Part shown: one piece after another, positions 1 to 64,000 of the stretch | Layout of the letters: every line of letters begins with the position of its first letter | Position numbering within the stretch: the first letter of the stretch is position 1 | Assembly (NCBI GenBank): GCA_030770425.1 | Contig: JASJFT010000022.1 | Location: forward strand, 1-64,000 | Length of the DNA stretch: 64,000 nucleotides | DNA from: Darksidea phi | Lineage: Eukaryota > Ascomycota > Dothideomycetes > Pleosporales > Lentitheciaceae | Direction: 5' to 3' | Notes under the pieces: model-generated | What the model saw: only the letters and a program-made list of their open reading frames with translations | Database searches by the model: none | What the model was told of the DNA's origin: nothing | Made by a program: the position numbers and the translations under genes

Positions 1-1205
1 AGGATATTCTTATAAGAGGAGAGCTCTAGGATTAATATAGTTAGATATAGACGGGCTAGTAGGTAGATAGAAGAAGACTAAAGGAAATATTACTACCTCT
101 ATATCTATATACCTACTTTTAGTATAAATAATACTACTTCCCTAACTTTCTATATCCCCTTTATTATCGGAGAAGTAATAGAAGCTAGCCTAGAGATTCG
201 TAACGTAGCTAAATAGAAGGTTATCCTTAATAAATTCGTCCTTAGAACTTAGTCTCCCGTTCTTCTAAAAGATAGTTATTATTATACCCCTTATTATCGA
301 CGAAGTAGAGGACGGAATATAATTAATTAAAGGGGGGAAAGAAATAAACTTATACTTAAAGGGTTAGCTACCTCCTATAAAAGTAGAGAATATAGGTATA
401 CTTCTACTAGCTTATTTATAGTATTTAATTTATAACGACTTATAACTATAGAGAGTTAAGATATAATATTTAGATTATAGAAGTAAGTTTTTTAGAATTT
501 AATCTACTAGCTCTAGACGCTCGACTTTCTTTTATCTACTTCCCTAATCTATATATAAGGTAGTAACCTATTTCTATTTAGTATTTAGTCGCTATAGTTT
601 TCTTATCCGACTACGTCTAGGGCTTAGCCGTTATAAAATAGATTTATTCTTAACGTTATCTTAAATCCCTAGTAGGCGTAGTATAAGGTAGAGCTTATTA
701 TATATAGTAGATACTATTTATACTTAATAGCTCTATTAGCTACTATAATTTCCTTTAGCTAAAAGTCTTATCTCTAATATAGCTATATTACCCGTATAAG
801 AGTCGTACCCTTATAAGATATATATATATAATACTATAGCCTCTATCGTTCTATACTATACTAGTACTAGCTATACCTTAGCTAGTAAGAGATATACGTA
901 TAGAATTCCTAATTATAAAGTAATAATCTACTACTACTACCGCGAACTTATCTTAGATACTAGACTACGACTAATATAGGCCCCTACTAGCTATATAGAT
1001 ACTTAGAATAGGTACCTCTTTTACTATATATTAATTAGATATATTAGAATCGATACTAATATATCTATATAGCTTAATAAGGATTTATTCTATAGTCTAG
1101 GATTAGGGATACCTCTCCTAGTAGCCGCCGTAGATAGTTACTTTACCTAGTAATTATATAGATTATAGTAACTTTAGTATTATATACTAATACTTAGAAT
1201 AGTAA

Positions 1206-1395
1206 GACGGAGATATTAAACTTTAAGTTAGTAGAGGCGCTATTATTAGTTATCTATTTAGCTATCTATATCTTTACTATACCGGCGATAGTTTTATACC
1301 TTTATAGCTAATCTAGAATAGTCTAAAGGTATAGGAGATACGTATATACGGAAGATATACGATAGAAGTTATATCTATAGTTAAGTATATATATA
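1206..1395 (+). pseudogene. Relict membrane-protein segment, copy A
   Basis: The plus frame reads KLVEALLLVIYLAIYIF followed by a second hydrophobic stretch, then a basic SRIV-RYRRYVYTED tail. It matches copy B at about 4.79-4.97 kb in sequence, frame and order. No family was recognised. Confidence 0.45.
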
Positions 1396-2279
1396 TATCT
1401 TACTCTCTCGACTATAAAGTACTAAAAGAGGGGGATAAAGAGCTTATTACTCTACTTCGTCTACTTCGTCTACTTAATTAACCTATTCTATCTATTTTCT
1501 TACTTCGCTTTATATACCTTATATTCTAAGTATCCGCGAAGTATCTCGATTTATTAGTAACTAAGACTAACCTATCTTTATATAATCTAAAGGATTAGTC
1601 TAGAGTATCTATTCCTTTAAGAGCTTTACCTTTTAAGAGTATCCTATAATTCCTTTCTAATCGTCTATAATAACGTCTTTACTAATTAGTACCCGTTACC
1701 TCTCTATATATAAAGATATAGTATAAGTAACCTTTAGTAACGTCGTATTTATACTCTATAGCTAGGATTCTAGTACTAATCTAGTATACTTATAGTAGCG
1801 ATATATATATTAGTAGTAAATATTATATAATATTATATTATCTAACCCTATCGAAAACTCTATTATTATAGAAGGGGGTAGGTAGTTATAAAGTTAAGTC
1901 TAGGGAAAAGATAAGAGGTTTAAGTCTATCTCGTATAACTAGGACGTAAATAGATAGACTAGCTTTCTATAGAGATAAGAAGAGAGGTATAGCTTTATAA
2001 GCTTAATATATTTAAACTAATACTCTTATCTAAAGAATATCCTATATACTATAGATATCTATATAAGATAAAGTTATTATAAAAAGAGGCTAGCCGCCGA
2101 AGCCGTTCTAGGGAGCGAGATACGGACGTAGATTCCGAATATCTATATAATATAGTATAAAGAGGGGTATCCAAGCGTAGATATAAAGACTAAGTTATTA
2201 GATACTTAGATATAATATTATAGTAGTTAAGGTATATATAAGTCTACTATATATTTAATAAATAGACTACTCTACCTTA

Positions 2280-3250
2280 AAATATACGACGGTACTTCTA
2301 AGATATAGTATAAGATCTATAGAGAAGTTATAGCTAAGAACTAGACTATATATTCTATCTAATAGTTAAGTATAATTATAAAGAATACTTAAGGTATAGC
2401 TTAAGTAGTAGGCTAAAAGACTATTAAGTTAGTATTAAAGGGTAGTATAAAGGAATATATACTAGAGTAAAGACGAATATACCTCTTTCTCTTTTAGGTA
2501 TCTTAGAATTAGATACGGAATTACTCTTATTCCTATTCTATAGTAGGTCGATTTCTATACCGCCTAAGTATCCTATAATATAGGTCTATCTCGCTTAGTA
2601 TTAAAGTAGGTAACGTAATTAATCGATATCGTAACAATACCTAAGCCTTATTAATATCCTAATTATAGTTCTCGATTTATAGTATAATAATAACGAACTA
2701 ATTAAGTAAATCTAATAGAATAGAGAGTACGAGAAATCTTAACTAGTTAGTCTAGCTACCCTCTTAAGGAATTAGGTTTTTACCTATTACTAGTTAATAA
2801 AGATAGATTAAGAAGTATTATCTAGGGTAGTTAAGATAAAGTAAAGTAAAGCTCTATCCGGTACTAAGTCCGAAAGATACTAATATAATATAACGTATAA
2901 TTACTCTATAAGTTAGAATAAATTTAACTTTAAACTATATATATACGAATTAATTAGTATAGTATAGTATATATAAGCTTAAACTAATTATTAAGTACCG
3001 ACTAGAAACCTTATAAGCTACCCTCTAATCTTACTACGTACTAATCTAGTAGGTTTTAGTCCCTTTTTAAGTTAAGGCTTAAACTATAAATAACTTAGAC
3101 TAAAATAAATTCTTACTAATATTAGGTCGTTTTCTCTATCTATAAAATCTATAGTAGCTTATAGACTATTTAGTCGTACTACTTCCTTAAGATTACTATT
3201 TCTTATACGAGCTAAGCGTAAACTATATATCTAAGCTCTAATAGGCTTAA
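2280..3250 (+). other. Unassigned coding fossil
   Basis: Plus-strand frames with mostly Gln/Trp-type stops. They include LRYSLSSRLKDY and TNIPLSLLGILELDTELLL (about 2.40-2.54 kb), and LVSLATLLRN and SKALSGTKSERY (about 2.75-2.88 kb). Hydrophilic and probably once a gene; no family recognised. Confidence 0.3.
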
Positions 3251-3769
3251 AAATTCGGTATTTAATACTAGTAAGGTAAAAAGTAAAAGAATTTAGTAAT
3301 TAAGTAAATATATAGATCTACCTACGTTAGGTTACGTAATCTAAGGAGTTTAAGATATATAAGAAATATACCCTAGTAAAGGTAAGTACTAACTTTTCTA
3401 TTAGTAAGTAATAGACTATAAAGAATAATTACTCTATATATCTAGTATAACGCTATAATTATATTTATAGTAATAAATACTATTAGTAATCGTATATACT
3501 ATAGGTTAATCTACCCTAGTCCTAAGCTCTTATACTTTTCTAGCTACCTACGTAAAAGAGATAAAGAGATAAGTAATACGACTATAATATAAGAAAGTAG
3601 TACGGACTTATAAATAAAGTATATATTCTCGTCTCTAGTTTATATTAGAAAAGTTAAAAGGTTAAGTATAAATATCTCCTACTTTATATAGTAGATAATA
3701 TCTAGTATAGTTAAGATAGTTATAGCGTATACTAGGCCTATAGTCTACCGGAGAAGGATTAAAATATAG

Positions 3770-4200
3770 AGTATCTAGATAAGCTAATCGTATTATTTAT
3801 TAGCGAACTAACTAATATATTAATAATAGTACTTATATTTATACCTATAAGAAGGTAAAGGGTATATAGAATTACTACGTCTAGTTAATAAAGCTTAGTA
3901 TTTATAGTACGTATAATTATAATTATAGTTATACTAGTAATAGATAAGCCTATCTAATATATACTAAAGAGAATACCTAAGATTCTATTCTAGAAGTAGT
4001 TATACTCTAATATCTCGTTCGTTCCATTCGATCTATATAGTATAATATCTTAGTATATAAGTATAATACTTAGTAGAAGTCTATCTAAGAAGTAAAGAAT
4101 AAAGCTAATAAGAAGGATAAGTACTATAACGAAGAGGAGGTAATCTATAGAGTATCCGAATAGGAAGATACCTCCTTATCTATCGAACCCTAGAGACCTA
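3770..4200 (+). pseudogene. Relict coding segment, member of a duplicated family (partner at 29.83-30.25 kb)
   Basis: Shares TATAAGTATAATACTTAG and flanking sequence, including ATCTCGTTCGTTC, with 30,045-30,190 on the same strand. One frame is membrane-like (SFVPFDLYSII, YISIILS-SLSKK) and aligns with ISFVLYSLVSRYISIILR in the partner. Function not recognised. Confidence 0.4.
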
Positions 4201-4789
4201 TTTATCTTAGATATTTAGTAGGTTTATTATAGCTACTTAGTACTTAGTAATATAAAAGCGCTATATTAACGAAGCTCTACTAATATCTTAGCGCTATAAT
4301 TTATAGTAGCCTACTAGTAGCCGTAGATAGTAGTAAAAAGTAATAAAAGAGTAGGTAGTAGTTTACGTTACTATACTAGGGTATTAACTATTACTATATC
4401 TTATCTAATCTTTAGGGGGAGACGGCGTCTCTATATATAGCTATACGTATCTCTACTAAGATAAACCCTTATATAAATAGAATATCTAAGTCTTAATTCT
4501 AATAATACTAAATAGATATATAACTAGAAGAGTATATATCCTAAGTAGCTATACGGCTTATAAAGACCTATATTCGTTATAGTCTAGTATTATAAGTACT
4601 AAGAATAGTCTTTAAGCTATAGATTAATTTAATTATACTCTCTAGCTAGTAAGAGGGGAATTTATACAAAGTTCCTAATAGTAAAGTAGTTATAGTATAG
4701 CTAGTAGCTATACTAATATAGAAGAATAGGGGCGGTATTAGTCCTATATACCTATACCTTATAATACTAGAATTAAGATATTAATATAT

Positions 4790-4970
4790 AAGTTAGTAGA
4801 GGGGGTACTATTAATATTTATTAATCTAACTATCTATAATTTTATCGTACTAGTAATAGTATTATATCTATCTAGTTAGTCTAGGCTTATTAGGAAGATA
4901 TAGGGGGTATATATAAAAGAAAGATATACTATAGAAGCTATATATTATATAATTAAGTATATAAGTATAC
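4790..4970 (+). pseudogene. Relict membrane-protein segment, copy B
   Basis: The plus frame reads KLVEGVLLIFINLTIY, a hydrophobic stretch, then SRLIRKI and VYIKERYTIEA. It aligns with copy A 3.6 kb upstream, so the two mark either a tandem gene duplication or two insertions of one element. Confidence 0.45.
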
Positions 4971-5050
4971 CTTATACTCTCTTATCTATAGAGAGGTAAA
5001 AAGAGAGGTATATAAAGGGTATTATACCTTAAGTAAGCTATTTAATCCTT

Positions 5051-5160
5051 CTTTATCTACTCTCTCTATACTTCGTCTACTTCCTTTATACTTTATCTAC
5101 TCCCTCTATACTTTATCTACTCTCTTTATACTTTATCTACTCCCTCTATACTTCGTCTCC
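5051..5160. repeat. 20-bp tandem repeat, pyrimidine-rich
   Basis: Five and a half copies of CTTTATCTACTCCCTCTATA in exact 20-bp register from 5,051. A shorter related CTACTTCGT repeat occurs near 1,455-1,475. Strong strand bias (C/T on +). Twenty bp is not a multiple of three, so it is unlikely to have been coding. Confidence 0.85.
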
Positions 5161-7330
5161 TTCTACCCCCTTTATAGTCTTAAAGAATAAGCGGCTTATA
5201 GTCTACTATTAAGGACCCTACTTCTCTATCTATAATCGGAATCAACGGCTTAGATAAAGTAGGAGGTATAATAGAATAGGTATAGTATATAAACTACGAT
5301 CTATTTAGTCTAGTAGCTAAAAGATATAAATATCTAGTTAGCGATATATTAATAAAGTTATTTAGGAAGTAGAGATATAGATATAAATAAAAATATTATA
5401 AAAGATCTATTTTAAGAGATAAAGTAGTTATCTCTATATAATTCGTCTAGTAAGTATTCTATAGATACTCTAACTATAGTTAATCCTATTAGAGGAGATA
5501 GAAAGAATATATATCTTAGTTAATAATCTATAACGTAATAACGCCCGTAAGGATACGAGAATTCGTAAACTTAAATAAGAAAAGAGTAATATTAAGTACT
5601 TTCTAGAGGATATAAGTAACTAGCTTAATAACTTAGAAAGTAAATTTATAAATATAGCGAACTATATAAAGAGAAAATATAAGAATTAGAAGAAGGACGA
5701 ATAATAAGTAGTAAAAAAGAGAAAAAGATCCGCTTAAGATAGTAAAGGTAGAACTAGAGAATAGGATACTCTTTTAGAATACCTTTTTTATTATTAGATC
5801 TAATCTTAGTAATAACGTAGTACTATCTTCTAATTACGTATCTAACTTACTTATACTAAGGTCGTACTATATTTAGCTAAACGTTTCTATAAAATTACTT
5901 TATAGAAGGTTATCTTTACTTATCTTTATTAAACTCGATAGTAATAAGCTAGTAACTTTATTACTAGTAGAGGGTATAATTTACCCTTTATAGGAGTTAA
6001 CTCTAGAGTACTATAGAAGAGGAGAAACTTATAAGAGTTTCTTAGTCTAGAGGTAACTAAGACTCGTCTATCTTATCTATTAATACGAATCTATTAAATT
6101 AACCGTTACAATATACTAGGAAATATACATAGATATCGTATTCTTAGTATAGTTTAGCTAATTTATCGTAGAGGGTTTTAGATAGCTTCTAGTAATTATT
6201 ATTTATAGCCCGCCTTATCTTAGAGTATAATAGTATCTACGATTACTATAGAGATACTATAACTATAGGAGTAAAAATTAGAACGGCTAGTCTATATATA
6301 CGTAGACTAATTTATTAAACGACCTATATACTATAACCTACGCGCGAAGTCTAGATTTCGAATTAAGGTACCTATTTTTAGACCCTTAATTACTACTACT
6401 AAGTCTCTAAACCGGCCCCTCTATTTTATAGATATAGTAGTAAGGGAGGCTTATACTTTACTATATATAGAGTATAATATTACTAAATATAGTTAGTTTC
6501 CGGTTTCTATTATAGGGGCCTAGGTATAGTTTTCTATTTTTATTTTAAGTCCCTATTAGTATAAGCTCTTATTACTTAATAAATACTCGGACTACCCGCT
6601 TCTAAGGTTACTAAGCCCTAATTACCCGTCTAATTATAATAGATAGTTATAATCGGAATAGAAAATATAAAGTAAATTCCTATCCTCTATTATTTAGCTT
6701 ATTAGAATATCCTATCTAAAATTATAGACGACTCTTTTTATACTTAGACTTATCTTTCTACTTAATCTATAAATTAGATACTAGGTTAGACTAGCTAGTC
6801 GCTAATATAGCTTATAACTTATTATATATTCTAGAAGTATCTAGAAATTTAATAACGTCTCTTTCTAATTCTAGAATTAAAAGTATAGTATTTATCTTAT
6901 CTTTTATAACGTTCTTAAGATATATATAAGGATTTAGCTTATAGAAGTTTATATTATATATCTATATACTATTATACTTTCTTATATACTTTATTACTCG
7001 TTACTCTATCTTCTTTACTACTAGTAAATTAAAGGGATTAACTTAAAGACTATCTTTAACTCTTTAAATCCCTCTCTTATAGATTATAAAAGTTATAGAG
7101 ACTTTTTAAGTATTTATCTATTAACTAGAATCGGAGGTATCTATTACTAGAGAATTAATATTATTTAGCGAAGTATAAGTTTACTTATCTAATTCTACTT
7201 AGCTCTTTTCTATTTATTCCTAAGTTATAGGTTCTATAACTTCCTCTAAGTTAATCTAGATAATCTATTTACGGTATTTTTCTCTTCGCGTAGTACCTAT
7301 ACCTCTAGGGGGCTTAGGTTTCTTTCTACG
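5160..7330. other. RIPed sequence with no recognisable gene
   Basis: Uniform CpA/TpG-free sequence. Short frame-biased patches (for example RKGKKEE-like basic text near 5.57-5.75 kb, +) but no family was recognised. Confidence 0.3.
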
Positions 7331-10300
7331 TTACTTCTTATATTACTTATACTTCTTCTATATACTAGTAATATATTATACCTTTATAAGATATTTTAGT
7401 CCTTTACTTATATTCGTCTCTTAGATATTATCTATCTTAAATAGCTCTTACTTAGTTTATCTATATCTACCCCCTTTAGCTTACCGTCGGCTTTCTTACT
7501 CTACTAGCCGGGGTCTCTCCTCCTTAGTCTACCCCTCTTTCTTAGCTTATTCCTACCTCTTAGTTTATCCCTACCTCTACTTTTATATATTATCTTCTTC
7601 GAATAGATCTTTCTTAGTATATCTATATTTCTTCTCCTCGGCTTACTACTATCTTTCTTACTCTACTACCTAGTATTTCTTCTCCTCGGCCTCTATCTAC
7701 CTCTCTTCGGCTAACTAAGCTAGCCGAAATAGCTTTACTTCCTCGGCCCGCCTCCGTTCGGCTAGCTAAGCTAGCTATCCTTCCTCGGCCTACCTCTATT
7801 CGGCTAGCTAAGCTAGCTATTCTTCCTTAGCCTACCTCTATTCGGCTAGCTAAGCTAGCTATCCTTCCTCGGTCTACCTCTATTCGGCTAGCTAAGCTAG
7901 CTATCCTTCCTCGGTCTACCTCTATTTAGATAATTAAGTAAATCGTCCTTCCTTAACCTTCCTCTATTCGGCTAGCTAAGCTAGTTATCCTTCCTCGACC
8001 TACCTCTATTCGGATAACTAAGTAAATTATCCTTCCTTAGCCCGCCTCTATTCGGATAGCTAAGCCTAGCTCTATTCGGATAACTAAGTAAGTCGTTCTT
8101 CCTCGGCCTACCTCCGTTTAGATAGCTAAGCCTAGCTCTATTTAGATAACTAAGTAAGTCGTCCTTCCTCGGCCTACCTCTATTCGGCTAGCTAAGCTAG
8201 CTATTCTTCCTCGGCCTACCTCTATTCGGATAACTAAGTAAGTCGTCCTTCCTTAGCCTACCTCTATTTAGCTAGCTAAGCTAGCTATCCTTTCTTAGTC
8301 TACCTCTACTTCTCCCTCTTCTACTCGGCTTATCTCTACTTCTCCCTTCTCTACTCTACTAGCTAAGCGAACTGCTACTACTTAGTAAATCTCTATATTT
8401 CTTCTTTAACTTCTACCTTAAGTATTTCTTACTTAGGGAATCGTATTTATCCGTAAGTTATAATAATATAGGCTAGTTTACCTAAAAAGGTAAAGTATAT
8501 AGATCTATAGATAAAGAAAGATATTATCTTAAAATACTATTACTTATTAGTATCGTATAACTTATCTAAAAATAGTAATAACTTATTCTATTTATAGTTC
8601 TTTAGTTCTAGAATCCCGTATCTTTTAGGTAGCCTATTATTATTATTAACCTCGAATATATTTCTCGTCTCCTCTTCTATTAGTACCTCGACTATAGAAA
8701 AAAATCTAACTATTTACTCTATATAGTTCTTAAAGGTAATAGTATTATATTTAAAGTAGTCTAGTCTCTAAGCCTCTAGTAAAGCTTTATAAGTAATCTA
8801 TCTATTAGTAGATCTTTAAATTAAGTTAAGGATTAGTATAGACTTAAATCCTAATTAATAGATATAAGTAGCGATCTCGTATAAGGTTACCTTACTAGAT
8901 TTCTAATCTAGTTTCGCTTTAGAGTAGCGTATAGTAATAATCTATATCTACTAAAGTATAAAATCTTCTCTATCTAATAGATCCCCTAGTCTAAGTATAA
9001 ATCTAGACTTAGATTCCTAAACTATATATTAGTTAGCTTTCTAATTTCTATCCCTAAATACTCTTAGAAGGGTAGAGAATATAGAATCCCTTAGTAATAA
9101 CTCTATAAGTAATTTTACGTACTTAACGGGGCCTTAGAAATAGTTAATATCCTTAAAGTAGCTATAGAAAGAAGGAATTAAGCGGTCTATAGAGATAGAT
9201 AGTACTTCTACCTATATAGCTTTATACTCTTACTTATTAAAAGTACTAAAAATCTTATTATTACGTAATTAACTATATAAAAGTTCTCTATTAGCTCTAG
9301 ATACGCCTAGAGCGGTAAGCTCTAAGGCTTTTATATTAGTTCTACTTAGCTTCTACCTCGCTTATATATTAGAGAGAATCTTAGTTTAAACTTCCTTAAT
9401 ATATCTAAGATAATAGAGGTTTTCCTATTTATATAATTAGTAATTAGAAGTATCTCTATTTAGGACTAGGGCGGTTTCTATAAAATAGAAAGGTATTAAA
9501 AAAGCTAACTAACTTTTCTATTATTAGGAATACTACCCTAGTTAGAATACTTATCTTATAGTATTTTATAGCGAAAATTTTATATAACGTACTTAACTAT
9601 ATACCCTATTTTAATACTAGAATATCTAACTAAAGATTAAATATATATATATAATCTCTATAATAGAGAATCTACTTTAGGTTTCTCGTTTTATATTTAG
9701 ATATCGCGTATAAACGAGCCTACTACCGGTTCTTAAAGTATAGATTTCTAGATATTTAGTATTCTTAGATTTTATAGTATATCTCGCTATTATCCGGTTA
9801 TTTTTTAAAGGAGTACTCTTTGATAAGTATAGTCTTTAGATCGTCGTTAAGATCTAGCTAAAAGTATAAGAATCTATTTCTATATAGGGAAGAGTCTTTA
9901 CCTATAAGATATAGATCTATAATCTAGCGGCTACCTAGATAGATATTTATAGCTACTTTAATTCGGTATTATCTATAGAGATATTTTAATTAGAAGCCGG
10001 CCGGAAAATCTAGCTCCGGATAATTACGTAGATCTAATAATTACTTAGTAGAAATTTCTAAAGTAGTAATAATATCCTCGAGCTAATACTAATTAATAAT
10101 AGTAGGAATACGACTTCGAAATTATAAAATATATTACTTATTCCTAGTCTTTAATAATATTATAAGTTTCTCGGCGTACTTATTATCTATCTCCCTAGAT
10201 TTCTTAGGGTTATATAGAAAATATAATACCTTAATCTTTACTTAAGTAGTATCTTTATACTTTAAGAACCTCTCTACTATAATTTTCTATTCTTGTTTAA

Positions 10301-10520
10301 TAAATCGTACCCGACGTATATTAAGGTAACTACTAGGAATATATAATACTAGTAGAAGAGTAGATATCTTTATCTATTCTCCCGTAGTTTATTATACTAA
10401 ATCTATTACTATAGTTACGTACTTAATATATTTTAAGGAATAATTATAGCCCTAGCTATATATATAGCTTCCTCTTAGAAAAATTATAAAAGTAGGTATT
10501 TATCTATATATATCTTCTAA
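7330..10520 (-). pseudogene. DUF3723-family protein with C-terminal AT-hook-like repeats, RIP-inactivated
   Basis: Reading leftward with TAA/TAG as Gln/Trp gives a long consistent fossil. Landmarks: NKYAEKLIILLKTR (about 10.17 kb), FPAGFxLKYLYRxYRIKVA (about 9.98 kb), DLKTILIKEYSFKK (about 9.83 kb), YKIxEYxI, ARLYAISKYKTRNLK (about 9.69 kb) and IPSFYSYFKDINYF (about 9.17 kb). This is the order of DUF3723 proteins (query-to-RHR core, KEYS and PSF segments). It ends in a very basic tail containing about 13 tandem RGRPRK-like units. DUF3723 has no assigned biochemical role but recurs inside Starship elements, often with the captain, and here lies on the captain's strand. It diverges from the kinase-like fossil about 0.2 kb away. 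Precise ends are uncertain because no ATG survives. Confidence 0.78.
7739..8310 (-). repeat. 42-bp tandem repeat encoding AT-hook-like units
   Basis: About 13 copies of a 42-bp unit (two copies expanded to about 66 bp) containing GGCTAGCTAAGCTAG and CCTCGG. On the minus strand, in the DUF3723 frame, each unit reads DSxLSxPNRGRPRK, a 14-residue repeat whose RGRPRK core matches the AT-hook minor-groove-binding motif. Flanking sequence keeps similar RGR/RPRRR basic patches. Confidence 0.85.
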
Positions 10521-10689
10521 CTAAGAATAACTACGAACCTCGCCCTTCGTTATATATACGCTTAAAATAACTATAAGAAATAAATATTATACCTAAATTA
10601 ATTTTAATATACTTAGTAGGCTTAAGTATTAAGCCGTAGATATAAATAATATTAATAGTAAAAATATAGTCCCTAAGCGTAATAGAATA

Positions 10690-11680
10690 AAAGCTTTAGG
10701 AAGAAAAAGACTCGATATTATAGATAAAGAAACCGTAGATTCTAAGACTAGTTTAAGAGATTTTATACTCGTTAAGACTACTAGAGCCGGAGTTAGAGTA
10801 TACGAATATATAAGAATAAAATATAATTCTTCTTAAGAAGACTATAAGAAATACTAGGATCTCCGGCTCGGTATTAAAGACTAGATTACTATAGCTAAAC
10901 GTAGAGGGGCCCTATCTAATACCGTTATAGTAAAAAGTCGGCTGAATAATCTATTATTAAAGCTTACCTTAGTAAAAAGGTTTAAAGGACTAAGTATTAA
11001 GAAAAATCTCTATAAATTATAATAGCTATAGTACGCTAATATTATATCTACCCTAGAAGTATTTAGATTTAAGGGAACTTTCTATATTATTTTCGAATAT
11101 ATAGTCTATTCTATTTCTTATATTACTAGAAATCCCCGTCTTAATAAAATTCGATTAGCTATAATACTTAGATAGGTATTATCTAGTAGTAATACCCTTA
11201 AATAAAGTTACTAACTAACTATAGTAGATACTTATTAGACTTATATATCTTATAGAAAAAGGGTTTAAATATAACTTACTTACTTCTTTAAATATTCTTA
11301 TTTATCTCTATAGAGATATAAAAATTAGTTAGTAAATATCTCTAGTATTCTAGATTACTATACTAATAAAGTATATAGTAGGCCTAGAAAATTATTATAC
11401 CTATATATCTAACGGCGCTTCCTAGGATATTTAAGCGCTAAGCTCTATCGTCGTAGAACTAATAAATAGATACGTTAAGGAAGGAGCTATTAATATCAAC
11501 GATTTAGATTATTAGCTTCCTAGCTCTAAAGCTATTAGCTTCCTCTTTAAGACTACGTCTACTACTTTAGTATTTAAGCTAATAAAGGTACGTTGGATAT
11601 TAATTTATATACTATAATCTAATATTCTATAGTATCCGTTACTAGAGCTTTCCTAGTAAAAGAATATACTTATAGGACTA
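10690..11680 (+). pseudogene. Protein kinase-like domain protein, RIP-inactivated and frameshifted
   Basis: Plus-strand fossil. The N-lobe-like text YANIISTLEVFRFKGTFYII and FEYIVYSISYI (about 11.03-11.12 kb) is followed by IRLAIILRxVL. A frame change near 11.2 kb leads to LIEKGFKYNLLTSLNILIYL with DIKIS (about 11.25-11.34 kb), then ALSSIVVELINRYVKEGAI and INDLDY, ISFLFKTTSTT (about 11.44-11.57 kb). This matches the fungal kinase-like family whose catalytic loop has a SLTxxNIL pattern instead of HRDLKxxN and DxKI instead of DFG, so the ancestor may already have been a pseudokinase. It diverges from the DUF3723 fossil. Likely cargo of the element. Confidence 0.7.
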
Positions 11681-14186
11681 GTATTCTTTACTACTATTAG
11701 AACGCGTATAGGCTATAAGTATCTACTAAGCTAGCTTAATCTTCCTAGATATATTCTATTTTACGATTATATTTTAGAACTAGATTATCTCCTTTGGTAT
11801 CTACTAGAGTAGTAATATCTTATACCTAGCTAATTTTAGTATATAGTTCCGGATTCGGGTATATTATAAGACCCGTTTTAGAATTCTTACTATATTTCTA
11901 GTTTTAGCCTAGGCTCTCTCTAATTCTAACTTCTTTCTATTTTAATATTTAACTATTCTTTATATATAAAATAGTCCTATACTCTACTCTTTTTTATAGC
12001 TTCGCCTATAAAATTTCTTATACTCTCCCTAATAGTTATCTATACTACTATAGAAACTATATAATTATATACTATTACCGTAGATAGTATATTTCTTTTT
12101 TTAATACTTATTAACTTTCGTTCTTATATAGAAGTATTCTTAAGGGCTATTTCCCTTCTAGTATCTAAATACCTTACCTACCTATAGATTATCTACTACT
12201 ATTAATACTTAGGCCCCTAGAGTCGGGCTAACGTTATTTTATAGTTTTTTTATATTACGGCGAATACCCTCTATATAAGCTTTAAAGTTTTAGATATCTT
12301 AATAGCTAGATTATAAGCCGTAAATCTCTTATTAATTAATATAGTCCTAAATTTCGCTAATTCTTACCTAAGCTTTCTTATAGATATTCTTAGAATTCCT
12401 TTAAGTATATATCGACAAATTTATCGCTCTAGTAGGATTATATCGGTTTTACTTCTAATCTTCTATATTCTTACTATAATAGGAAGCCGGAACCCTTTTT
12501 CTTTATAAGTAGTATAGAATCTATATAGTCTTATTATAAGCTATTCCCCTATTTTAAATTATAAATAAGTTACTAACTATATTTAATAATATATAGGGAG
12601 GATATTTACTATTTCTTCTACTTCTACTCTCTAACCCTCTCCTCCGTAAGTTTTTATACGAAATATTTATCCGAATCTATTAGATATTAGTAATTCTTTC
12701 CGCGTATTCTATTTAGTAATACTTAGAATTAAAACTATTTATTCTACGAATCTATATTTATATATTTATAACGGTATTTTTTTTAATACTTCTTCTCTAA
12801 GGGTTATTTATATATTAATCTTAAGCCCGTATTATCTACTTTGAAGATACTATTAAGGTTAACTTAATCCTATCTCGACTACTAAAAGTTAAAGCTAGGT
12901 AGTATATCAACCTCTAGATTCTATTATTAAGCTTCTAGTCTATCTTTTAAAGTTACCCTTTTACTATAGCTTCTTAGTTAGATAGGGAGTAGAATTCTTT
13001 AGATCTATTTATTAAGCCTCGTAGAGGTATAATCTAGAAATTATTACGTTACCTCTATAGTTCGCTCCCCTATCTAGCTCTATTTAGTAGGCTATACGGG
13101 ATTAGTATACTAGTAGGTAATTATAAGACCGTTCTTATAGTAGCGAGTAGTTCTAGTATAGTTATATAGCTACTATACCTAAAATAGCTAATATATAGAT
13201 ATAATACTCGTAAGTCCTATACTTACTAAGTTTATCTAGTATAGTAATTAGAGACTAGAGGTAAGATCCTAATTATACGAGTTATAAAGTCGAAAACTTA
13301 TAATACTTAAAGACTAGAATCGCGGTATAATCTATAATTAACGAGGTTCTAAAGAATAATACTTTTTATATTAGTATTCTATTCCTAATACTATTATTAT
13401 AGTATACTAATATAGAGTAGATCCTTAGTATCTTAATATATATTAAATTAAAAGGGGTATATTTAGTAAAAATAATAAGAGAGGTAGATAAAGCGGCTCG
13501 ATATATTAGCTTAAATAGTAGTCCTATAGACCTTAATAAGGATACGGTAGAATCCTACTAACTTATTAATATAGAGAACGGGCCTATAAATCTTAAGATA
13601 ATACTCTAGAAAGAGAGAGAGGAAAAATATATAAAAAGACTATAAGAAGAGATAGAGAAGTAAGGGGAAATTCTAGTAATAGGTAAGATCTTATACGTTA
13701 TATTATTTTTATACTACTAATCGTTTATAGTATTAGAAACTAATAAGTTATAAGATTAACTATAGGATATTATATACCCCTATTTATATAATTAGATAAG
13801 ACTTCTTAAATTAGAGTATTAACTAGCGTAACTATAAGGTCTATAAAAGAGAGGAGACGTCTAGTTCTAAAGTAATTTTAGAAGTACTATTCTTTATTTA
13901 GTTAGGACTTAGTAATAGTCTAGCTAATATTCGTTTTATATTTATAGGGTTATTATATTTACTTTTATTTAACCTATACTAGAATACCGTTACGAAGATT
14001 AAAACTATACTTTAAAGATATATTAATATTTACTTAATACCCCTATTTGCCCTGTTGTAGAAACGCCCTATTTATATATTATTTTTAATTATAGACGGGT
14101 ATTAGGTAGTATAAAGAGAGGAATAGCTAAAATATACCTATATTTTAGTATTATATAGTCTTAAGTATAAAAAGCTCCGGGTAAAT
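11680..14186. other. RIPed sequence with unassigned coding fossils
   Basis: Plus-strand fossils are visible near 12.48-12.84 kb (GSRNPFSL, IGRIFTISSTSTL, VFIRNIYPNLLDI) and 13.48-13.70 kb (DKAARYISLNSSPIDLNKD). Neither was recognised. Near 14,041-14,070 an unusual cluster of unmutated TG sites remains. Confidence 0.3.
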
Positions 14187-14535
14187 TTCCTAGAAAGTTG
14201 ATTTTTCTAGGATAATTTTCCTAGGATATTAATTTTCCTAGGAGGAATATCCCGGACTTATTCTCCTAGGATAATTTTCCTAGGATATCTTTCCTAAGAT
14301 AGTTTTTCTATACTAGTTTTCCCCGGGACGACTATTCTAGGACGATATTCCTAGGACGCTAATTTTCTCGGGACGACTATTCTAGTAAGCTTATTTTCCT
14401 AGAACGCTAATCTTCTTAGAACGGCTTTTCTAGGATATAAATTCTTCTAGAAGGGTTATCCTAGAACCCTAATTTTTCTAGAATTTTAATTTTCCTAGGG
14501 TAATTATTCTAGAACGCTTACGTACCTAGGACGAT
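14187..14535. repeat. Degenerate tandem repeat centred on CCTAGG
   Basis: About 17-18 copies of an 18-21 bp unit of the type TTTTCCTAGGACGCTAA. Many contain the palindrome CCTAGG or its variants TCTAGAA and CCCGGGA. The two strands therefore look alike and short hairpins are possible. Confidence 0.75.
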
Positions 14536-14639
14536 ATTTTAGAAAGACCATAAGTATTATAAAACCCTAATTTAGGTATAGTATTTAGCCTAGTAATTCT
14601 ATACTATAAATAGCTACTACTAAGATAACTCCCTTTATA

Positions 14640-14780
14640 GTAATTTCTCTAAAAGAACTTTTTAAAGGTCTCTAAATAGAACCCTTCTAATAATAGGTAG
14701 CTTAGTTATATCTTAGATTTAGATTTTCTACCTTATTTCTCTTTAGACGTTATAACGCCCTACCTAAATAAATCTAGAAT
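14640..14780 (+). repeat. Dispersed repeat, copy 1 (CTAAATAG...TAGCTTAGTTATA)
   Basis: CTAAATAG followed after a short gap by TAATAATAGGTAGCTTAG matches 25,380-25,430 almost base for base, with weaker similarity at 29,170-29,230. Either element termini or paralogous gene ends. Confidence 0.5.
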
Positions 14781-14789
14781 AAGGTCTTT

Positions 14790-17700
14790 ATATAGAAGTA
14801 TAAAATTAACTCTTAAAATAAGCTAACTTTATAGTAGATTATTTTTATAGACTTATATAGCCGTTTTTAAAATTAGCTTCTACTAGAATATACTCTCTAA
14901 ATATTACCCTATACTACTCTTAGTAACCGTCTTACTAAACTAAGCTAAGTATTAAAACTAAGTAGTAATCTTATAAGCTATACTATATATACCTCTACTC
15001 TCCTATAATCTAAGTAATCGAAAACGTCTATAAGATTCTAGTCGGAATAAGTCGACTATTCTCTCTACTAGTAGTAGTAACTAGGTAATATACTCTATAG
15101 AATAGTAAGAATATATAAGTTACTAATAGTTTAGGGTCTAAGGTAGTAAGCTACCGGATTACTATTTATAGTAATACGTTCGTTAACGTTTATTTTAAAC
15201 TAGCTAAGTATAATTGTAATTAGTCTATTATAATAATTAGTTACTCTTATTAACGAGTAGGGTCTACCTACCCGTTGGTACTAGTACCTCCGATAAGATT
15301 TACTAGAGGAAGGGCCTTCTTCTTCTATTCCTAGTCTACTTAGTCTATAATACTCTTTAAGATATAGAGTATTAAGAGCCTATATATACTACTACTATTA
15401 AGAGAGTAAATATAGTTCTATAGTACTAAAGGGGTTTAACTCTCTATTATACTTAGTTAATATTACTTACTCTATATCTTAGTCTACGGTTATAGTTATA
15501 TTTACTTATTAATATAGAGATAGAAGAGTAAAAGAGGTTTATAATTAATCTTATACGTATTATAGTACTACTTAAGAAGAATATATAGGTCGAGGATTAA
15601 GCTATATACTAGTTACGGTCTAGCGCTAGTATAGTCTATCTAGTAGACCGGTACTTCGATACCTTTCTACTTATATATTTAAGGGTAGTAGTTTAGAAAG
15701 TTATTACTAGTATAATAAAAGGTATTTAGAGGGTACTTTAAGAAGTAGTATCTTAGAGTTAATCTATTAATATAGCGGTAGCCGACTTATATCGGCCGTA
15801 ATCTTATAGTTATATTCTTCCTCTTCTTACCTATCTATAATAGTATTATATACTAGTTTATAGTCTACTAATTTAAATAAGAGGTAGCTAAATTATTATA
15901 TCTTCTCCCTACTTAGTAATATATTAGAGTACTCTACTACTTAAGTAATAGGCTCCTATACTTACTAGAGGAAGAAAGTAGTCTCTAAAGCTAACCTATT
16001 ATTATTATATACCTTAACTAAGTAGTCTTTAAATTTATTAAATAATACTTTAAGCGTTTTATCTTTATTACTAAGACTAGTTATATTAAACTATATTATC
16101 TATAATACCTTAAATTTATCTTTATATCTTATAATAAATTCCTCTTCGTATTTATATAATATCTAAGGTATTAAGATCCTATAACTATTATACTTACTTA
16201 TATAATACGTTCTCTAATATAAACTACTAGGAATAGGGTCTTTTAGATTATATATTAATTATAGTAAGTAGAAACTTAGAACTTTATATCTTATAATTTA
16301 TACTCTACTTAGAGTAGTACTATTTATTTACTATTAAGCTTAACTAATTAGTTATAAGAAATTTCGATTATAACTAATTAAGTATTCTTTATATTTAAAT
16401 TATTACGTACTAAAGCCTTATAGGATATCTTAGTAGGTAGCTTAATTACTTTAATAAAGTCGAGGGCTAATAATTAACCTTTATATATAGTATCTTTAAT
16501 CCGAATTACTTCTATACGCGATAGACTAAATACCCTTTCTAAGTTACTAGGCGAAGTATAGTCGTAATAGTTAGATAGTATTCTCTTTATCTCTTTCTAC
16601 TCTTATAGATAGTTATTTGTACTAATTATATAAGATAGATAATTTATTTTAATAATCTCTTTACCCTTACTTATCTCTTCTAGGGGTATCTTAAGATTCT
16701 ATTAGTAGGAGTTAGTTTCCTATTATATAGATTAGTAATAATCCTTAACTTTTCTTATTAAGTATTTCGATTTCTAAAGTAATAGTAATAGGGTCTAAGC
16801 CCCTTTAGTAAGTAAATAAAGCCTCTTAAAACTATAGATATATAGTAGTAGACCGTTTAATATTAAATTTTAAGGTATAGTTAGATATATATATAGTTCT
16901 TACTCTCTTTATAGTATATTTTCTTCTAACGGTACCCGTCCTATAATTAGATCGTTACCGGTAGGGAGTAGATTTCGAATATACTATATTAATATCTTTT
17001 CTAGATCGTATCTTCCGTATAATATAGATATTAAACTTTAGAAGTAACGTCTTTATAAGAAATATTTAAAAAAGAGATATAAAGTAAGAAGTAAGGTTAA
17101 CTAAACTATAGTAGCTTACTTTCTTATATATTTTTTATCTATACCTCTATAATATTACCTAGACGTACCTAGATTATATACTACTATACTAGCTACGGAA
17201 ATCGACTATAGTTAGATAGCTCGTTTACTAGGCTAATTTCCTTATTATATTATAATAAGGTTACTTTCTAGAGCTATAATCTTATATACTATACTAAAAG
17301 GATTTATATTCTTAGGTAGACCTAGTAGAGACGTATTAACTTATTACCTACTACCCTCTCGTTTATACTACCTTCTAAAAATAGAAATAATAAAGTATAA
17401 AATCTTACTAAGTAAGTATATTCTACGATAAGGTAAGTATTAGATTAAGTAGCTTAATCGAATAACCTTAGCTACGGGCTAACGTATTTCTTTAATATAC
17501 CTTCGTATCTCTAGATATTCCTTCTATATAGTAATACTATTATTAAGTTAAAAGAGAATAATTCTCTTCTATTAGTAGTTTTAATTTAAAAGTCCGCGAG
17601 ATCTGTTTATACCTTCGGATCTAATCCGTAAGTATTAGTACGTACCCCCGAGCGATATTAATACTATAATTTAATTAGCTTATAGTAGTATACGTTACGG

Positions 17701-18800
17701 TCTAATAGTATATAATATTATCTACTAATATTAATAATATATTTATACCCCGAGGCTAGGGTCTAGCTAATCTCTTATCTAGAGATAGCGGCGCGTATCT
17801 TATAGTAAGGAAAATTATACGATATAACTTCTATAGCGATACTACTACTAAGAGATAGGATGTAGCTATAGAGCTTACTATTTAGACTAGAGGTTTAAGT
17901 CCGCCTTATATAGTAGAGGAAAGGAATAAGATATAAGATAGATAAATATATATCTAAGATTTAGAACTAATACTTTCTAATATATTATTCTTTACTCCTC
18001 CGTACCTTTACGGTAAGCTACGCTAACTAGAAAGATATAATATCTACCCTTATTTTAATACCGAGCGGGATAGTTATATATATAGCCGGAATAATATAAT
18101 ATCCTATATTATATAGTACTATCTACCTATCTCTACCTAGAAGGTAGCGGTATATAGCTAATAATAGAGAAGGATATATAATATTAAGTTAGGGACTATA
18201 GTATATAAACTTACTAAAAACTCCGTTATTATAGGAGTACTAGGCTATAATAATTAACCAACGTTATAGAAGATAAGAGGTTCGAGTCTACCTTATATAG
18301 TAATAGCGTAGATAGTAGCTTATACGACCTCTCTCTTCTAGAAAGTAGCTACTACCTACTATAGAAACGTAGACGAGATAGTAATTATAAGTCCTACGTT
18401 ATACCTCTCTAGCTAGTAGGAGGTATAAAGGAAGTATATATTAAAGAATAATATACTATAATATCGAGGCTATTAAGATCTACCTTATCTCCTATTAATT
18501 AAACCGAGCGTAGGTATTAACTTAAATAGATCTATTTAAACTCTATAACTTTAAACTATCTAGTTAGAACCTAATCTCGTATATAGCCTATATAGAAATA
18601 GTAAGTTATAGATAAATTAGTCTATAGCTATACTTAAGTTACTACCCTAGTCTATTAGATATATTTAGGGTATAAATTAGAGCTTCTTCTATCTTATACT
18701 ATATATACTTTTCTATTCTTATAGCTCTTTTCTTTCTCTTATTTAGCGCTTTATATAATATTACCCCTAATATTAAAATAACGAAGTAATTATATTTAAG
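14790..18800. other. RIPed sequence with no recognisable gene
   Basis: CpA/TpG-depleted throughout. Two short similar stretches near 17,885 and 18,279 (GAGGTTYRAGTCYRCCTTAT) are dispersed copies of one motif. No protein family could be read on either strand. Confidence 0.3.
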
Positions 18801-18819
18801 GTAACGGAAAGATTTATAT

Positions 18820-19760
18820 ATCTAGAAAGTTAGGAAAAATAGACCTAGCTATATTTTAAATATATCGATCGAGGGCTTATTATAAATAAAGCGACTAAAG
18901 AAGAATCTAAGTATAAAGAAAAATATCGTAATTATTAATAGAGCCGGAATTTCTACTAATATAGACGGTAAGTTTTAAAGCTATTTATTTCTACTAGAAG
19001 GGTATCCTAATTTAGCTATAGTAGATAACTTCCGTAGTTTTTTAAGGACTAAAATATTAAACTAAAATCTATTTTACTTATCTACGTACTATATCTCTAA
19101 ACGAGCTACCTAGTTATATAACTAGCTATTAACTATATTTAAATCTACTTTAGCCTCTAACTCTATATTACTTAACCTTCTTATAGAATTATAGGCTTAA
19201 CGTAGTTACGTATAACGATATTATACCTAAAATATTAACTACTATAGTAATAGACTTCCTTTACTATTCTAGAGAATAATAATACTTTATAGTCGGGTCG
19301 ATATACTTAGATATAGTATTTATTCTTAGTATATTTTTCGTATTATAATAGAAATATTTCCTTAACTAGTAAATAAGTACTACTTAATTTACGAAAAAAA
19401 GTAGAAGTAGCAAGAACTAGAGGGTAAACGACGATACTCTACTAGTAGCCTTCGATTAGACGTACTACTTTATAGAGAATATAATCCCGAGGAGTTAGAG
19501 ATATTAGTAGCTTTTAATAATAATCTATATTAACCCGTTAACGTAGTTATTATTATAGGAATAAGATTAGAGATTAGTAATTTAAGGGACTTTATAAAGA
19601 AGCTCTATAAAAGGGTAAAGTACGATAAAGAATACTTAATAGTATAGGTTAACCGGGAGCCTCTAAAACTTAGGGAAGATTTTAAGATAGACTATTAATT
19701 TCTCGGCGATTATAATAAATTTACGTCGGTCGTCTTAGTATAAAAATATAATATTATTAA
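18820..19760 (+). pseudogene. SIR2-family sirtuin (NAD-dependent deacylase-like), RIP-inactivated
   Basis: One uninterrupted frame, apart from Gln/Trp-type stops, carries the sirtuin motifs in order: KNIVIINRAGIS (GAGIS, about 18.92-18.95 kb), FRSFL, SKRAT, a YYTxNIN box (YTQNID, about 19.22 kb), YSRVDILR (HGRVD, about 19.29 kb), YSIYSxYIF where the zinc CxxC Cys have become Tyr, LRLDVLLYREYNPEE (LRPDVVLYGE, about 19.45 kb), IIIGIRLEISNLRDF (GTSLxVxxL, about 19.55 kb), VNREP (about 19.65 kb) and DYxFLGDYNKF. All substitutions are those expected from C-to-T at CpA on either strand. The family removes acyl groups from lysine using NAD. Presence inside the block suggests cargo rather than a resident gene. 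The N-terminal start is not preserved. Confidence 0.82.
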
Positions 19761-22700
19761 TTTTTAATAGTAGTATACTTATTTATTCTATTAGTTAATA
19801 TTATAATAATATACTTCCTATAGTAATAGCCGGTTACGAATTAGGTAATATAGTTCCTAATAGTAAATACTATAATAGTAGAGTAAGTAATACTAGTTTT
19901 ACTAATTAAGCTAGAAGGTAAGCTAAAGGGGTATAGTATAATACTATTACTATAGTAAATATAATTCTATCTAGTCTAATCTATAAGTACTCTATTATAC
20001 GGCTAGAGTTTTATAAAGCTTATATATTATAGTTATCTACTACTATTTTAACTAACTTAGATATAAATTTAATAAATTAGAATAAGTAGTATTTAATATT
20101 CTAGTTAGGGTTATAGTACTAGATAGAGTAAAAGATAAGATAATAATATATATTACTAAGTAGAGAATACTTAGAAAAGAGGTAGGAAGGGATATAAAGT
20201 ACGAGGTCGAGTAGTAGAAAATATTATTTCCGCTAAATAGGAGCGCTAGGTCTATTAAATTAATTTACTAATTAATATTAGAACTCGCCCTACGTTTCTA
20301 ATTTGTTCTACCTTAATATATATTTTATATTATTATTTCTATTAAGAGATATATTAAAGTATCTAAAGCTATATATAGTTCGTAACCTTCTCTATTTACT
20401 ATTTAATTTTTAAATAACGTTACTCTTTTAGATAATAGTTAGTATAATAGTAGTTAAAACTATTATAATAATAGTATAGTAGAAAGCTCCGATATATAAC
20501 CCTTCTACTTCTCCTTTTTCTACTTTAATCTAGAATAGTAATACCTTAGTCTTCGCCTAGAAGAGCTATAAAATAATAGTAGGTATAAAAAGAAGGATAT
20601 AATATATAAAATCTAAGACTATTACTACTCTTAATCTAATAGTAAGCCTTATAAGAATACTTATAATACTAAATAATCCGCTAGAAATTACGTAAGTAAA
20701 AAGAATAGTAATAATTACTAGAAGGACTAATCTAGTAACTAAGTAATATTAGATATATAGAGTAGTAACTTTTATTAAAATATACTCTAGAGACTAAAGC
20801 TTTTCTTAAAGCTTTTTCTAAAATTTTTTTAGTTAATCTTAAAGGGGTTTTTCGAGAGTATCTAATAGGAATTAAATACCGTCTAATAAGTTTTAAGTAA
20901 TATCTAGTACTAGATCTAAGAGGCTTAGTAGTAAATTTTTATAGATTATATTATACCTAATACCGATATAGAACTCTTTTATACCTAGTAAGTAATTCTT
21001 AGAAATATATTTCTCGATTTCTTAAATAGGAGCCGCGATAGTATCTAGAAGACTAGTCGCGATTATATCTTTAGTACTATTAATCTTACTCTAGATATCT
21101 TAAATAGGAGTTATAATAGTACCTAGGAGGTTACTTATAGCTATATCTTTAATACTATTTACCTTACTCTAGATATCTTAAAAAATATCGCGATTTTAAA
21201 CGGTACGCGACTTTAGAAACGGACTCTCTAGAAGTATATTAGTAGTATTAAACTATAGTTTTAATTCTATTAGCTAATCTCGTTATATAAGAGTAAAAGA
21301 TATAGTCTTATACTTAGAATTAGAATACTAGTTTTAGTATTACTCTTACTTAGAATTCGCCCTATTAGACTAATAGAGGCTATAGTAACGATAAAAGTTA
21401 CTAGTAGTATTCCTATTCTTAGTATTTTTATAGTAGATCTATTAATAAAGAGTATATATAAGTAAGTATAATTTATATTAGCTAGTTCCTAGAAGTAGCC
21501 TCCTTAAATTAGGAATAGACTCTTTATCTACTAATCTAGGTTAAATAGAATACGTAGTTCTATTTCTAGTCCTATTTATTATATTTAGAATTATTTACTA
21601 ATTATACCTTAGGTACTATTTCTATAGAGAGCTCTATCTCGGCTAGAGAGCTTTATATTATAGTATAACGGCTCGATAGAAGACTTAAAGAGGGGCTTAT
21701 AAACTAGATAAAAAGGCTATAAGTATCTCTATATATATAGTATAGCGCGTAGAAGAAAAATAGAATAGTATAATAAGATTTATAAAAAGGGTATTAGATT
21801 AAATAAAACGGTAATATATAATTTTATAAGAATAGTAGAGAGTAATAGTTTAGATACTAGTAATAAGTCTAAAACTAGCTTAAGATTTAAAGCTAGGAAA
21901 TTTTAGATAAATATAACTACTTCGTACCCCCTATAATCTTACTACCCTATACCGCTAATAAAGGAAGTAAATAGTATAGGAATAGTATTTATTTAAGAGT
22001 ATATTTATAGTATCCCGTTTTAGCCTATACTAACTAGAAATAGACGAGAATCTTTCCTAAGACGTAAAGTATAGAATTAGTATTCTAAATCTATTAGATA
22101 AGGTAGAATTATAGGTATTACTATTACTACTACTATTATCGTAGTAATTATAATATTTCTAGTTTTATACCTTTATCTTCGTAAGAAAAATCGTCTAGTA
22201 TAGATTAGAGGTCTCGAAATTCGGTATAATACGGCTACTTAGTTTAAATATAGAGTAATCTTAGTTAATAGTAAATAATACTTAAAATACTTCTCTAAAG
22301 AAGATATAAAGTTTATTCTTTCTTAATTAAATAAGTAGTAGTTATCGTATCGTTAAACTCGTAGAAGTTAATTATCCTTATTAAGTAACGGCCGTAATAA
22401 GTTAGTAACGATAAGTTATTATTAATTAGTTATCGACTTTCGTCTAATTAAGTATCGGACGGGTTCTAATAGTTTAATCTTATACTAGAGGTAGGTAATT
22501 TATACTTATACCTAGAAGGGTTTATTCTCTTAATATATCTTCGTTAACTATTACTATAAGTAGGGTCGTAATAAAAAAGTAGTATATATTCTAATAGATA
22601 TATAGGAATAGACTAATTAGTTAAAAGTAAACTACGTAACTATAGGTATTCTAGGCTTATAATTAGTAAACTATTATTAGAAGTAGATAATATTATATAA

Positions 22701-24800
22701 GATTAGATTATTATAGAATATACCGTATACTATAATTTAATAAGATTTATACTTAATATTTCTTTAACTCTTAAAATTATTAATATTAAAATTACATATA
22801 TATACCCTAATAAGATCCTATAAACTATACTTATCTAATAGAAAATAAATCCTAGTTATAGAAAAACTAGGCTATCTTATTATAAGAGAAGTATAGTAAC
22901 TAGGCTAGTTAGGATCGTAGGAGCTAGATTATTAATATTATCTAGCTACTAAATAGTTACTACTATAAATACGACTCTATTTAGACCCTATAGTATATCT
23001 ATAGTTCCCTTTTTCTTTATTATTATATTTAGAGGTATATATACTAGCTTATTAAGCTAACTAATCTATCTAACGAGTAATTACTTACTAGCTTTGGTAA
23101 CGAATAGTATTTATATAGAATCCTATATAAACTCCCTCTAATTATTACTTTTTATACTATTCGTAGGCGACGTACTAGGAGGTTAAGAGATAGTTAACCT
23201 TAGAAGAATTAGTATAGAAAGCTTAATCGAATATAATCTAGGTTAGATAAATAAAAGTATAAGGTTATATACCTATATATTACTAATACCGGTATTAAAT
23301 AGTACTAGATTCGGTACTATACCCTAGATTTATCGGAAAAATATATTATACCGCGATTTAACTATTAGTATAGATAATATTAATTTTACGAGTAGAGGAT
23401 TCGTAATTATAAGGCGCTCGTTAAGTCTAATAGTAGTACTAATACTAACCGAAGTAATAGTATAAGTAAGCTCGAAGAATTCCTTAGTTATATTTACCGG
23501 GAATAAGTAATTATAAGGAGAAATTAATATTTTATTATAATATTTAAGAACGTTCGTAAGACTAAAAAGATATACCTCTTCTTACTATAAATATATTAAG
23601 AGATAGTACGATACTCTAAAAGGTAGATATACTTATAGTGGCGATCTTACTAACGACTTTAATAGTATTATTAGAAATCCTACTTTTATCCTATTCTATA
23701 AGATTTATTAAGCCCGTATTAAAGAAAGAAGCTTTTATATTCTCGAGAAAGTATACTAGTTAAAACTCTTTAATAGTACCGGCTAATACCGCTATTAGTA
23801 TTCTATTATTCGGCGGCCTACCGCTAGCTATATTAATAGTTTCGGAATAGAGAGGGGCTACGATAGCGATACTTCCTATAGTAAAAGAGAATATATAGAG
23901 AAGGGTACTAATATCTATTAAGAAGAATATAGCTATAGTAAGTATAATAGAATTATATAAGATAGGTTATAAGTATACCCGTATATATATTTAAGGAAAT
24001 TAGACGATATATTTATCTCTAGTATAGCCTTTTAGAGGACTATTTTAATCCCTCGTTATTTATAGTAAATAGGGCTATATTTAACCCCTATTAGCTCTAA
24101 AACTAAATTAATCGTAGTCTATAGTAGCTACTTAGTACTTTTATAAATTAACCTTCGTTTAATTATATATAGTTAAGCTACGCTAGATACTAGTATAAGG
24201 TTAATACTAAGGTTAAAGAGTTTAGAAATACTATATCTAGATTTAGTAAGAGGCCGAAGAATACTTCTTACCTTATATTTACTTATATATAGGTTTATAG
24301 AAGTAAGTACTACTTTCTTAGATACTTATTTCTAGTACTTAGACGGACTAAGGATTAGTTAGTAAACTAAGATCTTAACTATAAGAAAAAGTAAAAAATA
24401 TTATATAATAAGTATTAGACTCGAACCTTAGTTTTATAAAAATAAAGCCGGATAAATTAAATAACTTTACTAGTTATTAAATCTATTCATCTCTAAAAGA
24501 TATTAGGAAATATTATCTCTATTTAATAGAAAGTAGATAATTTTTTACTTTTAAACTTAGTTATAACTTCTAACCTTTATTATCTATAATATCTTACGGC
24601 TTAGCCGGTATACCTCTTTAGAGTCTTCGAACTACCGTTTAAGTACTTAGGAGCCTTCCTAAGATATTAACTATATAATTAAAAATTATCTATCGGAAAT
24701 TCTCAATTTAGTTAGTAAAATAAAGGGTAGTTCTAGTATCTTAAGTTCGAAGTTAGTACTCTTCTAGAACGAATATATCGAACTAAGTATATCTTTATTA
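19760..24800. other. RIPed sequence with unassigned coding fossils
   Basis: Includes the 78-bp repeat listed below and a plus-strand hydrophilic fossil near 23.64-24.06 kb (NPTFILFYKIY, SFGIERGYDSDTSYSKREYI, YLRKLDDIFISSIAF) with few stops. No family recognised. Confidence 0.3.
21015..21182 (-). repeat. 78-bp tandem duplication encoding a 26-residue unit
   Basis: CTTAAATAGGAG recurs at 21,021 and 21,099, with the unit end at 21,177, an exact 78-bp register. On the minus strand it reads DI-SKVNSIKDIAISNLLGT then DI-SKINSTKDIIATSLLDT, an amphipathic repeat, so the period was probably under coding constraint. Confidence 0.7.
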
Positions 24801-25118
24801 AATAATAACCTCTCTATATTTATAGATACTATCTTAGAGGAAAATAAGATATCGGTAACGTTTAAAATAATCCTACTATTAAATATAATCTTTATAGTAC
24901 CCTTGATATATTTATATAGTCTTAGAGAGTTAATAAAAAGGTCTCTTAGATATACTATATCTCTAGAGTTATTACCTAAGAGAAGAGCTATATACGTAGA
25001 CTTAGAATTATTTACGTCTATCGAGCTTTTTATTAAAAAGAGCGTACTAAGCTTAGTCCTAATAAGGACGGGGTTTAATTTAAGCTTACTTTTAACTACC
25101 TTAAGCTATTTATAACTT
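24801..25118 (+). other. Unusually long stop-free stretch in RIPed DNA (105 codons)
   Basis: From just after a TAA at 24,798 to the stop after LLTTLSYL there are no stops, where surrounding frames stop about every 20 codons. It starts with no ATG (a TTG lies at 24,903). The text is hydrophobic then basic (IILLLNIIFIVPLIYLY, LLPKRRAIYVDLELF). Probably a fossil that lacked Gln/Trp codons rather than a living gene. Confidence 0.25.
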
Positions 25119-25349
25119 AAGAAAAGAGTATTCTAAAGTATATTATAGCGTTTTTCTATAGATAGACGACTTATATTAGAAGTATCTATATTATTAAATA
25201 ATATTAATAGTTAGCCTTTAGAGTATATAGAGTACCTATAGAAGTTTCTAGTAATTACTACGAAGGTAAGGCCTATAGTAATATCTCTTTAAGAGTCCGA
25301 TAATAGGAACTATATTATAAATAGTATTAGTACTAAAATAGCTCCTCTA

Positions 25350-25490
25350 TAATAATTACCTCTAAAAAGGGCTATTTTAGAAGAACCCTAAATAGGACCT
25401 ACCTAATAATAGATAGCTTAGTTATACCTCTAGTAACTCTAACCTCTTTTACCTAAATTTATATCTCCTAAGCCTAGTTAAGTTAATAGA
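25350..25490 (+). repeat. Dispersed repeat, copy 2
   Basis: CCCTAAATAGGACC then TAATAATAGATAGCTTAG aligns with copy 1 at 14.66-14.71 kb, and the first part with copy 3 at about 29.17 kb. Confidence 0.5.
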
Positions 25491-28150
25491 GAAAATAAAT
25501 TTTTAGTAATATTATAGATATCTAACTATATAGTATTATAAATAAGTATTAAGCTTAGTACTTAAATTATAAAAGAATAGGAACTAATTTATAAAGAATT
25601 AATAAGTTAATAATTAATAACTATTATCCCGATAATCCCTATATAATAGTAGTACTAAAAGGAAAAGTTAGGTCTATTAGTAAGAGCTAGTAGAGTAATT
25701 TAAGATAAGTAGTATAGCTATAGTACTATAGTTATAAATAACCTAATTCTATTATATATATAGTAAGGACGACTATATATATCCCTATATTAATAGATTC
25801 CTTCTCTTTATAATCTCCTCGAGCTTTATAATTACTATTTAAACGAATTTGTTAAAATCTTCTAGGAATAGAATATTATCTTTCTTATAAATATACTAGA
25901 CGTTTCTATACCTATAATACCCTTCTAGGTAGTAGATAATAAGTTTTCTAGATTAGGAATAGCGGCCTAGCTCTATTAGTAAAACGGGGCTAATAGTATT
26001 AGGATAAAGGTAGAGGATAATAAGATTAATCTTATCGAGATTCGTTATTTTCTAATTTATTTAATAATAGAGGTTCTTGTCCTTAATATCTTACTTCTAG
26101 TTAGGGTTCTAATAAATACGGCGAGGGTTAAATATAGTAATAGGAAATAAGGCGATTTTAGTTATAAAGACGACTTACTAGTCGGAAGCTTTATCTATCT
26201 CGATACTACCTCTAAGGAAGATTCGTATACAATTATTAACGTCTATATTTTCTAGGAGGTCGTAGTATCTAAATATAGGATTTTATTCCGGCTTTTCCGT
26301 TATATATAGAGATAGGGGCTCCCCTTAATTAGTTTCTAGGAACTTTATAGTTAAAAATAATAGCCGAACTAAGTAATAATATACTTATTTTAAGGGAATT
26401 AAGATAATAGAGAAAGAATTATCTTAGTTTATAGATATAAGTTAGTATAAGTACTTTACTAACTATACCTCTTAGACTAATTAGTATAGTATAGTACTAA
26501 CTTATACTATTCCTATATAAGCTTACTAGAGTATTATTAACTTTAATTAGTTATAGACTAAATTAAAGCTTATTATATACTATAAGGTATAGTAATAGTC
26601 TTAGTTTATACTTATTCTATTACGTTAATATATTAAGACTTAGCTAACTAAGGCCCGTTTAGGACTCTAGTTAGATAGGGCCCGTTTAAGCTGTAGAAGG
26701 TAGTAGATAATAGTAGAAGAAGATAAGTAAGGCTTATTAGATAACCTTATTTATACGAACGCTAGTATAGCTAGCTTTAAAAAAGTTCTAACTACTTTAG
26801 GGCCTAGCTAGTAAGAAACGACTAAAGAGCTAATTAGAAATTAGACCTTCTACCTAGCTTCGTACCGAAGGAATATATCGCTACTATAGCTTATATTATA
26901 GGGATTTATATAGTTAGTACCGCGTTATTTATAGATTAGTACGTCTCTAACTCTTAGATAGGATCTCTAGTATAATACTACTCTACCTATAAATTAAAAG
27001 AATACTATAGGATTTATTATCTATTCGGCCGGTAAGTTTAGTAATATACGAGCTTATTCTATAATACTATCTTACTACCTAAGGAAACTAGTATAGTATC
27101 TTAAAAATAGATCCTCTAGAAAGGTATATAGTTCTCTTATACTAGGTCCTAATTAGGCCCCTTTAGATTTTAGTTCCTAGATCTTTAAGATTTCTAGTCC
27201 CTTTCTTAGAATACCTTACTATCTAATACTTATAAGAGTTAATCTAAACCGATACTATAAGGTATAAAGAAGTAGAAGAATAGCTAAACTAGTCTTACCT
27301 AATATATAATAAGGTAATAATACTAGTAGTAGGTAGCGATTTTATACCCTACCGTATTATATAGCTCCGATTTACTCCTAAAAATCTTTATCTATAGCGA
27401 AGCTAATAGGCTATAAAAGGTAACCTACTTTATTTAGATTTTATACTAGACTATATACCTGTAAGATAAGATAGAATAGCTTATCTTCTTAAAGTAAAGA
27501 AACTAAGTATGTATAAACTATACCTTACTTTTAAAATATTAGCTACTAGCTATCTCTCTATTCGTATAGAGTACGTATATATAGATTAGAGAGTAATATA
27601 GTTCTAAATAAGTAATACGACTCGAAACTAAGTAAGCCTAGACGGGTATAGTATAGACGAGACGATTTACTCTCTACTAATAGTAGCTATTTAATAATAC
27701 TAGCTAATAGATATTCTAATACGTAGTCTAGTTCTATATAACTATATAACTTAACTCTATAAATAACGATCTTCCCCTCGTATATAGTCGTCTATTTCCT
27801 CTATTATAGTACTTTAAAATATATTAATAACTCTATTATTATCTTATTTTAATAATATATATTCTACTTATCTTTAGGAAAACTATAACTATTATAAGTA
27901 TACTCTCTATATAAACTCTAGTACTCTAGATAGTAATAATTTTAAATTTATAAAGATATTTAGAATTAGCTATAGTAGATTATTTTTATTAAATTATAGT
28001 AATATTCGTTATATATATAAATTTTCTAGTTATTAAAAGTTAAAGTATCTCTTATTTATCTCGTTATATATTATCTCGCTATATAGTAAGGGATATTAAT
28101 AACTATAGAGAAATATAAAAGAATTTAATACCCGAACTAAAACTAGTACG
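25490..28150. other. RIPed sequence with unassigned coding fossil
   Basis: A plus-strand fossil at about 26.65-27.25 kb has mostly Gln/Trp-type stops (ARLGL-LDRARLSCRR, NASIASFKKVLTTLGPS, GFIIYSAGKFSNIRAYSII, SRKVYSSLILGPN). A HeLo-like domain was considered but is not supported well enough to call. Confidence 0.3.
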
Positions 28151-28900
28151 GCCGGTCTTACTATCGTTTATACCTTTCTCTACTATTTTAATTTATCGTC
28201 TTCGTCCTTAGTCTTCTTTTTATCCTCGGAATCCTCGCCGCGTAACCGCTTTAGCGAGTCTCTATTATTATTAAATTTAATTTTTACCTACTTTAACCCG
28301 TTACCCTTATCCTCGCTACGTAACCGCTTTAGTAAGCCTCTATTATTATCGAATCTAATTTTTACCTACTTTAATCTACCTTCTCCGCCCTTAATCTTTC
28401 TACTAGCTTTCCTCTTTCTTATAAATATACCTACTTCTTTCTTAAGAGTATTTATAGAATCCCTAAGCTCGTTTAAACTTTTTATTTATATAAAAATAAT
28501 CTTCTTTTAGTATTTAATATATTTTAAAAGGTTTCTAACGAACCCGAGGAGCGATTTAAAGTCTTAAGCTATTAGATCCTCGAATTCGAAGCTATATCGA
28601 TAGTACTTAAACCCTTACTTTATATTAAATAGCTCTATAGGGTTAATTAAAGGGGGTATATTAATAACTCTAATTCTCTAGTCTTATATATAAAGATAAT
28701 ACTTATTTATTAGTAGCTTTAGACGGGACCTAAAGCGGGATCCGATAGTAGAACCGAAACTAGGCGTAGTACGGGATAAAACTATTCCTTTAAGAGGACT
28801 ATATTCTAAATTTATTATAAAGTTTATTTTTAGGTTTCCTATCTTTAGTTTATTAGTTCTACTAATCTTTAATTTATAATATAGCTTTTATATACTACTT
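28150..28900 (-). pseudogene. Relict charged protein with a duplicated 26-residue motif
   Basis: Minus strand: ELRDSINTLKKEVGIFI, then VKIRFDNNRGLLKRLRSED and, 78 bp on, VKIKFNNNRDSLKRLRGED, ending in an acidic/basic DKKKTKDEDDK tail. The 78-bp duplication (CGTAACCGCT at 28,241 and 28,319) keeps the frame. Family not recognised. Confidence 0.5.
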
Positions 28901-29059
28901 AACTTTCTTCTACTAGTACTTTAATATATCCTATACTTACTTTAGATTAGCTTATACTAAACGTCTTATACCCTAAACTATTAGATAGTATTATAGTACT
29001 TCTAATATTATATAGCTAGTAATCGATTTATTAGTAGTTAGGAATTATTTATAATTTTT

Positions 29060-29235
29060 TTCTTAGAACGAGAGGTCCTAAATAGGTCTAAAGATAGAGG
29101 GTAATAATATACTTATATAAGACTAATAATATATCTATTAGTCTTTCTATTTATAGAAGTATAAATTCCCTAAATAGGTCCTATTCTTAGAACGCTTAGC
29201 TATCTAACTTAACTACCTCTTATAAATCGTTACCG
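29060..29235 (+). repeat. Dispersed repeat, copy 3, with internal imperfect inverted repeat
   Basis: TCCTAAATAGG occurs at about 29,079 and a related CCCTAAATAGGTCC near 29,171, flanking an imperfect inverted repeat built on TATACTTATA...TAGAAGTATA with GACTAATA/TATTAGTC. This is MITE-like in layout. The right end resembles copies 1 and 2. Confidence 0.4.
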
Positions 29236-29829
29236 TCTCTATATATTAGATATAGTATAGCGATATAGACTTTAATCCCCTTAATAGTCTAGTATATAAT
29301 ACTAGAAGAGTAAAAGCTAAAGATATATAGTAACTATATAGATATATATACCTAGTTTATATAAGCTTATATACTAAAAGAGGTTAATAATATACTAGAA
29401 AAACTCTATAGCGGATATTAGTTTCGAACCTAGTTAATAAAATAGAGTATAGAATTATAGTTATTCCGTATAGCTTATATAGTACCGAAATTACGTTTAT
29501 AATAATAAATAGTATTAATATACTCTTATACTCTCGATTATTTTACTATAAATTCTTATATCGAAGAAGCGACTAATATAAGAGTACTATAGAAACGAGT
29601 AGTCCTATAACGAGTAGAGAAAGGGCTACTAATTTATATATAAAATATATCTTTATCCCTCTATTCTAAATAAGAAGACCTAATAAATCTCGTATTAAGA
29701 GATTCCTAAGATAGAAGATAGTATCGGGTATAGTAAAGAGAATAATCGCTATATATACTAGATATATAATAGAAGGGGCTATAGATAAGATACGATAATA
29801 GCGGGTAAGCTATTTATACTACGAGTTAG

Positions 29830-30250
29830 CTAGTCGATAGATTCTAATAGAGATTCTTATATTTATACTAATAATTAACTAGAGGGTATATATAATAGAT
29901 AGATCTATTTACTTAAACCGACTAGTAGAGGTAATCGTTATCGTAACTATCGTTATATTATTTATAAGTAAGATAGCTTAAGTAGTATTAAATCTAGTAG
30001 CTAAAACCCTCTCCTAGGGTTAGTCCGCCCTAGAAATTATATTTATCTCGTTCGTTCTATATAGCTTAGTATCCCGGTATATAAGTATAATACTTAGAAT
30101 TAGTCTAACTAAGAAGTAAATAATATAAGTAATAAGAATAGTATATACTATTTTAAAGAGGAGACGAGCTATAAAGACGTACTATAGAAATTTCTACTAA
30201 CTACGACTTAAACGGTACTTATATACTAGATACTTCGGTCTTTTATCTAC
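29830..30250 (+). pseudogene. Relict coding segment, partner of 3.77-4.20 kb
   Basis: A hydrophobic frame EVIVIVTIVILFISKIA is followed by a Leu/Ile-rich stretch homologous to the 3.8-4.1 kb segment. Same strand, about 26 kb apart. The pair indicates paralogous membrane proteins or a dispersed element. Confidence 0.4.
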
Positions 30251-31100
30251 CTCGTATACTTAACTAGTCTATCTAACCTATTTTAAGAAGGCGCTTCTAG
30301 CCGTATAGCCGTCGATTTAATCTTTCTTTATATAGACGATAAGATAAAACTACTTATATTCTTAATTAACTTATTTAAGTATAGAAGAAGAGATTATACT
30401 TAAATTCTTAGTATTATAGAGTACTACGGTACTATATACTCCCTTTATACTACGGAAGACTCGCTAAGCTAAAGATACGTATATCTACTTTATAGTAAGT
30501 AATAGAAGATTCGCGTAAGATCTTTACTTAGACTAGTAGATTATCTATTTTATAAGTATTATATTAAAAAGTAGTTTAAGTAGAATAGGATATATCTAAT
30601 ATATAGATAGATTATACCTAAGAGAGATATACTTAATTAGTCTTATAGCCCTTCTATATAGCTATTCTATTTAATATATACTTAGAAAGTAGATAGTCTC
30701 GTTAATCTATATCTAGTCTAAGACTATACTATACTAAGATATATCTTCCGGTCTTCTATTCGCTTAAGTAGTCGGTTACTACGCTATAGCTTAGGGTACT
30801 AAGAATAGAGGATTTAGTACTACTAGGATACTAATTAATATGGCTAAGTATATTCTTAATAATAGTATATCTATTCCTATCTACTCTTACTAGTCGAGCG
30901 GTATACGAGTTTTTATTTATTAGAAGTTCTCTCCTACTATTAAGAGACCCGTATAAAACGTTATTATCCCGTAGAGTATAATTAGACTAGCTCTTAAATT
31001 AGAAATCTATTATTTATATAACCTAAGGGCTAGTCTATTAACTAATATAATATCGATAAATACTAATTATTACCGAGTCTAAATAAATCTATAACTCTAG
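30250..31100. other. RIPed sequence with no recognisable gene
   Basis: Nothing assignable was seen. A single unmutated TGG occurs near 30,841. Confidence 0.25.
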
Positions 31101-33350
31101 AAAAGTCTACTCCTAGAAATTAACTAGTACGTTAATCTTTTTACTTATTATTATAAATATATTTTCGAATTTAGCTATTTAATCCTTAATTCCTTTAAGC
31201 CGTTCTAAACCCTCGTCTAATAAATAGCTAGCGCTAGAGTTAGTAGAGCTACTTCTTCTTCTATCCGGGCTCCTAGAGTCTCTTTCTCTCTCTAGACTTC
31301 TTACCCTCTATAGTATCTCCCGGATTCTTAAGCTACGTACCCTTATTAAGCGACTTTTAAGAACCTCGGTCTAATATAGACGTTTAGCTTTTTTTAGCTA
31401 AGATATTTTAAGTCTATTATTAATAAAGAAATTCTCTATTATTCTATTAGTCTTACTTTTCTAGATAGCTCTATAGTCCGACTAGTTAGAGAACTTATAA
31501 CTACTATCCTTATACTTAAGCTAAATAGTATAGTCTAGATATCTATTTAGGTTTTTACCCTCTTTAGTAGTAACCTCTTTAATTCGAAGAAATTCTTTTC
31601 GATCTTTTAGTATATATATTTATTTTACTTCGTATATTAATACGCTTAGACTTTAATAGTTACTTTAAGTAGTCTCTAGCTACTATTTCTCTAACGTTAG
31701 CTACGTCTTTAAAGACTATAGAATTCTTCTACCCTTTCTTTTCGATAAGGAATAGATATCTTATTATAGTTAGGTTTCTAAGTATATCGGTAGTCTCTAT
31801 CGGTACTATTACTATTATTCTCTCGCCCTTTTTAGTTAAACCCGGTTTCTATTTAGTTATAGGTTTTAATAATACTTTTACCTTCTTAGTAGATATAGAT
31901 ATTATTAACCTCTTAGTAGATATAGGTATTATCGGCCCCTTAGTAGACGTAGGTATTACCGGTCTCTTAGTAGACGTAGGTATTACCGACCCCTTAGCGG
32001 ACGTAGGTATTAGTAGCTCTAGTTACTTCGAAAGAAATACTTCGGGATATATCTTCTAATTCGGGTAGTAATACTTACTAATAAATTTATCTAATCTCTT
32101 ATTTACTTTATCTATTTCCTAACTTACCTTATTATTATCTAGGTTCTTTTTAATACGGCGGATAAATAGTATAGCCTTCTAATAATACTCTACTAGTACT
32201 TAGTAATCGATTATCCCTTTTTTAACTAGCTTAACGCTATTATCCTCGTTTATCTTCTTAATCCGATCGTTAATCCTACCTAACTATTAGATTACGGCCT
32301 TTAATTTAGGATTCTTCTAAAGATTAGTAATATATATATTAGCTTCTCGATATAAATCTATATATTTAAGGGCTAGAGTTAGCTTTTCGTAATTAATTTC
32401 TATATTATCCTAGTTATTATTATCCTTATTATTACTATTACCCTTATTATCGCTATTACCCTCCTTATCTATCCCTCCTTCGCTAGGATCTATTAGTTTC
32501 CCCTTATTATTAATAAATTCTTTACTAGCTTCGACTTTATCTTTAGGAATTTCGAATATATCTATAGCTACTTTTAGTCCTAAGTAGATAAGTTAGTCTA
32601 AGACTTCTACCTATATTATTACTACTATTACTTACTTTAAAAGGTTTTTTTTATACTAGGATACCCGTTTTTATCTAGGTAGACCTAAAGAGATAACTTT
32701 TTATATACGTCTAGAGCTTTTTTATAATTCTTAACTTCGTTTAGACTAAGGATTTTAAAGTATAAGTTAGGGAGTAGCTCTAATATTCTTATAACTTCTT
32801 CCTCTTACTTATCCGTCTAAGATTTTCCCTCTTTCTTCTCGCCCTCTTTCTTATTAGTATCCGTTTTAGATAATTTCTATAGGCCTATACTATTTTTATT
32901 TAAAAGCCTATTACTCTTATTTCCGAAAGCTCCGTCTTCTTATAGAGGCTTAGCTATAGTCTTTTTCTTTTTAGCCGATTTATATTTAACTTACTACTTT
33001 ATTTTACTACTCTTTACTAAAGCTTCTTAGTTATTATTTCTAGTAGTTTAATTATCTTTCTTATCTAATATAGAAGCTTATAAGGTCCTAGTTATAGAAC
33101 TTTTCTTTTTAGCTAATCTACCTTTAGCTTACTACCCTATTTTACTATTCTCTACTAAATCTCCTTAGTTATTTTCTTCGGTAGTCTATTTATTTATAGA
33201 CTATTCCTCCTCTTTACTTCTTATTCTATTATCTACTTTATTTTAAGTAACTTCCGGCTCGGGAGTAGTCTCTAGTATTATTATTAGTCTATTCTATATA
33301 GCTCTTCCGCGCCTCTTTAATATATTATTAGTATTCTCGGTGTAATAATC
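31100..33350 (-). pseudogene. J-domain (DnaJ/Hsp40-like) protein with low-complexity regions, RIP-inactivated
   Basis: Minus-strand fossil about 750 codons long. It begins near TENTNNILKRRGRAI (about 33.33 kb), then Lys/Asn/Glu-rich text with a duplicated segment (AKGRLAKKKSS versus VKYKSAKKKKT), then NLYFKILSLNEV, NYKKALDVYKKLSL and VYLDKNGYPSIKKTF (about 32.64-32.79 kb). This is a J domain in which HPDKNG has become YLDKNG by RIP. A decapeptide repeat region (31.88-32.02 kb) and a Trp/Lys-rich region with SLERERDSRSPDRRRSSS (about 31.27 kb) follow. J domains recruit and stimulate Hsp70. The J domain is internal, and the rest was not recognised. It could be two adjacent genes. Confidence 0.65.
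31883..32023 (-). repeat. 30-bp tandem repeat encoding a Pro/Thr decapeptide
   Basis: Four to five copies of a 30-bp unit with CTTAGTAGACGTAGGTATTA at its core. On the minus strand in the J-protein frame each reads as PVIPTSTKRP-like text. The 30-bp period preserves the frame. Confidence 0.75.
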
Positions 33351-36300
33351 GATATTTAAAGCTATTACTATACTTATTACGAAATATTTAATTATAATTT
33401 ATTGTTCTAGAAATTTTAGATAGGTAAAGCTATTTCTTAAATATTAGACGCTATACGAATTTAGTTATAGTATCTCTCCTAGACTACTTTTAACCCCCTA
33501 TTCTTATAGCTCTTGAATCGGACCCTTAGAATTAGTATATATAACTAAAATAGATATTAATATAATTTTACTATATTATAGTATTCTTTATATTTTTTAT
33601 ATATAGTACCTTACTACCTCTATTTAAATCTTAACTTTAAATTCTATACTATTCTAAGCTATATATACCTAGAACGGAGTTATTAGATATATTTAGTTAT
33701 ACCCGTACCTTTATTCCCTATAGAATCCTATTCGGGAACCTCCTTCTAGCTTCTATTTAGGGATAGTACTATTAAAGATTACCTTCGGTCCCTAGCTTTA
33801 ATACCGTCGAAGAATTATAACTATAATAGGTTCTATTAAGTTTTTTAACTAAATTTAAGAAAAGAAAATATTAAGATAGCCTCTATAACTACGTTATATA
33901 CGTTTTTACGATTACCTTAATACTTATAATTTTAAGATTAGTTTTAGCTAATAGGGTAACGTATACTAACGTAACTCTAGTACTAGAGCTAGTACCTCTA
34001 TCCTATCTTCCGCTATAGATAAATAGTTTATCCCTACTAATAGAGATTATAGTCTAAATTAATTTTAGTAATCTATTAGGATTAGCTATTATTATACTTA
34101 TTAACTCTTCTATTTCTACTTCGCGCGGAGTTAGAAATCTATCTACCTTCTCTTTAAATATAACTATATATCGCGGACCCTATACGACGACTAACTTTAT
34201 ATTCTATACTACGGATCCCGTTTATAATACTACTATAGTCTTAACCGGCTTTACTAAATCTACTAGTAATATTAACGCGACCGCTAGGTCCTTAGGTCGA
34301 CCATTTATAACGTTAATACCGACTAACCTTAGTCTTCTTAATAGTAGGGTAATATTAAAGAAAGGTAATCTTAATATATTTTTATTTACTACTATTACCT
34401 TATTATATTTTCTATAGCTATTAAAATTTAGGTATTTAACTATAGGAGGAACTATTAACTATTAAATTAAGATTATACTTTACCCCTAGAGCTTAGATAA
34501 TCCTATCTTTATATTATAAATATATAGTATATAGATAAGCTTCTACCTTAGTACTTAACTTAGAAACCTTTATATAAATTAGAAATTTTAGACCGATATA
34601 ATCTAAGACTATTTTATATTACTAGTTATCTAAATATATTAACTATTATTTATAGAGGTAATAGTAAATTAGATATAAAGTATCTTAGTATACTTATTAG
34701 TAACTATACTATATTAACGTACTATAGAAATACTACGATTTATTTTAGAAAATTATATAAGACCTTAAGTATATATATTCTTACTTACTATAGGATAAAA
34801 ATAATTTAGATTCTATAAGATTAGCGTAGCTTTACTATAAACTTTAAATAGATAATTGGTTAACTTTTAGTAAAACTTCTAATAATATTCCTAGTAAAGA
34901 TTCTTTAGCTCTTTAATATAGTTATATTATACGATAGTATCTCTTTTAATCTCTTAGATAGGTTTCTATCTAGTAACTTACTATTTTTAGATATTATTCC
35001 TAGCTATACTTATAGGGACGAGACTTATTACTAAACTAAGTCTTAAAGCTTATTTTTAGAGTTAGGGTACGCGAGCTACTTATAAATATTAGAGGTAAAT
35101 ATATTATAGCTTAATAGTCTACTTATAATCTAGCTTATAGATAGTAACTTTCGGGTTATTAATCTATATATAGAATACTCTTCGCGTAGTTCTAAATTTT
35201 TAACTCTAAGTCTATATTAGGTAGCTTTTTATACTAGTTATATTTACTTTTTAAACTATCTAATCGTCTCTTTAGTCGCTTATTTTTATTTTTAGATCGA
35301 CTAGTTATCTATAGCTATATAGAGTAAAGTATATTAATACTTAAAGACGGATAACTTATATCGGTAAAACTATTCTTTCTAAAATTAGCTAAGGCTTAAT
35401 AGGGACCCTTTTCTAGTCTCTAAAAACCCCGCTACTTAGGTATATCTAAAATTAGTATAGATTAATTAGTACTTTAGATAGACGTAAATAATACTAGCTC
35501 TAATAAGGGAGGAGAGAAGGGCTAATTCTAAGTATAGCTACGAAGCTATACCTTAAAATAAGAGTTATATTATAGCTTAGTCTAAAATCTATTTTTAAAG
35601 GAAAAGCTCGGTCTAGATATACTAATAAATATAGCGATTATATTAGATTCCTTTATAGATAAATTTTATAACTAGCTTATATAGCTACCTCTACGTATAC
35701 TCTTTATATATATATATAAGTAGTTCTTCTAAAGATACTATAATAATTAACTTAGTTCTTTATATCTATATCTTTATAGTAATATACTATAATAGAATCT
35801 ATTAAGTTCTTATACGTAATTTAATAATACTATAAACCTAAAGCTTTTTACCTTCTTAATTTCCGTTACTTTCTTTATATCTACTCTATATCGAAAATAA
35901 TATTATTAATACTCTCTACTACTCTTTTTACCCTTCTACTATATATTAGCCTTACTACTCCCTAAAGCTTCGAACTTACTTTAAATATAGTAGAGGTAGC
36001 GAATCTATAGGTATAGAATATAAGTAAGGTCTTATAGTTCCTTAACGTCGCTAGTACCTTATTAGGGGCCGACTTTATTAACTAAGCTACTAGCGCCCTT
36101 ATATTAGAAAAAGATAAATTAGTCTAGAAGTAAGTCCTTAATAATATATTTAGCGTTAATCTATCCGTCTAAGCTACTAATAGTACGCTCGTTAGATAGG
36201 GGACGTTTTAAACTATTATTTCTCTTTTATAAAATATAGCTTAGAATAGTATTTTATATATTAGTAATATAGATACTATTAATAATATTAGATATATATA

Positions 36301-38030
36301 TATATTACCTACTATCGATTTATACTTTTCTACTATAGCTAATAAGACTAGCGGTATATAGCTCCTAGCTATTTATCCCCTAGTATATTAATAAGGGCTA
36401 ATATTTAAATTAGGAATCGTTATTTTATAAACTAATTAGACGTTTAGTAATTAACCTTATAAAAGAATAGTAATAATAATTAATTTTATAATATAAGTAT
36501 ATTAGATTCTTAAACCCTAAGTTAACGACTTCTAACCTACGTACCAACCTAGAGATAACGTAATATAATAGATAAGATCTAAACTATAATTTATAGTACT
36601 ATAGAGATCCCGTATCTATAAGCTCCCTATAAATAGATATCTTTAGCGTAGTAAGTACCGGTCTAGGTAGAGTATAATAGGGCGGAGTAATCTTATAAGC
36701 TAGTAACGGCGTTCTTTATAAGTACTTAATAGAAAGATAGTATTTAATTCCTAGCGTCTACTACGCCGCTAATACTAACCGTAGGGTAGAGAATAGACTT
36801 AATATTAGCTACGAATACGTTAATCGTCGAGATAGAGATATCTTTAGGTAGAGTAATTATAGAGGTATTTAGCTTTAGATATAGAATTATCTTATATAGA
36901 TAGTTTATAATTATTTCGTATATAAGTATAGTTAACTACGGGTTATATTCTAGTAGATTAAAGAGGTTAATACCCTCCCGTTAAAGAGAGTTTTCGGGTA
37001 TCTAGGGTCTAACTATCCGCTTTAAACGTATATTACTATACCTCTATAGTATAGTACTTAGATAATATAAGGTAGTTATTTCGTCGATATATATAAGGGG
37101 ATTATATTATAGCTCTATCTATATTTAGAACGACTCGGAACTCTATATAATAAGGAGATTCCCTAAAAGTAATAGTTAGTATAGATATAATAAGAAGCTA
37201 GAAAAATAAGTAATTAAGACTAGTCTATAAGTAGTCTATACTAGAATTCTCTCTCTAGATACTTAGCTTATATAAATATTAGAATACTTAACTTTCGATT
37301 CTATACTATATATAATAGATTATAATAAAGACGAAGATAGGCTAGTATAAAGACGAACGTAGGTATTAAAGTAGTAAATTGGTAAATAAGTATTATAAAA
37401 GTAAAACCTAAAGTAATAATAGGAAAAGTGGTATATTAGATACGTAAGAGTCTAAGTAAGTAAACTAATTTAAAATTAAACCTCTTTTCTTAATATTATA
37501 TAACTTACCGTACTAGTATCTTTTAGATATACCTTATAGAAACTATTCTATAGTACTATATCTAATCTATAGAATACTAAGTTCTTTTATATAAAGAGCT
37601 TCTAGATAGTCTTAACTACGCGTAACTTTCTCGTACTACCCCTCTAATAAACTAGTATAGTTAGCCTACCTCTATTCGATTCTACTAGATACTATAGAAA
37701 GTATAAACGATATTAACGATAATAATAGTAGTAATAAGAATAGTATATACTACTTAAACTCTTAAAACCCTAGCCTAAATACGTTTATCTTAGCTCTAAA
37801 AAATACTATTCTAGTCTTATTTTTTACTACTAGTCTAAATACTAAGACGCCCTAATATAGATAATATATCTTTCCTAGATAAGTATAGATATAAAGAGGT
37901 ATACTAGTCTAGTAATCCTACTATATCTAACTTTAACTTAATTTAATATTTAAAGGATTATATATTATAAGACTGAACCGACGAAACTATCTAATATACC
38001 TAGTATTAGCCGAATCTTAAGATAGCTTAC
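33350..38030. other. RIPed sequence with unassigned coding fossils
   Basis: A plus-strand fossil at about 33.93-34.40 kb is nearly stop-free (VTYTNVTLVLELVPLSYL, LNITIYRGPYTTTNFIF, TTIVLTGFTKSTSNINAT), Ser/Thr/Asn-rich and possibly extracellular. A minus-strand fossil lies at about 36.76-36.95 kb (TLPKDISISTINVFV). No family recognised. Confidence 0.3.
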
Positions 38031-38037
38031 GGTATAG

Positions 38038-38265
38038 TATTAAAAAAAGATATATAAAAAGTAGAAAAAAAGATATATAAAAAGTAGAAAAAATAAAATA
38101 ACGAGTACTTTCTAAATAAGCTACTAGGCTTATACTATTACTAATTCTTCCTCTTCGTAGGGTAGATACGCTATAGTTACTACGAGTACTTCCGGAATAA
38201 GCTACTAGGCTTATACTATCGCTAATTCTTCTCCTTTATAAGGTAGATATACTATAGTTACTAAT
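38038..38265. repeat. Two adjacent direct duplications (about 24 bp and 81 bp)
   Basis: AAAGATATATAAAAAGTAGA occurs twice at about 38,046-38,090. It is followed by an 81-bp unit starting ACGAGTACTT at 38,101 and again at 38,182, sharing AAGCTACTAGGCTTATACTA. Differences between copies are mostly C/T, as expected if they diverged by RIP. Confidence 0.8.
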
Positions 38266-39840
38266 TTACTATTTTTATTAAAGGTAGGTAGTAGTATCGA
38301 AGTAGTATTTTAGGTATTTTTTATCCTTAGTATTATTTAATTCTTACCGTTTTACGCGGTCGATATACTAAGAGAAGCTATTAATAAAAACTTATACTTA
38401 TCTACTTATATTTACTAAGAAGTTAATAAGAACTTAAGTAATAGTATATTAGATAAAGCCGCTACTATTAGAAATATAGATAGGGGTAGTAAATAGAGGA
38501 CTCGCGGGAATCTAATCCTTCCGTCGTTTTAGTAGAGAGAGACGGAGATACTAGTAGAACGAACGATTTATTATATAATAGAAAGAGAAATAATAATAGA
38601 AAGTCTAAAAGACCCCTATAGTTCTTATATTACTAGAGTAGTAGAAGGTAATAGCTAGATAGTTAATAGGACGTATTAGCTCCCTTAGCGTCGGCGTACG
38701 GCGTACAGCGCTAGTTAAGATAATACTTAAAGACGACCTATAGCTATATATTAAACTTAAGTCCCCTATAATTAATTAGTATATAAAAAGAGATATACTA
38801 TTACTATTTTAGGATAGACTAGCTCTAAGCCGGTAAGTAGCGGGAGATATTATAAGAAGGTAAAGTAGAGTACCTTATAGGATAGAACTAAAGATACTTC
38901 TTATCTAGGTAGAAGGCCTATAAATAGGTATTATATATTATTATATAGTATTTCTAGTTATTTTACTAGAGTATCTTTATTAATTAATTTTATATATTCG
39001 TTATAAAGATCTATAAGCTTTCTATCGTTCTCTAATAGATAGTCTAGGCCCTAGATCTCCTACGTTACTTTAAGTAAGTTTAGAATCTAATTATCTCTAA
39101 CTTAGTATTACCCTTAATCTTATAAATACTTTACTCTTATAGTTTCTATTTTAAGGAAATAGTTTATTCGGAGACCTAAGGAGCTAATTAAGGTATAAAG
39201 GTCCTTAATAGAGTAAGAAGAGTATAAAACTAAAGTAATCCTCTTACTAAAATCTATACGGGTTTTAAGAAATAAACTTTATATAGTTTAAGTAAATCTA
39301 GTATCTATCTATAGCGCTTTAGTTCTAGTAGAATATCTAGTATATTAAAATAGTATCTATATTAATAAACTTTCTCTTCTATAGATTTTAATATAACTAT
39401 ACTAGTAACCGTAAAAGTCTATATAAAAGAAATTAATACGGTAGCTTATATAATTCTACCCTACTATACTTAGCGTATATTATTAAGATTAAAGTAAGTA
39501 TAGTACTTAGTATATATTATATAGGAGTAGTAGTTATCTTAATATTATCTAATAAGGTACTAGTAATCTAAATAATACGGGATTTATCTTATAATAGTAT
39601 TACGATAATATATAAAGTAGCTAGACCGGTAAGAGGATTATCTAATCTTAACTAGTAAGAGGTCTAAGTCTAGACCTCTAAATAGATAGATCCGTCTTAT
39701 CTAATCTATTAGTAGAGGTCTAGGTTTCCGCGTTATTATACGCTAAGGATACTAAAGAGAGTACTTAAAATCTAATAGTAGCTATATAAAAGATTATATA
39801 CGTATAATATTATATATCTAAGACTAAAATCTATTATATC
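38265..39840. other. RIPed sequence with no recognisable gene
   Basis: No family was recognised. It lies downstream of the BCS1-like fossil. Confidence 0.25.
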
Positions 39841-41000
39841 TATTTATTATCCTTTACTACCCTCTTTATTAGGGTTGTATATACCTATTTATTAACTCTC
39901 TTAATAGTCTATTAAGGATTACCCTTAACCCTAATAAGAAAGTACTAGATCTCTACTACTAAAAACGTATTCTCTAGAATCTTAGAAACGAAATCGTCTA
40001 ATAACTATTTAATATCTTCCCGATACTTATATAATTAAATAAATATCTCCTATATATAATCCTTCTTCGTAAGAGTAAACTTAATATCCTCGTTAATTCT
40101 CTTAGGGTAGATAAGTATATCGTCTAATTTACCTTTAAAATTTATTATTAATATAAGAACGCGACCCTCTAAGCTAGTAATACTATTAATAATATTAAGG
40201 AGATCTAAAAGTATAATATCTACCTTTTTATTTAATAATTTCTTTAACTCTTTAACTACTTAATCTATACTATATACTTAATCTATACTACGTACCTTAA
40301 TTAAAGTATCCCGAGGTCTTCTAATACCCGTAGTATTAATATCCTCGAGTAAGATAAGGGATAGTTTACGTAAAGATATAAATAATTAAATAAGGCCGTA
40401 ATCTAAGAGATTATAATTACTTAGTACGAGTATATAGATATTAAGACTAAACTCGACTATAAATACTTTAGCTAAGCTCGTTTTCCCTATTCCTAGTAGT
40501 CTATAGAAGAGATATCCCTAATACTAAAATATACCTCGTTTAGTATACTATAAACGGTTACTTAAATACTTATTTATATTATTAAGTACTCTTTTCTTTA
40601 TAATTTCGTCTATAAAAATACTCTTTAATAGCCGAAGAGTTCTTCTCTAAACCTCTTTCTATAGTAGCGCGAATCTATAGGCCTTAGATATTAGTAGCTA
40701 TATAGAGGACTATCTTCGGCGTTCTATAGTTATCTCGTTAAGAAAGTTCTTAATAGACCGAGTATTATAGCCTAATATCCTTAGAATAATTTACTTCTCG
40801 TTCCCTCGGCTATATAGGCTTATACTACTTAGTCTTAGTATCCGTTAAAATAAGAACGGGCGGTAGTTATATATAAAGAAGTAGGATCTATAATTAAATT
40901 CGAATTAAGCGAGTATTTTACCTAGTCTTATATAGAAGAGTTTCCCGATAGTCTCTTTATCTATTTCTAGTTTATTCTAATTATCTAGTCTAGCTTATAC
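39840..41000 (-). pseudogene. BCS1-like AAA ATPase, RIP-inactivated
   Basis: A single frame carries BCS1_N-like sequence (FNYRSYFF, NYRPFLF, ILRILGYNTRSIKNFL, about 40.7-40.9 kb), FIDEIIKKRVLNNINKYL (about 40.6 kb), then RGIF-x-Y-x-GYLFYR, Walker A LGIGKTSLAKV (about 40.48 kb), LNIYILVLSN, the Walker B segment LILLEDINTTGI (about 40.34 kb), LEGRVLILI, LDDILIYPKRI (about 40.12 kb) and the C-terminal KFTLTKKDYI / FLIRVKGNP region. BCS1 in mitochondria translocates folded Rieske protein; filamentous fungi also have many BCS1-like paralogues of unknown role. Stops are all Gln/Trp-type. The catalytic motifs survive better than expected because they lack CA/TG-containing codons. Likely cargo. Confidence 0.83.
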
Positions 41001-41199
41001 TACTCTTAGCTTAGTTAAATATATAAACCGTTATACTATCTAGTTTAGGATTATTATATATAAGATATAAGAATAGTCTAGATATATTAAGGTAATAAGA
41101 TTATTATACCCTTAACTTAGTAAAGACTAGGGGAGATAAAGGGCTATAGATATAGTAGCCTAAAGGATAATAATAAATAGAATAATAAGGTTAATAAAG

Positions 41200-44100
41200 A
41201 TAATTAGAAAGCTAAAGCGGCGCTAAGGTAATAACGCGAGAAAAATTTTAAAGAGCTTTACTATTTTAATATATTAGGGAGTTAGTACTCTATATAATAT
41301 AGAAAGGAGTACCTTATATCTATAAGTAGCCTCTAGAGGTAAGTATCTAGATAGCCCGCGCTTCTATAGTAGGCCCCTAGAGTACTAGACTTTAGTAGAA
41401 AAGAAGCTAGTAAAATTATATAGTAATATAAGAATTTAGAGGACTTTCTCTCTAGTATATATTATTAATCGCCCTATATCTATAGAAGGCCGAGTAGAGT
41501 TAACTATAGCTAGTAGAACGAAATTAGTATTATAGTATTAGAGTAACGGGAAGAATATATAATCTATACTATATAGTTATATAACTTAGTATTTTTATTA
41601 AGACTAACTAGTTTTAGAGTAGACGTATAATTAAGTCTATAGTTAACTAGATCTTATAACGTACTAAGTCTTAAGTTTAAATAGATAGATAATCTAAAAA
41701 TATAGTTTAGAGAGGAAGTCTAAATTCTTATATTACTATATAAGTTTACTAACTTCTCTTCTAGTCTACTCCTACTAAAGTCTAGTACTCTAGAGGCCTA
41801 CTATAGAAGCTCGGACTATTTAGGTACTAATTATAGTACCTTAATTCTATTATATATATAATATTAAGTCGTAGTAGACTATTACCTCCGGATATAGAGA
41901 GCTCTACTCCCGAACCTTAAGGGCTAGATATAGGGAGAAGGAGAGATAAAGGTACCTTAAGTTAGACTATAGCGAGTATCTATTAATTCTCTTAATCCGT
42001 TAAAATAAATACGTAGCTTATCTATCTTACTAATACTATTTTTATAGGCCTAATACTCTTTAACCCTACCTATTATATCTAACTAAAGGGTCCGTCTATA
42101 GAGGGTTATACCCGAGTACTTTTTTATCTACCCGATTATACCCGACTATAGGCTTAGCGGCCTTTAGTACGCGTTACTATTATTATTTATAGATTATACC
42201 TACTTAGTAGTAGTTTCTAAGAATAGAATAAAGTTAGAGTATCGATAGCCTATTTAATTTACGTCTATTACCGCTATATTACTAGTATATATAGGTTACT
42301 ACTTTCCTACTACTATCTTCTACTACTACTTCGTCTATTACTACTACCTTATTCTTTCTTCTCTACTTATATACTATATATCCTATTAGCCGCTTATAGT
42401 TAGCTACTACTTTATTACTATCTAAAATAGGTAGATTCTCTACTAAATACGTAGTACTCTACTAATAGATATTTATAATAGATATTAATATCTCTATATT
42501 AATTCTCTACTTCGCTTATAAAGTAGTAATAATAGCTTATTACTTAGAGAAGAAGAAAAGACTATAGATATACTTTATTATATTTCTAATTTACGGGTAT
42601 ACGATATAGTAGATTTTAAAATTTCCTTATAGCTATTAGATAGTCTTTCTTATAGTAACTTTTATTAGCTATAGAGCTAGATTATTTATCTTAGAGACGG
42701 ACGATAGCCGTTAAAAAACGGCGTTAGGATTAAGCTTAAGAATAAAGTAACTACTATTATAAGAACCTAATACTAGTCTAATAGATTCTATCTTATATCC
42801 TCTTACCTAATTTAATATTAGGTCTATTCTTATTAGAAATAAATTCCCTAAAATATAGCTCCCTTAATACCTTTAATATAGAATTTTTAGTCTTCTCTAT
42901 CTTAACTTATTAATTATCTTCTTCTTATATATTCTTATATATTCTTATAGACTACCTAGGTTTAATTCTACGCCCCTAGTATTTACTTATACCCTATTAG
43001 ATATAATAGAACCTACTAGTATACGCTAAGTATATAAGTATTAAGCTAATAGCTATCTAAATATAACCTAGACCTACTAGTAAATATACTATATTAGATA
43101 ATAGCTAGTAAGTAACGGAATATATTAAACCTAGGCGATCTATAGGAATATATAAGAAGAAGAAAACCGTAGAGTTAAGGTAGAGAAGAATAAAGGATAT
43201 TAGCCTTAGATAGAGGCTATATACTATAATTTATTCTTAAAGAATTAGCTTATCTATATAGGTAGCTTCGAAGTAAAGCTACTAAGACTATAGATATATC
43301 TTCTACTATATACGCGCCGTATATCGTTCGTAGAGGGTTCGTTTATAGGAATACTAGATCGCGAAGCTAATTCGGTACTTAATAGATAAGGTCGGCCGAC
43401 CTTTAGTATCTTAAGATTACTATTAAATCTAAATATTAGAACCTATAGTAAGAACTTCTAGCGTACTTAAACTATATAAGAAGTATATAGAGCTTATACG
43501 TACTAGTATAAGAACTACGTTATAATCTACTAAAGAGTATTAGAATATTTAGATCGGACTTCTACGTTATATATAAACTATAAGACTAGCTAGTAGATTA
43601 GTACTAACTATTCTAAGTATAGTTTAATTATATCTACCTATATCTACTATATTAATTAGATATAACCCGCTCTTATATAAAACGTCTAAGTTAATACTCT
43701 CTAGACTAACGTATATATATATATTAGGTTTACTAGATTATATACTATCTATTAGTTTAATCGAGTATATACTAATATATTTATTAAACCTATAGTACTA
43801 AACTTATATTAATTATTACTAGTTTTCGATAGCTTATATTAATAAATTAATTCTTATTATTTCTACTTATAGTAGCTTTATACCTTACTTTTATATATTT
43901 CCCCCTTTAATCTAGTCGACTACTAAGACGAACTCTTAATATACGGATATAAGATATATATTATTATTCTAGATAGATTAAGTATAAATATTTACTACGT
44001 ATCTAGAGCTAAGCTAGCTACCCGCTTAGTTTATAATCGACAAGTCGAAAATCTAAGAAAGTTAAATTAATCGATTCTACTATATAGAAGAGTATAATAT

Positions 44101-46400
44101 TAAAGCTACTTATATTAGAACTATATTATTAAAGTAGTTCGTAGTTAAACCGATATTAAATCCTTTGGATACTAACTACTATTCTCTTCCGTAGTAGTCT
44201 AAGTATAAATCTTTAAAGGTACTAATTAACACCTATATTTTCCTAGTATTAATTATAGTATCCTTTATCTAGTACTCTAAGAGGAGATTTCGGACTAGCC
44301 GCTTCGGTATCCCTTTAATAAGGTTAGTATAGGGAGAAAATACTAGTAAGTATATTCCTAATATAGGTATAGTAATCGAATTTAACCGGAAGATAGTAGA
44401 AGATCTACGGATAGCTAGTATAGAGTAGAAGGCTATATTCTAGAGTATCTAAGTATAGTTACCCCGGTATATCGTTATTATTAAGAGCGAGTAGTAAGAG
44501 GCTAGGTTAGACTTAAAGTTAACCCTCTAGAAGTTATTACCGTCCTTACTACTATTCTTATTACCGTTCTTACTACTATCCTCGCTACTATTATTCTTAC
44601 TACTATCCTCGCTATTCGTCTATTTACTAGTATCCTCTTCTAAACTATATTTACTCTTACCCTTAATAGCTTCTCTACTCCTCTTAATATTCTAGATAAT
44701 AAGACTAGATAGCGATACGACTCTTAAAGTCGACGACTTAGTAATAGACCTAGTAAGAATAGAAGTACTAGACTAATATACTAGTTACGGGTTCGAGATA
44801 GTTATTATAATACTTATTTTACTTCTATCTAGATAGTAAGTAGAAATTAGAGATAGTAATTAGAAGTAGAGTATAAGCTAATACGTAAGAATATACTATA
44901 ATATACTCTATAGCTTATTATCGATAATAAGACGGTCTAAGTAAGTACCGCGTATATATTATATATAGTAAAAGATACCTATAGCTATTTTATTACTCGG
45001 CTTCGATTACTAGTACTAAGTCTATATCTATTACTAATACCTAGAGTATATAATAAAAAGTTTAAAAAGGTATAATCTAGAGAGAGAAGATAGTCTCTAC
45101 TATCTTTCTTAGCGAGATAGTATTTATAATTAACTCTATCCCTCTTTTAACTAATTAAGAAACTAAGTAGTAAGTATAGCTATTATCTCCGGTCTATTAG
45201 ATTTCTACTTAAAGGGTAGAGATAGAAGAATTCAACGGATCTAGGATTATAGAATCCTATTCTTTACGGCCGTCGAGCTAATACGTAAAGAAGAAGGGGA
45301 AGAAAGGCTTAAGAATAGTAATAACTACTATACTAAGGATAAGATAGAGTAAATTAAGACTTCTATATATATAACGTAATAAAAGGAATATAAAATAAGA
45401 GGCGTATTTCTAATATATAGAAAGCTAGATATAATATAACCGGTAGCCGGAGCCGTAGATAAAGGAAATATTAGAAATAGAGATAACTAAAGTATCTAAA
45501 AATCTAGGGAAACTATATACTTTTTTTCTAATACTCTATAAATATATACTTATTCCTCCGAGATTTTTCTATTATACGTATAGCTTTTTAAACCTCTATA
45601 CGATATATCTTTATATTTTTAAATAATATAGTTATAAAGTCTTCTAAGATATACGACTCTATTCTATTCTATACTAGATAACCCTCTTAATTAGGAAATT
45701 TAGTTATATACGTATAAATAAGGGTTAAATACTCTAAAGTCTTAACGTCTAGAACTTTATTAAGTATAGTTAGATAAGTTAATTTAAATTACTTAGACTT
45801 AGTTAGACGTAATTCCTAATAGTAAAATAATTAGACTTTAAAAGCCTATAAATAAGGATATATACTAAGGTAGAGGTAATAGATATAGTTCCTTATATAT
45901 AAGACCGTAGAAGTATAATTAAGAAAAGAAATAAGGCGAGAGTAGGTAAGAGAAATAAGATTAGAATATTAATAACGTATAACTACCTATAGTAAGGTAG
46001 TAGACGAATACTAAATAAGGACGTAGGTAAAGAACGTATAGAAAGATAATTAGTTAAGGATAAAAGATAGGGGCGAACCTAGGGCGTAGAATATAGGGTA
46101 ACTAGTAAAGAACTAAAAGGTAATAGACTAAAGGATATCCTAGTCTTATTAGGAGAGTATATATATATATTATAGAATTAGCCCTCTCTATACTTTTAAT
46201 ACCTTCCTTCTATCGCTTATATCTAAGTAATAATTAAACTACGATAGTCGTTCCTATAGACGACTTTCTAAAAGAATAGTATTTAGATATTCGGCTAGAT
46301 TTATATAGCTTTAGTAAAGAGATACCTCTATATAGAGATTTATACCTACTTAGAAGAGTATCGATAACTTAAGGAGTAATTAGTAATAGTAGTAAGAAGT
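41200..46400. other. RIPed sequence with unassigned coding fossils
   Basis: A plus-strand fossil lies at about 43.4-44.06 kb, rich in Gln-type stops (VLEYLDRTSTLYINYKTS, FIKPIVLNLY, DELLIYGYKIYIIILDRL, ATRLVYNRQVENLRKLN), and a Leu/Thr triplet repeat (TTACTACTATCCTCGCTA type) at about 44.53-44.62 kb. No family recognised. Confidence 0.3.
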
Positions 46401-46420
46401 ACTTCTAGTATATAAGAATA

Positions 46421-46482
46421 AGGACTAATAATACGTCCGATTACTAGCTATATAGCTAGTAATCGGATATATTATTAGTCCT
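46421..46482. repeat. 62-bp near-perfect palindrome
   Basis: The arms 46,421-46,451 and 46,452-46,482 are reverse complements over 31 bp with two adjacent mismatches (CG in the left arm, TA in the right). The centre is AGCTATATAGCT with no spacer. The arms begin and end AGGACTAATA/TATTAGTCCT. It could extrude a cruciform or be a collapsed pair of element termini. Confidence 0.9.
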
Positions 46483-46689
46483 AGTTATATATAAAGTTTT
46501 ATAGTACTTTATCCTAGTCTACGACTAATAATTAATCCCTTTACTAGTTATCTAATTAGTAGTAACTATATATAACCTATATTCGGCTATAAGTATATAT
46601 AGACCTATAAGAGATCTTTATTATAGGGAAGATAGAATATCCGATACTAGTACCCTAATTATAGGCTATAGGACGAGAGCTCTTAGTAG

Positions 46690-47590
46690 TACCTCTCTTT
46701 CTACTCTTACTACTCTTAGTTCTTTTTAGTATAGATAATCTCGCTACGGCTATTAATACTATTTATAATACGACCGACGATATCTTATCTAAAGTAGTAC
46801 GATTATAAGTTAAATAATTCTAGAAACTTTACTCTAAAGTTAGAAAAATCTCCGACTAGCTAAATAACTCTCTTATTTAAAGGATATATAGATAACTTAA
46901 AGAGCTTAAAAAGTTTTACTATAACGTAATAGAGGTAGTTAGAGAAATTTCTTAATATAATTCTCGTATTATTAACGTTTAGTTTACTAATAGTAAAGTT
47001 AGACGGCTAGAACTTTAATCTAAGCTTCGGCGTATCTTAGGAGAGCTAAGTCTAGCTTCCGACTTTACTAAAGTCTACCCGACTCGACTTAATAAAATAA
47101 TAAATAGGAATAGACCGGGGCGGAGTTTTATATCTATTAAATACTACGTTAGTATATATTTTATAGAGACTAATTAGAGGACTACTCGTTATACTATTAG
47201 ATACGGACTAAAGCTTCTTACTCTTAAAAAGACTATATTATTAAATTAGTAGTATAGCCTCTAGATTCTCTTTATAATTATATATTAATATTTAAAAATA
47301 ATAAAGTACTTCGAACTTAAGGATAATCTTATATTAGACGAACTATCTAAAGTAATTATAGTAGTATTTAGTCTATAGACCTTTATAGAGAATACTATTA
47401 CTATCTATAGACTTTAAGTATTATACGCTAGGGCTATAAAACGATAATATTTAAAGCCTAGTTTAGAGGATAGTAAGTTTAGGATCTTTTCTTTAGTATC
47501 TTTACTAATACCTTAGGCTATATTATTCCTAATACTATATCTTACTTTACTCTACGACGCTAAGATAGACCCTTACTCCTAGATAGTCCT
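46690..47590 (+). pseudogene. Relict of an unrecognised protein with N-terminal hydrophobic segment
   Basis: One plus frame of about 300 codons has only Gln/Trp-type stops: a Leu-rich start (LFLLLLLLLVLFSIDN), then ATAINTIYNTTDDILSKVV, RLKELKKF-like helical text, RRLEL-SKLRRILGELSLA, SDFTKVYPTRLNKI, YFELKDNLILDELSKVII and YARAIKR. It looks helical and resembles the N-terminal regions of fungal STAND/NLR-type proteins in texture only. No family call is made. Confidence 0.4.
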
Positions 47591-50500
47591 ATTTCTAGTT
47601 ACTAATAATATAGATAGTATAGGTATATATACTCTCTATTCTATATCTAATAGAAATAATAATATATCTCGTCGATCTATCGAAACCCTAGACTCTTATT
47701 AGGAGTAGGCTCCGAGCTTAGATATAACGATATACTTATCGACTAATAAAGACTATATAGTTATAATATAGGACTAATTAAATACGGGTACTCTACTAGT
47801 AAATATATCTTTAAATACTTCGGGGCCGTTAAACCTACTATAACTATAGTATTCTAGGGCGGTATAACTATATAGTAAACTATTATTAGAAAGTATATAA
47901 ATAAAATCCGTATATTACTAAAACTAACCTTTATACTAGACTACTAAGGTAATATATATAATAACTCTTATAATAGTATCTAGTCTACTTCTTTAGAAGT
48001 TATACCTCTACTATAGAAAATTATAAACTAGTCTTTCTCTAAACTTATATCTAATCCGTACGAAATTATATACTAGTCTTTCTTAGGGTTTATATCTTAC
48101 CCGTATAATATTCTAAATTAGTCTCTCTTAAATCTATAGATTATATTTAACCCTATAAGCTAGTCTATTATAGTACTAACTATATAATAAAGCTAACCCC
48201 GTCGCTAATAAACGCCGTTTTTCTAGTAATATAGAAGATAGTATACTCTAGGGTAATTTTTATATAATCTTAATTAAGGGAATACTCTTATTAGATAATA
48301 TACGTATTAGAGTTCGTAATTCTAATTAATATAATAATTTAATTAGTAGGGCCTCTAATATATACTTCTAGGGGCCTAGCTACTTAGTAAATAACTAACT
48401 ATAAGAAGAACTACTTACTCGCTTAGAAGTATATACTAAGTTAGTTTTATAGTAATATACCTTTAGAAATAGCCTTAGTATAACGCGTTCTCTTATATTT
48501 TTTAATATAGTTATATATTCCTCTACTTTATAATACTCTAGAGACCCTAGTACCTTTAATATAGTATACTCTATATAGTTACTCTACTTCTATACCTTTA
48601 AGTTAGTATCTCTATCTATCCGGGTTTACTCTAAGTATAAAGGTATAGATATAATAGTTATAGGGTTTCTTAATTACTAATTATATTCTATAAATTAAGC
48701 TTCTTTAAAAGTAGTATAGTTAGTATATATTATATTAGTATATATAATAGTACTTACTTTAGAATAGTTCGTAAGGCTTACTTATATATACTATTTATAG
48801 TCCCCGTTCTCTTAAGATATCTTAGTAGTAGGGGAATAAGGTAGTCTCTTCGGAAAATAAAATATCCGATTCTTATAATAGAGCCTAATACTATATCTCT
48901 ATCTAATAGATAAGATATCTTCTATAATATATAGTAAACTACGTACCGAGTTTAAGTAGTATATTATAAAGTATTATATCTTTACCTACTATAGATTTCT
49001 CTCTAATAGCTACTTTAATTTTAGTAATAGTATTATACCTATACTAGCTTTTATATTATACCTCTTATTAGAATAGTATCTACTATAGTAATAGTAGGTA
49101 GCTCTTTTAGATAAGTAGTATTAGGAACTATATATAGTACCTATACTAGGGCTATATTAAGACTTCGTAATAGATAATAGTAACGTAGCTACTAGGTATT
49201 ATAGTCGGATATAATAGTATTTAGATTTAAGATTATCTTCCTCTAACTCCTTAACCTAAGGACGACGTAAAGTAGTAGCGATATAAAGTATCTTAGTAAC
49301 GTCGGTAGAGCTTATATATTATTAGTTCTATAGAATAATCTATAAGAGGAGCTCTAGTAGAGAATTATTATAGAAAAAAAGAGGTCCCTTATATATAACG
49401 AAAGGTTCCTTAAAGGTATTATAAAAGGTTCTCTTAGGGTTATATATAATAGATAGATAAAATACGTTAATAAGTAGAAAGCTTTAGATAAAATTATAGT
49501 AATAAGAGACTAGTTACTCTTCGATTTTTCGTATCCTATATAAGCTATTTAGGCCTATTTTAGTCTTTACGTTAATATTAGATTATAACGAGCTTATACT
49601 TAACTACTAAGGTAGATACGTATATATTCCTCTCTATCTAGAATAAATACTTACCTTTTAATTTATAGAAAAGACTATTTAGTATACTATAAGAAACTAC
49701 CTTTACTTTACTATATTAACCGAACTCCCTTCTTCTTAACCTAATATAATAATAGTAGGATACTAGTCTACGTCCCTATAGTATCCGATTCTTAGTATTT
49801 ATAGATATAATAGTAAATATTACTATATACTTATAGACTAACGGGTAATAGACTAAGATTTTTCGTTATCTATTATAGTATAGTACGAGACTCTACCTAA
49901 TAATATAAGTATACCCTAGATCCTCCTCTTAAAGAAGGCTTCGGAATAGTACCCTTAATAATAGCTCTAGACTAGAGGCCGCTTAAGGGTAAGATAGATA
50001 ACGATAATATAGTTAGTATAGTAGAAGAAAGATAGTAGAGGGTAATAGAGGATAGGTACGTACGACGGAGTACTATCGGATAGTATCTAATTCGGTAGCT
50101 CTACCTCCTTCTTAGTAACGGGAAGAAAGCTAGTAGACTATTTCTAGCTAAATTAGAGGTAGAGTATAGCCCTACTTATCCTATACTACTAATTAGACTA
50201 TCTATAGCGGGATCGAATAGAAGTAGACTAACTATACTAGTATAATTAGAATAGTTAACGGATTCTATAGAAGAGAGACGTTATAGTAGTAATACTACTA
50301 AACTAAAACTAGTAGTATCGGGCTATCGAAGTAACCCTCTACTTTTAGGAGTAGTAGTAAGTATAGCTATATATCTTCCTCGCTATACCCGTTACTATAA
50401 ACCGGAATATATATTAAGGACTTAAAATATAAATAGAGCGAGCTTTATGATATAGAATATTGTCCTTAATAAGATATATCTATTACTCTATATTAATAAA

Positions 50501-52950
50501 AATATAATCTTCTATCTAGGGCCGGTAGTAGAAATTATACTAATAGGAGAGACGACGTAGAAGTTCTATTTTATTAAAATACTACTAGTAATCGCCTTTA
50601 GGCCGATAGATACTAAGATCGAGTATATCGAGTACTAGAAGAAGTAGAGCTAATAGTATAGGGAAGATAATTTAGAAGAGACTTCTATATACTATTACCT
50701 TTATCTATATCGATTATAAAGTATAAAGGGTAGTAGCTTTTATAGTATCGGTATCTAATACCGTATTTAACCGGCTTATCTAAGAGCTATAGGTCGCTAT
50801 AGACCTTAACTAAATCTATTACCTACTTTAACTTAGACTTACTAAATTATATAGACGAGCTACTTAACTAGATATTAGATAGGTAGAGGACGGGATAGTA
50901 AGTAAACGTATTAGTATACGTACTAGAAGAAGTAATATTATCTAGAAGATAGATTACGTAGATTATAGTAAGCTCTAGTAATAGTTAGACTAGTCTATAT
51001 TTTCGATATACTTAGTACTATCTATTTACTATAACGAGTAATAGTTTATATTTATATACGTAGACTAGAGTAATTAACATTACTTCGATTATAATTTCTA
51101 TAGAAATAGGCTATAGACGTATTTTCGGATAAGATAGACGGGGTAAGATTAGCTAGTCGGTAAACGATCTATAAATAACGGTAGAGTTAAATATTAGGGG
51201 AGAAGTTTATAGATACTAAAGACTAAGGTTATAACTAGCTAAGATATAAGGTATATAAAGGGAAGGTAGAGAGATAAGAGCTTAATTATTTTTAAGATAT
51301 TATTATCTTAGTATTTTATAGATACTAACGTACTAGCCGGAGCTACCGTAAATATCCTAAAGACCTATCTACTCGATAGTATAGCTATTTTTACGTTATT
51401 TCTTAAAGTATATTATCTATTATATATCTATTATAGTAGATACTAGTAATAATCTATATACCTAAGCTATAACTCTAATAGTATCTAATACCCGCGTACT
51501 CCTCTCTTAATATTTAATTATATTCTATCTCTATAGAAATAATAAACTACATAATACCAACTACTCTAGTCGAAATATAACTCGTTACTATTTTTTATAG
51601 TATAAGATAGATATAAGGTTAATACTTAAGCTACTACTTAAGATAGGTAAGATTAAATATATATAATACTACTATTGTAGGTAGTAGTAAATAGATATAT
51701 AGAGATAATAAAGTCGAATAACTAGATAAGAAAGAAGACGAGATAAAGAGAGTATTAGAAGGACTATAATATATAAAAGATAGACTATCTATATTCTCTA
51801 AGAAAGATAACGTCTATTTAATTATAATAGAATAACCGCCGTAGTAGAATATTAGTAGTACTTTCTACTAAGTTATAATAACGTTAATAACGATCGTACT
51901 ACTTAGATACTCTTAAAATAAATACTTAGGGTCTTTAGATTCTTATATTCTTAATATATTTAGTATAATTTCTTATCGACTTTATAATACCGTATCTTAC
52001 TATTTTATAGAGGACTAAGGATAAATATAAATATATACCTAGGTAGTTTACTATAACGAAGCTTTAAGAAAGTTCTATAAGTTACTTTATATTTTATACT
52101 ATAATTATATAGATAATATTAACTATCTTTTAAAATAATCTACTTCGATAGAGAGTAAGTATAACTATATAAGGGTACTAGTAGTAGGAGAATAATTATA
52201 TAATTAGATAGTAATATTAACTTAGTAATAAGGTTTAATAGATATAAGATAAATTCTAAAGAAGTAAGAATATTAATAAGTAGGTCTATATAAGGGCTAG
52301 TTATATACTATAGCTAGCTCGTTTATAAGATAGTATTTAACGTTATAATATATCTTACTCTAATAGTTTAATAAAATATAGCTATTAATTAAGAATAGTT
52401 AGAGCGGAGGTTATAGGGTAGTCTATACCGTTTATACCGTTAAAGCTCTATAAGACGATTAGACTTATAGTAGTACGATTAAATTTATCTTTATTTAATT
52501 ATACGAGAGGGTTAACGTTAAATATAACTAGCTTTTCTAGGAAATTTCCTAAAGCGACGGCTATATTTACTTTCTCTATAAATTTCTCGCGGTTAGGTAG
52601 ATAAAAGTATAGAATTAAGATATTATTAGCGCTAATATAGCTACTACTTCCGTTAGATTTTTAACTAGCTATTAAGCTAAACTCTAGAATTAAGCTTGGA
52701 TCTATAGATATAGAAGGTATTATACTAATAGAGATAATTACTATCGAAAAAGTAAGAATAGTAGAAAAGTATATTTTTAATTAGTATAATATAGCTCTAG
52801 AAAAGTTAGGAATAAAATATTCTTATACTTAAACTTACTAATCTTTTCTAAAAATAGTCCTATAGTAAGGACTAAAGAGGTCTAATATCCGAAGTAGAGT
52901 ATAGATCTATATACTAATATAAGCCCTATTTTAGTATAGATTAAAGACTA
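47590..52950. other. RIPed sequence with unassigned coding fossils
   Basis: Short repeats of the type CTAGTCTTTCT-TATATCTTACCCGTA occur near 47.99-48.18 kb. A plus-strand fossil lies at about 50.04-50.41 kb (ASRLFLAKLEVEYSPTYPILL, GYRSNPLLLGVVVSIAIYL). Nothing was recognised. Confidence 0.3.
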
Positions 52951-53420
52951 TTTAGTTCTAATCTAACTTAACTTCTACGAATATATAAAGTAGTAAAAAG
53001 AAACTATTAGACCTTAGCTTTATACCTAGTATAATTATATACTATAGATTTCTAATTCTAAGCTAAGTCTCTATAAAGAGCCCCTCTTATAGTACTTATA
53101 GCTCTTATACCGTAGATTTTAATCCTTAAGATTAAGTATTAAAGACTCCTTTTAAATATATAGTAACTAATAGATTAGTCTTAGATTTCTCTTATAGTCT
53201 CTAGTTTACTTCTTTTAGATACTTTAGTTTACTTTCTACGTACTATCGGCGTTTTAGTTTAACTAATATCTATATTCTCATTTCCTCTATTATATAACTT
53301 AATAGGGCGTTCTCTTCTTAAAGTCGATCGATTAGAGTACTAAAACTAACGTCTATTTTATTAATAGTCGACGTTACGGCGCCGTCTAATATACCTAAAG
53401 AGTTAGTAGAGTTTTTTTAT
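52950..53420 (-). pseudogene. Relict coiled-coil-like protein segment
   Basis: The minus frame reads LGILDGAVTSTINKIDVSF, STLIDRL-EENALLSYIIEE, VESKLKYLKEVN and EKSKTNLLVTIYLKGVF, with heptad-like hydrophobic spacing. Stops are Gln/Trp-type. Family not recognised. Confidence 0.4.
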
Positions 53421-55780
53421 TTTACTAGAATAGTCTTAAAAGTCTTTCTAATACTATTATATAGCTCCTTATATACGTTAATAGAATAATCGCTTATATT
53501 TTTTAAGAATAAGTATTTTTTCTTAGGAAGAAATCTCTAAGTATATAGATTATCTAGGCTTAAAAGAAGATAAATCTAAGCTAGCTCTATAACGATACTA
53601 AGTCTACTTTCTAGAACTTATTAGCTTTCCTAAATATAGGAGCTAGTATATATTATATATATATATTAATAGTTTCTTATAGTACTTTATTCTCTACTCT
53701 CGTCGTTCTAGATTACTTACGCGTATTAGAGCTATAGATTAATAGGAAATAAGAATTCCTATAGAGACGATTTTACGATTTCCTTCTTAAAATCCGCGTA
53801 GTCTCCCTATAGTTACTTATAGTACCGAAATAGCCTCTTACTATTATTAGGAATATTTTAAGTACTCGGCTATAACTAGCTATAAGATATCTATATATAG
53901 AATAGAACTAGTTTTAGTTACTACCTCTAAGCTAGAAAATAGAGGCTTCTATTACGCTAGGAGATTAACTTAGATATAAATTTATAATATTATTAAAGAT
54001 ATTAACGTTACTTTATTTAGTATCTATTAGTATTACTAGTAGTAGTCTCTTTAATAGCGAGGTAGAAAATTAGCTAGATAAAGTAGCTCCGGGCCGTTAC
54101 TATATACGCTATACTAGCTTATCTAAGTAACTATTAGTATCTTTAATTAGGCGCTGGTATAATCTCCTAAATAACGAATAATCGTTTTCTTTATATACCT
54201 AGTACCTTATCTAGCTACGATTCTAGAAGTATCCGGTACTTACGTACTCCCTTAACGTTTAGTTCTACTATTATTTATAAATAGCTCGCCGACCCGTTTA
54301 TCTCGTTCTATTAGTTCTAAAAATATAGTCTCTATCTTTATAATAAGTACTATAATCTAAGTAATATTAACCGCCCTAGTCTACGAATATAAACCGTCGC
54401 TTACTATAATAAAAGGTTAATATAGGTAATAGGCCCCGAACTAGTAAGCTTAGTATAGTAAAATAATATATATTAGATAAGAGCGATATAAAGAAGAATA
54501 CTATCTTAGTAGATATATTATTACCCCGTTCTCTATTTATCTAATATCGACCTAAGTACCTCTATATAATCTAGGAAGTCTAAATTAAAGCTAATAATAA
54601 GTTCGGCTAAGATCTTATAGGTCGAACTAGTATTCGTATATTAACTAGTAGTAATATTAAGGCTCTAACGTAATTTCTATACTTTCTATACGTAATATTA
54701 ACTATATACTAAAATAATTCGAATTTATAAAAGTTTTCTATTTAAGTCTTATTATTACGATCTAAGTAAAATATTCTACTAATACTTAACTTCTAATTCT
54801 TCTTCCTAGCGGGGTTTTCTATATAGTCTAAATAATCTATTTATCGGCTTATTATTATCTAGATAGTCGTTAGCGTTCCTACCTTCCTTCTAGTATTATA
54901 TCTAGTAATCTAGCCTTTATAGAGGTTTAGGTTAGGTTAGATAGACTCTATAGAAGTTATAGAGCTTATATAGACTATTCTTAAAGTTTACTACGTTATA
55001 CTACTTTAAATCGTCGTCGTAGCTAAGCTATTTTACGTAATATTTAAGCTTTCTTCTAAATATACGGGTCTTTAAAACTTACTTAATCTTATATTTATCT
55101 TCTTCGTCCTCTTAGATAGAATAAGCTAGGTCGAACTTAGAGTATACCGCTAAAGCGTACTTAAGCTAAAGCCTAGATAACGACTCCTTATAAAAGCTTA
55201 TACTCCGGAAACTATTATTCTACTTATTTATCTTAGCTTCTTTAGTATCTAGAATTATAATATTATCTATTAATCTATTAGAGTTTATAGGTAATTACTC
55301 TCTAAATAGTTAATCTTACTAATATACTTATAATCCCTATTATCGGCTCTATTATTAAGAGTATCTTTACTATCGAGACTATTATTCGATTTACTATACT
55401 ACGAGGATAGTAGTATATTATCTTCGCTTTTATTTTAATCTAATATAATTTTCGATATTAGCGGGGAGCCTAAATTAGTAAAAGATAGGACTTTAAGTAG
55501 AGTAGTACGGGACGTTAATATTTCCCTTTAGTTCTAAAACGTATTACTTTTATCGATAAATTTATATTTTAGATCTTTCTTCTTCTACTCTAATAGCCTC
55601 CTCCTAACGTATATCCGCTTAGTTGGTTTAGTTTTCCCTTTAGTCGCTAGCCTAGATCTTTTAAGAGTACTCCTAAAATTAATATAATATATATCTTTAA
55701 GATAAAACTAGAGTTTCTATAATAACGTAAATAACTCTCTATAATAGAGCTTACTTAGAGGGTATATTAGTAACTTAGAA
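53420..55780. other. RIPed sequence downstream of the recombinase fossil
   Basis: May contain the C-terminal tail of the DUF3435 protein (acidic patch EEDEEDKYKIK-like near 55.08-55.13 kb, minus). Otherwise nothing assignable was seen. Confidence 0.3.
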
Positions 55781-58179
55781 TCTTTAGAGTACTAATTATA
55801 GATATAATCTTTCTATTTAGTTATCTTAGGGAACTACTATATTTATATATTAGGGGGTAGGAACTTATTACCTAAATAGTCGGGATAGAATTCCGAATTA
55901 GTAAGTATTTCTCCGTAGATTAGTAGATTATACTATATAGGGATCGTTTCGGACTTATCTAAATAGGCTTAGTAATAATCTTTCTATTCCTTCTAATTAA
56001 CGAACTATCTACTATAGAGGAAGTAAAATTCTACGAATTCGTAACTATTCTTAAGCTATTTCTAATAGTAACTAAGTATATATTTCTACTATATAGTAGC
56101 TAGTTAATTATTACTCTAATTAGATACTATATTATAACGATAGATAGGGTTACGTACCTATAAATCTTTCGCGTAAGATCTATTTTTAGATAGTAGTATT
56201 TATCTAGCTTAAGACCTAGTTAGAATACTACTTCCTCTTCTTATAAATAAAGCTTAACTAGATCTTAGAGGATAGCCTTACCTATATTACTACGTATAGT
56301 AGCCTTAATAAATATACTAGATATTAAGTAGTCGCGTACCGGTATAAGCTTATATACTCGCTAGAATATAGTTCTATAATAGCCGGTATATTCTTTTCTA
56401 TAGGTATTAACTTTACCTACTAGTTAAGTAGACTATTCTTTCTAATACTTACGGAATACTTCCGAAATTAACTTCTATTTCTAGACTTATAACTCCTTAT
56501 ATTTATTCTTTAATAGTATATCGTCTAAAGAAAGGCCCTTAAGTTTTACTTTAATATTATTAAAGTCGGCGCTCTACTTAAGCTCGTACCGCTTTTCTAC
56601 TAGTAGCGACTACTATAGCTCTAGATTCTAAGTAATACTTAGAAAATAAAAAAGGTCCGTAATATCCGTACGATAGTCTTTATCGTAGAAGAAGATAGTC
56701 TAACTATCTACTCTAGTATTATTAGCTATATAATAATTACGATATACTACTAGGTTATACTATCTATTCTATTTTATTCTTATATTCTATAAATAGTTTC
56801 TATCTATATATAATATAAGTTAGATATATAGAGTACTATAGAATAGTATACGTACCGATAAGAATTAGACCCTCTACTCTAAAATTATATACTATTAGAG
56901 GTTTATTATAGCCGGTATAAAAGCCCTATTCTCGAAGATATCGGCTAAATATACTTATAGTCTCTATCTTTCTATTACTTCTCTAAAAGAATAGTAGGTC
57001 TAGGATACTTAGATTCTAGTAGAGTTAAATTATTTACTCGTCTTATAGAGGTTCTAGTACTAGAACCTCGTCTAATAACTTATAATCTCTAAATATATTT
57101 CTTACTATATATATAGTAATAATTATAAGTATTAGATTATAAAATAGTAGATAAGTCTTAATACCTTTATATAACGCGTACTCTAGTCTATTCTATAATT
57201 AGTATTAGGTACGTACGTAATAAGGATTAATTTTACCTCTTATCTAAAGTAAACGTTATACTCTTAGTATCTTACTAGAGTTATACGGTAAATTCTATAT
57301 TACTATACTTATTACGAAATATAGTAAATATTATTTTCTAACCTATTACTATTAGTTTATATAGACTACGGTAAGATAGACTTACCCGAAAACGTAAGCC
57401 TCTATTAGATCTAAGACGATATATAGATTCTATATATTCGCTAATTCTTATAGTACTAAAAATAATAGCCGAAAAAAGAGCCTAAATATCGTATCTACGC
57501 CGCGGCTTTAGAAGTACGAATTAATTAGTCTTCTACTACTATATTTCTAGGTAAAGAAAATATATTTATAAGCCGTATCGCCGTAGTCTCTTTTAAAAAG
57601 GAAGTTTAAGAATATTATATAGCTTATACTTAATAAACTATCTTATATAATTAGTACTAACGCTATAAAACGGTAGGCTAGCCGTAGTAAACTTACGTTT
57701 AAGGTAGATAGCGTTACGTTTAGACTTATTACCTTTACTAGCTCCTTCTTCTCTCCCTCTCTATCCTTCTCCTCGTTATCTTATTCTTCTTCTATCCTAG
57801 CTCGCCTCTAGGTACTGGTAAAGTCTTTATAATACTAAACTACGGTCTATAGACCTACCTTTTTATTACCGTACCTACCGCTAATTCTAAGTATAATATT
57901 ATATATATAGTTCTTAGAATCCTTAATATTATTTAGGTATACTCCGGGATACTTCTCCTTATAGCTAGTATTAAAAATTTAGCGAGGTATACTAGGCTTA
58001 GAGATATTATCGTAGACTTACTAACTCTATAGCTCTAATATACGCTTATAGTTTTTTATTATACTTAGCTAAAGTTCCTTTAGAACTTATTTTCTATTAA
58101 TAACGGCTCCCTTCTTCTCTATAGCTACGTTATTACTAGTACGCTTAAAAAAGGCTTCTAGCGAAATCTTCCGCGGCAT
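55780..58179 (-). pseudogene. DUF3435 tyrosine recombinase (Starship captain-like), RIP-inactivated
   Basis: The start is the ATG at 58,179, read as MPRKISLEAFFKR, and it lies exactly at the edge of RIP. Codons then run in one frame for more than 250 residues, interrupted only by TAA/TAG expected from Gln/Trp. DUF3435 landmarks: TVVxYYKDFTSTxRR (about 57.8 kb), RISEYIESxYRLxSNRGL (about 57.43 kb) and IFRNKYSNIEF. After a frame change near 56.8 kb come DLFYFLSIxxNLELxxSL (about 56.65 kb), HYRTIF/KLxPxRDYL-like text (about 56.35 kb), and a C-terminal EFVEFYFLY segment that was a C2H2-like finger before Cys-to-Tyr changes (about 56.0 kb), then GNKFLPPNI (about 55.85 kb). The family is about 800-950 residues long, so the fossil is nearly full length. 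It faces into the RIPed block, as a captain should. The catalytic R-H-R-Y residues could not be placed, and the gene cannot be functional. Confidence 0.8.
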
Positions 58180-58727
58180 CCTAACAGTACGAGAAGCTAA
58201 GATAATGAAAATAGAATAAATAAGAGCCCAAAGTTTAAAAACTACTATTACTACTACTAACCAAATGAAAATATAGTAGTAATGGCTAAAGTAGTTAGGT
58301 AGTTAGGTAGTCTTGACCCAGCGGCGCAATTATACCTTTATAGAAAAAAAGCGTAGCATAAGCTACGTTACTAATAGAAGACGGCACTGAAATTTTAGGA
58401 CAATAGGAGAGCGAGGGGGCATAAAGGGGGGCCTATTTTGTCCCCAATCCTTGAGGGACAATTTTGTAACCCACCATCCAAAACACGCCCCATCGCCCAA
58501 ACCCACGTCTAAGCCTCCTTCTCGTCTAGACTTGACCAAAGTATGAGGGCACAGTTAAGTTAAAATGAGTACGATTGGCTGCCGTGGAGCGCAGGCCAAC
58601 GTGACTGAGCAGTGGGTGAGCAGCCTGAGGAGCGGGTGAACCGAGGGTGATAAGGACCTGAGCAAAGCAGCGCTGCTTACTAGCCACGGCAGGAAAGAGA
58701 GTGCTGGAGAAATTTGACTGACTACCT
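58177..58727. promoter_or_regulatory. Non-RIPed island upstream of the recombinase start; probable 5' terminal region of the element
   Basis: CA and TG reappear at normal frequency between the recombinase ATG and the truncated Fot1 element, with no long open frame. It contains several small inverted repeats: TTGTCCC/GGGACAA (58,438-58,444 and 58,455-58,461), CGTAGC/GCTACG (58,352-58,357 and 58,362-58,367) and CTGCCGTGG/CCACGGCAG (58,579-58,587 and 58,684-58,692). There is also a short tandem GTTAGGTA repeat near 58,293-58,310. By position it should hold the recombinase promoter and, if the Starship model is right, the element's 5' terminus. No terminus or target-site repeat can be proven from one end alone. 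Confidence 0.45.
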
Positions 58728-59320
58728 AGCTAGATAGCTTTAGTCTACCTACGTCTCTCTAAGCTAGTAATAACTAGTTACGACGTTATCTTATCTATTA
58801 GAAAGCTAGCTTCGTCGAAGTTATAGATATCCTAATTAGTAATACCCTAGGTAGCTTTAGTATACGCTACTCGGTTAAACTAGAATCGAATAATATTAGG
58901 ATCCTCGTAGAGAGCTTACTATTAATTATAGGGTCGATTAAATCGTATTTTAATACTATTAGTTCGCTAGACGAAGTTCCTAGGCTATAGCTTACCTATC
59001 TACTTAGCGCCGTACGTAGTAAGTAGTCTATTCGCTATATCTCGTATAGTATCTAGAGTAGGGGTAAATCCTCGTAAATCTAGGTCGAGTATATAGCTAA
59101 TAATTACCTCCTCCTCTAGCTTAGAAAGCTTCTTTAATTTAGGCTAGTAATCGCGTCGCGCAGCGATTCCAGCGCGTCGGCGACGAACTGTTGTGTTGGG
59201 GACGTTAAACGTGGCTGCAGCGCGACTAATACTCTAGATCTGATTCTGATTGATAGCTGAGATGGCTAGGGAGATATCTGCTTCGTTGCAGGGCAATCGA
59301 ATAGTAGTTGGTTGAGCCAT
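58728..59320 (-). pseudogene. Fot1/pogo-type (Tc1-mariner, DDE_1) transposase, 5' fragment, RIPed and truncated
   Basis: Reads from the ATG at 59,320 leftward: MAQPTTIRL, then a psq-type helix-turn-helix (SISRAAATFNVPNTTVRR), a CENP-B-like HTH segment (KLSKLEEEVIISYILDLD, RGFTPTL), then FNRPYN, ALYEDP and NFDEASFLID, the last containing the first Asp of the DDE catalytic domain. In-frame TAG/TAA occur where the family has Gln or Trp. Homology stops around 58,728 soon after LVITSLERR, so the second and third catalytic acidic residues and the whole 3' half are missing. Base use changes inside the gene: 59,160-59,320 keeps CA/TG, while 58,728-59,160 has none. The fragment ends against the un-RIPed island next to the DUF3435 gene, as though another element had inserted into it or a deletion had removed the rest. 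Confidence 0.88.
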
Positions 59321-59358
59321 GAGAGTTGATAGGTAACGCGTCGCAAAATTTGATGAGG

Positions 59359-59404
59359 TTGACCGCTCGCTTATATTGACCGCTCGCTTATGAAACACGT
59401 TAAG
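59359..59404. repeat. Terminal repeat of the Fot1/pogo fragment with a 16-bp direct duplication
   Basis: TTGACCGCTCGCTTAT occurs at 59,359-59,374 and again at 59,376-59,391, about 40-70 bp outside the transposase ATG, where Fot1/pogo elements carry their terminal inverted repeat. The outer limit is probably just past 59,391, near GAAACACGTTAA. No inverted partner is present at the left of the fragment, consistent with truncation. Confidence 0.6.
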
Positions 59405-59639
59405 CCCTCTGGTCTTTATGTTGCGACATGAGATGTGAGTTGAAGCGTGTTAAAGGTGGAAGGCAAGCAGCAGTTTACGTACAGGCGGCGAACTATACTG
59501 GCGATCGTTTCTAGCAGCCGCACATAGCAATTTCTAGCAGTTTCATTTGAATGACTCTTTGAGACACGTAGTAAATTGTTGCTTAAGAACGATGAGAATA
59601 CAAAAACTTTGACTCCTCAATCCCTCCCGCATGTACCCT
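59405..59639. other. Intergenic sequence between the Fot1 end and the MFS gene
   Basis: Normal-composition DNA holding the 3' flank of the MFS gene, which is transcribed leftward into it. No gene or clear repeat was found. Confidence 0.5.
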
Positions 59640-61481
59640 CTAGACAATGTCAAACCTCGAGACCTCTATCGGTGGCAACGACCATGTCTTTTCTTCTCCC
59701 TTCTTCTCATTCATCGACGTCGCCGGCGCCGCCGGCTCCACAAGCTGCTTCGAATCATCTTCTTCTGCCTTTTTTTCTTTTGCTACCTTCCTTGCATCCA
59801 ACCAGTTCATACCCATGGTAAATGGCACGCTCGCAGCCACGACGGCCACCGAAAGAATCATTGTCCGACTGATCGCCTCATTCCAGACAATTCGCAGCGC
59901 AAAAAGTTGTTCCGGCGTGCGTGCAAGCATGGTAAGACCCGCGGCACCGGCTTGCATAACAGCCTGGGGTGAGAGTTGCGGGAGTCGTGAAGGGATCTGG
60001 TCCACTATGGTTGTAAGGGTGATAGTTTGACCCAGTGAGATTGCGATGGCGCCGCCAAGCTGCTGGAAAAGCACCGCGATAGCGTTGCCGGTCGGAATGT
60101 CTTTCTCCGGAAGTGTGAGCTGGACGGCTGTGTAAGGAAGCTGCATAGCCATTCCCATACCCGCGCCAGCGACAACGAGATAGGTCGCCCACTTCACGGT
60201 TGAAGTGTCAATCTCCAATTGAGTAAGGAATGCGGTACCGACGACGCAGATAAGTTCGCCAACGATCATGATAGGGACGTAATGGCCCCAGTAGCGGGCA
60301 ACAATTACTCCTACGATGCCCACAGCGAAGATTTGAGGAAGTAGAAAGGGGATAAAGTCAACGCCACTGGCGACGGGACCGATACCATGTACAGCTTGGA
60401 AGTAGAAGGGGAGGAAAAACGTGTTCTACAATATAATTTAGTAGCTGTGAATGATAAGCAAGATGTATTGCACTTACGATGTAGGTAGAAGCGCCGATAC
60501 AGAATAGTACCATCGCTCCAGTCCAGATAGATCGCTGTTGGAAGACTCGCAGGGGTATCAAGGCGCGATCCCCTACTTTCCATTGCACAATGACGAAGCA
60601 AACAGTCAAAATTATAAAGCCCACAAGAAGCCCGATGATCGTGCTGGAGTTCCATGACTTTGTTTGACCACCCCATTGAAGTGCTAGGAGAAGACAGACA
60701 AGGGCGCCGATGAGAACGACGCAGCCCAGGGGATCCATGTTTGTAAGCTTCTTCCTGAAGCTCAAAGCGCGATACTCATTGTCTATGCTTCGAATCCTGA
60801 GAAAGAGGGTGATCAAAGCTAGAACAACAACGCCAATTGGTAGGTTGCTGAAGAGATGATAAGTGCTAGTTCAACTTTCCAACAATCGCGTATTACTCAC
60901 ATCCAAAAGCACCACCGCCAGGAGCTATGTTCCTTCACACAAGTTAGCACGGTCTCACTTAGTAGCTGTACTCTTAATATGCTTACAGTGAATACTCCTC
61001 CCAGCGGCGGTCCAATGCACACGGAAATGCCGAACACACTGATTACGATACCCATATACATGGGTCGTTTCTCGAGCGGAATGACCTGACTGATAATGCT
61101 CAGTGCGCCCTGCAGTAGTCCAGCTCCTCCGAAGCCTGCGAGGGCTCTCCCAAGAATGAACACGGAAGAAGAGCTAGCTGCTGCACAGAGCACCGAACCA
61201 ACTTCGAAGATAACGATGGAGATGCGGTACACGACCGATGCGTCAAAGAACTTGTACATAGAGCCATAAACAGGCTGCAGAGCAGTGAGTGTAACCAGGT
61301 ATGCGGAACCGTACCAGGCTACATCGTCGAGAGCGCGGAAATCAGTTGTGATCTTTGGGATAGCAACGTTGACAATAGTAGTATCGAGAGCGAGAAGGAA
61401 GGTTCCAAAGAAGAGAGAAGTGATGATAACACCTAACCGCCATCCCGTGATATATCGTTCAGAATCAGTGAGAGACGCCAT
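59640..61481 (-). CDS. MFS efflux transporter, DHA14 (14-TM) type, four exons, 560 aa
   Basis: Drug:proton-antiporter-like transporter of the plasma membrane or a vesicle. Exons by splice signals and frame: 61,481-60,987, 60,932-60,901, 60,847-60,478 and 60,425-59,640. Introns are 54, 53 and 52 nt with GTAAGC, GTGAGT and GTAAGT donors, AG acceptors, and a GCTAAC branch point in the first. Joined length is 561 codons including stop, normal for the family. Motifs: LDTTIVNVAIP (residues 32-42, motif D1), WYGSAYLV (56-63), GRALAGFGGAGLLQG in TM4, motif C GISVCIGPPLGGVF (151-164), then WRWCFWINLPIG across exon 2/3. The C-terminus is hydrophilic and Lys/Glu-rich. The ATG at 61,481 was chosen because it starts just before ITGWRL, where family members begin TM1. 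The gene is divergent from the P450. Such pairs are typical of secondary-metabolite or toxin-export clusters, but the substrate cannot be read from sequence. Confidence 0.93.
60426..60477 (-). other. Intron 3 of the MFS gene
   Basis: GTAAGT donor at 60,477 (minus) and TAG acceptor. It joins GASTYI to NTFFLPFYFQ in frame. Confidence 0.88.
60848..60900 (-). other. Intron 2 of the MFS gene
   Basis: GTGAGT donor at 60,900 (minus) and CAG acceptor. It splits the Ile codon of FWINLPIG and leaves a 32-nt exon 2. Confidence 0.88.
60933..60986 (-). other. Intron 1 of the MFS gene
   Basis: GTAAGC donor (minus strand, from 60,986), GCTAAC branch point and AAG acceptor. Removal joins GGVFT to EHSSWRW in frame. 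Confidence 0.88.
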
Positions 61482-62384
61482 TGTGAAAGGTACTGGTAGA
61501 TGAGAACAGGTTCGTGAGTTTCCTCTGCTTCGACATGAGCGTGTCTTCAGACCGTCATGTGCACCATAGCCACCACTACTGCGTCTTCGATGCGCTATTA
61601 CTAGCATGTATTGTAATTTTCGACGCGAAGGCGACCAGGTAACCGCGGGAAGGAGTGCTGATCCGGAATTCAACATCAACATGCCACTATCTCGATTAGA
61701 GACTACAACCTCGGAGCCATATTAGGTAGCGTGATTCATCCTGGACAGCCACATGGACGCCTGGGGGCCAGGACAAACGAGATGCGGTCAGCTTCTTGCG
61801 TATGGTCGAGATGAGATGGGTCGTCATCCGGAAAGCGGCTCCGACATCTGCAAGGGCTAAGCGAGGGTTACACTTGGGCCGCAGTGTCCACTGCTAAAAT
61901 CCTGCATGCAAAATAGCCTCGCTGGCGTTTGTGCCTGGTGTGCACTAACACTCAAAACAAGCTAGAAAAGCTGGTGTAGTTAGTGGGGAATCAATGAACA
62001 GTCGGAGACCGACGATGGAGCTAATAAGCTAGCCGTTGTCGAAGAAAGTTAAAAAAGTGGAATTGGCAGTGCAAGATACGAGGCGCTGCGATCTAGTGCG
62101 TTAGGAGGGTGCGAGGAAAAGCCCGAAAGGAATTACGAGATGGTCCGTTCGCCGGCGGCTAGCCCGTGCAATTAATGTCGACGCGCTAACGGCGTGGCAT
62201 CCTGCAGAGCGCAGCTCAGCGCAAGACTGGCATCTACTGTCGCTTTGTAAAATTGTCGTGTGAGAGACGCGCCGCCGTGATTGGGGGCCATTCAGAGGCT
62301 GTGTGCGAAATCCAGCGTCTTTCGCGCCTGAAGCTCACCCATCGATCCTTCATCCCATCATTCATCTTCTCCCGCTCGTTGACA
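61482..62384. promoter_or_regulatory. Shared bidirectional promoter region of the MFS and P450 genes
   Basis: About 0.9 kb between two divergent ATGs, with normal base composition. In-frame codons continue upstream of both chosen ATGs, but those extensions lack family similarity and were treated as 5' leader. The middle carries the TCG-N5-CGA site listed separately. No TATA box can be assigned with confidence. Confidence 0.6.
62002..62012. promoter_or_regulatory. AflR-consensus-like Zn2Cys6 site (TCGGAGACCGA)
   Basis: The 11-mer fits TCGSWNNSCGR on both strands and also contains CGG-N3-CCG, an inverted-triplet arrangement used by binuclear zinc-cluster regulators. It lies near the middle of the MFS/P450 promoter region. 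One match of this degeneracy can arise by chance, so its function is inferred only from position. Confidence 0.35.
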
Positions 62385-64000
62385 ATGTTTCTCATCTTGT
62401 TGGCAAGCTGCGTTGGCCTGTTTGTAGCTTTCTACGCAACATGGAGCGCGATCACGCTGGAGCAGAACTACCGGCGCGCAATGACAATGGGCATCCCGTT
62501 GATACGTATACCCGTTGATCCTCTAAATATCCCTTGGCAAGTCGTCGAGCCTCATTTCTGGAATCTCATTGATTACTTCCACATCCCTCTACCACGGAAT
62601 AGCATCCTGCTACGAAGAGGATGGCACTTCCGCGTGAAAGCGGAGATGCACGAAGAAATGGGAACTGTTTGGGCTTTCGTTACGCCACGTGACATCCATC
62701 TGAATGTTTGCGACGCAGATGCGCTTCGAGAGATCTATGCACGTCGAAGTGACTTTGTGCGGCCTAGAGAGTTTTATGGTATGTCCATGAGTAGAGTGCA
62801 TGGTGAACATTCGCTAATATTGCGTAGAACTGCTTGCTGCCTACGGTCCCTGTGTGTCAACCGTAGGCCCAGAGGAATGGGGTCGCCAGAGAAAGATTCT
62901 TGCTGCACCGTTCCAAAATGAGAGTATTATGGGATATGTGTGGAATGAGTCCATTTCGCAGGCGCAGCAGATGGTTGAGGCGTGGACGAAGAAGGACGCA
63001 GTTATACGTGTGGCCAAGGATACGCGAACACTGTCATTGAATGTCCTCGCAGCAATTGGGTTTCGCAAATCGTTCGAATTCGAAAGCAGCGCACCTGAGA
63101 AGTCCGGTTCTGCGGACGAAAGCTTTTCATATCGAGATGCATTACAGATGGTTCTCGACAATGCCATTCTTGTGATGGTAGTTGGACGAAAGCACCTTCT
63201 CTACTCATGGCTACCAGCTTGGATCCGCAGGATTGGGAAAGCAGCCGACGACTTCCAGAAACATATGGAGAAGATGCTAGATGAGGAAATGTCATCACTT
63301 AACCGCGGTGAAAAGGGTACAGGGACGATCATGACAAATTTCGTGCGCGCCCTAGATCAGCATCAGCAGGACAGCACGAAAGGGATGTCCGCCGAGGAGG
63401 TCTTCGGAAATACCTTCGTGATTAACTTTGCCGGTCACGATACCACAGCTAACTCATTTTCATTTGCGGTCCTGCTTCTTGGGGCGAACCCGGATGTGCA
63501 GGAATGGGTAGCGGAAGAGGTGAAGCAGGCTACAGCTGGATCGACAGAGGGCAGCTGGGACTACGCTACGCTGTTCCCGAAACTTGTGAGGTGTCGAGCG
63601 GTATTAGTGAGTAGAAAGTCCGTTATTCATTTTATTGGTTGCTAACATTCGTCCAGCTCGAGACACTGCGCCTTTTCCCACCGATCATGTCACTCCCCAA
63701 AGCGACAAATGATCAGCCCCAAAAGCTTAATGCCGCCGGCCGCACCATCATCGTTCCACCAAAAACTGGCGTTTTCGGTAGCGTTCTAGGCACCCACACC
63801 TATCCGGAATACTGGCCAGAGCCGCTCGCGTGGAAGCCATCTCGCTGGATAGAGCGCGACGCCTCCGGTCAAGAGACGGTCATTACACCAGATCGGATCA
63901 CATACTTTCCATGGAGTGACGGTTTGCAAAATTGTCCAGGCCAGAAATTCTCGCAAGTCGAATTTGTGGCTGTGATGGCAACGCTGTTGAACGAGCATCG
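62385..64000 (+). CDS. Microsomal cytochrome P450 monooxygenase (3' end outside window)
   Basis: Heme-thiolate monooxygenase, probably ER-anchored. Exons: 62,385-62,778, 62,828-63,606 and 63,657 to beyond 64,000, giving about 505 residues before the window ends. An N-terminal hydrophobic anchor (residues 1-25) starts at the chosen ATG; upstream in-frame codons were rejected because they precede this anchor and are not P450-like. Landmarks: helix C W149-x3-R153 (WGRQR), I-helix AGHDTT (333-338), ExxR as ETLR (393-396), WKPSRW meander (450-455), and heme loop WSDGLQNCPG with Cys484. In that loop Trp replaces the usual Phe and Gln482 sits where the Arg of FxxGxRxCxG is expected. It is divergent from the MFS transporter, suggesting a tailoring or detoxifying enzyme with paired export. 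The CYP family was not determined. Confidence 0.93.
62779..62827 (+). other. Intron 1 of the P450 gene
   Basis: 49 nt, GTATGT donor, GCTAAT branch-like site, TAG acceptor. Splicing joins REFY to ELLAAYG in phase 1. Confidence 0.85.
63607..63656 (+). other. Intron 2 of the P450 gene
   Basis: 50 nt, GTGAGT donor, GCTAAC branch point, CAG acceptor. Splicing joins RAVL to LETLRLFPP in phase 0 and restores the ExxR motif. Confidence 0.9.

What the first reader, a model, noticed from the sequence alone, without database searches (positions are those of the whole stretch)
1..58730. RIP-destroyed Starship giant transposon with decodable cargo
A DUF3435 tyrosine recombinase fossil sits at the right edge of a 58-kb RIPed block and points into it, and a DUF3723 fossil lies inside. 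That is the Starship layout (captain first, inward-facing; DUF3723 accessory). Other fossils (sirtuin, J-protein, BCS1-like ATPase, kinase-like protein) look like cargo. A Starship inactivated this completely would be hidden from gene-prediction-based surveys because no open frame remains.
Basis: partly seen in the sequence, partly recalled or inferred. Interest (0 to 1): 0.9.

Follow-up and report, generated by a model that had tools for sequence, protein, structure and literature searches.

The report
RIP-destroyed two-copy Starship transposon
This block is part of a giant fungal transposon, most likely a Starship, that exists in two copies, both mutated beyond recognition by the fungus's own defence against repeats; such wrecks are known, but this one can be delimited unusually well.

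Summary
Window 1-58732 is saturated with RIP and aligns end to end with C57:57744-116477 of the same genome: 58,730 aligned sites, 4,759 differences, 4,758 of them transitions. So two practically identical copies were RIPed independently. Homology stops at 58732, inside a repeat with 68 matching sites; 7 empty copies were read. Of 62 exact matches to the left half of that site, one alone lacks the continuation; it lies on C457, the contig already found to match the left part. The element is then about 124 kb; its left junction was located, not read. DUF3723 is certain. Pfam does not see the right-edge captain, but a RIP-aware DUF3435 core profile ranks that gene first in both copies; two of four core definitions did not, so the captain is probable, not proven. 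Of the proposed cargo, a weak BCS1 match survives; sirtuin, J-protein and kinase were not found; Nuc_deoxyri_tr2 and DUF3295 fossils are new. Direct repeats could not be read. RIPed Starships are in print, so this is a new member of a known kind.

The parts
1..58732 (.). Right part of the RIPed element (captain side); continues left beyond the contig end
   Evidence: End-to-end alignment with C57:57744-116477, 91.9%, 4,758 of 4,759 differences transitions
56743..57162 (-). DUF3435 tyrosine recombinase core of the probable captain fossil
   Evidence: First of 780 window chunks for core columns 272-427 (14.5, next 5.2) and the same gene first of 780 chunks of the C57 copy (8.9); z 9.5 and 7.5 against 40 shuffles each; not found by Pfam
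56623..58179 (-). Frame of the probable captain fossil, facing inward from the border; its downstream end is not established
   Evidence: Low-stop stretch 57451-58302 in this frame; N-terminal relative on C421, 46% over 100 residues, E 2.9e-17
58200..58732 (.). Terminal stretch, nearly un-RIPed here and RIPed in the C57 copy
   Evidence: 28 CpA + 27 TpG against 0 + 1 in the C57 copy
58723..58732 (+). Ten bases at the border shared with the empty target repeat and, with RIP changes, with the C57 copy
   Evidence: Alignment of 7 empty copies; junction of both copies
8480..10115 (-). DUF3723 fossil in two pieces (8480-9424, 9561-10115)
   Evidence: PF12520 E 2.8e-36 and 3.0e-17; same pair in C57:66223-67858
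25917..26225 (-). Nucleoside 2-deoxyribosyltransferase-like fossil
   Evidence: PF15891 E 9.0e-8; C57 copy E 3.2e-10
44395..44676 (-). DUF3295 fossil
   Evidence: PF11702 E 5.6e-6; C57 copy E 7.3e-7
40683..40892 (-). Weak BCS1_N-like fossil
   Evidence: PF08740 E 0.0026, below Pfam's cut-off
58733..59100 (.). Host repeat into which this copy is inserted (right half; outside the element)
   Evidence: 68 sites in the genome match left half plus core; alignment with 7 copies

Best explanation
The block is the captain-side part of a Starship-type giant transposon of about 124 kb. SHOWN: the same sequence lies at two loci with a common right border and different right flanks; here it interrupts a high-copy repeat; the copies differ by 4,758 transitions, one transversion and a few gap columns; CpA and TpG are nearly gone from both; DUF3723 is inside. 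SUPPORTED, NOT PROVEN: the gene next to the right border, facing inward, is a DUF3435 tyrosine recombinase (captain); contigs C457, C392 and C135 hold one copy whose left junction is at about C457:141,551. Neither copy can be active now.
For: Second copy; border and empty sites; left junction on the expected contig and strand, the one of 62 exact left-half matches that lacks the core; RIP; DUF3723; RIP-aware captain profile.
Against: Pfam DUF3435 silent at the right edge although it finds RIPed DUF3435 on C59 and C107; two of four core definitions did not rank the gene first and whole-profile tests were weak; protein searches found no relative; AlphaFold failed; the left junction and direct repeats were not read; order of contigs inferred from C57.
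Confidence: 0.85

Rival explanations
1. A large segmental duplication of chromosomal DNA, RIPed because it was a duplicate, with no movement by its own recombinase.
For: RIP acts on any duplicate; two copies only were found; the captain is not proven.
Against: The copy here interrupts a dispersed repeat at a core also present at the end of the C57 copy, and the other half of that repeat turns up on the predicted contig; DUF3723 inside.
Confidence: 0.07
2. A giant mobile element of another kind that merely carries a DUF3435-like relic.
For: Captain support is statistical; several DUF3435 relics occur in the genome without a shown element.
Against: The best DUF3435-like gene is next to the border and faces inward; DUF3723 is a reported Starship accessory family (PMC12506042, passage).
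Confidence: 0.05
3. An ordinary AT-rich block (centromere or pile of small transposons) without element borders, or a short Crypton.
For: Composition alone would fit; short repeats and an internal 860-base duplication occur inside.
Against: 58.7 kb copied colinearly, almost gap-free, with a sharp border; the 4.8-kb right piece has one full second copy and otherwise partial hits (40 of 83 candidates scored).
Confidence: 0.03

Closest known systems
Derelict RIPed Starships Pi-rho in Paecilomyces variotii IMV00236 and Spiromastigoides sp. (PMC11623301, passages)
   Same: Starships heavily affected by RIP and considered immobile; RIP explained there by a second copy in the genome
   Different: There the cargo cluster is un-RIPed and genes are readable; here both copies are RIPed through nearly all that was read
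Gene-poor Starships of Gaeumannomyces tritici type A (PMC11905480, passages)
   Same: Element-wide RIP
   Different: Average composite RIP index 0.2-0.3 there, 1.55-1.83 here; found there with gene-based tools
Limos in Verticillium and Fusarium (PMC12257634, passages)
   Same: Transition-dominated divergence from RIP (813 transitions, 26 transversions reported); its direct repeat ATTAC resembles the ATTACC in the empty site here
   Different: Compared between species; here within one genome with 4,758 transitions to 1 transversion; direct repeat here not read
Horizon and Sanctuary (PMC9594970, PMC12506042, passages)
   Same: 143 kb and 170-196 kb elements with DUF3435 recombinase, accessory genes and empty sites
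   Different: Described with annotated genes; empty sites there in other isolates, here in other copies of the target repeat of the same genome

Membership tests
Starship | DUF3435 tyrosine recombinase (captain) | tested here: inconclusive
   RIP-aware core profile ranks it first in both copies, z 9.5 and 7.5; Pfam negative; two of four cores not first
Starship | Captain is the first gene at one end and faces inward | tested here: met
   Minus-strand frame from 58179, border at 58732; on condition that the gene is the captain
Starship | Large unit inserted at different sites, with empty sites | tested here: met
   Two copies with different right flanks; 7 empty copies of the target repeat
Starship | Short direct repeats at both ends | not testable with these tools
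   Letters of the left junction not obtainable; left junction only located by pattern
Starship | Accessory families such as DUF3723, ferric reductase, patatin-like, NLR | tested here: met
   DUF3723 only; no other accessory family
RIP target | C-to-T changes on both strands, CpA preferred, in duplicated DNA | tested here: met
Crypton | Short element of a few kb with a tyrosine recombinase | tested here: not met
   Homology over 58,732 bases in the window

The most novel reading that the evidence does not exclude
The AT-rich compartment of this genome conceals a fleet of dead Starships that gene-based surveys cannot count. The one here used a short core inside a 68-site repeat as landing pad, was duplicated once, and was erased with almost no other mutation between duplication and RIP, so the pair is a clean record of RIP over some 120 kb; C162/C184 and C107 would be further members.
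Probability: 0.4. Interest if true: 0.65.

Novelty: new member of a known kind. Interest (0 to 1): 0.52.

Why it matters
A giant transposon can be made invisible to the standard DUF3435 model and still be delimited from two copies in one genome and from empty copies of its target repeat. That offers a way to count hidden Starships in RIP-active fungi.

Tried and rejected
Pfam on the right edge: no DUF3435; the C57 row was given at a wrong offset (L033:5060-8057) and tests nothing. Protein search with the captain frame, X at stops: none. Search with the C421 N-terminus: 2 candidates, none scored. PDB sequence search: one match, E 0.97, taken as chance. Plain and RIP-simulated HMMs from 19 of the 52 DUF3435 proteins (those of 430 residues or more): C113 and C107 ring with both, C59 weakly with the plain one only, the window with neither. 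Whole-profile RIP-aware test: P0001 25.5, above the reversed controls (max 23.9) but below other window frames (up to 32.5); 23.6, z 2.5 against shuffles. Core profile: four definitions; first among window chunks in two, rank 13 and 30 of 1,698 in the others. I chose the core after seeing the translation, so only the ranking over all chunks is independent. AlphaFold: mean pLDDT 36.6, discarded, no fold search. Scripts that failed: option; time limit. First left border (C57:41332) proved to be an assembly gap; a second estimate (C57:10-15 kb) was undone. HTH_psq E 0.0021 could not be placed in 52001-55302. PsbQ, PH_RBD and VATC are taken as chance.

Full report
What the window is. It is bases 1-64000 of contig C135 (353,036 bases) of a 51.35-Mb assembly in 477 contigs; base 1 is a contig end. 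Named relatives of one of its genes are ascomycetes, the closest Lindgomyces.

RIP. In 1-58200 there are 29 CpA, 42 TpG and 12,280 TpA; the composite RIP index is 1.55-1.83 in each of the 29 2-kb windows up to 58,000. From 59,500 on the flank is normal: 314 CpA and 311 TpG in 4.5 kb. 58200-58732 is nearly un-RIPed here but RIPed in the other copy (28+27 against 0+1 CpA+TpG).

A second copy. A search with 54000-58800 found C57:111745-116477. Window 1-58732 aligns without a break with C57:57744-116477. Of 58,730 aligned sites 4,759 differ: 4,758 transitions and one transversion (window 32198); six gap columns form one 2-base gap and two pairs of one-base gaps four bases apart. Transitions go both ways (window to C57: A>G 1275, T>C 1250, C>T 1159, G>A 1074), so each copy was mutated on its own. 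Inference: the copies were practically identical when RIP struck. In the further pieces compared, C457 against C57 (5,409 sites) differs by 362 transitions only; C392 against C57 (850 sites) by 64 transitions and 6 A/T differences, next to a poly-T tract and assembly gap.

Right border. Homology stops at 58732. From about 58721 the window matches a dispersed RIPed repeat (35 of the 41 rows, where 40 of 83 candidates were scored). In 7 copies aligned, the repeat runs through ..TAGTAAYCTACTYRYRATTACCTAGCTAGATAGC.. (one reads TTATC) without interruption. In the window, what precedes TACCTAGCTA is the element. The same ten bases, with RIP changes, end the C57 copy, whose outer flank differs. One base before them the window has C where the empty copies have T, so the exact duplicated bases are open.

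Left border. C57:41332-53908 matches C392 in reverse, and C57:35001-40409 the end of C457 without gaps. Sixty-base probes matched C457 in 60 of 60 purine/pyrimidine positions at C57:15001, 20001 and 28001, but only 38 and 41 of 60 at 5001 and 10001. explains this: C457:159129 matches C57:2116, so C57 has about 7.9 kb more in between. C457:154129 matches C462:3017-3106 in reverse at 86%, so the C57 copy may continue on C462. If the C135 copy sits in the host repeat, the left half of the repeat must lie somewhere cut at the core. Left half plus core has 68 places (up to 2 mismatches); the left half alone has 88 (up to 3), 62 of them exact (backward control 2). Comparing the lists by eye, 61 of the 62 recur; the exception is C457:141524-141551, on the expected contig and strand. 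Of the 26 inexact matches, 2 with one mismatch (C90, C93), 2 with two and all 15 with three also lack the core; they were not followed. On this basis the copy runs from about C457:141,552 to 189,557, through C392, to C135:58732: about 124 kb, counting gaps of about 0.9 and 3.8 kb as in C57. The junction letters could not be fetched.

Captain. Two low-stop stretches lie near the border on the minus strand, in different frames: 57451-58302 and 55305-56423. Pfam finds no DUF3435 there, though it finds RIPed DUF3435 on C59 and C107. From the 52 DUF3435 proteins I took the 19 of 430 residues or more, passed their profile through a simulated RIP channel, and aligned core columns 272-427 to six-frame chunks. 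In the frame of 58302, 57162-56743 is the best of 780 window chunks (14.5; next 5.2), and the same gene is the best of 780 chunks of the C57 copy (8.9). 300 chunks of C57:35001-57744 reach at most -7.1, 180 of a RIPed flank at most -9.4, 1,260 reversed chunks at most -0.1. Against 40 shuffles z is 9.5 and 7.5. Against this: two of four core definitions did not put it first, and whole-profile tests were weak. MAFFT, without RIP correction, sets the same segment against the family core, but AlphaFold was uninformative. I take the captain as probable, not proven. A relative of the N-terminus and upstream region, not RIPed by dinucleotides but with stops, lies at C421:5987-6627.

Cargo. DUF3723 at 8480-10115 minus is certain. 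Nuc_deoxyri_tr2 (25917-26225 minus) and DUF3295 (44395-44676 minus) occur in both copies and have stop-free homologues on other contigs. BCS1_N is weak. Sirtuin, J-protein and kinase were not found. C57:35001-57802, without 40001-41296, gave no family.

Related wrecks. Of 9 DUF3723 matches, others lie on C162, C184, C107, C462 and C124. C162 and C184 match C57:41.5-47.3 kb at 66-71% and agree with each other in order and strand relative to DUF3723; in C57 the DUF3723 is on the other strand. C107 has a DUF3435 fossil and matches parts of window 3134-6300 at 71-78%. They may be further RIPed elements; not followed.

What is known. RIPed, immobile Starships are in print: PMC11623301 (also mentions an experiment in which a duplicated Starship was RIPed), PMC11905480, PMC12134995, PMC12257634. 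For these, PMC12506042, PMC9594970 and PMC12289983 I saw only the passages returned by term searches. I make no claim that this element is absent from print.

Verdict. A Starship RIPed in two copies, probability 0.85; a new member of a known kind, of interest for how fully it is hidden and how well it can still be delimited.

Noticed in passing
window 58200-58732: The terminal 530 bases escaped RIP in this copy but not in the C57 copy (28 CpA + 27 TpG against 0 + 1).
   Followed up: partly
window 53070-53926 and C57:52226-53083: An 860-base stretch occurs twice within the element at 76% identity, perhaps a small transposon inside.
   Followed up: no
window 59643-63998: Right flank, un-RIPed: a major facilitator transporter (59643-61721 minus, E 1.9e-25) and a cytochrome P450 (62818-63998 plus, E 7.5e-23).
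   Followed up: no
L035 (C421:1-10000) 5987-6627: Relative of the probable captain's N-terminus and upstream region, 67% DNA identity, beside a stretch reading N.
   Followed up: partly
L037 (C59) 3683-3963: The last 300 bases of the element have a 73% match beside a RIPed stretch with a DUF3435 fossil.
   Followed up: no
C90:124908 and C93:33609: Left halves of the target repeat (one mismatch) without the core: possible further filled sites.
   Followed up: no
C57:2116-15001: About 7.9 kb more in the C57 copy than in C457, probably a later insertion or deletion.
   Followed up: no
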